The notes beneath the pieces are model-generated. The model had not been told where the DNA came from and ran no database searches. It saw nothing but the letters and a program-made list of their open reading frames with translations. Below, one piece after another: positions 1 to 64,000 of a DNA stretch of 64,000 nucleotides. The translations under genes and the position numbers were made by a program. Numbering within the stretch: the stretch's first letter is position 1; each line of letters opens with the position of its first letter. Location of the stretch: the NCBI GenBank assembly GCA_902635455.1, contig CACPNW010000006.1, forward strand, positions 1 to 64,000, given 5' to 3'. The stretch comes from an uncultured Alphaproteobacteria bacterium. Its GTDB lineage: Bacteria > Pseudomonadota > Alphaproteobacteria > HIMB59 > GCA-002718135.

Positions 1-956
1 TTAATGCGTTATTATAAAAATAAAAAGATGATAAATTTTCTACATTAAAATCGGATAAAATAATTTTATCATGAAAGATATCATATGTAGACAAGCTATT
101 ACTTCCATCAAAATATACTAAATAATTATCAAATAGATGAATTTTATTATTTGAATAATTTATTGAACTTTTAAAATTCATATCACTAAAATTTGATAGA
201 TTTCTTGATCTAAATAATAGATCATATTCTCCAAATGATGAATTTGGTAAAATATAGTAAATAATATTATTAAATATTTTTAATAAACCCCCAGAATATT
301 GTAATAAATTTGAACCCTCGTATACTTCAGACCAATTTAATGACCCATCATTAATAGATATTGAATTTATTGAATCCTCTAATAAGAAAATTATATCATT
401 TTCATTAATCGCTAAAGGAGTGCTTAGAATTTTCTTAAAATCAGTCTCCCAAATAATTTCACCTTGACTGTTAATTAAAATTATAATTCCTGATTTAAAA
501 CCAATTATAAATTTATCCTTATATCTAGAAAATGAAGTCGGGATAATTAGATTGTTATTTTTATTGTTGAAAAGATGAATATTATTAACCATTTTTCCAC
601 CTTCTATATCAAAGATAGAAAATTTAGCTTTTGAGTCTATGCTATAAAGAAAGTTTTCAAATTTAATAACTTTAATTGGATTTAAACCATCATATTTGTT
701 CTTAAAATTATTAATTGTGAATTTTTTTGAAAGTTTTTCATTTTTTAAAAAATCTACAGAAAATGCGTTAGAATAAAAATCTTCATATAGTTGATTATTA
801 TTTAAATCATTATCAATAATTATTTGATCAACTATTTCTCTCTTATCTTTGTTGTCCTCATCAATATATATATTTTCCTTTTCAAAATTTTTACATGATA
901 AAAGCGGAATAAATAAAAATAAAAATAATAAATTATTTATAATATTGAAATTCATG
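1..956 (-). CDS. BamB-like PQQ/beta-propeller lipoprotein, partial (runs off window start)
   Basis: Own reverse-strand translation starts MNFNIINNLLFLFLFIPLLSCKNFEKEN (lipobox LLSC) and continues with propeller-like repeats (NSQGEIIWETDF..., DGSLNWSEVYEG). Adjacent to a YfgM-like gene, as is typical for bamB. No stop in window, so absent from the ORF track. Confidence 0.7.
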
Positions 957-1631
957 TATTTTTTTTATTCTTTCTTTAATTGAAGATGATGTTTCTTTAG
1001 ATTGTATAATTTCATTATAGAGAGATATAGTTTTTTCATCTTGATTGGGTGCAATATTATTTATGTCCTGTTTTGCAACAGCTAATAAGTATTTTAATTC
1101 TAATTTGATACCCCTATAATTTTCTAGATCATCATTTATATTTTCAATAAATAAATTAATTTTAGAGATAAGATTTAAATTAGATGTTTCAAATAATAAA
1201 TTAATAAAATTATAAGATGCATGAGCAGAAATTGCAGATTTGTATGTTGAATTAAGTTTTTTATTATTTATTAATTCAAAATAATTTTTTTCAGCTAAAA
1301 TTAATTCATTTTCTTTTATATTAATATTTATTATTTCTAAAAAAGACAATACTGAATAAAAGTCATTATTTTTAGAAAGATTTTCCATTATACTATAAAA
1401 TTCTTTATTGGGTTCCATCTCTTTAGATTTAAAATATGTTAAGCTATTTTTATTTATATTTTGCAAATTTATATATTTGTATGCCTGGTAACCAATAAAA
1501 ATAATAAAAATTATAAATAATCCAATTAATATAGATTTAAAATTGTCTTTTATTAATTTGTTAAATAAATAAATATAATTATTTGGTGCTATTTTATTAT
1601 TCATTATCTTTCCATTTAATTGAACATCCAA
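933..1631 (-). CDS. YfgM-like tetratricopeptide/membrane-anchored protein
   Basis: N-terminal TM segment (SILIGLFIIFIIFIGYQAYKYI) followed by helical repeats; next to the BamB-like gene. Confidence 0.6.
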   Translation of the reverse strand: MDVQLNGKIMNNKIAPNNYIYLFNKLIKDNFKSILIGLFIIFIIFIGYQAYKYINLQNINKNSLTYFKSKEMEPNKEFYSIMENLSKNNDFYSVLSFLEIININIKENELILAEKNYFELINNKKLNSTYKSAISAHASYNFINLLFETSNLNLISKINLFIENINDDLENYRGIKLELKYLLAVAKQDINNIAPNQDEKTISLYNEIIQSKETSSSIKERIKKIHEFQYYK

Positions 1632-2214
1632 AACTATTGTATTGTTTTCCTGGTGCTATATTATTTTTTTTAATCTCAATCATAGAATTGTAAAGTTCAC
1701 GCTCTATTTTTTTTTCTTTAGAGTTAATTACACCTGAATCTAATCTTCCTCTATACTGAAGAATTAGGTTCTTATCAAAACCAAAAATATCCGGAGTACA
1801 CACTGCTCCAAATTGCCTAGCTATATTTTGCGTTTCATCATATAAATAAGGGAATTTAAAATCAAATTTTTTTGCAAACTTAATCATATTTTCAAAAGAA
1901 TCTTCTGGGTATTGATTTTGGTCATTTGACATAATGCAAATAGTATTAATATTTAGTTTTTTTAATTCATTTGCTTCAAAACTTAACCTCTTAGCTATTG
2001 CAATAACATATGGGCAATGATTGCAAATAAATGCAATAACAGTACCATTTTTACCCTTTAAAACATCTAAAGAGTAGTTCCTTTTATCAATATTTAAAAG
2101 ATTAAAATTAGAGGCTTTCCATCCTAATTTATCATTCGGAGCATTTACAGACATATCTTTTTTGTTATAATAATTTAATATGAACTTAGTAGCATCAAGA
2201 AGCAACATAAACAA
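1597..2214 (-). CDS. Thioredoxin-fold / AhpC-TSA family protein
   Basis: GTVIAFICNHCPYVIAIAKRL, SNDQNQYPEDSFENM, FGAVCTPDIFGFD. Probable true start is M21 (MSVNAPNDK, ~2154). Confidence 0.75.
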   Translation of the reverse strand: MFMLLLDATKFILNYYNKKDMSVNAPNDKLGWKASNFNLLNIDKRNYSLDVLKGKNGTVIAFICNHCPYVIAIAKRLSFEANELKKLNINTICIMSNDQNQYPEDSFENMIKFAKKFDFKFPYLYDETQNIARQFGAVCTPDIFGFDKNLILQYRGRLDSGVINSKEKKIERELYNSMIEIKKNNIAPGKQYNSFGCSIKWKDNE

Positions 2215-2509
2215 TTCTAAATTGTATTTTTCTAAATCAGAACTCAGTAAAATTCTTAATTGTTATTCATTAGGAGTTTCTAAAGGTAATTGGAAAGATT
2301 ATGCTATTGATTTTAATAAAAACGAAGCAACCTTTTTTATATACAAACATTCATGGGCAACTCCTTATTGTGTTTTAATAAAGTCTAAAGAAGTTAAAAA
2401 AAGGAAAATTACTTATGGATTATCATTAAGTAATGCCAAGAAGAGTAATTTTAGTGATATAGATAAATTAATTAAATATTTAAGAAGAAAACAACTCAAA
2501 ATTATTTAA
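2180..2509 (+). CDS. DUF2794 family protein
   Basis: YFSKSELSKILNCYSLGVSKGNWKDYAIDFNKNEATFFIYKHSW resembles the alphaproteobacterial DUF2794 pattern. Confidence 0.65.
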   Translation: MNLVASRSNINNSKLYFSKSELSKILNCYSLGVSKGNWKDYAIDFNKNEATFFIYKHSWATPYCVLIKSKEVKKRKITYGLSLSNAKKSNFSDIDKLIKYLRRKQLKII

Positions 2510-2513
2510 ATTA

Positions 2514-4058
2514 TTACTCCCACTCAATAGTACCAGGTGGCTTTGATGTAAAGTCATATAATACTCTGTTAATGCCATCAATATTATTGATAATTCTGCT
2601 AGATATTTCACTTAAATCTTTTTTATTAAACATATAAAAATCAGCTGTCATGCCATCTACCGATGTTACAGCTCTTATAGAAACACAATATTTATATGTT
2701 CTTTGATCACCCATTACACCAACAGACTTAACAGGCAAAAGAATTGCAAATGCTTGCCAAATTTTATAGTATATATTTTTTTCCTTCAGATAAGATATAA
2801 AAACTTCATCAACGTCTTGAAGTAATTTTATTTTATGATAATTTATTTTCCCAGGAATTCGTATTGCTAAGCCAGGACCTGGAAAAGGATGTCTGTTAAG
2901 CAAGCTCTTACTAATATTTAATTTTTTTCCAAGTATTCTAACTTCATCTTTAAATAACTCTTTTAATGGCTCTATAACTTTTAAGTTCATTTTTTTAGGC
3001 AGTCCCCCAACATTATGGTGACTTTTAATTTTTGCAGTTGGCCCTCCGAAATAGGGAATACTTTCAATAATATCGGGATACAGTGTACCTTGGGCTAAAA
3101 AATTTATATTTTTTAATCTTTTTGACTCTTTTTCAAAAACCTCAATAAAAGTTTTTCCAATAATTTTTCTTTTCTTCTCTGGATCACTAACTTTTGAAAG
3201 TTTTTTAATAAAAAGCTTTGAAGCATTAATCTTGTAAAAATTTTTTTTAAATTTTTTCTTATAACTATTAGAAACTTCTTCTGATTCATTTTTTCTAAGA
3301 AGTCCGTGATCTACAAAAATGCAATATAAATTATTTCCAATAGCCTTATGTAATAAATATGCAGTTACAGTAGAATCAACACCACCTGATAAAGCACAAA
3401 TAACTTTATTATTTGATAATTTTCTTTTTAAATAATTAATTTTATTTTTTAAAAAATCATCTATTATAAATTTATTATTAATTCTACAAATTTTGAATAA
3501 AAAATTATTTATAATTTTTTTACCGTTAATTGTATGAAAAACTTCTGGATGAAATTGCAAACCGTATAATTTTTTATTGTCATTTTCTATAGACGAAATA
3601 ATGTTATTATTTGAGATTGATGTTATTTGAAAATCAACTGGTATTTTATCTACACTATCACCATGAGACATCCATACTTGATTATTTTTTTTTTTATAAC
3701 CTGTAAATAGTTTAGAATTTTTTATAATTGATATTTTTGCATGACCATATTCTCTTGTTTTTGAACGTTTAAGCTTTCCACCGTTTAAGTGGCAAATTAA
3801 TTGCAAGCCATAACATATTCCGAGTAAGGGAATATTTAAATTAAATATAAATTTGTTTATTTTTGGAGACTTTTTGTCCAATAATGAATTTGGCCCACCT
3901 GATAAAATAATACCATAAGGATTGACTGACTTTAAATACTTTAAATTTATTTTATTATAGGGACAAACTATACTAAACACTTTTAGTTCTCTTATTTTTC
4001 TTGCGATTAACTGTGTATACTGAGATCCATAATCAACAATTAAAATTTTTTGATCCAT
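2514..4058 (-). CDS. guaA: GMP synthase (glutamine-hydrolysing)
   Basis: GATase motif LLGICYGLQL, PP-loop ALSGGVDSTV, C-terminal KPPGTIEWE. Confidence 0.97.
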   Translation of the reverse strand: MDQKILIVDYGSQYTQLIARKIRELKVFSIVCPYNKINLKYLKSVNPYGIILSGGPNSLLDKKSPKINKFIFNLNIPLLGICYGLQLICHLNGGKLKRSKTREYGHAKISIIKNSKLFTGYKKKNNQVWMSHGDSVDKIPVDFQITSISNNNIISSIENDNKKLYGLQFHPEVFHTINGKKIINNFLFKICRINNKFIIDDFLKNKINYLKRKLSNNKVICALSGGVDSTVTAYLLHKAIGNNLYCIFVDHGLLRKNESEEVSNSYKKKFKKNFYKINASKLFIKKLSKVSDPEKKRKIIGKTFIEVFEKESKRLKNINFLAQGTLYPDIIESIPYFGGPTAKIKSHHNVGGLPKKMNLKVIEPLKELFKDEVRILGKKLNISKSLLNRHPFPGPGLAIRIPGKINYHKIKLLQDVDEVFISYLKEKNIYYKIWQAFAILLPVKSVGVMGDQRTYKYCVSIRAVTSVDGMTADFYMFNKKDLSEISSRIINNIDGINRVLYDFTSKPPGTIEWE

Positions 4059-4067
4059 ATATATACT

Positions 4068-4658
4068 CTAGATTATAAAATCTTGAGCGACAATAAATAT
4101 TTCTGAAGAATCTTTTCTAGAAGCATTAGGTTTAAAGTAGGTAACCTTTTGAAATTGAGATTTTAATTTTTCAATAATTAATTTTTCTTCTGTTCCTTTC
4201 CAAATCTTAATTACAAAATTAGTATTTTTATAGGCAATTAAATTTAACAAATCAATTATATCGTGAATATATGTAGAAATTCTAAGGTGATCGGTAGATT
4301 TATGTCCTGTTGTATTTGGGGCAATATCCGACAATATTAAATCATATTTTTTGTTCAAAGATTTATAATCAATAGTTTTAAAATCTTTTTTTATAAATTG
4401 TATATTACCATGTTTTAATTTCATTTCACTCAAATCTATTGCAGTTATTTTAGCATTAATATTACATTCTAAAATAACTTGGCACCATCCACCAGGAGAT
4501 GAACCAAATTCAATAATATTATTTGATTTTCTAATAAAATGAAATTTTTTTTCAATTTCTAATAATTTAAATGAAGCTCTTGATAAATATCCTTTATTTT
4601 GTGCTTTTATTACAAAAGGATCATTTTTTTGACGATTTAACCATTCTTTGGACTTCAT
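4068..4658 (-). CDS. rlmE: 23S rRNA (uridine-2'-O)-methyltransferase, RlmE/FtsJ
   Basis: SRASFKLLEIEKKF, EFGSSPGGWCQV, DLILSDIAPNTTGHKSTDH. Confidence 0.93.
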   Translation of the reverse strand: MKSKEWLNRQKNDPFVIKAQNKGYLSRASFKLLEIEKKFHFIRKSNNIIEFGSSPGGWCQVILECNINAKITAIDLSEMKLKHGNIQFIKKDFKTIDYKSLNKKYDLILSDIAPNTTGHKSTDHLRISTYIHDIIDLLNLIAYKNTNFVIKIWKGTEEKLIIEKLKSQFQKVTYFKPNASRKDSSEIFIVAQDFII

Positions 4659-4711
4659 TATATTGTTTTTTTAAAGAACTAATTTATATAACCTGATTAT
4701 AAAAATCATAT

Positions 4712-5938
4712 ATGAAAAGTTCAATAATTATTTCAACATTAATTTTTTTAGCTGTAATTGGTTGGATTGCATCAGGTCAGATAACTAAAGTCAATGCACA
4801 AAGCGAAAATGAAACTAAAACTTCTGAAAATCCCAACGAAGATATCAAAAATGATGGTTATAGTTCAAATAAAGCTGAAATTAAAACTTTCACATTTACA
4901 CAAATAGACCAATCGATTGAATTGCAGGGTCAAACTATTTATAATAAAAAAATTGATGTTAAATCTGAAACAACTGGAAACATAGTTAAAATTAATTTTA
5001 ACAGAGGTAATAATGTAAATAAAAATTCAGAATTAATAAAAATTTCAATGGAAAACAGAATTGAACTATTAAATAGCCGCAAAAAAGATCTTGAAAGATT
5101 AAATAAGGAATTAAAACTTAATGAAAAAAATAAAAATAATTTACTTTCTCAAAATAAGGAACTTATAAAACTTTATGAAATTGAATACGCTTCTGCAAAA
5201 CAGTTGATTGACAAGGGATTAAGTTCTAAATCTAAACTAAGCTTAGCATCATTTAATTTAGCCAATGCAAAAGCAGATCAAAAAGATATTGAAATTAAAT
5301 TTGAATCACAACTTTCAAACATTGAGTCACAAATAGCTAATGTAAAATCAGATTTAAAAAATATTGAACTTGATATTGAAAATACTAATATAACTGCGCC
5401 ATTTGATGGTATAATTTCTGAAAAAATTGTAGAAATTAGTGAATTTATAACTCCTGGAAACATACTTTTTACAATAATTGATTTGAACCCAATTAAGGTA
5501 CAAGGTTATTTATCTGAATACGATGTAAATAAAGTTCAAATAGGTACTAAAACTATAATTGAAAATAGTAATGGCGTTAAAAAAGATGGAAAAATTACAT
5601 TCATATCACCATCAGCTGAAACTAGTACAAGAACCTTTGAAATTACTATAGAAGCAGATAATTCAGATTTGTCTTTTAAAAGTGGAATAACTACAAAAAT
5701 TATAATTGAGGGTTCTGAATTAAAAGCACATAAAATACCTCCCGCTATACTAACTCTTTTAGATGATGGAACAGTAGGTGTTAAAGCTGTAGATAAAGAT
5801 AAAAAAGTTATTTTTTTCCCTACATTAACCGTGAAAGATACAGTTGATGGTATGTGGGTGACTGGTTTGCCTGATACTGTTGATTTAATTATTACTGGTC
5901 AAGAATACGTAAGTATTGGTGACAACATTTCAGACTAA
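4712..5938 (+). CDS. Efflux RND transporter periplasmic adaptor subunit
   Basis: Signal peptide, coiled coil, NITAPFDGIISEKIVEISEFITPG lipoyl/barrel motif; directly upstream of an RND permease. Confidence 0.9.
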   Translation: MKSSIIISTLIFLAVIGWIASGQITKVNAQSENETKTSENPNEDIKNDGYSSNKAEIKTFTFTQIDQSIELQGQTIYNKKIDVKSETTGNIVKINFNRGNNVNKNSELIKISMENRIELLNSRKKDLERLNKELKLNEKNKNNLLSQNKELIKLYEIEYASAKQLIDKGLSSKSKLSLASFNLANAKADQKDIEIKFESQLSNIESQIANVKSDLKNIELDIENTNITAPFDGIISEKIVEISEFITPGNILFTIIDLNPIKVQGYLSEYDVNKVQIGTKTIIENSNGVKKDGKITFISPSAETSTRTFEITIEADNSDLSFKSGITTKIIIEGSELKAHKIPPAILTLLDDGTVGVKAVDKDKKVIFFPTLTVKDTVDGMWVTGLPDTVDLIITGQEYVSIGDNISD

Positions 5939-5947
5939 TTAATTTAA

Positions 5948-8900
5948 ATGAATATAATTGATTTTGCTTTATCTCATGCAAGAGTTTTTGTTGGTATTTT
6001 ATTTTTCATTATTATATCTGGTGCAACAACTTATATTAGTATTCCTAAAGAAGCATCTCCAGACGTAAATATACCCATAATCTATATTTCACTTCATCAA
6101 AATGGAATTTCTCCAGAAGACTCAGAAAGATTACTTGTTAAGCCTGTGGAAGATGAGGTTAAAACAGTTGAGGGCGTAAAAGAAATCAGATCAACAGCTT
6201 ATGCAGGTGGTGGAAATGTCTTACTAGAATTTGATCCAGGATTTGATGCAGATAAAGCAATGGAAGATGTTAGGGCAAAAGTTGATAGAGCTAAAGGTGA
6301 GCTGCCAAGTGAAGCTGATGAACCAACAGTTAATGAAGTTAATATAAGTACCTTTCCAATACTTTTAATTTCATTAGTTGGAGATTTACCTGATAGAACT
6401 CTTCAAGATCTTGGTGAGATCTTGCAAGAAGAAATTGAAACAATTCCGAGTGTTTTAGAAGCTAAAATTGGTGGAAAAAGAAATGAACAAGTCGAAATAC
6501 TAATAAACACAACTGCATTAGAGGGCTATGATATAAATCTTCAAAATTTAATTAGTACAGTGCGTCAAAATAATATGATGATATCAGCAGGGGGGCAGGA
6601 TACTGGCGATGGAAGCTTTAGCATTAAAGTACCAGGACTTTACGAAACCATTGAAGATGTTTTAAATACTCCAATTAAAACTTTTGGAGAATCAGTTATA
6701 ACTTTTAGAGATATAGCAAAAGTAAAGAGAACTTTTGAAGATAGACAGTCATATGCGCAAGTAAATGGAAAAAATTCAATAACTATAGAAGTATCTAAAA
6801 GAATTGGTGAAAATATAATTAAAACAATTGATAGTGTAAAAGAAATAACATCTGAAACTCTAAATGATTTTCCACCTTCAGTAAAAGTTTTCTACAGTCA
6901 AGATAGATCAAAATCTATAAAGGATATGTTAAGCAGTCTTCAGAACAATGTCATTGCAGCAATTATTCTTGTTTTAATTATTATTCTTGGAGCACTTGGG
7001 GTTAGATCAGGTTTGCTAGTAGGAATTTCTATTCCTGGTTCTTTTTTATCTGGATTATTAGTTCTTTCAGTAATGGGCTTTACTATAAATATTGTTGTAT
7101 TATTTGCCCTAATTTTATCAGTTGGTTTGCTTGTGGATGGGGCGATCGTTGTAGTTGAATATGCAGACAGAAAAATTAAAGAGGGTTCAACAGTTATAGA
7201 AGCTTATGCAAATGCTTCTAAAAAAAATGTCTCTTCCAATTATTTCTTCAACTGCTACAACCTTAGCAGCTTTTTTACCATTAATTTTCTGGCCAGGACT
7301 AGCTGGGGAATTTATGAAATATCTGCCAATAACTTTAATATGTGTTCTAACATCCTCTTTATTTATGGCACTCTTATTTGTGCCAGTACTTGGTACGGTT
7401 TTAAATTCAATTTCTAGAATTTTTTTACAAATTATAATTCCTTTAATTTTTGCATTAATATTGTTTAATTTAATCTCTTTTGGTATTAAATTTATTAATA
7501 TAAGAGCATTATTTATACCTTTATTAATTTTAAAATTTTTAATCCCAATAATTGCGTATGCTTTTGTCTTTATAAAAATTATTCCAAAAATATACAAAAT
7601 AACAGAAAGAATTAATTCAAAATCATCTAAAATAAGTAACTCAGCTCTTATTTTATCATCAGAATCAAATGAATCAGTTTTGAAATTAAAAGGTTTTATA
7701 GGCTTGTATATAAAATTAATTAATAGATTGCTAAACCATCCAACAAAAGTAATTATAGCGTCATTAGTTGTTCTATTTTCAGTTATTTTTACATATACAA
7801 GACTTGGTTCAGGAGTAGAATTTTTTCCTGAGATAGAACCAGATCTTGCTAAAATTGTAGTTTATGCAAGAGGAAATCTATCTGTTGAAGAAAAAAGATC
7901 TTATGTTGAAAGAGTAGAAAATATAATTTTAGAAAAACAAAATATTAACAATGAGTTTAAAAATATTTATTCTTTAAGTGGTAATGTTACCGAACAGTCA
8001 GAGTCATCAGAAGATTTCATTGGTTCAATTAGTCTTGAATATAATGATTGGAATAAAAGAAGAAAATCTAAAGTTATATTAAATGAGATTTTAGAAGATG
8101 CTAAATCTATAAAAGGTATTAAGGTTGAAACTCGTGAAGATCAAGGGGGCCCGCCAAGAGGTAAGCCCATTAATATTAAGCTTTCAAGTTTGAATAAAGA
8201 ATTGCTAATTAAAGAATCAATAAAATTAAAAAAATTTATAGATAATTATCCTGGTTTAATGAACATTGAAGATAACTTACCAGCACCTGGTATTGAATGG
8301 GAAATAAACGTAGATAGAAAACAAGCTTCTAAATTTGGTGTAAATATTGAATCAATAGGAAATGTAATTAAATTAGCAACTAATGGTTTAAAGCTTGGTG
8401 AATATAGGCCTGATGACTCAAATAATAGTATACCACTCTACTTACGATATCCAAACGAAGGTAGAACTTTAGATGCTATTGAGAACCTTAGAATATCAAC
8501 TGAAAGTGGTCTTGTCCCTATTAGTAATTTTGTCGAAATTATTCCTAGTAATAGAACAGGTAATATTAGTAGGGTAAATTCTAAAAATTCTATTAATATT
8601 AAGGCTGATGTTGAACCTGGTATATATGGTGACTCGAAAGTTAAAGAATTAGAATTTGTTTTAGGCATAACAAAGACACCTCCTACATACAGAGGTAGGC
8701 CTATGAGCAATCTTATTAAATACGATCTCAATCCAAATGTTAAAGCAAAACTAATTGGAGAAAATGAAAATCAAAAAGAGGCGCAAAGGTTTTTGACAAA
8801 AGCTTTTGGAGTTGCGTTATTTATAATGTTAATAATTTTGCTACTTCAATTTAATAGTTTTTACAGTGGATTTTTAATACTATTTGCAGTTTTAATGTCT

Positions 8901-9341
8901 ACAGCGGGGGTTTTAATAGGTTTGATGATAACAGGGCAGGCTTTTGGTATTGTTATGACAGGTGTTGGAGTTATAGCCCTGGCTGGAATTGTGGTTAATA
9001 ATAATATTATACTTATTGATACTTATGATTTTTTAAAAACTAAATCTAGTAACATAAAAGAAGCTATAATTAAAACTGGAGCGCAGCGTTTAAGGCCCGT
9101 TCTATTAACAACAACAACTACAGTTTTAGGGCTTCTTCCAATGGTAACAATGACAAATGTTGATTTTGTAACCCGTGAAGTTACAAGAGGGTCACCAGAT
9201 ACACAATGGTGGGTAGGACTTTCAACAGCTATTGTTTTTGGTTTAATATTTGCAACAGTGCTTACGTTAATAGTTACTCCATCTGCTTTAATGTTAAGAG
9301 AAAACCTAAAAAATTGGTATAAAAATAAAGTTTCTAGATAA
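5948..9341 (+). CDS. Efflux RND transporter permease, split by a frame change at an A8 tract (ORFs 5948..7417 and 7206..9341)
   Basis: The N-terminal part ends in frame at EAYANASKK. The +1 frame continues MSLPIISSTATTLAAFLPLIFWPGLAGEFMKYLPITL, the standard RND continuation. Confidence 0.9.
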
Positions 9342-10050
9342 AATTTTTATAAACAGTATAAAATATTGTAAAAATATATAAAATCATAATTGATACCAAT
9401 GTAAGCCACAGCTTTGATATTAAAAATATACAAATAAGAATTAGTATTAGTAATATCCAAGGCTTATATTTTTCATTAAAATTTAAACTTTTGATAGAAA
9501 ATGTTGGAATTTTACTAATCATTAAAAATCCAACAATTATAATATTAATAAAGTTTAAATAACCGTTATTTAATAAAAAAAATTCATATTCAAAAAATAT
9601 AAATAAAGGAAGTAAAACTAAGCCTGCTGCAGCTGGTGAAGGAACGCCAGTAAAATAAGATTTATTATCAATAGGTTTATTTGTTATATATATATCCGCA
9701 GTAAATCTAGCTAATCTAAGTGCCGAGCATATTACAAAAAATAGTGTTGCAGCCCAACCAAGAGAGCCTAAAGAGTGTGTTGACCATAAAAATATTAATA
9801 TACTAGGTGCTACACCAAATGAAACAAAGTCACTTAATGAATCAAGTTCAGCTCCAAAATTACTATCTTTTTTTAGCTTTCTAGCAAACCACCCGTCAAA
9901 AAAATCAAAAACTGATGCTAAGAGAATTAAATAAATAGCAATTCTCCATTCATATATTAGTGAAAATCTTATTGAAGTAAGACCGCTAATAAGAGAAAAT
10001 ATCGTTACAATATTAGGAATGTACTTTACAACGTAATTATGTTTTTCCAT
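9334..10050 (-). CDS. pssA: CDP-diacylglycerol-serine O-phosphatidyltransferase
   Basis: CDP-alcohol phosphotransferase motif DFFDGWFARKLKKDSNFGAELDSLSDFVSFG; adjacent to psd. Confidence 0.93.
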   Translation of the reverse strand: MEKHNYVVKYIPNIVTIFSLISGLTSIRFSLIYEWRIAIYLILLASVFDFFDGWFARKLKKDSNFGAELDSLSDFVSFGVAPSILIFLWSTHSLGSLGWAATLFFVICSALRLARFTADIYITNKPIDNKSYFTGVPSPAAAGLVLLPLFIFFEYEFFLLNNGYLNFINIIIVGFLMISKIPTFSIKSLNFNEKYKPWILLILILICIFLISKLWLTLVSIMILYIFTIFYTVYKNFI

Positions 10051-10718
10051 TATTTTCTTGTGAAAGAAACAATCTCATTGATTTTATTTGGATTAGAAAT
10101 AATTGTCTCTCCCCCAATAACTAACTGATCTTTTGTTATCATTGGCTTATAACTTTCAGGAAGATAAATATCTACTCTGCTGCCAAATTTAATAATTCCA
10201 AATCTATCACCTTTAATTACTTCTTGATTCAAACTTAAATCACAAACAATTCTTCTAGCAATTAATCCTGCAATTTGAGAAACAACAATATGTTCTTTTT
10301 TTTCATTTTCTATTAATATTATATTTCTTTCATTTTCTTTGCTTGATTTATCTATATTTGCTCTAAAAAATTTACCAGGAATATATTTTATATCAATAAT
10401 TTTTCCTGATACTGGAATTCTGTTTACATGAACGTTATACAAATCTAAAAAAATGCTAATTTTAATAGATTTTTTTTTAATATTTAATTCCTCTGGTAAA
10501 TCAGATTCACCTATATAAACAATTTGCCCATCGGCAGGTGAAATTACAACATCATCATTTGGTATAGATCTAATTGGATCTCTAAAAAAATAAAATATAC
10601 AAATTGATAAAAAGCCTAAAAAAATACCTAAAATATTAAAAAAAGGGATAACAATTATTGTTATAATAATTGAAGAAACAAGGTATACCCATCCTTCGTT
10701 ATGTATTTTTAAATGCAT
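10050..10718 (-). CDS. psd: Phosphatidylserine decarboxylase
   Basis: VVISPADGQIVYIGE, NVHVNRIPVSGKI, and FGSRVDIYLP with the GS processing site. Confidence 0.95.
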   Translation of the reverse strand: MHLKIHNEGWVYLVSSIIITIIVIPFFNILGIFLGFLSICIFYFFRDPIRSIPNDDVVISPADGQIVYIGESDLPEELNIKKKSIKISIFLDLYNVHVNRIPVSGKIIDIKYIPGKFFRANIDKSSKENERNIILIENEKKEHIVVSQIAGLIARRIVCDLSLNQEVIKGDRFGIIKFGSRVDIYLPESYKPMITKDQLVIGGETIISNPNKINEIVSFTRK

Positions 10719-10750
10719 ATCTTTTTTAATATTTTGCTACATATATAATT

Positions 10751-11302
10751 ATGAATATAAAATCTCTAACTATTTACTGTTCTTCATCAAATAATTTACA
10801 ACCTGAATTTTATGAAATTACTGAAGAAATAACTGAGATAATAGCAAAAAACAAATATTCAATTGTTTATGGAGGTGGCAAAGTTGGATTAATGGGCATT
10901 ATTGCTAAAAAAGCTTTAAATTTAGGTATAAAAGTAACTGGAGTTATTCCTCAATTTTTGAATACTAAAGAAATAATGTTTGAAGAAATAAATAAATTAA
11001 TAATAACTAAAGATATGCATGAAAGAAAAAAACTTTTATTTGATCTAGGAGATGCTTTTATAGCTCTTCCAGGAGGTACAGGAACAATAGAAGAAATCGT
11101 AGAAATAATTTCGTGGAAGGTGTTAGGCTTACATAAGAAGCCAATTATTTTTTTTAATATAAATAATTTTTGGGATCCAATATTAAAACAGTTTAAAATA
11201 ATTAATGAATATAAATTTGGAGAAATAAATTTACAAAATATTTATCAGACTATAGACACTACTCAAGAATTAAATCATATTCTAAAATTATGGAAAAAAT
11301 AA
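10751..11302 (+). CDS. LOG family (TIGR00730) protein
   Basis: [27 protein letters not shown]. Confidence 0.92.
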
Positions 11303-12507
11303 AAGTAGCTAATCCCGTTGTAGAAATTAACGGAGATGAAATGACTAGAATTATCTGGGAATATATTAAGGATCAGTTAATTTTACCATATTTAGATATT
11401 AAAATTAAATATTTTGATCTTGGCATTGAAAGTAGAAATAATACTAATGATCAAATTACTATTGAAGCTGCAGAATCAGTAAAAAAATATGGTGTGGGAA
11501 TAAAGTGTGCAACAATTACACCTGACGAAGATCGGGTAAAGGAATTTCAATTAAAACAAATGTGGAGATCTCCAAATGGTACAATAAGAAACATACTTGG
11601 AGGTACAATATTTAGACAACCGATAATTTGTAAAAATGTTCCAAGGATCATCACTAATTGGAATAAACCTATTATAGTTGCTAGACATGCATTTGGAGAT
11701 CAATACAAGGCGACAGATACAATAATAGATAAGCCAGGTACACTTAAGATGGTTTTTCAACCTAATGATGGGTCTAATGGTTTTACAAAAGATGTATATG
11801 ATTTTGAAAAAGCGGGTGTAGCATTATCAATGTACAATCTTGATGATTCAATAAAAGATTTTGCAAGAGCATGCTTTAATTACGGTCTTGATTTAGGTTG
11901 GCCTGTATATCTATCAACTAAAAACACTATTTTAAAAATTTATGATGGTAGATTTAAAGATTTGTTTCAAGAAATTTTTGATAATGAATTTAAAGATAAA
12001 TTTATTGAAAAAAATATTGTTTATGAGCACAGATTAATTGATGATATGGTTGCATCTGCACTTAAGTGGGAAGGTAATTTTATTTGGGCCTGTAAGAACT
12101 ATGATGGAGATGTACAGTCTGACTCTGTAGCTCAAGGTTTTGGCTCATTAGGGTTAATGACAAGTGTTTTGATGACTCCTGATGGCAAGACTGTTGAAGC
12201 AGAAGCCGCTCATGGAACAGTTACAAGACATTTTAGAGATCATCAAAAAGGTTTAGAAACTTCAACTAATCCTATAGCTTCGATATTTGCTTGGACACGA
12301 GGGCTTCAATTTAGAGGAAAATTTGATTCAAATAATGAATTAATTAAATTTGCAAAAAATTTAGAAAACACATGCATAAGCACGGTAGAAAATGGACAAA
12401 TGACAAAAGATTTAGCTATTTTAATTAACAAAGATCAGAAATGGTTAAATACCCAAGATTTCCTTAGTGCTATAAAAAATAATTTTAGTTCAATTAATAC
12501 TAATTAG
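11290..12507 (+). CDS. icd: NADP-dependent isocitrate dehydrogenase
   Basis: [47 protein letters not shown]. Confidence 0.96.
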
Positions 12508-15162
12508 TTTTTTTTCTATGTATTCCAAACAATTTTGTATTTGAGAAATATCAGATCCTCCACCCTGGGCCAAATCTTTTCGTCCTCCACCACCCTTTCC
12601 ACCTAAAATATTAGAAATATTTTTAATTTCTTTTGACGCATCAAAAATATTTGAAATATCATTAGACACACCTAAAACAATAGATAATTTTTTTTGATCA
12701 TAAGATATAATTAATGAGATACTTTTACGTGGATATTTTTGCTTTTGTTCATCAATAAAACTTTTAAGGGATTTGCTTGGGAAAGCTTCAGCAATTAAAT
12801 AAATAAATTTTATGTCATTAACTTTTTTAACAATAATATTATCAATATTTTTTGAAATAGAATTGTTTAGTTTTAGTTTGTCATAATTTTGATTCAGTTC
12901 TTTTATATACAAAGCCTTATCTTCATATGAAGATTTAAATATATATTCTGGGTTTATATCTTTAATCTTTAATACTAATTCATCTATTTGTTTTGTGTGT
13001 TGTTTATCTATTTCAATATTAGTTTCTTCCAAATCTTTTATAAACTTTTCTACCGAAATATTAGAGACAGCTTCAATTCTTCTTATGCCAGAAGCAACAC
13101 TTGATTGATTGGTTATTTTAAAATTACTTATTTCTCCTAGTCTTGCTACATGCGTTCCTCCGCATAATTCTTTTGAAAAATATGAGCCGTTTTCATTTCC
13201 CATAGTTATAACTCTTACCTCATCTTCATATTTTTCACCAAACAAAGCCATTGCACCTTCTTCAATTGCTTTTTTTTGATCAATAATTTTTATATCAACA
13301 CTACTATTGCTCTTTATTTGGTCATTAACAATTGATTCAATGCTATGAATATTTTCTTTTTCTATAGGATAACTATGACTAAAATCGAACCTAAGTTTTT
13401 CAGCATTAACTAAGGATCCTTTTTGTGTAACATGGTTTCCCAAAGTTTTTCTAAGAGCTGCATGTAATAAATGAGTAGATGAATGATTATATTTAATTAA
13501 GTTTCTGTTTTCGTTATTTACAGATGCTTTTATATTATCATTAAGCTTACATTTTCCATGTATAACCTTACCTATATGAAGAAAATAATTCCCAAATATT
13601 TTTGTTGTGTTTAATACTTCAAATTTAAAATTATCATTTTCTAAAAAACCTTTGTCTCCAACTTGACCGCCACTTTCACCGTAAAAAGTAGTTTGATTTA
13701 ATATAATTACTGCTTCTTTACCCTTTTCAATATTGTTTATTTCCATTCCACTTGATATAATTGCTAAAATTTTGCTTTCAGTTTCTATATCTGTATAGCC
13801 AAGAAATTCTGTTGGTTCTATTTTAGATGTTATTTCATACCAAATTTTATCATCTTGAATATCGCCAGTCCCTTTCCAATTTTTTCTAGCTCTTTGTTTT
13901 TGATCTAACATTTTTTTATCAAAGGTTTTCACATCTACCTCAATATTTTTACTCTTAAGATAGTCTTGAGTTAAATCTAATGGAAAACCATATGTATCAT
14001 ATAATTTGAATGCAACTTCCCCATCAAATATATTTGTTGAATTAGAAATTTCTTCTTCTAAAATCTTAATACCTTTTTCTACAGTTTCTTTGAATTTTGT
14101 TTCTTCATTCAAAAGAGTATTAATAATAAGATCTTTTGCTCTTTCTAATTCAGGATATGATTTTTTAATGCTATCTAAAAATGTAGGAAATAATTTATGA
14201 AATATAGGGTCTTTGTTGCCTAATGAATGAGCATGTCTCATACCTCTTCTCATAATTCTTCTAAGCACGTAACCTCTTCCTTCATTTGAAGGCATAACAC
14301 CATCGGCAATCAAAAAAGAGGAGGATTTTAAATGATCAGCAATTACTCTATGACTTGGACTATAAATTGAATCTTTATTATCACATAGATTAGCAGACTC
14401 ATTTATAATTGGTTGGAATAAATCTGTAGAATAATTATCATTTGATCCATCTAAAAGAGCAGTCATTCTTTCTAAGCCCATTCCAGTATCAATAGATGGT
14501 TTAGGAAGATTAATTCTTTTTTCTTTAGATATTTGTTCATATTGCATAAAAACTAAATTCCATATTTCAATAAATCTATCACCATCTTCGTTATGTGAGC
14601 CTGGAGGCCCTCCTGCATATTTATCTCCATGATCAAAAAATATTTCTGAGCAAGGCCCACATGGCCCAGTTTCTCCCATTGACCAGAAATTATCTGATGT
14701 GTTAATTTTAATTATTTTATCATCAGATAAACCAGCAATCTTTTTCCATAAATTAAATGCTTCTTCATCATCAGAGTAAACAGTTACAAGCAATCGATTT
14801 TTACTAACTGCATATTCTTTGGTTATTAGATTCCATGCTAACTCTATTGCTAAATCTTTAAAATAATCTCCAAATGAAAAATTTCCTAACATTTCAAAAA
14901 AAGTATGGTGTCTAGTTGTATAGCCAACATTTTCCAAATCATTATGCTTGCCACCAGCTCTAACACATTTTTGAGCAGTTGCTGCTCTATTATATTCTCT
15001 TGTTTCTTTTCCGGTAAATATATTTTTAAACTGAACCATGCCTGAGTTTGCAAACATTAAGGTTGGATCGTTATCAGGTACTAAGGAGCTTGAATGAACG
15101 ATTTCATGATCATTTTTGCTAAAAAAATTTAAAAAAGTAGACCTAATATTATTTGAATTCAT
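12490..15162 (-). CDS. alaS: Alanyl-tRNA synthetase
   Basis: [22 protein letters not shown], editing-domain [34 protein letters not shown]. Confidence 0.98.
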
Positions 15163-15201
15163 TCAGATCTATTATAACTTGGTAATTACGTTGTCTAATA
15201 T

Positions 15202-15231
15202 AAAAAAGGCGTTAATTTTAACGCCTTTTTT
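15202..15231 (-). terminator. Rho-independent terminator downstream of recA
   Basis: Near-perfect palindrome AAAAAAGGCGTTAA-TT-TTAACGCCTTTTTT between alaS and recA. Confidence 0.85.
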
Positions 15232-15249
15232 ATAAATATTAAGTGCTTA

Positions 15250-16335
15250 TTATTTGTCTTCTTTTGATTTTTTATCTTCTGTGTCACCTTCCATCATAGC
15301 TTTTTCAACTATGCCAGCATTTTCAAGAATTTTATTTTGAATTTCTTGAGCTATTGGAGGATTTTCCTTTAAGTAATTCTTAACATTTTCTCTACCTTGA
15401 CCTATTTTATTATTCTTATAGGAAAACCAAGAACCCGCTTTATCAATAATTTCAGCTTTAACACCTAAATCTACCAATTCTCCTAATTTTGATATTCCTT
15501 CACCATACATAATATCAAATTCAACAACCTTAAATGGTGGGGCTACTTTATTTTTAACTATTTTAACTCTAGTCTGATTTCCAATTATTTCATCTTTATC
15601 TTTTATAGCTCCTATTCTTCTGATATCCATTCTTACTGAAGAGTAAAACTTTAATGCATTTCCACCTGTTGTAGTTTCAGGACTGCCAAACATAACACCA
15701 ATTTTCATTCTCAATTGGTTAATAAAAACAACTAAAGTATTTGATTGAGCTATAGAGCTGGTAAGTTTTCGAAGCGCTTGACTCATTAATCTAGCTTGTA
15801 ACCCAGGAAGTGAATCTCCCATATCACCCTCTAATTCAGCTCTTGGCACCAATGCTGCTACAGAATCTATTACTAAAACATCAATACCACCTGATTTAAT
15901 TAAAGAATCGGCTATTTCTAATCCTTGTTCACCAGTATCTGGTTGAGATATTAATAGTTCATCAAGTTTTACACCTAATTTTTTTGCATATGCAGGGTCA
16001 AGAGCATGTTCTGCATCTATGAAAGCACAATTACCGCCCTGCTTTTGGGATTCAGCTACAATGTGAGTAGCTAAGGTTGTTTTGCCCGAGCTCTCTGGGC
16101 CATATATTTCAATTATTCTACCTTTAGGAACACCTCCAATACCTAAAGCTATATCCAATCCTAGAGATCCAGTAGAAATAGCTTCTATATCTACATCAGT
16201 TTTTGAGCCTAATTTCATAATTGAACCTTTACCATGATTTTTTTCAATTAAATCTACGGCAGCTTCAAGAGATTTATTCCTATTTTCTTTATCCATATTA
16301 TTATTTTCTATAACTTTTAACTTAGCTTGAGACAT
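15250..16335 (-). CDS. recA: Recombinase RecA
   Basis: [13 protein letters not shown] Walker [64 protein letters not shown]. Confidence 0.99.
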
Positions 16336-16420
16336 TGATTTTCTCCATTATTTTAGTATTTTTTTATTAAGATTCTTGCAAATCATGAATATTTGTACAC
16401 GTTTTGTTCTTATTTTTAAA

Positions 16421-16435
16421 GTTCTATTTTTGTTC
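16421..16435 (-). promoter_or_regulatory. Alphaproteobacterial LexA/SOS box upstream of recA
   Basis: Exact GTTC-TATTTTT-GTTC (GAACAAAAATAGAAC on the recA strand) in the recA/dksA divergent intergenic region. Confidence 0.8.
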
Positions 16436-16511
16436 TTTTTGAAATAAAAGCATAACTAACTGAAAAATAATAAAATTTATAATCCTATTAATCTTGAAAT
16501 AATAAAATCTT

Positions 16512-16943
16512 TTGATAAACGGCAGCTCAAAAATGACAAAATTAACAAAAAATTATAAGCCCACTAATAAAGAAAAGTTCATGAATGCTAAAATGAAGGA
16601 GTATTTTAGACAAAAACTAATGAATTGGAAAAAAGAACTTCTTGAAGGCTCTTCTGTAACAATTGAAAAATTAAAAAATGAACAAAATTCAGCTCAGCCA
16701 GATATAACAGATAGAGCTACTGAAGAAATTGAAAGATCTTTTGAGTTAAGAACAAGAGATAGAGAGAGAAAATTAATTAATAAGATTGATTCTGCTCTTT
16801 TAAGAATTGAAAATGGTTCTTATGGTTATTGTGAAGAAACTGGTGAGCAAATAAGTTTAAAAAGACTAGAAGCTAGACCTGTTGCTACACTGAGTTTGGA
16901 AGCACAGGAAATGCATGAAAAAGCTGAAAAAAGATTAAATTAA
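16512..16943 (+). CDS. dksA: RNA polymerase-binding protein DksA, alphaproteobacterial single-Cys form
   Basis: ATEEIERSFELRTRDRERKLINKIDSALLRIENGSYGYCEETGEQISLKRLEARPVATLSLEAQE. Likely start at MTKLTKNYKP (16533). Confidence 0.92.
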   Translation: MINGSSKMTKLTKNYKPTNKEKFMNAKMKEYFRQKLMNWKKELLEGSSVTIEKLKNEQNSAQPDITDRATEEIERSFELRTRDRERKLINKIDSALLRIENGSYGYCEETGEQISLKRLEARPVATLSLEAQEMHEKAEKRLN

Positions 16944-16968
16944 TTTTAAATAATATATAAATAATCTA

Positions 16969-17163
16969 ATGAATTTAGATTATTTTGCATATTTAACGCC
17001 TGGTGTATTTGTTATAAATCAAGAAAAAGAAGATTGGGGAATTGGTCAAATACAATCTTCTATAAACAACAAAATAACAATTAACTTTGAAAATGTTGGA
17101 AAAAAAACTATAGATCCAAAAATAGTAAAAATAAAGATTATTAATATTAATGGAACTAGTTGA
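16969..17163 (+). CDS. DUF3553 domain protein
   Basis: PGVFVINQEKEDWGIGQIQSSINNKITINFENVGKKTID. Confidence 0.65.
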   Translation: MNLDYFAYLTPGVFVINQEKEDWGIGQIQSSINNKITINFENVGKKTIDPKIVKIKIININGTS

Positions 17164-18142
17164 TCAATTTTTAAGAAAAATAAATTATCTTAGGATATCT
17201 GTCACTGATAGATGTGATTTAAGATGTGTTTACTGCATGAAGGAAAAAATGAATTTTCTTCCTAAAAATGAAATATTAACATTAGAAGAAATTGATAGAT
17301 TGTGTTTTAACTTTATTCAGTTAGGTGTTGAAAAAATAAGATTAACAGGAGGCGAGCCTCTGGTAAGAAAAAATATTATTGAATTAATTAAAAACTTAAA
17401 TGAAAAAAAACAAAATACAAATTTAAAAGAAATTACTTTAACAACAAATGGCACATTATTAAAAAATTATGCAAAAAGTTTAAAAGAAAATGGAATCGAT
17501 AGGATAAATGTTTCTCTAGATACAATTAACAATGATAAATATAAAAAAATAACAAGGTTTGGAAATTTAAATAATGTTTTAAGTGGGATAGATGAAGCAT
17601 TAAAATATAATATTAAAATTAAAATTAACACTGTAGTATTTAAAAATTTTAATGAAGATGAGCTTTTTGATTTAATTGAATGGTGTAATAATAAAAATAT
17701 TGATCTAACCTTTATAGAAGTTATGCCAATGGATGATACTGATATGCCTAGAAACATGCAATTTGTTTCTCTAGATAAAATATATAAAAAGTTAAATAAA
17801 TTTTACAATTTCAAAGAAAGTGAGCATAAAACGGGTGGGCCTGCAAAATATTATATAGGTCATAATCTAAATATTAAATTAGGATTCATTACTCCTTTAT
17901 CAAATAATTTTTGTGCAAGTTGTAATAGAGTGCGAATATCAAGTACTGGAAAACTTTTTATGTGTTTGGGTCAAAATGATTATGTTGATTTTAGAGAAAT
18001 TATGAGAAATGATAGAGGAGACTCACATATAAAAGAAAAAATTAAATTTGCCTTAAGCGTAAAGCCTAAACGTCATGATTTTATTATTGATCCAAAAATT
18101 AAGCCATATATTAAAAGACATATGAATGTTACAGGTGGTTAA
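17150..18142 (+). CDS. moaA: GTP 3',8-cyclase MoaA (radical SAM)
   Basis: LRISVTDRCDLRCVYCM, RLTGGEPLVRK, FCASCNRVRISSTGKLFMCLG, C-terminal GG. Confidence 0.96.
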   Translation: MELVDQFLRKINYLRISVTDRCDLRCVYCMKEKMNFLPKNEILTLEEIDRLCFNFIQLGVEKIRLTGGEPLVRKNIIELIKNLNEKKQNTNLKEITLTTNGTLLKNYAKSLKENGIDRINVSLDTINNDKYKKITRFGNLNNVLSGIDEALKYNIKIKINTVVFKNFNEDELFDLIEWCNNKNIDLTFIEVMPMDDTDMPRNMQFVSLDKIYKKLNKFYNFKESEHKTGGPAKYYIGHNLNIKLGFITPLSNNFCASCNRVRISSTGKLFMCLGQNDYVDFREIMRNDRGDSHIKEKIKFALSVKPKRHDFIIDPKIKPYIKRHMNVTGG

Positions 18143-18900
18143 TGAAATTTCATTTTCTGTCATCTGAAAATCCAGAAGCAAAAAAGGTAGAATTAAAATT
18201 AAAAGATTTGTATGGTCAAAATTCTGCTGAAGATTCTAATTATATTATACCAATCGGTGGCGATGGATTATTATTAAAATCACTTCATACTTATAACAAA
18301 TTAAATAAACCTTTTTTTGGAATAAACTTTGGATCAGTTGGTTTTCTTATGAATAATATAAAAAATGATAATTTAATTGAGATAATTGAAAGTTCAAAAA
18401 ATTCAAATTTTAAACCTCTTAAAATGATGTCAACTAGTGTTGATGGAAAAAAATGTGAGGCTTATGCATATAATGAGGTATCTATAATGAGACAAACACA
18501 CCTAGCATCTAAAATTCAAATAAATATTAATAATGAAATTAAAATGAAAGAATTAATATGTGATGGAGTTCTTGTTTCAACCTCAGCAGGAAGTACAGCT
18601 TATAATTTATCAGCACATGGTAGTATATTGCCATTAGACTCAAATATTTTAGCACTTACGCCTATTAGTGCTTTTAGACCTAGAAGATGGAGAGGTGCAT
18701 TGTTGTCTGAAACAAATAAAATTGAATTGTTTATAATTGATAACAAAGAACGTTCATCAAGTGTAACTGCTGACAATATTGAATTTAGGAATATAGAAAA
18801 AGTTGAAATTGAGTCATCTAATGAAAATATTTGTACTGTATTATTTGATAGTAAGCACTCAATTGAAGATAAAATATTAAATGAACAATTTAATTATTAA
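18142..18900 (+). CDS. nadK: NAD kinase
   Basis: PIGGDGLLLKSLH, GINFGSVGFLMN, DGVLVSTSAGSTAYNLSAHGSI. Confidence 0.95.
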   Translation: MKFHFLSSENPEAKKVELKLKDLYGQNSAEDSNYIIPIGGDGLLLKSLHTYNKLNKPFFGINFGSVGFLMNNIKNDNLIEIIESSKNSNFKPLKMMSTSVDGKKCEAYAYNEVSIMRQTHLASKIQININNEIKMKELICDGVLVSTSAGSTAYNLSAHGSILPLDSNILALTPISAFRPRRWRGALLSETNKIELFIIDNKERSSSVTADNIEFRNIEKVEIESSNENICTVLFDSKHSIEDKILNEQFNY

Positions 18901-18911
18901 TTAAAATTAAT

Positions 18912-19286
18912 TTAGTCTGAACAAAATACACAAATTTTATTTCCATCTAAGTCTCTAAAATAAGCGTAATAATGCTCTCCATGTCTAGGGCCTGGCTTTC
19001 CTTCGTTTACAGCTCCAAGCTCTAAAGCAATTTTATGAATTGCATTAACTATTTCTATAGTCTTTGCATTGAATGTAATCATAATGCCATTGCCTACCGT
19101 AGCATCATTTTTATCAAATGGTTTCATAATATAAAAATCAGCAAGTGACTTGTTTTGTTCTTTTGAATAACCAACATACCTTTCATCAGTAACAACTCTT
19201 GGAATTTCTAAAATTTTAAAGATTTCATCATAAAAATATGAACTTTCTTTAAGATTATTAGTTCCTATAGTTATAAAAGCATACAT
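18912..19286 (-). CDS. VOC (glyoxalase/bleomycin-resistance) family protein
   Basis: ITIGTNNLKESSYFYDEIFKIL ... GPRHGEHYYAYFRDLDGNKICVFC. Confidence 0.88.
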   Translation of the reverse strand: MYAFITIGTNNLKESSYFYDEIFKILEIPRVVTDERYVGYSKEQNKSLADFYIMKPFDKNDATVGNGIMITFNAKTIEIVNAIHKIALELGAVNEGKPGPRHGEHYYAYFRDLDGNKICVFCSD

Positions 19287-19303
19287 AAAAACTGATTTGT
19301 CCT

Positions 19304-19388
19304 TGGTAGCCTCGGCCGGACTCGAACCGGCACTCCCAAAAGGGCAAGGATTTTAAGTCCTTTGTGTCTACCATTCCACCACGAGGCC
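19304..19388 (-). tRNA. tRNA-Leu (anticodon UAA), CCA encoded
   Basis: Reverse complement GGCCTCGTGGTGGAATGGTAGACACAAAGGACTTAAAATCCTTGCCCTTTTGGGAGTGCCGGTTCGAGTCCGGCCGAGGCTACCA folds as a class II tRNA: anticodon loop CTTAAAA, variable arm, T-arm GCCGGTTCGAGTCCGGC, A73. Confidence 0.96.
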
Positions 19389-19542
19389 AATTGTTTTTCC
19401 CTTTATATTCTCTCATTTTTTATTCACAAGTAAAATCATAAAATATGAATTAAAACAAATTGATCCGAGATTGTGTCGAGGATTCTATTGGGAATTTAGA
19501 AATAAGTTGTTTATGAAACTAAAGGCAAACTAATTTGAACTA

Positions 19543-20664
19543 ATGAATGGAAATAAATTAAAAACTAAAATTTGGATTATTTTAATTACATTGTTAGTTT
19601 CAGTAATGAATATTAATATTCAAGCCAATGAAGCTAAATACAAGACTAAGCGTGTTCCAGCTGAATGGGAACCGCAAGAGGCAATTTGGATGCAATGGCC
19701 TGGCTATTGGGAAAAAGATTATGAATTAACTTTCGCAAAGATGGCTGATATAATTTCACGCTACGAAAAGTTACATATTCTATATAATTCAGATCAAATT
19801 TATACAGAAGCACAAGAATCAATTAGAGAAATAGATTCAGACCCACTGCAAAAAAATATTCATTGGCACAAGGTACCCAATAATAATGCTTGGATGAGAG
19901 ATAATGGGCCTGTTTATGTTTTAAATGATAACGAGTTAAGGATTCAAAATTGGAATTTTGATGCATGGGGTGGTGCTTTTGGTTCAGATATCCCTTTTAA
20001 TTTAGATAATGAAGTCCCAGATAAAGTTGGTGAGATTCTAGGTTTGCCTGTTGATCACATAGAAATCGTACATGAACGAGGTAACTTGGAATTTAATGGA
20101 TCAGACACAGTTATATTAAATTGGAGCACCATTGGTGATCCAAGCCGAAATTTGAACTACAATAAACAGCAGGCTGAAAGTGATTTAAAGAATTACTTCG
20201 GTGTAACTAAAGTTATTTTTATTGAAGGTATTCCAGATGGAGATCTTACAAAAGGACACATTGATGGTATTGCAAGGTTTATTGGACTAAGAACTGTAGT
20301 CGTTGTTCAATGTACAATCCAGTCATTATGTCAACCAGATAGTAAAGATGCTAAGATTTATGATGAGGCAGCTAAAATAATTGAGGAAGCAGGGTTCAGT
20401 GTAATAAGAGAACCTATTGAGGGCTTTGTTAAACACAATGATCAAATGTTTGATACTAATTACATGAACTGGTTAGTTGGAAACGGATTTGTAATCGTAC
20501 CTGGTTTTGGAAATCCAGATACAGATATCAAAGCAAAATCTCGTATAGAAAGCTATTTTCCAAATCGCGATGTCCATCTAATTGAAACGTTAAGTTCTTG
20601 GGCAGCTGGAGGTGGGGTGCACTGTCATACAAATGATCAACCTGCCTTTTCAATATCTAAATAA
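19543..20664 (+). CDS. Agmatine deiminase / peptidylarginine deiminase family protein with predicted signal peptide
   Basis: N-terminal hydrophobic segment IWIILITLLVSVMNINIQANEA, then RVPAEWEPQEAIWMQWPG, NNAWMRDNGPVYVLND, KGHIDGIARFI, GGGVHCHTNDQP. Confidence 0.88.
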   Translation: MNGNKLKTKIWIILITLLVSVMNINIQANEAKYKTKRVPAEWEPQEAIWMQWPGYWEKDYELTFAKMADIISRYEKLHILYNSDQIYTEAQESIREIDSDPLQKNIHWHKVPNNNAWMRDNGPVYVLNDNELRIQNWNFDAWGGAFGSDIPFNLDNEVPDKVGEILGLPVDHIEIVHERGNLEFNGSDTVILNWSTIGDPSRNLNYNKQQAESDLKNYFGVTKVIFIEGIPDGDLTKGHIDGIARFIGLRTVVVVQCTIQSLCQPDSKDAKIYDEAAKIIEEAGFSVIREPIEGFVKHNDQMFDTNYMNWLVGNGFVIVPGFGNPDTDIKAKSRIESYFPNRDVHLIETLSSWAAGGGVHCHTNDQPAFSISK

Positions 20665-20716
20665 ATTTTTATAATTCAGTGTAAACTAACTACAAAGTAT
20701 TTTAAAAAAGTTTTTG

Positions 20717-21463
20717 TCAGACTAATGAAATTTTTCCACCCTTTAATCTGATCATATTTTTTATTTCATCAACTACCTCTTGAATATTTTCCATTTCCCA
20801 AGATGATATTACTATATTAACCCCACCCTTTTTTTTATCAAAATAAAAATATGGGTAGCTTCCTATTGAACATTTTTTATATTTTTTTTGAATTTTCTCT
20901 AAATCTAATGCTATAATACTTTCAAAAAGATTTGTATTTACCGTTATTATTTTTTTAGAAAACCCTTTTTGTATTTTATCAAGTACATTAAAAAACATTT
21001 TTTCCATAATTGCAGGCACTCCAGGCAATACGAAAACATTTTCTATTTGATATCCAGGAGCAAATGTCAGAGGATTATGAATTAATTTTACACCTTCAGG
21101 CATTCTCGCCATTTTTTTCCTGCCCTCATTAAAATTATTTTTAGAGTAATAATTTTCTAGAATTTTATAAGCTTCTTTATTGTAAACATATTTTTTTTTA
21201 AATGCCTTTGATATACTTTTTGAAGTTATATCATCATGAGTTGGGCCTATACCACCTGTTGTAAAAACATAAGAAAATTTCTGCTTAAAGTCATTTACAG
21301 TATTTATGATTAATTTCTCATCATCTTTTATCACTATTATTTGTTCAAGTTTAATACCTGACTCAATCAATTTTTTAGCAATAAAATTAGAGTTTGTATC
21401 TTTAGTCCTTCCAGATAAAACCTCATCCCCTATAATAATTACACCTGCGGATAAAATTTTCAT
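20717..21463 (-). CDS. CinA/MoaB-type molybdopterin-binding protein
   Basis: AGVIIIGDEVLSGRTKDTNSNFIAKKL, VFTTGGIGPTHDDIT. Confidence 0.88.
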   Translation of the reverse strand: MKILSAGVIIIGDEVLSGRTKDTNSNFIAKKLIESGIKLEQIIVIKDDEKLIINTVNDFKQKFSYVFTTGGIGPTHDDITSKSISKAFKKKYVYNKEAYKILENYYSKNNFNEGRKKMARMPEGVKLIHNPLTFAPGYQIENVFVLPGVPAIMEKMFFNVLDKIQKGFSKKIITVNTNLFESIIALDLEKIQKKYKKCSIGSYPYFYFDKKKGGVNIVISSWEMENIQEVVDEIKNMIRLKGGKISLV

Positions 21464-21550
21464 AATAATTATAATAAAATATTATAATTTTTTACAAATA
21501 ACTATAATTATTCTATTAATTAATTAATAAAAATATTAATCAGGAAAAAC

Positions 21551-22345
21551 ATGGAAAATAATAGTATACCAATACATAAGGATTCAGACTTTGAAGGTAT
21601 GAGAAAGGCAGGTAAGCTAACATCATATATTTTAGATCAATTAGAGGATTTAATTAAACCAGGTATTAGCACCAACGAAATAAATGATTTTTGTCACAAA
21701 TTAATTATCAAAAATAATGCTATTCCTGCACCTCTAAATTATAAAGGATTTCCAAAATCTGTATGCACTTCCGTAAATCATGTAGTTTGTCATGGTATAC
21801 CATCTGATAAAAAAATTTTAAATTCAGGAGATATAATCAATGTTGATATAACAGTAATTTTAGATGGCTGGTATGGAGATAGTTCAAGAATGTTTGTTGC
21901 TGGTAAAATTAATAAAAAAAATTATGATCTAATAAAAACAACATATGAGTGTCTTCTTTTAGGAATTAAAAAAGCTTTACCAGGAAATTATTTTGGAGAT
22001 ATAGGAAGTATAATCCAAAAACATGCAGAGGAAAAAAAATATTCTGTGGTAAGAGATTTTTGTGGTCATGGAATTGGTAAATCTTTTCATACCGCACCAA
22101 GTGTTCTGCATTTCGGAAGACCTGGTGAAGGAGAAAAAATATTACCAGGAATGTTTTTTACAATTGAACCAATGATCAATATTGGAAAATGGGATGTCAA
22201 AATTCTCAATGATGGCTGGACCGCTGTAACAAAGGATAAATCCTTTTCTGCCCAATTTGAACATACGGTTGGAATTACTAAAGATGGCAACGAAATCTTT
22301 ACTCTTTCTCAAAATAATACTGATTTTCCTATAAAAGGAATGTAA
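21551..22345 (+). CDS. map: Type I methionyl aminopeptidase
   Basis: SVNHVVCHGIPSDKKILNSGDIINVDITVILDGWYGDSSRMF, FCGHGIGKSFHTAPSVLHFG. Confidence 0.96.
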   Translation: MENNSIPIHKDSDFEGMRKAGKLTSYILDQLEDLIKPGISTNEINDFCHKLIIKNNAIPAPLNYKGFPKSVCTSVNHVVCHGIPSDKKILNSGDIINVDITVILDGWYGDSSRMFVAGKINKKNYDLIKTTYECLLLGIKKALPGNYFGDIGSIIQKHAEEKKYSVVRDFCGHGIGKSFHTAPSVLHFGRPGEGEKILPGMFFTIEPMINIGKWDVKILNDGWTAVTKDKSFSAQFEHTVGITKDGNEIFTLSQNNTDFPIKGM

Positions 22346-22364
22346 TAAAGAGAATAATTAAAAA

Positions 22365-23654
22365 ATGATCCCTAGATATAATAGAATAGAAATCGAAAAA
22401 ATTTGGACAAATCAAAATAAATTTAAAATTTGGACAGAAATAGAATGTTTGATAGCTGAAAAGCTAGCTGATATGGGTAAAATTCCCAAAAAAGCAGCAA
22501 AAGATATAAAATCTAAAGTAAGATTTAATGTTAAGGAAATTGAAAAAATAGAAAAAGAAACAAAACATGATTTTGTTGCATATATAAACAATGCAAGTTC
22601 TTATATAGGTGAATCAGCAAAATATTTTCACCATGGTGTAACATCTAGCGATGTAATTGATACTTCTTTTTCAATACAGCTAAATAAAACTGCTATAATT
22701 ATAAGAAAAAATCTTAAAAATTTAATTAAAACATTAAAATCGCAGTCAATAAAACATAAAAAAACTTTAATGATAGGTAGGAGTCATGGAATACACGCGG
22801 AGCCCATTACATTTGGTCTCAAAATGGCTTCATTTTATTATGAATTTTCAAGAAATCTTAATAGATTAGATAATGCTATTGATGAAATTTCTATTTGTGC
22901 AATTTCTGGTCCAGTAGGAACTTATAATTCAATTGACCCAAGTGTAGAAAAATATGTTGCTTCTAAATTAAATTTTAAATGTGAAGATATATCTACACAA
23001 ATTATACCAAGGGATAGGCATGCATATTTCTTTTCAATATTAAGTATAATTGCCTCATCAATTGAAAGAGTAGCTATTGAAATAAGAAACTTGCAAAGAA
23101 CAGAAATTTTAGAAGTTGAAGAATTTTTTGATAAAAACCAAAAAGGATCTTCGGCTATGCCACATAAAAGAAATCCAGTACTAAGTGAAAACCTTACTGG
23201 TGTAGCTAGATATATACGAAGCTCAATTATACCTTTTTTGGAAAATGTAGCTTTATGGCATGAAAGAGACATAAGTCATTCTAGTGTTGAAAGGATACTA
23301 GCTCCAGACATAACAATAGCAGTTGATTTTGCATTAAATAGATTAAACGAAATTATAAAAAATCTAAAAATTTATCCAAAAAATATGAAAAAAAATTTAA
23401 ACTATTTAAATGGGATTCATAAAAGTCAAAATTTACTTTTATTGTTAACTAAAAAAGGTTTATCAAGACAAAAGGCTTATACAATGGTTCAGAAAATTGC
23501 TATGGAATCATGGAATAATAACAAAAAATTTGATGAACTAGTCTTAAAAAATAAAGAAATTATTAAATACATAAATAAAGAAAAAATTGAATCTATCTTT
23601 AAAAAGGAAGATTTTGTTAAAAATATTGACAAGATATATAGGAGAATAAAATAA
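22365..23654 (+). CDS. purB: Adenylosuccinate lyase
   Basis: GVTSSDVIDTSFSIQL, GRSHGIHAEPITFGLK, KGSSAMPHKRNPVLSENL. Confidence 0.96.
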   Translation: MIPRYNRIEIEKIWTNQNKFKIWTEIECLIAEKLADMGKIPKKAAKDIKSKVRFNVKEIEKIEKETKHDFVAYINNASSYIGESAKYFHHGVTSSDVIDTSFSIQLNKTAIIIRKNLKNLIKTLKSQSIKHKKTLMIGRSHGIHAEPITFGLKMASFYYEFSRNLNRLDNAIDEISICAISGPVGTYNSIDPSVEKYVASKLNFKCEDISTQIIPRDRHAYFFSILSIIASSIERVAIEIRNLQRTEILEVEEFFDKNQKGSSAMPHKRNPVLSENLTGVARYIRSSIIPFLENVALWHERDISHSSVERILAPDITIAVDFALNRLNEIIKNLKIYPKNMKKNLNYLNGIHKSQNLLLLLTKKGLSRQKAYTMVQKIAMESWNNNKKFDELVLKNKEIIKYINKEKIESIFKKEDFVKNIDKIYRRIK

Positions 23655-23656
23655 TT

Positions 23657-23887
23657 ATGCCTATGAAAAAAGAAGATATTGAAACATTGATAAAAAAATC
23701 AATATCTGATTGTATAGTTGAAATTGAAGATTTAAAAGGTGATGGAGATCATTATAAAGCTACTGTAATTTCTAAATCTTTCAAAGGAATAAATAAAATT
23801 GATCAGCACAAAATGGTCTATAACGCTCTACAGGGTAAAATGGGTAGAGAACTACATGCTTTAATGCTAATAACAAAAACGGAGTGA
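23657..23887 (+). CDS. BolA family protein
   Basis: Size and fold pattern VEIEDLKGDGDHYKATVISKSFKGINKIDQHKMVYNAL; adjacent to a monothiol glutaredoxin. Confidence 0.9.
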   Translation: MPMKKEDIETLIKKSISDCIVEIEDLKGDGDHYKATVISKSFKGINKIDQHKMVYNALQGKMGRELHALMLITKTE

Positions 23888-24237
23888 AAATGGATACAAA
23901 TACTAATGTAGACGTAAGTCAAAATATAAAAAATGAAATTTCAAATAGTGAAGTAGTCTTATTTATGAAAGGCACACCTGTGTTTCCAATGTGTGGATTT
24001 TCAGCAGCTGTTGTACAAATACTATCAGATTTAGGAGTTAAATTTAACCATGTAAATGTTTTAGATAGTGATGAAATGAGAGAAGGAATTAAAAATTTTT
24101 CTAATTGGCCTACTATTCCACAACTTTATGTGAAAGAAGAATTTATTGGTGGTTGCGACATCGTAAAAGAAATGAATGAATCAGGAGAACTTTTAGAATT
24201 ATTTAATTCCAAAGGAATTAATATTAGTCCTTCATAA
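23884..24237 (+). CDS. grxD: Monothiol glutaredoxin, Grx4/GrxD type
   Basis: VVLFMKGTPVFPMCGFSAAVVQIL, NWPTIPQLYVKEEFIGGCDIVKEM. Confidence 0.95.
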   Translation: MKMDTNTNVDVSQNIKNEISNSEVVLFMKGTPVFPMCGFSAAVVQILSDLGVKFNHVNVLDSDEMREGIKNFSNWPTIPQLYVKEEFIGGCDIVKEMNESGELLELFNSKGINISPS

Positions 24238-24239
24238 TT

Positions 24240-25154
24240 TTGAAATCATCAAATTTTTATAAAGGAATTTTTTATACATCTTTAGCTTCATTATTCTGGG
24301 GAATGCCTCAGCCTTTATTTTTTAATGAAATTAAATTTATACCAGCTATAGAAGTTGCACTACATCGAGGCTTGTGGTCATTTATATTTTTATTAATAAT
24401 TTTAGTTAGCTTCGGTAAATTTAAAGAATTTATTAATATATTTTATTCATATAAAAAAATATTTATTCTTTCAGTAACAGCTAGTTTAATATCAGTTAAT
24501 TGGGCAGGTTTTATTTTTGCAGTAAGCATTGATAAGGTTCAAGATGCATCAATGGGATATTTTATAACTCCAATGATAAGCATTATTCTTGGATATTTTT
24601 TTTTAAAAGAAAAAATCTCAATGCTTAAATTAACTTCTTTAATATTAATGCTGCTATCAATTTGTTATTTAATTTTAAGCTTAAAAAACTTACCATATAT
24701 AGCTATTTTAATTGGTACTACATGGGGCATATATGGATTATTAAGAAAACAAATTAATGTAACTCCGGAAATTGGATTATTATACGAGTCAGCATTTATT
24801 GCTTTATTTGCTAGTCCATATTTATTTTATTTAAATGCTTCAAATACTGGTTTTTTTTTAAACCACAGCATTACAACATCTTTTTTCTTAGTGATGACAG
24901 GCCTGATAACTATTTTCCCATTATTTTTTTTTAATTTAGGAGTAAAAAATATTTCTTTAGGCTTTGCTGGTGTAATTTTTTATTTAGCACCTTCATTTCA
25001 TTTCATTACATCAGCTTTCATACTTAATGAAAATATCAATGTTCAAAAAATGTTGGCCTTTATAGTTATATGGATAGCAGTAATAATCTTTATAATTGAT
25101 GTTTTTAAAAATGAAAAAAATACTAACGTGAATAAAATTCAATCACTAAATTAG
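24240..25154 (+). CDS. EamA/RarD family transporter (TTG start)
   Basis: Ten hydrophobic segments, [43 protein letters not shown]. Confidence 0.88.
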
Positions 25155-25743
25155 GTTCCATAGTAACAGGGTATGGCACATCATGTATTAATGGAGCTCT
25201 TAAGAAACGTCCTTTAATTTCTTTAGTGTCAACTTCTAAATATTCAGGTATTTCTCTTTCTTGTGATACAATAGATTCTATGATGAGATTCATTTCTTTG
25301 CTTTCATTCTTTAATGAAATTTCATCTCCATCTTTTACTGAATAAGATGGAATATTAACTTTTTTGCCGTTAACTTTAATATGGCCGTGATTTATAATTT
25401 GCCTAGCAGAAAATATTGTTGGAACAAACTTCATTCTATAAACAATTGCATCAAGTCTTCGCTCTAAAAGCTCTATTAGTATTTGGCTTGTATCTCCTTT
25501 TATATTTGATGCTTTTTGATATATTTTTCTAAATTGTTTTTCTGTAAGGTCTCCATAATAAAATTTTAACTTTTGTTTTGCAAAAAGCTGATTTCCATAA
25601 TCAGAAAGCTTTCTTCTTTGATTATCGGCACCATGCTGTCCTGGTCTTGAGTTTCTTTTATTATAAGGACTTTTAGGTCTGCCCCATAGGTTACAGCCTA
25701 ATCTTCTATCGATTTTATATTTTGCAGATATTCTTTTTGTCAT
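25123..25743 (-). CDS. rpsD: 30S ribosomal protein S4
   Basis: [71 protein letters not shown]. Confidence 0.98.
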
Positions 25744-25793
25744 TAATTATTGGGGTATATAGAGATAAATTTATTGATGTCAAATCCATTATT

Positions 25794-26516
25794 TCATGAT
25801 TTTGGCTGATTCTTTAGCTTTTTATGCATACCCCATAGCATTCGAAGCTCTTTCTTTGTTAAGCCAATTTTATTATAGATTGAATAGATATTGTCGATCA
25901 TATTACTCTTTTTCTCAACAGGTCTAAAAAAACCCCTAAAATCAAGATCGTTAACCAAAAATTTTATAAAGTTAGAAAGTTCAAGCTTACTAACTTTATC
26001 AATATTTGAAGTTGAGATATTTTTTACTGACGAATTATTTGCTAGAAATAGCTCATAAGAAATTACTGAAACTGCATGTGATAAATTAAGTGATTTATTT
26101 TTATTATAAGTAGGAATGGTAAATAAAAAATTAGCCAATCTAATATCTTGATTTGACAAACCAGAATTTTCGGGACCAAATAATATAGCTGTATTTTTAA
26201 AATTCCTAATTTTTTTTTGTAATGCATTAAAACTATCGTATGTTTTTTTTGTTAAAAAACGTTTTCTATTTGAAGTAGCTATAACTAAATCAAAATTAGA
26301 AACTGCATCTTCTAGGTGATCATAAACTTTAGCTCTATTAATTATTTTATCAGCATGTTTTGCTGAACTCTTTGCTTTTTTACTTGGCCAACCATCTCTA
26401 GGACTAACAATAGATAATTTTGATAATCCGAAGTTATCCATTGCTCTAGCAGCCATTCCAATATTTTCATAAAGCTGAGGTCTTACAAGTATTATAGTTG
26501 GATTTATTTTTTTCAA
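25794..26516 (-). CDS. SpoU/TrmJ-type RNA methyltransferase
   Basis: IILVRPQLYENIGMAARAMDNFGLSKLSIVSPRDGWP, LFGPENSGLSNQDI, LNLSHAVSVISYELF. Confidence 0.9.
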   Translation of the reverse strand: MKKINPTIILVRPQLYENIGMAARAMDNFGLSKLSIVSPRDGWPSKKAKSSAKHADKIINRAKVYDHLEDAVSNFDLVIATSNRKRFLTKKTYDSFNALQKKIRNFKNTAILFGPENSGLSNQDIRLANFLFTIPTYNKNKSLNLSHAVSVISYELFLANNSSVKNISTSNIDKVSKLELSNFIKFLVNDLDFRGFFRPVEKKSNMIDNIYSIYNKIGLTKKELRMLWGMHKKLKNQPKS

Positions 26517-26517
26517 T

Positions 26518-28104
26518 TTATTTATTTAAATCATTAAATAATTTAAAAGTTATACTATCATAGATAGCATTATAAGATGCATCAATAATGTTAGAAGAGA
26601 CACCAACTGTTGTCCAGTGCTGCTTACTATCGTCAGTTGATTCTATGTGCACTCTTGTGATAGCTCCTGTGCCTTTATCTGATGATAAAATCATAACTTT
26701 ATAATCTGTAAGAGTTAAATCTTTCAAAGTTGGATAAAAATTTATTAGCGCTTGACGTAAAGCACTATCAATCGCATTTACTGGACCATTACCAATTCCT
26801 ACTGTCATTTTTTCTTCATTTTTCACTTCTAATTGCACGGTAGCTTCAGAGTCAGTTACTAATTTACCTTTTGCATTCCATCTTCTTTCATCAGTAACTC
26901 TAAATTTATTAAGATTAAAATACTCTTTAATCTGACCAACATGTCTTCTAACAAGAATCTCAAAACTAGCCAGTGCAGTATCATAACTAAAGCCTTCAGC
27001 TTCTTTTTGTTTGATTAAATCAAGTATTTGATTAATTTTGTCACTGTCTATATTGATTTCTAATTTGTTTAATTGGCTTATTAAATTAGCTTTACCAGCT
27101 TGATCGGAAATAATTACATTTCTTGAATTTCCAACTAATTCTGGATCAATATGTTCATATGTTGAAGGATCTTTAGCTACTGCTGAAGCATGCAAACCTC
27201 CTTTATGTGAAAATGCATTTTCACCTACGTAAGGCGCAGTTTTTGATTTAGGCTCATTTAAAAGTTCATTTAATGTATTTGATATTTTTGTAAGTGATTT
27301 AAGATTTTTTTCTTGAATATTAGTATGAAAATTTGTTTTTAGTACCAGTGAAGGAATTAATGATACTAAATTAGTATTTCCACATCTCTCACCCAAACCA
27401 TTAATTGTTCCCTGAACATGTCTAACACCACTATTAACTGCGGCTAAAGCATTAGCTACACCATTCTCAGTATCATTATGAGCATGAATGCCTAATTTTT
27501 CTGAAGGAATAGATTTTTTAACCTCTTCAATTATATCTGAAATTTCATTTGGCAAGGTGCCACCATTTGTATCACATAATACTATCCATCTTACTGATGA
27601 GTTTAAAGCTGTGCTTAAACATTTCAAAGCGTATTGTTTATTTTGTTTAAAGCCATCAAAAAAATGTTCAGCATCATATATCGCTTCTTTATTTTTTGAT
27701 TTTAAATAATTAAAACTATCATTAAGCATTAAAAGGTTTTCATCTTCAGAAATACCTAGAGCATTTTTAACTTGAAAAGATGATGATTTGCCAACAAGAC
27801 ATATTGTGGAAGCATTACTGTTTATTAATGCATTTAACCCAGGATCGTTTTCAGCACTTCTTCCAGGCCTCCTTGTCATACCAAAAGCAGTGAATTTTGA
27901 TTTAGTAAAACTTAAATCACGAGAGAAAAAATCATTATCAGTTGGGTTTGCTCCTGGCCACCCTCCTTCAATATAATCAATGCCTAGTTCATCTAGACTT
28001 TTAGCTATTGTCATTTTATCACTTACAGAAAAATTCACTCCTGTAGTTTGTTGACCATCTCTCAATGTTGTATCAAATAAATAGATTTTATTTTCTTCAG
28101 TCAT
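26518..28104 (-). CDS. cimA: (R)-citramalate synthase
   Basis: LFDTTLRDGQQTTGVNFSVSDK, YIEGGWPGANPTD, LGIHAHNDTENGVANALAAVNSGVRHVQGTINGLGERCGN. Confidence 0.93.
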   Translation of the reverse strand: MTEENKIYLFDTTLRDGQQTTGVNFSVSDKMTIAKSLDELGIDYIEGGWPGANPTDNDFFSRDLSFTKSKFTAFGMTRRPGRSAENDPGLNALINSNASTICLVGKSSSFQVKNALGISEDENLLMLNDSFNYLKSKNKEAIYDAEHFFDGFKQNKQYALKCLSTALNSSVRWIVLCDTNGGTLPNEISDIIEEVKKSIPSEKLGIHAHNDTENGVANALAAVNSGVRHVQGTINGLGERCGNTNLVSLIPSLVLKTNFHTNIQEKNLKSLTKISNTLNELLNEPKSKTAPYVGENAFSHKGGLHASAVAKDPSTYEHIDPELVGNSRNVIISDQAGKANLISQLNKLEINIDSDKINQILDLIKQKEAEGFSYDTALASFEILVRRHVGQIKEYFNLNKFRVTDERRWNAKGKLVTDSEATVQLEVKNEEKMTVGIGNGPVNAIDSALRQALINFYPTLKDLTLTDYKVMILSSDKGTGAITRVHIESTDDSKQHWTTVGVSSNIIDASYNAIYDSITFKLFNDLNK

Positions 28105-28140
28105 ATTAAAATTAGCTATTAGACAAATAAATAAATTTTT

Positions 28141-29475
28141 CTATATTTTTCCAAATTTCCTAAGTAATGTCTCTTTGTCTAGTAAAGGGAGGAAATTTTT
28201 TAGCTCAGGCCCTTTGTCTTTTCCTGTCAAAATTAACCTTAAAGGCATAAACAGACCCTTACCTTTTAAGCCTGTTTTGGCATTAATAGATTTTGTCCAA
28301 TTATCCCATGTTTCATAAGAAAATGGATCCTCAGGAATAAACTCTAACGCAGCTTCAACCAGACTGTTAGGAATATCATATTTTCCTATTTCTATAGTAG
28401 CATCAATTGTGTCTAACCAAGTTTCAACATCCTTTAAAAAATCTATATTGTTTTGTGAAAATTTCCATAGTTTTTTTAAATCAATATTATTTTTTGATAA
28501 CTTAATTTTTGATTTAATTTGCTCATAATCATAAATTTTTAAAACATCTGAATTTAATGATGTAAGTACATTATCAGAAAATTTAGCTGATGAATTTGAT
28601 ATATTTTTCAAATCAAAATTATTAACTATATTATCTATTTTTGTTTCAGGATTAATATCTTCGCTAGATCCAATATTTAATAAATAATTTAAAATAGTAA
28701 TATTTTCATATCCATCATTTTTTAAACTTTCTATGGATAGGCTGCCTAATCTTTTAGCAAAACCTTTTCCTTTTTGGTCAGTTAAAAATGGATGATGAGC
28801 GAAGTTTGGAATTTTAGAATTAAAAGATTCAAAAAGTTGAATATGATATGCTGTATTGCTAATATGATCTTCGCCTCTAATTATGTCAGTTATTTCTTCT
28901 TTAATATCATCAACAACAGAAGGTAAATGATATAATAAACTTCCATCACCTCTTATTAAAATTGGGTCACTTAAATTTTTACTATCAAAGCTTACTTTTC
29001 CTTTAATTGAATCATTCCAACTAATTATTTTATCTTCTAATTTAAATCTCCAGTGAGGCTTAAAACCTTCTGAAAGTTTCTTATTAATTTCCTCTTGTGA
29101 TAATCTAAGAGAAGCTCTGTCATATATAGGAGGTTTGCCTGAAGAAAGTAATGCTTTTTTCTTTAGTGATAACTCCTCTTCAGTTTCAAAACATGGATAA
29201 ATTCTTTTCAAATCTTTAAGCTGATTAATATGTTTTTCATATATTTTTTTTCTAGAAGATTGATTGAAAGTTCTGCTCCATTTTAGTCCAAGCCAATCAA
29301 GATTTTCTTTAATACTTATTTCAAATTCTTTTTTACATCTATTAATATCAGTATCATCAATTCGAAGAATAAATTCTCCTTTATTTTTTTGAGTATATGC
29401 CCAATTTAAAACTGCTGAACGAGCATTACCAACATGCAATAAACCAGTAGGGCTTGGAGCAAATCTAGATCGCAT
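28141..29475 (-). CDS. gltX: Glutamyl-tRNA synthetase
   Basis: RFAPSPTGLLHVGNARSAVLNWAY; FAKRLGSLSIES KMSKS-like region. Confidence 0.95.
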   Translation of the reverse strand: MRSRFAPSPTGLLHVGNARSAVLNWAYTQKNKGEFILRIDDTDINRCKKEFEISIKENLDWLGLKWSRTFNQSSRKKIYEKHINQLKDLKRIYPCFETEEELSLKKKALLSSGKPPIYDRASLRLSQEEINKKLSEGFKPHWRFKLEDKIISWNDSIKGKVSFDSKNLSDPILIRGDGSLLYHLPSVVDDIKEEITDIIRGEDHISNTAYHIQLFESFNSKIPNFAHHPFLTDQKGKGFAKRLGSLSIESLKNDGYENITILNYLLNIGSSEDINPETKIDNIVNNFDLKNISNSSAKFSDNVLTSLNSDVLKIYDYEQIKSKIKLSKNNIDLKKLWKFSQNNIDFLKDVETWLDTIDATIEIGKYDIPNSLVEAALEFIPEDPFSYETWDNWTKSINAKTGLKGKGLFMPLRLILTGKDKGPELKNFLPLLDKETLLRKFGKI

Positions 29476-30216
29476 TTAGTTTTTTGGTATAATGCAAATA
29501 GGAATAGGATTCATTTTATGCAAGTTAGGTTTTCTAATTAAACGATATTTTTCATAATATTTGCTATCTTTGTTTAACATAGCCTCCTCAATTTGTTCAT
29601 AAGTTAAGCCTATTTGATCTTCGTCATTCCTTGAATCATCCCATAATCCATCAGTTGGCTTAGCTTCAATAATTTCTTTATCTATGTCTAATACTTTTCC
29701 CATTTCCCATACTTCAGATTTTGTACAATCAGCTATAGGTGAAATATCTACTCCACCATCCCCATATTTAGTATAGAAACCTATTCCAAAATCTTCTACT
29801 TTATTACCAGTACCAACTACAAGGGCATTATTAGCTTGTGCAATTTGATATAAAGTTATCATTCTTAATCTTGATCTCGAGTTTGCAAATGCTAATTCAG
29901 AATTATAATTTTTCATCTGATTTCTGAACAGCTCAAAAATCTCATCAAGTTCTACAATATGAGTTTTTATATTTTTAAATTTTTTTAATGACCAGTTTAA
30001 ATGAGAAAGACTTAAATTATGCTGATCAATATTTTGTTTTATAGGCATAGACACTAAATGAGTTGTGATACCAGTCATAGCACACAGTGTACTTGTAACA
30101 GCAGAATCTATGCCTCCTGATACTCCAATAACTAGTTCAAAATCTTTTTTACCGTTGGATTGAGCATAATCTTTTATCCAATTTGATATGTGCGCGATTC
30201 TTTTATTGGTGTCCAT
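29476..30216 (-). CDS. nadE: NAD+ synthase
   Basis: VIGVSGGIDSAVTSTL, ALVVGTGNKVEDFGIGFYTKYGDGGVDISPIADCTKSEVWEMG. Confidence 0.95.
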   Translation of the reverse strand: MDTNKRIAHISNWIKDYAQSNGKKDFELVIGVSGGIDSAVTSTLCAMTGITTHLVSMPIKQNIDQHNLSLSHLNWSLKKFKNIKTHIVELDEIFELFRNQMKNYNSELAFANSRSRLRMITLYQIAQANNALVVGTGNKVEDFGIGFYTKYGDGGVDISPIADCTKSEVWEMGKVLDIDKEIIEAKPTDGLWDDSRNDEDQIGLTYEQIEEAMLNKDSKYYEKYRLIRKPNLHKMNPIPICIIPKN

Positions 30217-30236
30217 AATTCTAAAGTATTAATTAA

Positions 30237-31610
30237 TTATAAGTTAGAAGATATTTTAGAACCAAACTTATCATCTTTTAAAAATTCAGCTAGTAAAAAA
30301 GCTAATTCTAATGACTGAGAAGCATTTAATCTTGGGTCGCAATAAGTATGATATCTATTTTTAAGATCTTCATCAGTTATCTTTTGTAAACCTCCCATAC
30401 ATTCTGTGACATCTTGACCTGTCATTTCTAGGTGAACTCCCCCAGGATAGGTTCCTATTGATCTATGTATATTAAAAAAATTCTGAATTTCTGAAATTAT
30501 ATTATTTAGAGGTCTAGTTTTATATCCAGAATTAGCTTTGATTGTATTTCCATGCATTGGGTCACATGTCCAAACGATTTTTTTTCCTTCATTATTAATT
30601 TTTTTAATAATTTCTGGAAGTTTTTGTAGGATTTTATCTGCTCCCATTCTACAAATTAAAGTAACCCTGCCTGCTATATTTTCAGGATTAATAATATCAA
30701 TTATTTTCAATAACTCTTCAGCCGATGAAGTCGGGCCTACTTTGATACCTATAGGATTGCCAATACCTTTTACAAACTCAATGTGAGCACCATCTGTTTG
30801 GCGAGTTCTGTCACCTACCCATAACATATGAGCAGAAACAGCGTACCACTTGCCATTAGTACTATCTATTCTTGTTAAAGCTTCTTCATAAGGCAAGAGT
30901 AGAGCTTCATGACTAGTAAAAAAATCTGTTTCATATAATTGTCTAACATTTTTATCATTTATTCCACATGCACTCATAAATGCTAAACATTCATCAATTC
31001 GATCAGAAATTTCTTTAAATTTTGCAGCATTTTCTCCTTGGACGAAACTTAAATTCCACTGATGGATTTTATGAAGATTAGCAAATCCTCCTTGAGAAAA
31101 AGCTCTTAATAGATTTAAAGTTGAAGCAGATTGATTATAAGCTTGTACTAATCTGTCAGGATCAGGTTCACGAGATATTTTATTAAATTCAATCCCATTA
31201 ATTATATCACCTTTATAAGATTCTAATTCAACATCTTTAACTATCTCTGTATTTTGAGATCTTGGTTTAGCGAATTGGCCAGCAATTCGACCAACTTTAA
31301 CTATTGGGCAAGTAGCGCCAAAAGTCAAAACTACAGCCATCTGTAAAATAACCTTAAACGTATCTCTTATATTATCAGGATGAAAATCAGAAAAACTCTC
31401 AGCACAATCTCCACCTTGTAATAAAAAAGCTTTTCCATCAACTACATCTGCTAGTTTGTTTTGCAACATTCTTGCTTCTCCAGCAAAAACCAATGGTGGA
31501 AATTTTTCAATTTTTTTTAAAATATTATCTAACTTTTCTTGATCTTTATATATAGGAATATGTCTTGCTTTTTTTGACTTCCAAGATTGTGGCTCCCATT
31601 TAGTATGCAT
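30237..31610 (-). CDS. Class II 3-deoxy-7-phosphoheptulonate synthase
   Basis: [79 protein letters not shown]. Confidence 0.96.
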
Positions 31611-31665
31611 AATAATTGGCCTAATAAACTATTAGATTCATGAAACAAGTAATTACTAAAAATGC

Positions 31666-32955
31666 TTAATTTTTCTTAACTAATTTAAGCTTCGAGCGTT
31701 CTATTGCTAAATATTTTGAAGGTATGTCTTTATTTATTACACTGCCAGCAGCTATTTTAGCATTTTTATTGATTGTTATAGGAGCTATCAATGATGAGTT
31801 TGAACCAATAAATGATCCATCTCTTATTATTGTTTTATTTTTTTGTTTACCATCATAATTACAAGTTATGGTTCCAGCTCCAACATTTACTTTTTTTCCA
31901 ATTTTAGCATCACCTATGTAACTTAAATGTGAAACTGAAGAAAAATCTCCTATGTAAGAATTTTTTACTTCAACGTAGTTTCCAATTTTAACATTTTTAG
32001 AAATTATTGTATTTGGTCTTATCCTTGCAAAGGGTCCAATAGATGAATTTTGTCTAATAATAGCTCCTTCTAAATATGAAAAACTCTTAATTATGTTATC
32101 TTTTAGTATTTTTACTCCTTTTTTTATTACCACATTGGATTCAATAATTGTGCCACTTTGAATTATAGTATCAAAACTAAAACGGCACGTATCAGGATTT
32201 TGAATTAAAACACCTTTTGAAATAAAATTATTTACTAAATATTTTTGATATATTTTATCAATTTTAACAAAATCTTCTATTGTGTTAACACCGAGCATTT
32301 CTGTTTCTGGACATATAATATAACTAAAAGGAATTTTTAATTTATTATAAATTTCAAATATATCAGGTAAATATTTTTCATTTTTTATTTTATTAGTTTT
32401 AATTTTATCTAAATTTTGAAAAAAATTTTTAGAATTTACAATCATAACTCCTGAATTGCATAAATTTATTTTTTTCTCTTCTGAAGTGGTGTTGATTTCT
32501 TCAACCACTTTTAGAACTTTATCTTTCTGCTTTTTTACTCTTCCATATCCAATTGGGTTGCAAGCATTAAAAGCAATCATTGATGCTATAGAATTATTTT
32601 TTTTAAAATTTAAAACTAATTTATTAATACTTTTTATAGAAATTAAAGGTGCATCACCAAATAATATTAAAAAATTAGCACTGTTTAAATATGGCTTAGC
32701 ACAAGAAATTGCATCTGCAGTACCTTTCTGTTTGTTTTGAATTACAAACTTACAGCCAGTAATTATTTTTTTAAACTCTTTAATATTATCTCTATTACAA
32801 ACTATAATAACATTTTTTCCTGATATTTTAGTTCCAATTTTATGAACATGAGAGATCAACGGTAGACCAGCAAGATCCTCTAAAAGTTTAGTTGTTTTCC
32901 TTTTATACCTTGTACTTTTTCCAGCAGCTAAAATAACTGTAGAAATATTATTCAT
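31666..32955 (-). CDS. glmU: Bifunctional GlcNAc-1-P uridyltransferase/GlcN-1-P acetyltransferase
   Basis: TVILAAGKSTRYKRKTTKLLEDLAG, left-handed beta-helix repeats, GAGTITCNYDGKQKNKTIIRDGSFIGSNSSLIAPI. Confidence 0.95.
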   Translation of the reverse strand: MNNISTVILAAGKSTRYKRKTTKLLEDLAGLPLISHVHKIGTKISGKNVIIVCNRDNIKEFKKIITGCKFVIQNKQKGTADAISCAKPYLNSANFLILFGDAPLISIKSINKLVLNFKKNNSIASMIAFNACNPIGYGRVKKQKDKVLKVVEEINTTSEEKKINLCNSGVMIVNSKNFFQNLDKIKTNKIKNEKYLPDIFEIYNKLKIPFSYIICPETEMLGVNTIEDFVKIDKIYQKYLVNNFISKGVLIQNPDTCRFSFDTIIQSGTIIESNVVIKKGVKILKDNIIKSFSYLEGAIIRQNSSIGPFARIRPNTIISKNVKIGNYVEVKNSYIGDFSSVSHLSYIGDAKIGKKVNVGAGTITCNYDGKQKNKTIIRDGSFIGSNSSLIAPITINKNAKIAAGSVINKDIPSKYLAIERSKLKLVKKN

Positions 32956-32961
32956 TAATTT

Positions 32962-33594
32962 TTATAAATTTCTTAAAATTTCGTTACCAGCATTAATTAT
33001 TTCTTTTGCTGCATCCGAAGTTACACTTATATCTATAACACCCCTACCTACTGAAAATGTTTCTGCAAAAATTACCTTACTTGATAAGCGTGATCTAGCA
33101 ATCCTCGCTCCCGCGTACCTCAATCTAAGAATCATTGCATCAGTAAGTTTTGCTCTAGCCATTACTCTATTCAGTATAATTATAGGGTTTTTTCTTTCTT
33201 TCTTTGCAAGCTCTAAAAAGGGCAGTGTTGCCATTAAATCTAATGGACTAGGTTGTGCTGGAACAAATACCTTGTTTGATGCCCTAACTATTTGAAGGGT
33301 ATCATAGGTAATAGACGGAGGGCTATCTATAATAATAAAATCATATTTTCTTTTAATTTTTTTTAATTCTTCATTAATATTTCTTATATCAAAATTGTAT
33401 GAACTAATTCCAATATCTTCCTCACCATAATATTTTTTTCTTTCTTCAATCCAATAAGTTAAGCTTTTTTGTGCATCAGCATCTATAACAGCTACTTTGT
33501 ATCCGCTATTACTCCATAAAACTGCAATATTAGCAGATAATGTAGTTTTACCTGAACCACCTTTTTGATTTGAAAATGCTATTACTTTTCCCAT
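32962..33594 (-). CDS. ParA-family ATPase
   Basis: IAFSNQKGGSGKTTLSANIA deviant Walker A, DFIIIDSPPSITYDTL; no ParB in the neighbourhood. Confidence 0.92.
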   Translation of the reverse strand: MGKVIAFSNQKGGSGKTTLSANIAVLWSNSGYKVAVIDADAQKSLTYWIEERKKYYGEEDIGISSYNFDIRNINEELKKIKRKYDFIIIDSPPSITYDTLQIVRASNKVFVPAQPSPLDLMATLPFLELAKKERKNPIIILNRVMARAKLTDAMILRLRYAGARIARSRLSSKVIFAETFSVGRGVIDISVTSDAAKEIINAGNEILRNL

Positions 33595-33661
33595 TTTATA
33601 AAATTAGTATAAATAAATAATTTAACTATTATGACACTATACTAAATAAATAATATATAAA

Positions 33662-34591
33662 ATGCAAAATTCTGATTTAATCAATGGTAAAAAATTACTA
33701 AAAAAAGGAAAACTAGTCATATTTCCAACAGAAACTGTGTTTGGTCTAGGTGGCAATGCTACTAATTCCAAAGTTATCAAAAAAATCTACAATTTAAAAA
33801 AAAGGCCTATAAATAATCCCTTAATTTGTCATTTTAAAAATTTAACTCAAATTAAGAAGAATTTTTATATGAATGAGCTTGAGTTAAAAATTGGCAAACT
33901 TTACTGGCCTGGACCGCTAACTTTAATTCTGAAAAAAAAGAAAAATAGTAAAATTTCACCAAAATTATCTAATCATTCATCTTATGTTGGTTGTAGAATC
34001 CCAAAAAATAAAATTGCTATGGAGCTACTAAAAAAGTTAGATTTTCCTATAGCTGCGCCTAGTGCTAATTTGTCAAATAAAGTTTCAGCAACCCGTCACT
34101 CAGATATTGATTCTGATTTAAAAAAAAATATATTTGTTGTTAAGGGTAAGTCTAAATTAGGCCTAGAATCAACTGTAATACAAATTAAAGAAAATTATAT
34201 TAACATACTTAGGTATGGTAGTATTACAGAAGAGGATATCAGAAAAAAAATTAAAAATATAAAAATAAAAAAGCCTATTAAAAATAAATTATCTCCTGGT
34301 AATCAAAAAAAACATTATTCACCAAATTTACCCTTAAGAATTAATGTTAGAAAAGTAAAAAAAAATGAATCACTTTTAAATTTTGGAAAAAATAATTTAT
34401 ATTCAAATGTTTATAATTTAAATCTTAGCAGAAAAGGGAACCTAGTAGAAGCAAGTAGAAATTTTTTTCATTATTTAAATTTATTAGATAGAATAAAATC
34501 TGCTGGTATAGCTGTTGCAAAAATACCAAATAAAGGTTTGGGTAAAACAATAAATGATAGACTCAAAAGAGCATCTTTTAAAGATAATTAA
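33662..34591 (+). CDS. tsaC: L-threonylcarbamoyladenylate synthase (Sua5/YwlC/TsaC)
   Basis: GKLVIFPTETVFGLGGNATN, KKRPINNPLICH, FPIAAPSANLSNKVSATR, ESTVIQI, SPGNQKKHYSPN. Confidence 0.94.
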   Translation: MQNSDLINGKKLLKKGKLVIFPTETVFGLGGNATNSKVIKKIYNLKKRPINNPLICHFKNLTQIKKNFYMNELELKIGKLYWPGPLTLILKKKKNSKISPKLSNHSSYVGCRIPKNKIAMELLKKLDFPIAAPSANLSNKVSATRHSDIDSDLKKNIFVVKGKSKLGLESTVIQIKENYINILRYGSITEEDIRKKIKNIKIKKPIKNKLSPGNQKKHYSPNLPLRINVRKVKKNESLLNFGKNNLYSNVYNLNLSRKGNLVEASRNFFHYLNLLDRIKSAGIAVAKIPNKGLGKTINDRLKRASFKDN

Positions 34592-35900
34592 TCAAATCTC
34601 TTAGCTTGTAATAAAAAATTGCAGATGAATATATTGGTCTTCTAAATAAATTTGCAGCAGGTATAGAAATATGTTTAATTTTTGCAAAAAGATTAAATCT
34701 TTCATCATTGCCCTGAATTTTTTCTGTAATTAATTTACCAGCTAAACCACTAAGCGCTAAACCATGTCCAGAATATCCGAATGCATAAAAAAGTTTTTCA
34801 TTCATCATTATTCCAAAACTTGGTAATCTATTTACTGTAATTGCTAATGTGCCACCCCAGGAAAAATCAATTTTATAATTTTTAAGCTGAGGAAATACCT
34901 TTATCATTCTTTTGTGTACAAAATCTTTTGATTCTTTTAAAAAATATGAAGAAAATGTTTCACCTCCTCCAAAAATTAATCTCCAATCCTCCGAAAACCT
35001 ATAATAATCAATTATAAATCTTGTATCACAAACAGCATAATTATTATGGATTATTTCTTTAGCTTTTTCCTTTCCTAAGGGCTCCGTTGCTATTACATAA
35101 TTATTAATAGGCATAAAAATATTACTTTTGTTATTTAATAAATTATCTAAATAGCCATTACATGCCACAACAACTTTTTTTGCTTTTATTGTATTTTTTT
35201 TACAATTTACTTTAATATAATCTTTGTGGTCTACTAAGCTTAATACAGGAGTATTTTCAAATATTTTGACATTTTTTTTAATTAATATTTTTGACAACCC
35301 AATTAAAAATTTTAATGGATTAATATGGTAGCTGTTTAAATTTAATAAACCAGATTTATATATATCTGAACTGATTTGATGCTTTATTTCATTTTTATTG
35401 AATATTTTATATCCATTAAAATTATAATTTTTTAAAAGATAATTTAATTCAATATCGAATTCTTTAAAATCATTATTAAAGCATCCTGCTGATAAAACAC
35501 CATTTACTAATGAACAATCAATATTATTTTTCTTTATTAGGCTTAGGCATTCTTCTACAGCTTCCAAACCTAAATCCCACAAATCTTTCGCATGAATTTT
35601 ACCAAGTTTTTTTTCTAAATAAATTTGATCTTTTCTCATTCCTATGCCCAATTGACCACCATTGCGCCCTGAAGCACCAGAACCTATTTTTCTAGCCTCG
35701 CATAAGGCAACAGAATATCCCTTATTTGATAAATTAAGAGCACTAGTTACGCCTGTAAGTCCTCCACCAATAATACATATATCAATATTTAAATCTTCAT
35801 TTAACTTATCGTTCGAATTCAGCGGTTTTATTGAGCTTTTATAAAAACTACCTATTTCATTATCGTGTTGTTCATATGTATTTTTTTTGTTAAAGATCAT
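34578..35900 (-). CDS. FAD-dependent oxidoreductase, PuuB/DAO family
   Basis: IDICIIGGGLTGVTSALNLSNKGYSVALCEARKIGSGASGRNGGQLG; FSWGGTLAITVNRLPSFG. Confidence 0.9.
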   Translation of the reverse strand: MIFNKKNTYEQHDNEIGSFYKSSIKPLNSNDKLNEDLNIDICIIGGGLTGVTSALNLSNKGYSVALCEARKIGSGASGRNGGQLGIGMRKDQIYLEKKLGKIHAKDLWDLGLEAVEECLSLIKKNNIDCSLVNGVLSAGCFNNDFKEFDIELNYLLKNYNFNGYKIFNKNEIKHQISSDIYKSGLLNLNSYHINPLKFLIGLSKILIKKNVKIFENTPVLSLVDHKDYIKVNCKKNTIKAKKVVVACNGYLDNLLNNKSNIFMPINNYVIATEPLGKEKAKEIIHNNYAVCDTRFIIDYYRFSEDWRLIFGGGETFSSYFLKESKDFVHKRMIKVFPQLKNYKIDFSWGGTLAITVNRLPSFGIMMNEKLFYAFGYSGHGLALSGLAGKLITEKIQGNDERFNLFAKIKHISIPAANLFRRPIYSSAIFYYKLRDLINYL

Positions 35901-35975
35901 AAAAAATATGCAAACATTAATATCTCAATTCTTTTACTAAACAAGAATAAGATCTTTAATTTATAAATCAATAAA

Positions 35976-37340
35976 ATGAGAGAAAAATTTGAAAATTGGC
36001 TAAATAATAATTCAATTACTGAGGTTGAATGCTTAGTTCCTGATTTAGGGGGTATTGCACGAGGAAAGATTTTACCTACTAAAAAGTTTATTCAAGGATT
36101 AAATAATGACAGTCATAGATTGCCACAATCAGTCTTTATTCAAACTATTTCAGGAGGATATGCAACAGAAGATGAAGAGTTGCCTGTTGATGTTTATAAT
36201 CCTACAGACATTGATGTTATATTAAGACCAGATTTTACTACGATTAGAAGTGTTCCTTGGTACGATGATCCTACTGCCCAAGTAATATGTGATGCTGTAA
36301 ATTTAAATGGCACATCAGTAATAAATGCTAGCCGCACAGTATTAAAAAAAATATTAAAAATGTATGATGAAGAAGGTTTTGAACCAATAGTGTCTCCCGA
36401 AGTTGAATTTTATCTTGTAAAACCAAACCAAGATCCAGATTATCAATTAGAAGTTCCAATTGGACAATCAGGTCGTGAAGAAACTGGAAAGCAGTCGTTT
36501 GGCATCGATGCTGTTAATGAGTTTGACCATCTATTTGAAGATTTATATAATTATTGCGAAATACAAAATATTGAGATTGATACAATTAATCATGAAAGTG
36601 GATCTGCTCAGATGGAAATAAATTTTCAACACGGCAATCCTCTTGAACTAGCTGACCAAGTTTTTTTATTTAAAAGAACTTTAAGACAAGCTGCTTTTAA
36701 GCATAAACTATACGCCACATTTATGGCTAAACCTATGCAAAATCAGCCTGGAAGTTCTTTACATTTACACCAATCTTTATTTAATAAAAAAAATAAAAAA
36801 AATATTTTTTACAATAAAAAAAATACAATATCTAACGTTATGAAATATTATATTGGTGGTTTGCAAGAATTTACTCCAAAGTTAATGCCTATACATGCTC
36901 CAAATATAAATTCTTATAGACGTTTGTTTGCAACTTGGGATGCTCCAAAGAATACTTATTGGGGCATAGGTAATAGATCTTGTGGATTCAGAATTCCATC
37001 AAATGAAGAACATAGCATGAGAATAGAAAATAGAATTTCTGGATCTGATACAAATCCTTATTTGATATTTGCGGCTAATTTAGCTGCTGGATACCTAGGC
37101 ATTAAGAATAAAATTAAACCTACTCAAGAAACAAAAAAAAGTGTTTTTGGAGAGAAAAAAAGTTCACTACCAAAAAATATGGAAGAGGCAATTTTATTAT
37201 TTGAAAAAGATGAACAAATAAATGAAGTATTTAATCAAAAATTTATTCGAACAATTGCAGCTATAAGAAGGGTTGAAAACCAAGCTTATCTTAATGTAAT
37301 TAGCTCATGGGAAAGAGAATTTTTATTATTAAATGTTTAA
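35976..37340 (+). CDS. Glutamine synthetase family protein (PuuA/GlnA3-like)
   Basis: VECLVPDLGGIARGKILPTKKF, GSAQMEINFQHGNPLELADQVFLFKRTLRQAA, PGSSLHLHQSL, NRISGSDTNPYLIFAANLAAGYLG. Confidence 0.9.
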   Translation: MREKFENWLNNNSITEVECLVPDLGGIARGKILPTKKFIQGLNNDSHRLPQSVFIQTISGGYATEDEELPVDVYNPTDIDVILRPDFTTIRSVPWYDDPTAQVICDAVNLNGTSVINASRTVLKKILKMYDEEGFEPIVSPEVEFYLVKPNQDPDYQLEVPIGQSGREETGKQSFGIDAVNEFDHLFEDLYNYCEIQNIEIDTINHESGSAQMEINFQHGNPLELADQVFLFKRTLRQAAFKHKLYATFMAKPMQNQPGSSLHLHQSLFNKKNKKNIFYNKKNTISNVMKYYIGGLQEFTPKLMPIHAPNINSYRRLFATWDAPKNTYWGIGNRSCGFRIPSNEEHSMRIENRISGSDTNPYLIFAANLAAGYLGIKNKIKPTQETKKSVFGEKKSSLPKNMEEAILLFEKDEQINEVFNQKFIRTIAAIRRVENQAYLNVISSWEREFLLLNV

Positions 37341-38605
37341 GATATAGCTATATCTAAATGCTTTAAATACCAGGTCTTAAATTTTTCCAAACCTTTTTCC
37401 ATTTTTGATAAAGGCCCAGGTACATATTTTTTTGACAATACTCCCTTTTGGTTGTCTTCAATAATTCTTTTATCTGCAATAGTAGTAACATCCCACATCC
37501 ATTTAATCTCTTCAAGATCATAATCTTTCCCCTCCTTAGCGTCTTTATGTACAAGCCACATAAGCTCTACTTGTGTATGTAATGTGGAAACAGGAATAAA
37601 AGTAAACAAAGTAGCAAAATCATTGCACATTAACAAACTGTTAAATGGAGATGTGCCTACAGAGGTATAACCTCGATCATAATTTTTAAACTTTCCCATT
37701 AATTTTGAAATTGGTTTTCCAGATTTAGTTTCATTATATTTTCCTTCTTTCAAAGGAGTTCTCTCAGCACTTCTAGAATAATCATTAAATTCTGTTTCTG
37801 TATACTCCCCTGTAACATGACCCATTTTTTTTACTTCCAAATTCCAATTTTCTAACATTTTATTAAATTTTTTAGACGATGGACCAGTATTACTGCCCGC
37901 TCCATATGCTAAAATATAATCCTTATCATGAACCGAACAATATTCTGGATGCGATGGCTGACAATGATAACATTCATGAAAATTATCTAGAGTGAGTTTC
38001 CAGTTTCCTTCAGTAGGATACAATTCTCTATGCGCTATTTTAGCTTCAGCTAATCCATGAAACTCAATAAATTTTCTAGTTGGAGAAATAAATTCATCGA
38101 AGTTGTTTGGGTTTTCAGATAAATTAATAAATATTAAACCTTCAAATATTTTTAAGTTACATTTATGCAGATTCCAATCTTCTTTATTAAAACCTTCATT
38201 CATTAATCTGGCAGATTTAATAGAGCCATCTAAATTATAGCTCCAAGCATGGTAAGGACAAGTTAGTAATTTTTTATTACCTTCATTCTCTAAACAAATA
38301 TGTGAACCTCTATGCCTACAAACATTATAATGAGCATGAATTGTATTTTTTTCATCTCGAATGATTATTATTGATTCGTTCCCTATATTAAATAGAAAAT
38401 AATCACCAAAATTTGGTATTCTTGAAGAATGCCCAACAAAAACCCACTGTTTAGAAAAAATGTTTTTTATATCAAGTTCAAAAATATCATTATCTACATA
38501 AAATGCCTGGTCTAATGTGTAGTTAGGTTTTTGTTTTTTTATTAAATTTTTAAGATCACTATTATTCATTAATTTATATATAATATTGATTGAATATGCA
38601 TTCAA
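37337..38605 (-). CDS. Rieske [2Fe-2S] aromatic-ring-hydroxylating-type oxygenase alpha subunit, GbcA/choline monooxygenase-like
   Basis: Rieske CRHRGSHICLENEGNKKLLTCPYHAWSYNLDG; mononuclear Fe motif LDNFHECYHCQPSHPEYCSVH. Likely start is M13 (38569); the listed start is TTG. Confidence 0.9.
   Translation of the reverse strand: MNAYSINIIYKLMNNSDLKNLIKKQKPNYTLDQAFYVDNDIFELDIKNIFSKQWVFVGHSSRIPNFGDYFLFNIGNESIIIIRDEKNTIHAHYNVCRHRGSHICLENEGNKKLLTCPYHAWSYNLDGSIKSARLMNEGFNKEDWNLHKCNLKIFEGLIFINLSENPNNFDEFISPTRKFIEFHGLAEAKIAHRELYPTEGNWKLTLDNFHECYHCQPSHPEYCSVHDKDYILAYGAGSNTGPSSKKFNKMLENWNLEVKKMGHVTGEYTETEFNDYSRSAERTPLKEGKYNETKSGKPISKLMGKFKNYDRGYTSVGTSPFNSLLMCNDFATLFTFIPVSTLHTQVELMWLVHKDAKEGKDYDLEEIKWMWDVTTIADKRIIEDNQKGVLSKKYVPGPLSKMEKGLEKFKTWYLKHLDIAIS
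38590..38605. promoter_or_regulatory. Palindromic operator TTGAATATGCATTCAA overlapping two divergent promoters
   Basis: Plus strand: TTGAAT-N17-TATAAT (38613-38618)-N6-ATG (38625). Minus strand: TTGAAT (38605-38600)-N17-TATATA (38582-38577)-N7-ATG (38569). Confidence 0.75.
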
Positions 38606-38624
38606 TGAAATTTATAATTAACTG

Positions 38625-39965
38625 ATGGCTAACCTTTACCATAAGGATATATATAACTTTGATGAACCAGTAAAAAGCTACTGGGAGACAACAATTGATA
38701 GTAATTATTATAAATATGAAAAATTAAATAAAAATATTCAAACTAATATACTGGTTATTGGTGGTGGTTATACGGGAATTTCCTGCGCCTTATCTCTTGC
38801 TAAAGATTATAGTGAAGATGTTGTTTTAGTTGAAGCAGGACATGTTGGATGGGGATCATCTGCACGAAATGCTGGATTTTGCTGCATTCCACCTGCCAAG
38901 ATGTCAGTTGAAGGTATGTTTAAAAAATATGGAAAAGAAGAAACAAAAAAATTTTTTAAAAACACAATTGAAGGATCAAACTTTACAAAAAATTTAATTT
39001 CAGAATATAAAATTGATTGTGATGTAACAGGTGATTGTAATTATGAGGTAGCTCCACATCCTAGCTATTATGAATCAATAAAAAAAGAAGCTGATGTATA
39101 TAAAAACGAATTTGGTATAGAAACCAAAATATATTCAAAGGAAGAATTTGAAGAAATAGGACATGGGGGTGAGGAACAATATGGAGCTTTTTCATATAAG
39201 CCAGGTTTTGCAATTAATCCTTTAAAATTCTTATTAGGTCTAGCGAATCAAGCAAAAAAAACTGGTGTAAAAATTTTTCAAAAAAGCAAAGTAAGTAAAA
39301 TCGAAAAAATTGGAGACAAATATAATATCATTATAAATAACAATATAAATATTAGTGCTAATAAAATTGTTATGGCAACTAATGGCTTTTATAAAGATGA
39401 CTTGTTTCCACAACTAAACAATAGGATTTTACCAGTTATATCCAATATTATTATTACAAGACCGCTCAATGAGGAAGAGATTAAGTCACATAATTATGTA
39501 ACTAATAACCCTGTTTTAAATAATAGAAATTTATTGTTTTATTATCGATTACTTAAAGATAATCGTTTTTTGTTTGGTGCAAGAGGAGATCTAATTGGAA
39601 GTGAAAAATCATCTGAAATAAAATCAAAAAAAATGGAAAAACAAATGAAAAAAGTTTTTCCTAATTGGAAAAATGTAGAAATTGACTATCATTGGAGAGG
39701 TCTTGTAGCGGTAACAACAAAATTTACTCCATCGATAGGAAAGTTAGAGGAGGATGAAATTTACTATAGTTTTGGCTATCAAGCTAATGGAGTAAATACT
39801 GCTCCTTGGTCAGGAAATAAGCTTGCAAAACTAATTGTATCAAACAGTAAAAATTTAAATATCTCAAAATTTTTTCAAGGATTACCTAAGACAATTCCAT
39901 TTCCTAAATTAAGACTATTTTATTTAAAGCTATATTTAATCTATTATTCTTTAATGGATAAATAG
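38625..39965 (+). CDS. FAD-dependent oxidoreductase, PuuB/DAO family
   Basis: NILVIGGGYTGISCALSLAKDYSEDVVLVEAGHVGWGSSARNAGFC; YHWRGLVAVTTKFTPSIG. Confidence 0.9.
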   Translation: MANLYHKDIYNFDEPVKSYWETTIDSNYYKYEKLNKNIQTNILVIGGGYTGISCALSLAKDYSEDVVLVEAGHVGWGSSARNAGFCCIPPAKMSVEGMFKKYGKEETKKFFKNTIEGSNFTKNLISEYKIDCDVTGDCNYEVAPHPSYYESIKKEADVYKNEFGIETKIYSKEEFEEIGHGGEEQYGAFSYKPGFAINPLKFLLGLANQAKKTGVKIFQKSKVSKIEKIGDKYNIIINNNINISANKIVMATNGFYKDDLFPQLNNRILPVISNIIITRPLNEEEIKSHNYVTNNPVLNNRNLLFYYRLLKDNRFLFGARGDLIGSEKSSEIKSKKMEKQMKKVFPNWKNVEIDYHWRGLVAVTTKFTPSIGKLEEDEIYYSFGYQANGVNTAPWSGNKLAKLIVSNSKNLNISKFFQGLPKTIPFPKLRLFYLKLYLIYYSLMDK

Positions 39966-39997
39966 ATTTATGAGAATACCTGAAAGATTTGAGGATC

Positions 39998-40141
39998 ATG
40001 AAGCAAAAGTATAAATATTTTTTTATTTTGTATATTTTTATGCTCTTCTTATTAAGCTGCAATAATAATCAAAATATAAAAGGTAAGAAGGGTGACTTTT
40101 CTTTTAGAAAATGTACAAATTGTGAAATATTAGATGATTAA
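39998..40141 (+). CDS. Small (47 aa) predicted lipoprotein, not in the ORF track
   Basis: Own translation MKQKYKYFFILYIFMLFLLSCNNNQNIKGKKGDFSFRKCTNCEILDD*; Lys-rich n-region, hydrophobic h-region, lipobox LLSC. Its stop abuts the next ATG (TAA|ATG). Confidence 0.6.
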   Translation: MKQKYKYFFILYIFMLFLLSCNNNQNIKGKKGDFSFRKCTNCEILDD

Positions 40142-41197
40142 ATGAAAAATCCTAAAGAACTAAACTATTATATGCCTGCAGAATGGCATCCTCATGAATG
40201 TTGTTGGATGCAATGGCCATATGAAAACCCTAAACATAGTGGGTATGGAGATGTTCCTTCTTGGTCTCATTTTGATTTTGATAAAGGAAGATTAGCTTGG
40301 GCTAGTGTTGCAAATGCTATCTCAGAATTTGAAAAAGTCAAAATGATAGTTCATCCTGATGAATTAAGAAAAGCAAAAAATTTATTAAATAATAAAATAC
40401 AAATTATTGAACTAAAAATTGATGATTGTTGGGCCAGAGACAGTGGGGCAATTTTTTTATTAAATGACAAAAATAAACTTGGTGGAATTGATTGGGAATT
40501 TAATGGGTGGGGCAAATTCAAACCTTATGATTCTGATAATAAAATTGCTAAATTTATGATAGAAAATTCTTCTGCAACATATTTTAAAAATAATATGATT
40601 CTTGAAGGAGGCTCTATTCATATAGATGGGAAAGGAACGCTATTAACTACAGAACAATGTTTACTAAATAAAAATAGAAATCCTAATTTGTCAAAGGAAG
40701 AGATTGAAAAAAATTTAAAAGAATTTTTAAATGTAAATAAAATTATCTGGCTAAAAAATGGTACTGATGAAGGAACAGATGGGCATGTTGATAATATTGC
40801 ATGTTTTGTTAAACCAGGCAATGTAATAGCTCTTAGTTGTAAAGATAAAAATGATACTTTTTATGATAGAATTAATGAAAATTTAGAAATTCTAAAAACA
40901 TCAATTGATAGTAGAGGAAAAAGACTAGAAGTTACCGAAATAGAGATGTCTTATAAAAGATTAATCCCTAACGATGATGAGCCAAGTTCATATATTAATT
41001 TTTATATCGCAAACGATGGAATCGTTATGCCTAGTTTTGACGATGAAAAAGCAGATATTAATGCAAAAACTATTGTACAAAATGCCTTTCCTGATAAAAA
41101 AATTATTTGTATAAATGGGATTGATATATCTATGGGTGGAGGTAATGTCCATTGCATAACGCAACAACAACCAAAAAGTATTAATGAACATAATTAG
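40142..41197 (+). CDS. aguA: Agmatine deiminase
   Basis: MPAEWHPHECCWMQWPYE, DDCWARDSGAIFLLND, EGTDGHVDNIACFV, MGGGNVHCITQQQP. Confidence 0.94.
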   Translation: MKNPKELNYYMPAEWHPHECCWMQWPYENPKHSGYGDVPSWSHFDFDKGRLAWASVANAISEFEKVKMIVHPDELRKAKNLLNNKIQIIELKIDDCWARDSGAIFLLNDKNKLGGIDWEFNGWGKFKPYDSDNKIAKFMIENSSATYFKNNMILEGGSIHIDGKGTLLTTEQCLLNKNRNPNLSKEEIEKNLKEFLNVNKIIWLKNGTDEGTDGHVDNIACFVKPGNVIALSCKDKNDTFYDRINENLEILKTSIDSRGKRLEVTEIEMSYKRLIPNDDEPSSYINFYIANDGIVMPSFDDEKADINAKTIVQNAFPDKKIICINGIDISMGGGNVHCITQQQPKSINEHN

Positions 41198-41408
41198 TAA
41201 ATCAATCAAGCACTGTACTGATTCTAATGAAAATTATTTCAAACACATGATTGTTGCTATAAAGATAGCTCTTAATCTTTTAATGGCTTCTATTATGGCT
41301 TTCATACATGCTATTATTCCAGCATTTTTTGAAAAGGGTGCAAGCAAAAAAATAATTACTTTACATAATTATCTTAAAAAAAAGAATAGGATAAATCATG
41401 AAAATTAA
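41184..41408 (+). CDS. DUF6356-like small protein
   Basis: HCTDSNENYFKHMIVAIKIALNLLMASIMAFIHAIIPAFFEKGASKKIITLHNYL; family assignment from memory. Confidence 0.55.
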   Translation: MNIISKSIKHCTDSNENYFKHMIVAIKIALNLLMASIMAFIHAIIPAFFEKGASKKIITLHNYLKKKNRINHEN

Positions 41409-42267
41409 AGTTGCTGCTACTCAAATGTCATGTACTTGGGAAATTGAAGAAAATATTTCAAAGGCATCAAACTTAATAAAAAAAGCAGCAGGTATGGGAG
41501 CCAATATAATCTTACTTCAAGAATTATTTCAAACTCCTTATTTTTGTATTCAGTATGATGAAGAAATTTTCAAATTAGCACAAACTTTTGAAAAAAATGA
41601 AACTCTAGAGCATATGGCAAAACTAGCAAAAGAGTTAAAAGTTGTTCTTCCAATAAGTTTTTTTGAAAAAGATAATAATGCCTATTTTAATTCTATTGCT
41701 GTAATTAATTCAGATGGAAATATTCTTGGTGTTTATAGAAAATCCCATATTCCTGATGGAGCTGGGTATTTAGAAAAATATTATTTTAATCCAGGCAACA
41801 CAGGTTTTAAAGTTTGGGAAACTGCCTATGGAAAAATTGGAATAGGAATTTGCTGGGACCAGTGGTTTCCAGAAGCTGCTCGTATTATGGCTTTAAAAGG
41901 TGCTGATATGTTATTTTATCCAACTGCAATAGGAGATGAATTAATGAGCGAATATGATAGTTCAGGTTCATGGCAAAGAGTGATGCAAGGCCACGCTGCA
42001 GCCAACATAATGCCAGTGATCGCATCAAATAGAATTGGATCTGAATCTGTGAAAGGTCAGACAAACGGTTTTTATGGTAAATCATTTATTGCAGATAGGT
42101 CTGGCAAAATCATAAGTGAGGCTTCAAAAGATAAAGAGGAAATAATATTAGCTGATGTTGATACGGAAGAGGATCATCTTTTTAGAAGAAATTGGGGACT
42201 TTTTAGAGACAGAAGAACAGACTTATATAAAGAAATTTTAACACTTGAAGGCAAGCTTAAAGATTAA
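41398..42267 (+). CDS. aguB: N-carbamoylputrescine amidase (nitrilase superfamily)
   Basis: ILLQELFQTPYFCIQYDEE, YRKSHIPDGAGYLEKYYFNPGNTGFKVWETAYGKIGIGICWDQWFPEAARIMAL; downstream of aguA. Confidence 0.95.
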   Translation: MKIKVAATQMSCTWEIEENISKASNLIKKAAGMGANIILLQELFQTPYFCIQYDEEIFKLAQTFEKNETLEHMAKLAKELKVVLPISFFEKDNNAYFNSIAVINSDGNILGVYRKSHIPDGAGYLEKYYFNPGNTGFKVWETAYGKIGIGICWDQWFPEAARIMALKGADMLFYPTAIGDELMSEYDSSGSWQRVMQGHAAANIMPVIASNRIGSESVKGQTNGFYGKSFIADRSGKIISEASKDKEEIILADVDTEEDHLFRRNWGLFRDRRTDLYKEILTLEGKLKD

Positions 42268-43642
42268 GATACCATTTGTATTCAATATCAGAAATTTCAG
42301 CTTTAAAAGCTTCAATTTCTTTTCTTTTTAAATCAGAAAACATTTTTACATATTCTTCAGTATAATAATCACTACAAAATTTCGAATTTTCAAATAATTC
42401 AATAGCTTTTTCTATATTCTTTGGCATTTTTGGGTCGGGGTCTGTACATGCGTTGTCAATTCTAAATTCTGAAGGAGATATTTTATTAACGAGACCATAA
42501 TGTATTCCTGATAAAATTGCAGAAAGAACGAGATAAGCATTTGATTCTGCACCAGCAACTCTATGCTCTATTCTTTTAGAGCTTTCATCACTTCTTGGAA
42601 TTCTAAAAGCAACTGATCTATTATTAGGACCCCAGGAATTATTTACAGGAACAAACTGATCAGGTTCAAAACGCCTATATGAATTAAAATTTGAAGCAAA
42701 AATTAAAAAATTATCATAAATTGATTTTTGTAAACCACCAATCGCATATTGCAACTCTTTGCTACCCTCTTCTTTAGAACTGGAAAAAATATTTTTATTT
42801 GTATTATCAAATAAGCTAATATGTACGTGCATACCACTACCAGTTTGATCAATAAATGGCTTAGAAATAAAACTAGCTTCATAATTATGTTTTATTGCAG
42901 TTTCTTTAATAACCCTTCTTAATAAAGAGGAGTCATCTGCTGCTTTTAAAATGTCATTGGTATGATTTAAATTAATTTCAAATTGTCCTGGTGCAAATTC
43001 AGAAGAAGCTGTAGATGCAGGGATATTTTGTATTTTGCAATACTTATTTACGTCTTCTAAAAAATCATAGAATTCATCCAGTTCTCTCATACCATAAACT
43101 TGATTACCTTCACTTTGTTTTTTGGTCTCATTTGATATGGGAGGCATAGGTCTCTCAGAAATATTTTTCCTTTTCCTAAAAAGAAAAAATTCTAGTTCAA
43201 AAGCAACTTTAAAAGTTAAATGCAAATCATCAAATCTTTCTAGAACTTTTGCCAATACATTTCTAGGATCTATAATAGAACTATACCTAGATTCATCTTG
43301 TATTGTTATTAATACTTGCCCCAATTTATCTTTGTGCCAAGGCATTTTTGTCAAAGTACCAGAAACAGGATAATAAGTGGCATCGGGGTCACCATCACTA
43401 AAACCTCTCCCTGCAGCATCAGGACAATAGCCTGTAGGGTCTAATAAAAAAGTTGAATAACAAAATTGTATTCCTGATTTAAATAATTTTTCTGCATCTT
43501 TAATTGGCAATCGCTTACCTCTTATAATGCCTGATACATCCGTTAATATTGCATCTATATATTTTACATCTGGATTTGAATTACAAAAAGAATTAAACTC
43601 ATCAATTGAGCCAAGTGAAACTTTGTTATATTTTAAACTCAT
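42257..43642 (-). CDS. Glutamine synthetase family protein (PuuA-like)
   Basis: AILTDVSGIIRGKRLPIKDAEKLF, PGQFEINLNHTNDILKAADDSSLLRRVIKETA, GSGMHVHISLFD, IEHRVAGAESNAYLVLSAILSGIHYG. Confidence 0.92.
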   Translation of the reverse strand: MSLKYNKVSLGSIDEFNSFCNSNPDVKYIDAILTDVSGIIRGKRLPIKDAEKLFKSGIQFCYSTFLLDPTGYCPDAAGRGFSDGDPDATYYPVSGTLTKMPWHKDKLGQVLITIQDESRYSSIIDPRNVLAKVLERFDDLHLTFKVAFELEFFLFRKRKNISERPMPPISNETKKQSEGNQVYGMRELDEFYDFLEDVNKYCKIQNIPASTASSEFAPGQFEINLNHTNDILKAADDSSLLRRVIKETAIKHNYEASFISKPFIDQTGSGMHVHISLFDNTNKNIFSSSKEEGSKELQYAIGGLQKSIYDNFLIFASNFNSYRRFEPDQFVPVNNSWGPNNRSVAFRIPRSDESSKRIEHRVAGAESNAYLVLSAILSGIHYGLVNKISPSEFRIDNACTDPDPKMPKNIEKAIELFENSKFCSDYYTEEYVKMFSDLKRKEIEAFKAEISDIEYKWYLNL

Positions 43643-43692
43643 ATAAATTTTATATGAAAAATTTAATTGAATGTCTATGTATTTAAATTTAA

Positions 43693-45177
43693 GTGTTATT
43701 TATGGATTTACATTATATATCAGCTACAGAAGCTATTGATAAATTTAAAAATAAGTCTCTATCTCCTGTTGAACTAATAAAGGCTATTATTAAAAGGGCT
43801 GAAGAAATCAATCCCAAAATAAATGCTCATAACTTTACCTTTTATGAAGAAGCTATTGAAAAAGCTGTAATTGCAGAAAAAAAATACTTTTCTAATTCAA
43901 ACATCCTGCCATTAGAAGGAATACCAGTAGCTATTAAAGATGAAGAAGATATCAAAGGTCAGCCTAATACAAACGGTTCTTTAGTTTTAAAAAATCATAT
44001 TGCTTCAAAAACTATGGTAGATGTTGAAAGAATAATAGAATCTGGGGCAGTTATTCATTGCAGAACAACTACACCTGAGTTCTCTCTTACTTCTTTCACA
44101 CATTCAAAAATTTGGGGAGTAACAAAAAATCCTTGGGGCTTATATTATTCCCCTGGAGGTTCGTCTGGGGGTTCAGGCGCCTCATTGGCCGCAGGTTGCT
44201 CAACATTAGCAACTGGTTCTGATATTGGAGGATCTATTAGAATTCCTGCTTCAGCTTGTGGTTTAGTTGGATTTAAACCTCCTCACGGTCGAAATCCTCA
44301 AGAAGCTCCTTTTAATCATGATCAATACTGTGTGGTTGGACCTATGGCTAGAACTGTAAAAGATTGTGCGTTAATGCAAAATGTGATGTCAGGACCACAC
44401 CCAAAAGATATTACAAGTTTAAAGCCTAAATTAACAATTCCCAATAAATTTGAAAATATTAAAAATTGGAAAATAGCTTATTCTATGAATCTTGGTTTTT
44501 TTGAAATTGATAAAGAAGTAGAAAAAAATACATTAAAAATGATTAGTAAGCTTAAAGACTTAGGAGCAAAAGTAGAAGAGGTTAAAATAAATTGGAACAA
44601 AAAAGAGCTCGAAGATACTTGTTATAATTATTACGCTCATCTTTTTGCAAATCTTGTTTCAGAATTAATGCCTGATTATGAAGAAGAGCTTACTGATTAT
44701 GCCAAGGCTTCTGGAATTTCAGCTAAAATTATTAATCAGGCATTAGTAGAAAAAAAGAAAATTAATTTTCCTTCAATGGGTGTAGATCTTGGAATGACTT
44801 TATATGAATGCAATAAAGTAGCTGGAAAAATGTATGATCAATTTGGTCCTATAATTCATAACTATGATGCATTTGTATGCCCTACTCTATCAATACCTTC
44901 TGTAAAAGCTGATTTAAATTTATTTGAAGATAAAGTATTAATTAATGGAAAAGAAATAAACTCCCCAGATCTTGGATGGACACTCTGCTATCCTTTTAAC
45001 ATGCTTTGTCGTTTACCAGTGCTATCAATACCTTCTGGATTAGCTAGCAATGGTATACCGACAGGTATTCAAATAGTAGGAAAGCCATATGAAGATATTC
45101 CCGTTTTTCAAGCAGGGTATAACTTAGAGCAAATAGAGCCTTGGTATAAAACAGAAAAATTTAAACCCAATATATAA
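43693..45177 (+). CDS. Amidase signature family protein
   Basis: GIPVAIKDEEDIKGQPNTNGS, SPGGSSGGSGASLAAGCSTLATGSDIGGSIRIPAS. Probable start ATG 43702 (listed start is GTG). Confidence 0.94.
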   Translation: MLFMDLHYISATEAIDKFKNKSLSPVELIKAIIKRAEEINPKINAHNFTFYEEAIEKAVIAEKKYFSNSNILPLEGIPVAIKDEEDIKGQPNTNGSLVLKNHIASKTMVDVERIIESGAVIHCRTTTPEFSLTSFTHSKIWGVTKNPWGLYYSPGGSSGGSGASLAAGCSTLATGSDIGGSIRIPASACGLVGFKPPHGRNPQEAPFNHDQYCVVGPMARTVKDCALMQNVMSGPHPKDITSLKPKLTIPNKFENIKNWKIAYSMNLGFFEIDKEVEKNTLKMISKLKDLGAKVEEVKINWNKKELEDTCYNYYAHLFANLVSELMPDYEEELTDYAKASGISAKIINQALVEKKKINFPSMGVDLGMTLYECNKVAGKMYDQFGPIIHNYDAFVCPTLSIPSVKADLNLFEDKVLINGKEINSPDLGWTLCYPFNMLCRLPVLSIPSGLASNGIPTGIQIVGKPYEDIPVFQAGYNLEQIEPWYKTEKFKPNI

Positions 45178-45260
45178 ATAAATTTTATTTTTATTGAAAT
45201 TTTCTGAAATTATTGTTCATATACTACTTAATTAATTAATTAATTTTTATTGGGGGTAAA

Positions 45261-46373
45261 ATGCCTAAATATGATTTAGCTAAAAAAATTGTTAACGGGG
45301 AATTATCTCGTAGACAAATGATTAAAGCACTAGGAGCGGCGGGAGTGATCACTTCACTTTCACCTCTTGTAGCAAAATCTGCATTCGCAAAGGAACAGGT
45401 TGGTCTGTTTACTTGGGGTGGGTATGATGATGATGGTCTTTACAGTGGTTATATAAATAAACACGGTGGAGCACCTGAATATACAACATTTGGAGATGCA
45501 GAAGAAGGCCTGCAAAAATTAAGAGCAGGTTATGTAACAGATGTTATACATCCTTGTTACTCAGATCCACCAAGATGGCAAAGAGCTGGTGTTATTCAGC
45601 CTATTGACACAAGTAGGCTTGCAAGCTGGGGAGATCTTTTCCCACAATTAACTGGAATGGGTTCTGTTAATTTTGATGGTGCACAATGGATGGCTCCTGT
45701 TGATTGGGGAGATACTTCTTTAATTTATAATCCAGACAAAGTTAATTGGATGAGTCCCGGAAATGAAAGTTTAGGTCTGTTATTTGATGATCGTATGGAA
45801 GGTAAAGTAGCTATATTAGATTCAGCTGCGGACTCTTGGTACTTAGTTGCTATTTATCATGGCATTGATGTAACTAGAATGGAGCATGTTACAAAAGCTC
45901 AAGTTGATAGTGTTTATGAAGCATTAAGAAAAATGAGAAAAAATGTTAAAATTTATACTACTGATACAGCAACTCTAGAACAAGCTTTATTGGATGAAGA
46001 AGTATGGTGTGCTCTTGCTTGGAATGAGTCATCTTGGAATACAGGTTTTCCTATGATGAGTCCGAAAGAAGGTACTTTAACTTGGTCTTGTGGGCTAGTT
46101 ATTCATAAAGACGCTCCAAATTTAGATTTAGCTTATGATCTAATTGAAGCATCTATAAGTGCTGAAACTTCAGAATATTTATTAAATGAATGGGGATATG
46201 GTCACTCTAACAAAAAGGGATATGAAACTATATCTGCAGAAGCTCTAGCTGAAAGAGGTTTAGCTCCTGATCCTATTGCGCATTTAGAAGGTGGTAATTT
46301 TAGCAACAATCCAACTGATGAAATTACTGATTATATTGAAATGCAATGGGCAGAATTTACTGCTGGCGGTTAA
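45261..46373 (+). CDS. ABC transporter substrate-binding protein (PotD-like), predicted Tat signal
   Basis: SRRQMIKALGAAGVITSLSPLVAKSAFA twin-Arg leader; LFTWGGYDDDG...YTTFGDAEEGLQKLRAGY. Strong SD-like GGGGG. Confidence 0.92.
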   Translation: MPKYDLAKKIVNGELSRRQMIKALGAAGVITSLSPLVAKSAFAKEQVGLFTWGGYDDDGLYSGYINKHGGAPEYTTFGDAEEGLQKLRAGYVTDVIHPCYSDPPRWQRAGVIQPIDTSRLASWGDLFPQLTGMGSVNFDGAQWMAPVDWGDTSLIYNPDKVNWMSPGNESLGLLFDDRMEGKVAILDSAADSWYLVAIYHGIDVTRMEHVTKAQVDSVYEALRKMRKNVKIYTTDTATLEQALLDEEVWCALAWNESSWNTGFPMMSPKEGTLTWSCGLVIHKDAPNLDLAYDLIEASISAETSEYLLNEWGYGHSNKKGYETISAEALAERGLAPDPIAHLEGGNFSNNPTDEITDYIEMQWAEFTAGG

Positions 46374-46393
46374 TAAATTTTTTTTTATAAATT

Positions 46394-46430
46394 TGACCCG
46401 TAATTTTATTACGGGTCATTTTTTTTTATA
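46394..46430 (+). terminator. Rho-independent terminator
   Basis: Perfect 10-bp stem TGACCCGTAA-TTTTA-TTACGGGTCA followed by a T-tract, between the SBP gene and the convergent ATPase gene. Confidence 0.92.
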
Positions 46431-47500
46431 ACACGTATATCTTTTAAATTAATATTTAAGTAACAATCAGAATTTATTGATAACCCTTGTAAACTTTCTG
46501 CGGTTGATAACATAAGTGCTTTATCTACTCCTTCTATACTTACATATACATATGTTAAATTCCCATAAAATGAAGTATTTGTAATTTTACCCTTAACTTG
46601 AATATCGGATTTTTTATTATCATTTGAGCTAATGTTTATTGACTTAGGTCTTATACCGGTAACAATAGTATCGTTTTGATTAATAATTGTATGTGCTTGT
46701 ATTGTATATTCACCTATTCCATTAATTAAAACTTTTACATTCTTGCCATCAATATTAGAAATTTCAGAGTTTAATAAATTTATGTCTCCTATGAAATCTC
46801 CTACAAATAAATTTACAGGAAAATCATATAATTCTCTAGGTGGTGAAACTTGTAAAATTTTTCCTTGATTCATTACTGCCACCCTATCAGACATGGTCAT
46901 TGCCTCTTCCTGATCGTGAGTAACAAAAACAAAAGTTATTCCTACACTTCTTTGTAAGTTTCTTAACTCTATTTGCATCTCTTCTCTTAATTTCTTATCT
47001 AATGCTCCTAATGGCTCATCCAGTAATAAAACTTTAGGCCTTTTGACAAGTGCTCTAGCTAAAGCAACTCTTTGTCGCTGACCACCTGAAAGTTGGTTAG
47101 AAAATCTATTTTCATAACCTTCTAATTTTACCATTTTAAGAGCTTCACTTACTCTTTGATTCACTTCTTCAGCAGAAATTTTTTCTTTCCTTAAACCAAA
47201 CTCTATATTTCTTTTTACATTTATATGAGGAAATATAGCATAGTTTTGAAATACCATATTAGTTGGCCTTAAATTTGCTGGAATATCAGTTACATCAGAG
47301 CCATCAATTGAAACTGAACCTTCTGATGGATATTCAAACCCTGCTAAAATTCTTAACAAAGTAGTTTTTCCACAACCTGAAGGCCCTAAAAGAGAGAAAA
47401 ATTCACCCTTTCCAATGTTTATATTAACATTATCTACTGCAACCACATCGTCAAAATTTTTTGACAGATTGTTTATTTTTATAAAATTCTTATCATCCAT
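46409..47500 (-). CDS. Polyamine/betaine-type ABC transporter ATPase (PotA-like)
   Basis: LLGPSGCGKTTLLRILAGF, LSGGQRQRVALARAL, LLLDEPLGALDKKLREEMQ, VTHDQEEAMTMSDR. Confidence 0.96.
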   Translation of the reverse strand: MDDKNFIKINNLSKNFDDVVAVDNVNINIGKGEFFSLLGPSGCGKTTLLRILAGFEYPSEGSVSIDGSDVTDIPANLRPTNMVFQNYAIFPHINVKRNIEFGLRKEKISAEEVNQRVSEALKMVKLEGYENRFSNQLSGGQRQRVALARALVKRPKVLLLDEPLGALDKKLREEMQIELRNLQRSVGITFVFVTHDQEEAMTMSDRVAVMNQGKILQVSPPRELYDFPVNLFVGDFIGDINLLNSEISNIDGKNVKVLINGIGEYTIQAHTIINQNDTIVTGIRPKSINISSNDNKKSDIQVKGKITNTSFYGNLTYVYVSIEGVDKALMLSTAESLQGLSINSDCYLNINLKDIRVIKKNDP

Positions 47501-48312
47501 TATATTCCACCTATTTTACTTTTCTTACCAGAAGGGTTGCCTAAATTCCTTAACCAATAAGATATTATAACTAACAATGAAGTAACCACAATAATTACTG
47601 CCCCTAATGCCAAAACATGAGGTAATTTTTTTGGAAAACGCATTTGTCCCCACATATACATAGGTAGTGTTTGATCTGATGAGGATAAGAAAAAAGCAAG
47701 AATAAATTCATCAAATGAAATTACAAATGATAATAATAAAGATGCTATAACTGCTGGTAAAACAAGAGGAAAAGTTACACGCCAAAAAGTTCCCCAAGCA
47801 TTTTCTCCTAAATCCATTGCTGCTTCTTCTAAGTTTTTATCAAAGCCCTCCATTCTTGAAATTAAAATTAATAAACAAAAAGGAGTGCAAAATAAAATAT
47901 GCGAAATAGTTACTGGAACCAAACCTAATTGAAAACCCATTCCAGTCCAAATTACAATTAAAGCTACTGCAATAATAATTTCAGGAATAACAAAAGGAAG
48001 TAAAATTGCTCCATATGATAATTGATGAAATCTAACTTTATATCTTGTAAATGCTTTAGCAGCTAACAATGCAATAAAAGTACTAAAAACAGATGCTACC
48101 AATCCAACTTTTATACTATTCATCAAAGCTTTATGTAGTCTGCTAGAATGAATCATTTGATCATACCATTTAAACGTAAAACCCTTAAGCGGAAAAACCA
48201 TATGAATAGCATCATTAAAAGAAAAAATAGGTAACAGCATCACTGGTATATATAAAAAAGCAAAATAAATTATTGAATATAAAAGTAATGTATTATTTTT
48301 TTTATACATCAA
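47500..48312 (-). CDS. ABC transporter permease (PotC-like)
   Basis: EEAAMDLGENAWGTFWRVTFPLVLPAVIASLLLSFVISFDEFILAFFLS. Confidence 0.94.
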   Translation of the reverse strand: MMYKKNNTLLLYSIIYFAFLYIPVMLLPIFSFNDAIHMVFPLKGFTFKWYDQMIHSSRLHKALMNSIKVGLVASVFSTFIALLAAKAFTRYKVRFHQLSYGAILLPFVIPEIIIAVALIVIWTGMGFQLGLVPVTISHILFCTPFCLLILISRMEGFDKNLEEAAMDLGENAWGTFWRVTFPLVLPAVIASLLLSFVISFDEFILAFFLSSSDQTLPMYMWGQMRFPKKLPHVLALGAVIIVVTSLLVIISYWLRNLGNPSGKKSKIGGI

Positions 48313-49193
48313 GACATCCTTAAACTTACTTTTTTTGTTATATAAGTGACAACTAATGCGACAAAGCTAACAGACAATAACATTAATACAGCTGAAGCTG
48401 CGCCTAAAGGAAAGTTATTAGCTCTTCCAAATAGACTTTGAATCATGTTAGACAACATCCTTCCATCAGTCCCTCCTACTAGTTGTGGTGTTACATAATC
48501 ACCTACTGTTGGAATAAAAATAATTAGTATAGCTCCTATTACTCCAGGCAATGAAAGTGGGAAAGTAACCCTCCAAAAAGTTTGAAATTTTGAACATCCT
48601 AAATCATAAGAAGCCTCTAAAAGTGATTTATCAATTTTATCTAAAGATACATAAAGTGGTAATATCGCAAATGCAGCCCAAGCATGAGCTAAAGTCAAAA
48701 CTACAGCAGTTTGACTATAAATTAAGAAACTTAAAGGCTCATCTATTGCGCCAGAAAACATTAGAGCAGAATTTATAACACCTTTGTGTCCTAAAATTAC
48801 TCTCCAAGAAAATACTCTTAACAAATAACTCGTCCAAAATGGTAATGTCATTAGTACGATCCAAAGCATTTTATTTTTCTTTACGTAAAAAGCAATATAA
48901 TAAGCTAAAGGATAGGTAGTTAATAAAGTTACCAAAGTTACTAAAAAAGAAATCTTAATAGAGCGAAATAATAAAGTTGAATAAACAGGTCTGCTAAAGA
49001 AATCAGCATATCTGTCTAGAGTTAAGGTGCTATCTATTTCCATCATACTAACTTGTGTATGAAAACTTGTTAAAACCATTAAAAGTAATGGCGAAGCCAT
49101 TGCTAAAATAACTAGAATTAAAGCTGGAGATAGTAAAGTATAAGCCCTTATACTTTCATGTTTTGAAAATAATTTTCTCCATGTATTTATCAT
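48309..49193 (-). CDS. ABC transporter permease (PotB-like)
   Basis: LLEASYDLGCSKFQTFWRVTFPLSLPGVIGAILIIFIPTVGDYVTPQLVGG. Confidence 0.94.
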   Translation of the reverse strand: MINTWRKLFSKHESIRAYTLLSPALILVILAMASPLLLMVLTSFHTQVSMMEIDSTLTLDRYADFFSRPVYSTLLFRSIKISFLVTLVTLLTTYPLAYYIAFYVKKNKMLWIVLMTLPFWTSYLLRVFSWRVILGHKGVINSALMFSGAIDEPLSFLIYSQTAVVLTLAHAWAAFAILPLYVSLDKIDKSLLEASYDLGCSKFQTFWRVTFPLSLPGVIGAILIIFIPTVGDYVTPQLVGGTDGRMLSNMIQSLFGRANNFPLGAASAVLMLLSVSFVALVVTYITKKVSLRMS

Positions 49194-49212
49194 AAATGAC
49201 CTTATATATTAT

Positions 49213-50391
49213 TTATTCAATTAAGGATTGCAAACCCCTTTTATAAAGAGAATTTGCAATAATTATTCTATGAATTTCACTTGTTCCTTCCCAAATACGA
49301 TCAACACGAAGTTCTCTATAATATCTCTCAGCAACATTGTCTCTCATATATCCTCTGCCTCCAAAAATTTGAACAGATCTATCAGCTACTCTATTAGCCA
49401 TTTCAGACGCCATTAGTTTAATCATAGAACATTTTCCATGTAAAATTTTGACATCTTGTTTTGCATCATGTGCTTTGCATATTTCGTACAACATTAATCT
49501 AGTAGAAGCCAGTTCATTTACACTATCGGCAAGCATGAACTGTATTGCTTGATAATTTGCAATTTTATCACCAAATGAAACTCTTTCTTTTGCAAACTCT
49601 GTAACTTCATCAATAAGCCTTTCAGCTGCTCCACAACATCTTGCTGCTATACCTAATCTTTCATGTCTGAACCAAGAGTGAGTAAAATCCATACCCATGC
49701 CTTCATTTCCTATAATATTTTTTTCAGCTACAGACACATTATTAAATCGATAAATACTATGATGATGAGCATATGTATGGCTAAACTTAGGAGTGTCAAT
49801 TAATTCAATACCTTCAACATTTTTATCAATTATGAAAAGTGCATTTTTATCTTTATTTGGCCCTGATTTAATTTTAGCTTGCAAAAAGAAAAAGTCAGCT
49901 AAGTTTGCACTTGTTACATACCATTTTTCTCCATTAATTATATATTGGTCTCCTTTTTTTTCTGCCGTTGTTTCAATTGATCCTTCTACATCAGATCCTG
50001 CACCCTTTTCTGTGATTGCATAACATTCTTTTTTTATACCTTTTAAGAGGGGTTGAAGATAATGTTCTTTTTGGTAATCATTAAAATTCTCTTCCATCCA
50101 ATCCTGAGCTTCAGAAAAACACCAGCATAAAGCATTAGTAACCCTACCTAATTGTTCCCATATTATCATTTGTTCAAACATAGTTAATCCTAAGCCACCG
50201 CTTTCTTTTGTTATGCCCATACCTGGCAATCCGAAAGAAATTGCAATTTCACGATGTTTTTTTTCAATATCTTTTGGAAGCTCACCTTCATTTTTTTCTG
50301 CATGAACTTCCCAGGGAATAAGTTCATCATTTACAAATTTTTTTATTTTTATCTTCCATTCAAGAGCTTTAGGTGTCATTCCACTATACAT
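49213..50391 (-). CDS. Acyl-CoA dehydrogenase
   Basis: CYAITEKGAGSDVEGSIETTA, ADRSVQIFGGRGYMRDNVAERYYRELRVDRIWEGTSEIHRIIIA. Confidence 0.94.
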   Translation of the reverse strand: MYSGMTPKALEWKIKIKKFVNDELIPWEVHAEKNEGELPKDIEKKHREIAISFGLPGMGITKESGGLGLTMFEQMIIWEQLGRVTNALCWCFSEAQDWMEENFNDYQKEHYLQPLLKGIKKECYAITEKGAGSDVEGSIETTAEKKGDQYIINGEKWYVTSANLADFFFLQAKIKSGPNKDKNALFIIDKNVEGIELIDTPKFSHTYAHHHSIYRFNNVSVAEKNIIGNEGMGMDFTHSWFRHERLGIAARCCGAAERLIDEVTEFAKERVSFGDKIANYQAIQFMLADSVNELASTRLMLYEICKAHDAKQDVKILHGKCSMIKLMASEMANRVADRSVQIFGGRGYMRDNVAERYYRELRVDRIWEGTSEIHRIIIANSLYKRGLQSLIE

Positions 50392-50394
50392 AAT

Positions 50395-51018
50395 TTATAA
50401 TATTCCTTTAAATTGTTTTGGAAAATTTGATTTAACAAATTCAAAACAAATTTTCTTTGATTGCGTTCTATTAAAAGTATCAGGATCTTCTAACTGATCT
50501 AACCACAAACCCATTATTAAAGCTTGAAATCCTCTAGCTACATTTTTTTTTGATAATTTATTTTTTTCTTTTTTTATTAAATCTGTAAATATATTTTCAG
50601 TTACACTTTGATAGTACAAGTCTCTTTCTTTACATATTTGATGATAAGCAGGTTTATACTTTATTTCACTAAAGAAAGTAAACCAAACTGCAATTTTTTC
50701 TCTAGTGCATATTTTTTTACTAAAATCATTTTCTATAATTCCTATTATTTTTTTTCTTGGATCATTACCTGATTTAGAAATACTTTTTTGAAATGAGTGA
50801 AGATATTCATTTGAAATAAACTTTAGGGTTTCAATTAATAATATTTCCTTACTTTTGAAATGAAAATTAACAATACCTTGAGATAGTCCTGCCCCCTGTG
50901 ACACATCCTGCATTGTTAATTCATTTATCCCTTTTTTAGATAAATTTTTAATAGTAGATGAAATTAATTTTAAATTACTATTTTTTTTGTTTTCTAATCT
51001 AAGATTTCGCTGCTTCAT
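50395..51018 (-). CDS. TetR-family regulator, BetI-like
   Basis: ISSTIKNLSKKGINELTMQDVSQGAGLSQGIVNFHFKSKEILLIETL HTH; BetI-like C-terminal region (KIAVWFTFFSEIKYKPAYHQICKERD). Confidence 0.88.
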   Translation of the reverse strand: MKQRNLRLENKKNSNLKLISSTIKNLSKKGINELTMQDVSQGAGLSQGIVNFHFKSKEILLIETLKFISNEYLHSFQKSISKSGNDPRKKIIGIIENDFSKKICTREKIAVWFTFFSEIKYKPAYHQICKERDLYYQSVTENIFTDLIKKEKNKLSKKNVARGFQALIMGLWLDQLEDPDTFNRTQSKKICFEFVKSNFPKQFKGIL

Positions 51019-51076
51019 AAATTTACTAAAACTACATTAGTTTTTCATAAAAAGCTTGATTTTACAAGAAATTTGG

Positions 51077-51092
51077 TTGAATGGTCATTCAA
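51077..51092. promoter_or_regulatory. Palindromic operator TTGAATGGTCATTCAA between the TetR gene and the PYROXD2-like operon
   Basis: Perfect 7-bp half-sites with 2-bp spacer; starts 34 bp upstream of the likely ATG at 51111; TATAAA at 51098-51103. Confidence 0.78.
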
Positions 51093-52739
51093 AGAGATAT
51101 AAAAAAAACTATGAACAAAGCTAAATATGATGTTGCTATAATTGGAGGCGGTCACAATGGGTTAACTACAGCATGTTATTTAGCCAAAGCCGGCCTTAAA
51201 GTGGTTGTTGTAGAAAGACATGATTATGTTGGAGGCGCTGCTGTAAGTAGAGAGCTTCATCCAGGCTGGACATATTCTAACTGTTCTTATGTTTGTAGCT
51301 TATTGCGACCTGAAATTTTTAGAGATTTAGAATTGTCAAAGCATGGTTTACAAATTATTCCTTATGAAGGTAGTGCTAGTATGCTTGATGATGGAAGATT
51401 TTACGCACATTATCAAGACCATGATTTAACATACCGTTCTATTGCTCAATTTTCAAAAAAAGATGCTGAAGCTTATGATAGATTTGGAAAAGATGTCATG
51501 AGGCAATGTAAAATCATTAAACCTCTTTTAAAATTGACTCCTCCTGATCCAACATCTTTTAAACCAAAAGACATAATGGGCTTATTTGAATTTGCTAAAT
51601 ATTTTGCTGCTAAAGATGAATTAGGCGGATTAGGAGAAAAAGAAATTTATGACACCATTAGATTCTGGACAATGAGTGTTAGAGACTATCTCGAAGAATA
51701 TTTTGAGTCAGATATAGTAAAGGTTCATTTAGCAGGTTCGGCTATTATTGGAACGGCACTTGGTCCTTACTCACCTGGTTCAGCATACGTATTATTACAT
51801 CATTATATGGGAGAAGTTGATGGCACTGTAGGAGCTTGGGGTTATTCAAGAGGAGGAATGGGTTCAATCACAAAAGCTATGGCATCATCTTTTAAATCAA
51901 AAAATGGAGAGATTAAAGCTGGCTCACCAGTTACTAAAATTCTCATTAAGAATAATAAAAGTTATGGTCTTGTTCTCGAAAATGGTGATGAAATTTATGC
52001 TGATAAAATAGTTTCAAATCTTGATGTAAAAAGAACTTTTTTAAAAGTTGTTGAAGAAAAAGAATTACCTAGTGATTTTTATAGAGCTGTAAAAAATTTT
52101 AAAATTCGAGGATCTTCAGGAAAATTAAATATTGCGCTTGATGATCTTCCTGTTTGGAAAAGTATTCCAATTGGCGATCCTGCAGGAACCGGTGATTTGC
52201 ACATAACACAGAACATTGAAGAGATGGAGGGCGCTTATGATGATTGGAAAGATGGTAAATGGTCTCAATTTCCTTATGTTGATATGTGTATTCCTAGTAT
52301 TAATGATCCAACAATGGCACCTCAAGGAAAACATTATATGTCAGTTTTCATTCAATATGTGCCATATAATTTAGCAGATGGAGGGTGGACTGAAGAAAAG
52401 CGTAAAGAGTTTGGGAAACATGTAATGGAAAGAATTGGAAATTACTCAACAAACTTCAAAGATATCATCAATCACGCAGAAATTAGAACTCCTAAAGAAT
52501 TAGAAGCAGAAGTTGGTTTAACTGAAGGTAATATATTTCAAGGTGAATTAACAATGGATCAACTAATGTTTAATCGTCCTGTGCCTGGCTATGCTCAATA
52601 CAAAACACCTATAAAAAACCTATACATGTGTGGTTCTAGTACGCATCCTGGTGGAGGTGTTATGGGAGCACCTGGGGCAAATGCAGCAAGAGAAATATTA
52701 AAAGATTTAAATAAGAAAATGTCAACGCATTACATATGA
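51081..52739 (+). CDS. NAD(P)/FAD-dependent oxidoreductase, phytoene-desaturase/PYROXD2-like
   Basis: KYDVAIIGGGHNGLTTACYLAKAGLKVVVVERHDYVGGAAVSRE; LYMCGSSTHPGGGVMGAPGANAAREIL. Likely start MNKAKYD at 51111. Confidence 0.9.
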   Translation: MVIQRDIKKTMNKAKYDVAIIGGGHNGLTTACYLAKAGLKVVVVERHDYVGGAAVSRELHPGWTYSNCSYVCSLLRPEIFRDLELSKHGLQIIPYEGSASMLDDGRFYAHYQDHDLTYRSIAQFSKKDAEAYDRFGKDVMRQCKIIKPLLKLTPPDPTSFKPKDIMGLFEFAKYFAAKDELGGLGEKEIYDTIRFWTMSVRDYLEEYFESDIVKVHLAGSAIIGTALGPYSPGSAYVLLHHYMGEVDGTVGAWGYSRGGMGSITKAMASSFKSKNGEIKAGSPVTKILIKNNKSYGLVLENGDEIYADKIVSNLDVKRTFLKVVEEKELPSDFYRAVKNFKIRGSSGKLNIALDDLPVWKSIPIGDPAGTGDLHITQNIEEMEGAYDDWKDGKWSQFPYVDMCIPSINDPTMAPQGKHYMSVFIQYVPYNLADGGWTEEKRKEFGKHVMERIGNYSTNFKDIINHAEIRTPKELEAEVGLTEGNIFQGELTMDQLMFNRPVPGYAQYKTPIKNLYMCGSSTHPGGGVMGAPGANAAREILKDLNKKMSTHYI

Positions 52740-54202
52740 AAAACTTTGATGTCATAATAATTGGGGCAGGTCACAATGGTTTAGCCGCTGCCTCTTATCT
52801 TTCAAAAAAAGGTAAGAAAGTTTTAGTGGTTGAAAAAAATCAAAATGTTGGAGGTTTGGCAGAATATTCAGATTCACTGAATTGTGTCTCTCCGATAATT
52901 AAAAAAGAATTAAATATTAATGTGACTAATGTTGATAAGACAACTCACATTGTATCGCTTGAAGACAACCAAAACCATACTGTTCTAGAAGATAATAATG
53001 GCAAATTATCTTTTTTAAAAACTAATGCTGAAGAAGAAGATCAGCAAAAATTCTTGTCAATTATTAACAACTACAAATTATTTTCAAAAACTCTTGGTTC
53101 GTTTATGTTTCAACAACCACCAAGAGTTAAATCAGGTAAAAAATCTGACTTATTTCAATTAATTTCAATGGGATGGAAAATTAGGAAATTAGGTAAAAAA
53201 AATATGCGCGAACTGCTTAGAATAATAGGTTTAAATATAGCGGATGATTTAGAGGATAATTTAAGCAATAATAACTTAATGGGTTTGCTATCCCATGAAG
53301 CGGTTTTGGGAACAAACTTAGGACCAAGATCTCCAGGCTCTATATTAACTTTACTATATAAACAAGCCACCAATAACAATATTTTTAATTTAAAAAAAAT
53401 AGAGGTTGCAGAATATATTAAGCAATTAGAAGATTGCTGTAATAAAAATATGGTCGAAATTATTAAATCATCTGAAGTAAAAAAAATATTAACTCAAAAT
53501 AACTCAGTTACTGGTGTTCAATTAACAAATGGAGAGGTTTTTGAATCAAAATATTTAATGTCTAATGCTGACCCTAAGACAACTTACTTAAATTTATTAG
53601 GTGCAGAAATTTTAGATACTGATTTTATTAGAAGAGTGAAAAATTTTAGAAATAAAGGGAATGTCGCTAAACTTGAGTTAGTATTAGAAAATGAAATTAA
53701 TATTAATAATATTGATAAAAATATGTATGGAAAATTTATTTATGCACCAAATATTAAATACATCGAACATGCATTTAATGCCAATAAATATAACAAATAC
53801 TCTGATAATCCATGTCTCGAGTTTTACGTTAATCAAAATACCATATCAGCTAATGTTTATTATGTTCCATATTTGCTAAACTCTCATCATGAAGAAAATA
53901 AAATTATTAAAAGATGTGTGTCAATTTTAAGTAAATTTATTCCAGAAATGAAAATTGCAAAACAAGAACTCACTACTCCTAATAAAATGGAAGAAAAATT
54001 TAATATAGGGGGTGGGCATTGGCATCACGGTGATTTAGAAATAGATCAATTATTAATGATGAGACCTTTTTATGGATCATCTCAATATTCCACACCTATA
54101 AATGGCTTGTATTTATGTAGTGCAGGTACTCATCCCGGAGGGGGGTTAACTGGTATCAATGGTCTTAATGCTGCTAAAAAAGTTATAGAGGAATTAAAAT
54201 AA
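52736..54202 (+). CDS. Second PYROXD2-like FAD oxidoreductase (tandem paralogue)
   Basis: FDVIIIGAGHNGLAAASYLSKKGKKVLVVEKNQNVGGLAEYSD; LYLCSAGTHPGGGLTGINGLNAAKKVIEEL; overlaps the upstream gene by 4 nt. Confidence 0.88.
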   Translation: MKNFDVIIIGAGHNGLAAASYLSKKGKKVLVVEKNQNVGGLAEYSDSLNCVSPIIKKELNINVTNVDKTTHIVSLEDNQNHTVLEDNNGKLSFLKTNAEEEDQQKFLSIINNYKLFSKTLGSFMFQQPPRVKSGKKSDLFQLISMGWKIRKLGKKNMRELLRIIGLNIADDLEDNLSNNNLMGLLSHEAVLGTNLGPRSPGSILTLLYKQATNNNIFNLKKIEVAEYIKQLEDCCNKNMVEIIKSSEVKKILTQNNSVTGVQLTNGEVFESKYLMSNADPKTTYLNLLGAEILDTDFIRRVKNFRNKGNVAKLELVLENEININNIDKNMYGKFIYAPNIKYIEHAFNANKYNKYSDNPCLEFYVNQNTISANVYYVPYLLNSHHEENKIIKRCVSILSKFIPEMKIAKQELTTPNKMEEKFNIGGGHWHHGDLEIDQLLMMRPFYGSSQYSTPINGLYLCSAGTHPGGGLTGINGLNAAKKVIEELK

Positions 54203-55404
54203 TGAATACAACAAAAATATCATACAAAAAACCTCTTTTAGAAACACCTTTTCACGAAAGAACATCAGAGCATTGTTATTCAAATGATTGGTATCGATGG
54301 GCTGGATATAAAGTAGCAAAAGAATATTCATCAACAGAACTTGAATATACTTCGATGAGAAATACAGCTGGAGTAATAGATATTACTCCTATGCATAAAT
54401 ATGATATTAAAGGTGAGGATGCTAAAAATTTTATTAATAAATTAATTACAAAAGACATTTCTAATATTCAATCTAATCAAGTTGCTTACGGCATATGGTG
54501 CAATGAAGATGGAATGGTAATTGATGATGGAACAATATTTTGCTTTAATGAAAATCATTTTAGAATTTTTTGTGCTGAACGTAATCTAAATTGGTTTTCT
54601 GATACAGGAACTGGATTTAATGTAACTATTGAAGATATAAGTTCTTCAATTGCAGCTTTAGCCTTCCAAGGCCCTTTATCTTGTAAGATTTTAAATTTAT
54701 TACAAGTAAAAAACATAGAAAACCTAAAACCATTTCATTTTGATAGTTATAAAATTGAACATCATAATGTTATAATTTCCAGAACAGGTTTTTCTGGAGA
54801 CTTAGGTTATGAAATATGGTGTGATCCTTCTCAAGCCATTGATGTATGGGATAATTTATTTAAATTTAACAGAGATTATAAAGTACTCGCAGCTGGAATG
54901 AATGCACTTGATATGGTGAGAATTGAAGCAGGATTTATCCAACCAAATGCAGATTTTATGTCTGCAGAACAAGCTTTAAGACCAAATAGAATGAGAAACC
55001 CGTATGAATTAGGTTTAGGTTGGTTAGTAAATCTAGATAAAGAGTATTTTACTGGGAAACAGGCTTTAATTAGACACAAAGAAAAAGGGCCTGAAAAAAA
55101 ACTTGTAGGATTGGATGTTGAGGGAGATAAGCCTGCTGTTGGATCTGTCCTCTATGATAATAGTAAGAAAAATATAGCCAAAGAAATTGGTATAGTGACA
55201 GCAGCAATGTGGTCCCCAGTTCTTAAATCTAATATTGCAATTGGATTTGTTAACAAAGAATATTATAAGTTAGGATCTAATGTTTATGCCGAAATTTACC
55301 ATCCAGAAGAATTGGATTATAGAAAAATTTGGGCTGAATGCAAAGTGGTAAAAAAGCAATTTTTTAACAATCCAAGAAGGAATGCTATACCTGCATTTAT
55401 ATAG
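54202..55404 (+). CDS. GcvT/DmdA-family aminomethyltransferase (predicted folate-dependent demethylase)
   Basis: GVIDITPMHKYDIKGEDAKNFINKLITKDI, ISRTGFSGDLGYEIWCDP, GLGWLVNLDKEYFTGKQAL. Confidence 0.88.
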   Translation: MNTTKISYKKPLLETPFHERTSEHCYSNDWYRWAGYKVAKEYSSTELEYTSMRNTAGVIDITPMHKYDIKGEDAKNFINKLITKDISNIQSNQVAYGIWCNEDGMVIDDGTIFCFNENHFRIFCAERNLNWFSDTGTGFNVTIEDISSSIAALAFQGPLSCKILNLLQVKNIENLKPFHFDSYKIEHHNVIISRTGFSGDLGYEIWCDPSQAIDVWDNLFKFNRDYKVLAAGMNALDMVRIEAGFIQPNADFMSAEQALRPNRMRNPYELGLGWLVNLDKEYFTGKQALIRHKEKGPEKKLVGLDVEGDKPAVGSVLYDNSKKNIAKEIGIVTAAMWSPVLKSNIAIGFVNKEYYKLGSNVYAEIYHPEELDYRKIWAECKVVKKQFFNNPRRNAIPAFI

Positions 55405-55416
55405 GATATATATTAT

Positions 55417-56568
55417 ATGGAATTTAATCTTTCAGAAGAACAGAATCTTTTAATAAATACTACTAAATCATTCGTAAAAGCAGAATTATTGCAACATGAA
55501 GAACTATTAGAAAAAACAAATAATTTACCAAAAGAATTGTATGATGAAATTAAGAAAAAAAGTATTGAAGCAGGATTATATGCTTGCAATATGCCAACTG
55601 AACATGGTGGTGGTGGCTTAAATGCTTTTGATTTAACCTTGGTTGAAAAACATCTTGGATTTGCATCACTTGCTTTAGCAGAAATTGCTTGGAGACCACA
55701 AAATATCTTAATGGCCTGCGAAGGTGAACTAGTAGATGAATACTTAAAACCGACTATTACAGGAGAGAGAAAAGATTGTATTGCTATGACTGAACCTGGC
55801 GCTGGTTCAGATTTAAGAGGTATGAAAACGAAAGCAGTTAAAGATGGCAATGATTGGATTATCAATGGAACAAAACATTTTATATCTAATGCTCACATCT
55901 CTGACTTTGTTGTTCTTTTTGCTTCAACAGGTGAAGATGATAAAGGTAGAAATTTACTTTCTTGTTTTTTAGTTGATTTAAAACAAAAAGGAGTTGAAGT
56001 TGCTAAAGGATATGACTGTGTCTCTCACAGAGGATATGTAAATAATATTATACATTTTAATGATTGTAGAATTCCTGGAAAAAATATTCTTGGAGAAAAA
56101 GATAAGGGTTTTGAATTAATGAATGTTTGGTTGGAAGCTACTAGATTAACTGTAGCAGCTACTTCCGTTTCTAGAGCGGAAAGAGCTTTTGATATAGCAT
56201 TAGATTGGTCTGCAAATAGAAAGCAATTTGGTAAAGTCATTGGTAAATTTCAAGGTGTTTCATTTAAATTAGCTGATATGGCAACAGAAATTAAGCTAGC
56301 AAATTTAATGTTAATGGAATCAGCCTGGAAAATTGATCAAAACACATTAACATCTCAGGATGCTGCTATGACAAAATTATTCTGCACAGAAATGGTTGGT
56401 AGAGTTTCAGATGAAGCAATTCAAATTTGTGGTGGAATGGGTTTAATGTCAGATATCCCTCTTGAAAGAATATGGCGAGATGCAAGAATAGAAAGAATTT
56501 GGGAAGGAACAAGTGAAATTCAGCGTCATATTATTTCACGTTCTCTTCTAAGACCACTTGGAGCGTAA
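55417..56568 (+). CDS. Acyl-CoA dehydrogenase (CaiA/Bbd-like candidate)
   Basis: CIAMTEPGAGSDLRGMKTKAV, SANRKQFGKVIGKFQGVSFKLADMATEI, ERIWRDARIERIWEGTSEIQRHII. Confidence 0.94.
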   Translation: MEFNLSEEQNLLINTTKSFVKAELLQHEELLEKTNNLPKELYDEIKKKSIEAGLYACNMPTEHGGGGLNAFDLTLVEKHLGFASLALAEIAWRPQNILMACEGELVDEYLKPTITGERKDCIAMTEPGAGSDLRGMKTKAVKDGNDWIINGTKHFISNAHISDFVVLFASTGEDDKGRNLLSCFLVDLKQKGVEVAKGYDCVSHRGYVNNIIHFNDCRIPGKNILGEKDKGFELMNVWLEATRLTVAATSVSRAERAFDIALDWSANRKQFGKVIGKFQGVSFKLADMATEIKLANLMLMESAWKIDQNTLTSQDAAMTKLFCTEMVGRVSDEAIQICGGMGLMSDIPLERIWRDARIERIWEGTSEIQRHIISRSLLRPLGA

Positions 56569-56571
56569 TCT

Positions 56572-58608
56572 TTGAATTTAAAAAAACTTTTTAGGCCAAA
56601 AAGCCTCGCTTTAATTGGAGGATATTGGGCTGATTTTGTTTACGATGGTAACAAAACTATTGGTTACAAAGGTAAAGTTTGGCATATTAATCCTTCAAGA
56701 CAAAGTTCCAAGACAAAAAAATATTATAAAAATATTAGAGACCTCCCAGAAGTTCCAGATTGTGTTTATCTTGCTGTTTCAAGCGACCAAACAGTTAAAT
56801 TAATTAAAGATATTTCTGATTTAGGTGTTGGAGGAACAGTATGCTTAGCCTCAAGATTTTCTGAACTTAATTCTAAAGAAGGAAAAGACAAAACTACTAA
56901 GCTAATTAGAAATGCAGGTAAAATGCCTTTTTTAGGACCAAATTGCTATGGATTTATAAACTACCTAGATAAAATTTCTGTATGGTCAGATCAAGTTGCG
57001 GGCATGCCAGTTAAAAAAGGTGTCGCTATTATTTGTCAAAGTGGAACAATTGGCAACACTATAAGCTTCAACAATAGATCATTGCCAATTGGTTACATTA
57101 TTTCACTGGGTAATCAGGCACAAATAACTATAGAAGATGCTATTAACTATGTTCTTGAAGATAAAAGAGTGACTGCGATTGGAATTTATGCTGAAAGTTT
57201 TACAAATTCAGAAAAATTAGTCACAGCCTTTAGAAAATCAAGATTAAAAAAAATACCTATAGCTCTAGTTAAAGTAGGAAGATCTAAAATTGCCTCTAAA
57301 ACAATTCTTACACATACCGGTTCACTAAGTGGAAAAGAAAATATTTATGATTCTTTGTTTAAAAGAATGGGCGTCACTCGATGCAATACATTAGGAGAAT
57401 TATGTGAAATATTGAAATTATTTCATACTCATGGAGTTTTAAAAAATAATAAAATATCAATCATGGGACCTTCGGGTGGTGATATGGCTATGATAGGAGA
57501 TGTTGCGGAAAGATTAAATTTAAACTTTGAAAAAATACCTACAAAAATAAAAGCTAAATTGAAAAAAGTTAATCACCCAAGTGTAATAATTTCTAACCCA
57601 TTTGATTTACAAACATATAATTGGAATGATCCTGATGACTTAGAAAAAACATTTAAACTTATGTTTAAAACAAATTTTGGAATAAATGCACTAATGTTAG
57701 ATTTTCCAAATATTGAAGATTGTGATACTAAGGAATGGGATGCAATTGTTGATAAATTTATTAAATCTTCTAAAGTCAAAAAAAACGGTGCTATTATTTC
57801 CTCACTATCAGATACTTTACCAAAATATTTGAGAGATAAATGTCTTAAGTCTGGAGTAGTGCCTCTTCAAGGCATGTATGAAGGATTACTAGCAATTAGT
57901 AATTCAATTAAGGTTGCAAAAGCATGGAAAAATATTTCTGAAATAAAAATACCAAAAACTATATCTAAATTTAAAAAGAAAATAAAAACTTATTCTGAAT
58001 ACGAATCAAAAATAATTTTAAAAAAATATGGAGTACCTATACCAAAGTCTTTAATCACAAATAAACAAAATCTATTACGTGATTACAAAAAAATAGGATT
58101 CCCTTTAGTAGCAAAAATTAATTCTAATAATATCTTTCATAAAACAGAAATAAATGGAGTTTTTACAAATATTAATAATGAAAAAGAATTAAGACAAAAA
58201 ACAAGAAAATTAAAAGGAAGTATATTGTTAGAAAAAATGATTACAAATCCTGTTTTTGAAATAATTATAGGAATAAAAAACGACAATGAATTCGGACCCA
58301 CTATAATTATAGGTGCTGGTGGAATATACACAGAATTATTTAAAGATACGACTACTCTTCTTTTACCTTTAAATAAAAAAATTATTTTAGAAGAAATAAA
58401 AAAACTAAAATTTGGAAAAATATTATTAGGTTTTAGAGGAAAACAAGGTGCTGATTTAAGTGCCCTTGTTAGTGCAATAATAAAAGTCTCTAAATTTGCT
58501 GAAAAAAATTCTGATAAAATTTCAGAAGTTGATATAAATCCACTAATAGTTTGCAAAAAAGGCAAAGGTGTATTTGCCGTTGATGCATTAATACATTACT
58601 TTGATTAA
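56572..58608 (+). CDS. NDP-forming acyl-CoA synthetase (fused alpha/beta; TTG start)
   Basis: CoA-binding N-terminus KKLFRPKSLALIGG, FLGPNCYGFINY, LTHTGSLSGKENIYDSLFKRMG, ATP-grasp C-terminal domain PLVAKINSNNIFHKTEINGVF. Confidence 0.88.
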   Translation: MNLKKLFRPKSLALIGGYWADFVYDGNKTIGYKGKVWHINPSRQSSKTKKYYKNIRDLPEVPDCVYLAVSSDQTVKLIKDISDLGVGGTVCLASRFSELNSKEGKDKTTKLIRNAGKMPFLGPNCYGFINYLDKISVWSDQVAGMPVKKGVAIICQSGTIGNTISFNNRSLPIGYIISLGNQAQITIEDAINYVLEDKRVTAIGIYAESFTNSEKLVTAFRKSRLKKIPIALVKVGRSKIASKTILTHTGSLSGKENIYDSLFKRMGVTRCNTLGELCEILKLFHTHGVLKNNKISIMGPSGGDMAMIGDVAERLNLNFEKIPTKIKAKLKKVNHPSVIISNPFDLQTYNWNDPDDLEKTFKLMFKTNFGINALMLDFPNIEDCDTKEWDAIVDKFIKSSKVKKNGAIISSLSDTLPKYLRDKCLKSGVVPLQGMYEGLLAISNSIKVAKAWKNISEIKIPKTISKFKKKIKTYSEYESKIILKKYGVPIPKSLITNKQNLLRDYKKIGFPLVAKINSNNIFHKTEINGVFTNINNEKELRQKTRKLKGSILLEKMITNPVFEIIIGIKNDNEFGPTIIIGAGGIYTELFKDTTTLLLPLNKKIILEEIKKLKFGKILLGFRGKQGADLSALVSAIIKVSKFAEKNSDKISEVDINPLIVCKKGKGVFAVDALIHYFD

Positions 58609-58616
58609 TTATAATT

Positions 58617-59393
58617 ATGGAAAATCCAATTAAAACAAAAATTGAAGGATCAATCTTAGAAGTTACAATTGATCGACCAAAAGCAAATGCAATAGATGCT
58701 AAAACAAGCATTATCTTAGGCGATGTATTTGCTGACTTTAGAGATAATCCGAAACTAAAAGTAGCTATAGTAACGGGTGCAGGCGAAAAATTTTTTTCTG
58801 CAGGATGGGATTTGAAAGCTGTAAATGAAGGAGAAGAAGCAGATACAGATTATGGTGTAGGTGGATTTGGAGGATTACAAGAATTACCAAATATGAACAA
58901 GCCTATTATTGCTGCTGTAAATGGAATAGCATGTGGTGGTGGTTTTGAAATTATGATTTCTACAGATATTATAATCGCTGCTGAGCATTCTACATTTGCA
59001 CTACCTGAAATTAATGTTGGAGTTGTGGCAGATGCTGCTACAATTAAATTACGACGACGTATACCATATCACGTAGCTGTCGAGTTCTTAATGACTGGAA
59101 GGTGGATGGATGTAAAAGAGGCAAAGCACTGGGGTTTAGTTAATGAAATAGTTAATAAAAATAACTTATTAAAAAGAGCTTGGGAGATAGCTACTAAAAT
59201 TTCAAATGGCCCTAATTTAATTTATTCTTCCATAAAAGAAGTTCTAAGAGAAACTGAAAATGAAAAAGAGATACCTTCATTTAAAGTTTTAAGATCATTG
59301 GAAAGTGTTAAAAAAGTATATGGAAGCGAAGATTTGAAAGAAGGAGCCTCATCATTTGTTAAAAAAACTGATCCTAATTGGAAAGATAAATAA
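58617..59393 (+). CDS. Enoyl-CoA hydratase/isomerase family protein, CaiD-like
   Basis: VTGAGEKFFSAGWDLKAVNEGE, NGIACGGGFEIMISTDIIIAAEHSTFALPEINVGVVADA, LRRRIPYHVAVEFLMTGRWMDVKEAKHWGLVNEIV. Confidence 0.92.
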   Translation: MENPIKTKIEGSILEVTIDRPKANAIDAKTSIILGDVFADFRDNPKLKVAIVTGAGEKFFSAGWDLKAVNEGEEADTDYGVGGFGGLQELPNMNKPIIAAVNGIACGGGFEIMISTDIIIAAEHSTFALPEINVGVVADAATIKLRRRIPYHVAVEFLMTGRWMDVKEAKHWGLVNEIVNKNNLLKRAWEIATKISNGPNLIYSSIKEVLRETENEKEIPSFKVLRSLESVKKVYGSEDLKEGASSFVKKTDPNWKDK

Positions 59394-59410
59394 ATAAAAA
59401 AATAATTTCA

Positions 59411-59426
59411 TTGAATGAGCATTCAG
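59411..59426. promoter_or_regulatory. Operator TTGAATGAGCATTCAG upstream of the class III aminotransferase
   Basis: Same palindrome as at 38590 and 51077. TTGAAT-N17-TACTAT (59434-59439)-N6-ATG (59446); an additional GAATG half-site follows. Confidence 0.75.
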
Positions 59427-59445
59427 CGAATGTTACTATAAGGCA

Positions 59446-60822
59446 ATGAAAAACGATTATATTAGTGAAATTCATAAAAAAGACAAATTGGTTTTACACC
59501 CATATGAAGATATGGAAAGTAGGGGAACATATGATCGAAAACTCATTGTAAATTCTGATAATATTTACCTATATGATGAAAATGGTAAGGAATATATTGA
59601 TGGACCAGGTGGTATGTGGTGTAACAATATAGGTCATGGAAATAAAGAAATAGGTGAAGCTGTTAAAATACAACTTGAAAAAATGGAATATTGTAGTCCT
59701 TTTTCAGAATCCAGTGAAATTTCTGCTGAACTAGCCTCTGTTTTATCAGAGCTATCTCCTGGAGATCTAAATACAGTCTTCTTCACAACAGATGGTTCTA
59801 CAGCCAACGATACCGCTCTTCGATTCATTATGTTTTATAACAACATATTAGGCCGACCTAATAAAAAACATTTTATTACTAGAGATAAAGCTTATCATGG
59901 AAGCACATATCTAACAGGTTCAATAACAGGAAAAGATAGAGAAAAAAATAATTTTGATTTTGAAAAAAATTTTATTCACCATTTAAGCTCACCGCTTCCC
60001 TACAGAAGAAAAGATAATCAAACAATTGAAGAATTTTGTGATGAACTAGTAAAGGAATTTGAAGATAAAATAATAGAACTAGGATCAGAAAATGTTGCCG
60101 CCTTTATTGCTGAACCAGTTATGGCTTCTGGCGGATGTATTGTACCACCAGATGGATATTTAAAAAGAATTTGGCAAATATGTAAAAAGTACGATGTTTT
60201 ATATATATCTGATGAAGTTGTTACAGGATTTGGAAGAATGGGTCATTTTTTTTCATCTAAAGAAGTTTTTGACGTAGTTCCAGATATAATAACTTGCGCA
60301 AAGGGTATTACTTCAGGATATATGCCGTTAGGAGCTGTTTTGTTTTCTGACAAACTTCTTAGTGACATAAAAAAAGAATCTGCTCTTTTTTTTCATGGAT
60401 ACACTTATTCAGGGCATCCAGCATGTTGTGCAGCTGCATTAAAAAATATTGAAATTATTAAACGCGATAAAATCCTTCAACATGTCAAAGAAATAGAGCC
60501 ATATTTTCATGAAAAATTAAAAAATTTGTATGAATTACCAATTGTTGGTGATGTAAGAGGCAAAGGATTAATGGCGGGAATAGAATGCGTAATAAATAAA
60601 GACAGTAAAGAAGCACTAATACTAGATAAGGCTATAGGATCTAGAATTGATGAAGAATCAATAAAATTAGGATTAATTATTCGTCCATTATATCATATTT
60701 GTGTTTTATCCCCTGCATTAATAATTACAAAATCACAAATCGATACACTTGTTGAAAAATTATATACTGCAATTCAAAATTCTCTTAAACAACTTGAGGT
60801 AGAAGGTCTTTGGAAAGACTAA
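59446..60822 (+). CDS. PLP-dependent class III aminotransferase
   Basis: FTTDGSTANDTALRFIMFYNN, ISDEVVTGFGRMGHFFSSKEVFDVVPDIITCAKGITSGYMPLGAVLFS. Confidence 0.95.
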   Translation: MKNDYISEIHKKDKLVLHPYEDMESRGTYDRKLIVNSDNIYLYDENGKEYIDGPGGMWCNNIGHGNKEIGEAVKIQLEKMEYCSPFSESSEISAELASVLSELSPGDLNTVFFTTDGSTANDTALRFIMFYNNILGRPNKKHFITRDKAYHGSTYLTGSITGKDREKNNFDFEKNFIHHLSSPLPYRRKDNQTIEEFCDELVKEFEDKIIELGSENVAAFIAEPVMASGGCIVPPDGYLKRIWQICKKYDVLYISDEVVTGFGRMGHFFSSKEVFDVVPDIITCAKGITSGYMPLGAVLFSDKLLSDIKKESALFFHGYTYSGHPACCAAALKNIEIIKRDKILQHVKEIEPYFHEKLKNLYELPIVGDVRGKGLMAGIECVINKDSKEALILDKAIGSRIDEESIKLGLIIRPLYHICVLSPALIITKSQIDTLVEKLYTAIQNSLKQLEVEGLWKD

Positions 60823-60831
60823 TACTGCATA

Positions 60832-62019
60832 ATGTTTTCAGCAATTAAAAACTATGCAGATTTTAGCACTGTAAATTCTAGCATTAAATATTTATCAGTA
60901 GTTGCTTTTTTTACTGGAGTTGTTTTAGGATATTTTTTTACGATTATAGTAATTTTACAAAAATATGCAGGCTATTCTGAGTTTACAATTGGAATTGTTG
61001 CTTCTTGTTTTTCTTTTGGATTAATGTCTGCTGGTTTTGTAGTCACCAAAGTACTTAATAAGCTCGGTTTGTTTTCAACTTTAATATCATCTGTTTCTTT
61101 GCAAACCTTGTGTATAATTTCGATGTTTGCATATTTTAATCCAATTAATTTTGCAATTTGTCATTTTATTATGGGTCTTATGGGAGGAATGAATTGGATG
61201 ACTATGGATGCTTGGGCAAATATAGTTTCTAATAATAAAAATAGAGGAAAGGCTATCGGCTTATATAATTCTGCAATTTCTATAGGATTTGGTGTTGGCC
61301 CCTTAATTGTAGCTTTTTATGGAAGTGCTGGAAATTTACCAATTATAATTTGTTTGTTATTAATGACTCTAAGAATTTTTTCTATAATTTTAATTAAAAA
61401 ACATATTAATGAGGTAGAAATACCGAGTCATAATAATAAAATAAAATTTTCTTATATTCTGCTAAGTCCTTTTATTTTTATTGCTATATTTGTTGCTGGC
61501 ATAAATGACTCTTCTTTTGGTGCTCTTTTTCCTGCCTTTATGATAAATGAATTTTTTTCAGACAGACAAATTGGTTTATATTTTTTCTTAGGAGCATTTG
61601 TAGGCGTGCTAACACAACCATTAGTGGGAGCTTTATCTGATAAAATAGATAAAAGGAAATTTATATTTATTCTTCTATTTGGTAATATTATATGGCCAAT
61701 TTTATTACTAAAAATATTTGATTTGAATATATCCGTTTATTTATCAGTAATAATATGGGGATGCTCCAGCATTAGTCTATACACTGTTACATTGGCCTAT
61801 TTAGGCGAAAGATTCGATATCAAACAAATAGCTATTGTTACTTCAGTTTTTATAATAATCTACGAACTAGGTGAGTTTATTGGTCCAATATCAGTGGGTT
61901 TGGTTATGGATCAAATTGGCAATAAAGGATTTATTTATAGTCTATTAATTTTTACTAGTTTTAGTATTATAATCGGGTTTATTCGATCGTTTTTAAAAAA
62001 TGAAAATAAAAATTATTAA
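60832..62019 (+). CDS. MFS transporter
   Basis: 12 hydrophobic segments; MGGMNWMTMDAWANIVSNNKNRGKAIGLYNSAISIGFGVGPLIVAFYG. Confidence 0.9.
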   Translation: MFSAIKNYADFSTVNSSIKYLSVVAFFTGVVLGYFFTIIVILQKYAGYSEFTIGIVASCFSFGLMSAGFVVTKVLNKLGLFSTLISSVSLQTLCIISMFAYFNPINFAICHFIMGLMGGMNWMTMDAWANIVSNNKNRGKAIGLYNSAISIGFGVGPLIVAFYGSAGNLPIIICLLLMTLRIFSIILIKKHINEVEIPSHNNKIKFSYILLSPFIFIAIFVAGINDSSFGALFPAFMINEFFSDRQIGLYFFLGAFVGVLTQPLVGALSDKIDKRKFIFILLFGNIIWPILLLKIFDLNISVYLSVIIWGCSSISLYTVTLAYLGERFDIKQIAIVTSVFIIIYELGEFIGPISVGLVMDQIGNKGFIYSLLIFTSFSIIIGFIRSFLKNENKNY

Positions 62020-62446
62020 AGCAAAAAAAGGAAATGTTAAAGAAGTGGGATTTCTTTTTGATTTGTACAGACAGTTTTATAAATATAAACCTGAACTAAA
62101 AAAATCAACCAAATATATTAAAGAAAGAATATCAAAAAAAGAGTCTACTATTTTTTTATGTTACTGTGAAAATGTTCCTGCTGGTTTTGTTCAGCTTTAT
62201 GAAACATTCGACTCTCTAAATGTTAACAAGAAATTAGTTTTATATGATTTATATGTAAAGAAAGAATTTAGAAAAAATGGAATAGGTAAATCCTTAATGA
62301 ATGTAGCTAAGAAATTTGGGCATAAAAAAAAGATAAAATTAATAGAATTATCAACTGCTATAAAAAACAAGAAAGCTCAATCATTATACGAATCTCTTGA
62401 ATATAAACGAGATAAGGAATATTATAGTTATTATCTTGAATTATAA
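62000..62446 (+). CDS. GNAT family N-acetyltransferase
   Basis: LVLYDLYVKKEFRKNGIGKSLMNVAKKFG, LSTAIKNKKAQSLYESLEYKRDKEYYSYYLEL. Confidence 0.93.
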   Translation: MKIKIIKAKKGNVKEVGFLFDLYRQFYKYKPELKKSTKYIKERISKKESTIFLCYCENVPAGFVQLYETFDSLNVNKKLVLYDLYVKKEFRKNGIGKSLMNVAKKFGHKKKIKLIELSTAIKNKKAQSLYESLEYKRDKEYYSYYLEL

Positions 62447-62451
62447 ATATT

Positions 62452-63021
62452 ATGGAAACTGTTAAATTCAAAGAAATGAAAGATGGCGACAAAGAAGATT
62501 ATGAACTTCTCGCTAAATTTGAAGATAAATATATTGAAGGTACTGCAGATAGAGTTATTCGAATTTTAAAAGGATTAGATTCCTCTTTGGGAGGTTATCA
62601 AATTTCTAGACTCGAACACTCATTACAAACTGCTTCAAGAGCTTTAAGAGATAAAGCGGATGAAGAAACTATTGTTGCCGCTTTGTTGCATGACATTGGT
62701 GATGAAATAGCCCCATTAAACCATTCAGAAATATCAGCAGCAGTATTAAAACCATTTGTTTCAGAAAAAACTCATTGGATTGTTCAAAAGCACGGACTTT
62801 TTCAATCTTATTATTATAATCACCACTATGGACAAGACAGAAATTTAAGAAATAAATTTAAAGGTCATCCCTTTTATGAAGATACTTTGAACTTTTGTTC
62901 CAAATGGGATCAAAATTCATTTGACCCTAACTATGAAACTATTCCATTAAAAGATTTTATTCCAATGGTCTATAGAATTTTTAAACGAGAACCCCATAAA
63001 CATGTCTACTTAGGCTTGTAA
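62452..63021 (+). CDS. HD-domain protein, PhnZ-like candidate
   Basis: ISRLEHSLQTASRALRDKADEETIVAALLHDIGDEIAPLNHSEISAAVLKPFVSEKTHWIVQKHG. Confidence 0.85.
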   Translation: METVKFKEMKDGDKEDYELLAKFEDKYIEGTADRVIRILKGLDSSLGGYQISRLEHSLQTASRALRDKADEETIVAALLHDIGDEIAPLNHSEISAAVLKPFVSEKTHWIVQKHGLFQSYYYNHHYGQDRNLRNKFKGHPFYEDTLNFCSKWDQNSFDPNYETIPLKDFIPMVYRIFKREPHKHVYLGL

Positions 63022-63022
63022 T

Positions 63023-63490
63023 TTATTTTTTTAATTTTCCTAACAAGCTTAAATTACCTGGTTTGAACTGATCTTTATGACTATCTATAAATTCTTGTAT
63101 TAGTTTTCTTTTAGAGTCTTCAAACTCAGTAACTTTTCTAGTGCTTAGATCCACATATAAAGAACAAACTTCCGTTGTTGCCGCTAAATATTTTTCTGAC
63201 TTATGAATCATTTCAAGTTTATAAACAATTCGCTTCTTATCAAAATCAATAAAAAGTAAATTCATATCAACCTCGTCACCTACCTTAACTTCCATGTCAT
63301 ATGTTGTATGAGATTCCACTGCAAATGTTGTTCTTTTTTCAATTTTAGCTGAGTCCTCTCCTATGTTAAACTTTTGAAGAAGTACTTCCCATGATGCATC
63401 AAACAAATGAATGTAAAATGCTAGATTCATATGCCCATTGTAATCAGTCCACTCTGATTTAACTCTTCCTGTTTTTAAAAATATAGACAC
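63023..63490 (-). CDS. Hot-dog thioesterase (betainyl-CoA thioesterase candidate)
   Basis: RVKSEWTDYNGHMNLAFYIHLFDASWEVLL 4HBT motif; divergent from the BKACE gene. Confidence 0.85.
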   Translation of the reverse strand: MSIFLKTGRVKSEWTDYNGHMNLAFYIHLFDASWEVLLQKFNIGEDSAKIEKRTTFAVESHTTYDMEVKVGDEVDMNLLFIDFDKKRIVYKLEMIHKSEKYLAATTEVCSLYVDLSTRKVTEFEDSKRKLIQEFIDSHKDQFKPGNLSLLGKLKK

Positions 63491-63533
63491 TTGTTAATTT
63501 CCTAATTCTGAGATACATTATTTTTAATTAAAA

Positions 63534-64000
63534 ATGAATAATGAAGTTATTATAAGTTGTGCAGTTACTGGATCTGGAGATACTGCTAAAAAACACCCTA
63601 ATTTACCAATAACCCCAAAACAAATTGCTGATGCAGCAATTGAAGCTGCAAAATCTGGCGCTGCTGTTGCTCATATTCACGTTAGAGAGCCAGACGGTAA
63701 ACCAAGTAGAAATCTTGAATACTATAAAGAAGCTGCTGATCGAATTAGGTCATCAGGTACTGATGTTATAATAAACTTTACTACAGGTATGGGTGGAGAT
63801 TTTGAAGTTGGCGAAGGTAAAGATCCATTAAACCCTATTGGACCTAATACAGATATGATTCATGCTCTAGATAGACTTGAACATGTAGAACAGTTACTCC
63901 CTGAAATTTGCACTTTAGACTGTGGGTCATTAAATTTTGGCGATAGTAACATGACCTTTATTCATACACCTGTTCAATTAAGAGCTGCTGCAAAAAAAAT
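63534..64000 (+). CDS. 3-keto-5-aminohexanoate cleavage (BKACE, DUF849) family protein, partial
   Basis: Own translation [89 protein letters not shown]...[10 protein letters not shown]; runs off window end. Confidence 0.93.

Follow-up and report, generated by a model that had tools for sequence, protein, structure and literature searches.

The window analysed, a stretch of 64,000 nucleotides, belongs to the 1.14 Mb genome of an AEGEAN-169/HIMB59-type alphaproteobacterium. Few regulons are known from AEGEAN-169 and its relatives, which are abundant in the ocean. Genes encoding a Rieske oxygenase, flavoproteins, acyl-CoA enzymes, an aminotransferase and transporters form an island within the window, together with a TetR-family regulator and three copies of one palindrome (Table 1). 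The original prediction placed these copies at 38590, 51077 and 59411, 35, 34 and 35 bp upstream of the ATGs at 38625, 51111 and 59446, and both positions and distances were found to be correct.

Table 1. Genes, palindromes and promoter-like elements of the island
Feature	Position	Strand	Remarks
Rieske oxygenase alpha subunit, GbcA-like	37337..38569	-	
-10-like TATATA, Rieske	38577..38582	-	17 bp past minus-strand TTGAAT (38605-38600); 7 nt before ATG
Putative operator A, TTGAATATGCATTCAA	38590..38605	strandless	in the 55 bp that separate the divergently oriented Rieske (ATG 38569, minus) and PuuB-like (ATG 38625, plus) genes
-10-like TATAAT, PuuB	38613..38618	+	17 bp past TTGAAT 38590-38595; 6 nt before ATG
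PuuB-like FAD (DAO) oxidase	38625..39965	+	followed by aguA (40142-41197) and aguB (41398-42267)
potB-potC-potA, polyamine-type ABC transporter	46409..49193	-	potA, potC annotated; potB from gene order
Acyl-CoA dehydrogenase ACAD1	49213..50391	-	after TetR; same order in relatives
BetI-like TetR-family regulator, proposed repressor	50395..51018	-	TetR_N, TetR_C_6; TIGR03384 105 bits
Putative operator B, TTGAATGGTCATTCAA	51077..51092	strandless	separates divergent TetR and PYROXD2a genes
-10-like TATAAA, PYROXD2a	51098..51103	+	15 bp past TTGAAT; 7 nt before ATG
PYROXD2a and PYROXD2b flavoproteins	51111..54202	+	
GcvT-like aminomethyltransferase/demethylase	54202..55404	+	
Acyl-CoA dehydrogenase ACAD2	55417..56568	+	
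Acetate--CoA-ligase-like (NDP-forming type) protein	56572..58608	+	
CaiD-like enoyl-CoA hydratase	58617..59393	+	
Putative operator C, TTGAATGAGCATTCAG	59411..59426	strandless	52-bp gap preceding aminotransferase gene
-10-like TACTAT, aminotransferase	59434..59439	+	17 bp past TTGAAT; TGn in front; 6 nt before ATG
Class III aminotransferase	59446..60822	+	PRK07036 above cut-off
MFS transporter, GNAT and HD-domain genes	60832..63021	+	after aminotransferase

The sites are palindromic as proposed, and their consensus, YTGAAYGNNCRTTCAR, is broader than the pattern first derived from them. At each site the left half is a TTGAAT -35 box, as had been suggested, and a -10-like hexamer is found 15–17 bp downstream; the 15-bp spacer of the PYROXD2a promoter is short. 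In relatives, the -10 of the Rieske gene is TATATA or TATAAT, that of PYROXD2a is in most TATAAG or TATAAA, and similar -10 hexamers mark the PuuB and aminotransferase promoters. No clear promoter was found for the TetR gene. Operator B lies 59–74 bp upstream of the TetR start, a palindrome beside the regulator's own gene, as expected in the TetR family.

TetR-bearing relatives have kept all three operators, each at its orthologous promoter (Rieske/oxidase, TetR/PYROXD2a or aminotransferase). Operator A is kept in 12/12 aligned genomes, with position 8 as the sole variable position, operator B in 13/13 aligned genomes and in 21/21 loci on GTDB contigs, operator C in 10 aligned genomes; G050 has TTGAACGCATATTCAG at the latter. 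Both half-sites are kept in every aligned relative. Footprinting of the three intergenic regions, proposed as a check, thus revealed conservation of the sites, not loss.

The island TetR features a TetR_N helix-turn-helix (PF00440, 34.9 bits, cut-off 24), and its predicted structure, a modest model with a mean pLDDT of 64, has the corresponding helices at residues 36–43 and 47–54. BetI is the choline-responsive TetR repressor of the bet genes in E. coli. The island protein shares with it the best-matching NCBIfam model, a BetI-type C-terminal domain, the divergent gene arrangement and a related half-site, TTGRAC. In contrast, the E. coli betI-betT gap holds abutting half-sites (ATTGGACGTTCAAT), whereas the island operators have a 4-bp spacer and are spread over ~21 kb. 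Since the curated BetI cut-off is missed (TIGR03384, 105.3 bits against 201.3) and the E. coli half-sites abut, the protein is by its sequence BetI-like, not BetI; the part of the prediction that placed a BetI-like TetR gene beside one copy, operator B, stands. No choline or betaine aldehyde dehydrogenase genes (betA/betB) occur among the annotated island genes. FadR of Bacillus subtilis, also of the TetR family, recognizes a half-site of the TGAATG type, like that of the island operator, at wider spacing (TGAATGAMTANTCATTCA); its regulon differs, being devoted to fatty-acid degradation. A weak PDB relative of the island TetR, 3whb, is a fatty acid metabolism regulator chain, matched over residues 10–101 only (E = 4e-4).

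Some TetR-family proteins activate, and an operator located at the -35 region could suit an activator or dual regulator as well as a simple repressor. We consider this unlikely, as the operator overlaps the -35 box and spacer, the usual repressor position, and BetI, to which the island TetR is closest among named relatives, is by family name a repressor.

Among 61 same-genus genomes, the motif was found in 13/13 genomes carrying the TetR gene versus 4/48 lacking it (Fisher p = 3.6e-10, a value that overstates independence, because the genomes compared share ancestry and are incomplete, being single-cell genomes or MAGs). The TetR, PYROXD2a and Rieske genes are present or absent together, as a block. 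Off-island copies examined within the genus all reside in reading frames, as do those examined in other genomes, except for L046, from another family of the order, where the site is covered by no long frame. A copy in L047 of the order-level TTGAATTGCCATTCAG family, residing inside a tRNA pseudouridine synthase-like reading frame, was taken as unrelated.

The system is not confined to this lineage. Rhizobium SL42, Shinella zoogloeoides, Shinella PSBB067 and Ensifer adhaerens, all GC-rich and encoding a TetR 34–37% identical to the island protein, have exactly three YTGAAY-N4-RTTCAR copies each, and these precede the same three genes: TetR/PYROXD2a, aminotransferase and Rieske (12 copies observed versus 0.03 in shuffles). 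Near other distant TetR homologues, 14 copies were found at spacer 4 (shuffle mean 0.20) and ≤2 at any other half-site spacing. The recognition-helix region GLSxGIVNFxF is common to the island TetR and most motif-bearing homologues, and most homologues with a different recognition-helix sequence are without the motif. Among homologues with a similar helix, L162 has a version with abutting half-sites, and the exact site was not found nearby in L161, L163, L164, L165, L176 and L178; nor was the motif found in the homologous clusters of Fuscovulum, Parasedimentitalea and Leisingera. Recurrence outside the lineage, in rhizobia and beside distant homologues, is the strongest sequence-based argument for a regulon.

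Gene neighbourhood is no proof of binding, and the protein that binds the palindromes could be encoded at another locus, with the TetR gene next to operator B a bystander; in f38 genomes (L191), an additional tandem site has an Lrp/AsnC-type gene next to it. A separate regulator appears improbable. Within the genus the motif follows the presence of TetR; in other families it resides beside TetRs of 24–40% identity, among other places in the gap that separates TetR from the divergent gene, and no other regulator recurs beside the sites in the loci examined.

Pattern TTGAATNNNCATTCAR occurs four times in the whole genome: at the three island sites and at C26:3405. The latter is inside an open reading frame and was taken as a chance copy; only the island copies are intergenic. 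The genome-wide scan, proposed as a further check, hence spoke against random scatter. The 48 genomes of the genus that lack the TetR gene give a background rate of ~0.07 motifs per Mb; this predicts 0.004 copies for 64 kb, and the Poisson probability of three or more is 1.3e-8. In a matrix scan of the window the three sites score 24.4, 22.9 and 19.0 bits and the next best place 7.8, with a matrix trained on sites including these three. Genome-wide count, co-occurrence with TetR and footprints rule out a chance origin of the palindromes. That they are ordinary -35 boxes, symmetrical by chance in AT-rich DNA, is hardly credible: every site does pair a good -35 box, TTGAAT, with a -10 at 15–17 bp, but one half-site would suffice for a -35 and both are kept, the matrix scores are far above the rest of the window, and the motif precedes homologous genes in genomes of 53–72% GC.

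What marks one regulon is an operator shared by several promoters that is conserved and follows the regulator gene. The regulon originally claimed is strongly supported by the co-occurrence in the genus, the three conserved promoters and the same three-promoter layout in rhizobia, and we are confident that the palindromes are operators of a single regulon under the BetI-like TetR, to which binding is attributed by inference. One repressor very probably switches the three promoters together. A TetR dimer would bind YTGAAYGNNCRTTCAR, covering the -35 box and spacer, and since the TTGAAY half-sites double as -35 boxes, RNA polymerase would be blocked. At operator A, one palindrome would provide a -35 box to the divergent Rieske and PuuB-like promoters alike. 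Transcripts would probably begin at or next to the ATG, with no ribosome-binding site; such leaderless starts are, overall, weakly suggested. An amine ligand, imported or pathway-made, may release the repressor, and five transcription units would then be induced together: Rieske oxygenase; PuuB-like, perhaps with aguA/aguB, downstream genes of this kind being assigned by gene order; PYROXD2a-PYROXD2b-GcvT-ACAD2-CoA ligase-CaiD; aminotransferase-MFS-GNAT-HD; and TetR-ACAD1-PotBCA, whose autoregulation is plausible from the operator position.

The genes of the island suggest breakdown of a compound that is N-methylated or resembles a polyamine. As in glycine betaine demethylation (GbcAB, Dgc, Sox), a GbcA-like Rieske protein, a GcvT-like demethylase/aminomethyltransferase and flavoproteins are encoded. 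In contrast to that system, the island adds aminotransferase, acyl-CoA and polyamine-transport genes, and its Rieske protein scores 335 bits against a GbcA cut-off of 670; the substrate is therefore probably not glycine betaine.

In the literature library searched, the motif strings tried were absent, and searches on related regulons and pathways gave nothing matching. Because repressor, motif and genes recur from oceanic AEGEAN-169 to soil rhizobia, we regard the regulon, for breakdown of an amine-type nutrient, as real and apparently undescribed. More tentatively, at somewhat short of even chances, the data may be read as tracing an ancient BetI-like repressor subfamily that extends from streamlined marine AEGEAN-169 to rhizobia, and that would control through a 16-bp operator with 4-bp spacing an undescribed N-methylated-amine/polyamine catabolism (Rieske, PYROXD2 pair, GcvT-like, aminotransferase), the AEGEAN-169 operator serving as -35 for the two promoters of a bidirectional leaderless pair. 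AEGEAN-169 thereby gains a regulon with a defined proposed regulator, operators and gene set. Cultivable relatives carrying the system (Rhizobium, Shinella, Ensifer) allow testing, and the repressor's inducer should show which substrate is used by the enzymes that recur together across Alphaproteobacteria.

GS2/amidase, a candidate for a fourth operator, features a single conserved half-site.

The proposed regulon of three palindromes was borne out, at the level of prediction, by every computational test run (genome scan, relatives and distant homologues). The copies claimed, and their spacing of 35, 34 and 35 bp from the next ATG, are both found in the sequence. A scan of the own genome of the window (1.14 Mb, 68% complete) with the exact pattern TTGAATNNNCATTCAR identified four places; three are the copies of the island (window 35976-63021), and the fourth (C26:3405) lies within an open reading frame. 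Since 4 matches occur in about 60 Mb of the 48 same-genus genomes devoid of the TetR gene, the chance expectation is 0.004 per 64-kb window.

Predicted operators, promoter elements and related sites
Feature	Sequence	Position	Setting
Operator A	TTGAATATGCATTCAA	38590	35 bp ahead of ATG 38625
Operator A, plus-strand promoter	TTGAAT, 17 bp, TATAAT	38590-38595, 38613-38618	6 nt ahead of PuuB-like ATG
Operator A, minus-strand promoter	TTGAAT, 17 bp, TATATA	38605-38600, 38582-38577	7 nt ahead of Rieske ATG
Operator B	TTGAATGGTCATTCAA	51077	34 bp ahead of ATG 51111
Operator B promoter	15-bp spacer, -10-like TATAAA		
Operator C	TTGAATGAGCATTCAG	59411	35 bp ahead of ATG 59446
Operator C promoter	17-bp spacer, TACTAT with TGn extension		
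GS2/amidase half-site	TTGAATGTCTATKTAWTTAAA	43655-43690	gap of divergent genes
G116 site	GATTGAACGTTCAATC	L162:3147-3162	abutting half-sites
f38 tandem pair		L191:1501-1535, L195:1482-1516	OYE-linked

As far as sequence comparison can settle it, the relatives decide the question. Of the 61 same-genus genomes, among them the one holding the window, 13 carry the TetR gene. The motif is present in 13/13 TetR-bearing genomes vs 4/48 TetR-less ones (Fisher p = 3.6e-10, the genomes sharing ancestry). The island is syntenic in relatives, and PYROXD2a (the flavoprotein gene following operator B) and Rieske genes were found, among the genomes of the genus searched, only in TetR-bearing ones. Footprinting of the three intergenic regions in related genomes found each site kept at its orthologous promoter (A in 12 genomes, B in 13, C in 10), with variation confined to central bases; beyond these 10, G050 carries a TTGAAC variant of operator C. 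Such depth of conservation is unusual for a motif spotted by eye. Searching GTDB contigs with the TetR alignment identified 21 loci, overlapping partly with the same-genus set, in single-cell genomes and MAGs titled uncultured Alphaproteobacteria or Pelagibacterales (MarineAlpha5_Bin5, AG-447 SAGs, SAR11-SAG-MED31, among others); operator B adjoins TetR in all. Judged by such titles, the lineage probably belongs to the HIMB59/AEGEAN-169 order. Within the genus the island is present or missing as a block, as judged by TetR, which suggests flexible-genome or transferred content.

Distant homologues provide an independent test of the link between TetR and motif. TetR relatives occur in 20/385 genomes of the class, adjoining again PYROXD2a, ACAD1 (acyl-CoA dehydrogenase), Rieske, PuuB-like, GcvT-like and pot genes. 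YTGAAYN4RTTCAR is found in 14 copies in the surrounding 412 kb (0.20 in shuffles), other spacers (0-3, 5-10 bp) in 0-2 copies each; the GC content of the short loci is 53-72%. Exactly three copies per replicon mark the rhizobia Rhizobium sp. SL42, Shinella zoogloeoides ATCC 19623, Ensifer adhaerens CTYH.Ch1 and Shinella sp. PSBB067, preceding PYROXD2a/TetR, the aminotransferase and a Rieske gene, as in the window. In all four the aminotransferase operator sits between that gene and a divergent potB. Identity to the window proteins is 34-37% for TetR and 59-61% for PYROXD2a; the Rieske proteins, at just 26-29%, are perhaps analogues and not orthologues in the strict sense.

The recognition-helix region supports the predicted link. 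It reads GLSQGIVNFHF in the window TetR, GLSRGIVNFHF in rhizobial and GLSVGIVNFYF in Rieske-linked TetRs; motif-less homologues mostly differ (GLSQGVAVFYF, GLSRGMIHLHF). The exact site occurs at 14/22 loci having a GxxNF-pattern TetR vs 1/10 others; L179, with one TetR of each kind, is excluded from this count. The region is not a full code, because six loci (L161, L163, L164, L165, L176, L178) feature a similar helix without the exact site.

The window TetR resembles BetI in combining TetR_N with a BetI-type C-terminal domain, but falls well under the BetI equivalog cut-off; it is predicted to work like BetI and is best called BetI-like. Half-sites abut in the E. coli betI-betT gap (ATTGGACGTTCAAT), whereas window operators have a 4-bp spacer. 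Abutting half-sites occur, beside similar genes, also at L162, where G116 encodes the TetR homologue that ranks first in the class by percent identity (40%); spacing possibly changed within the subfamily. The half-site is thus read as common to BetI-type sequence, the 4-bp spacer as the mark of the window TetR subfamily.

TTGAAT is followed at 17 bp by a -10-like element on each strand of operator A, so that a single palindrome appears to provide the -35 boxes for the two divergent promoters. The distance from -10 element to start codon is 6-7 nt in all four cases, and transcripts would therefore be leaderless or nearly so. In AEGEAN-169 lineage genes, Shine-Dalgarno-like strings are not enriched before starts (19/178 vs 17/178 control positions), and the peak of -10-like hexamers at 5-9 nt ahead of ATG is modest, which makes leaderless initiation no more than plausible. 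The GS2/amidase half-site, conserved in relatives, would be a fourth operator of weak type or else just a -35 box.

The island encodes a GbcA-like Rieske protein, a flavoprotein pair, a GcvT-like aminomethyltransferase, a class III aminotransferase, acyl-CoA dehydrogenases, a CoA ligase, a CaiD-like hydratase and a Pot transporter; agmatine deiminase and N-carbamoylputrescine amidase genes are nearby. This gene content suggests a pathway that demethylates and deaminates an N-methylated or polyamine-like compound and oxidises it by CoA-linked steps; the inducer of the predicted repressor should reveal the substrate. AEGEAN-169 has been described as SAR11 subclade V/HIMB59, having polyamine transporters (PMC10308909). 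The predicted regulon is new, its kind already known.

In f38, one family of genomes, PYROXD2a has two operators in tandem upstream, 19 bp apart. A second pair, equally spaced, lies ahead of a separate OYE/BaiCD-type NADH:flavin oxidoreductase gene and adjoins an Lrp/AsnC-type regulator gene. The OYE-type gene is likely a further gene of the regulon, lying apart from the TetR cluster; an OYE-type enzyme is found also inside the Shinella cluster.
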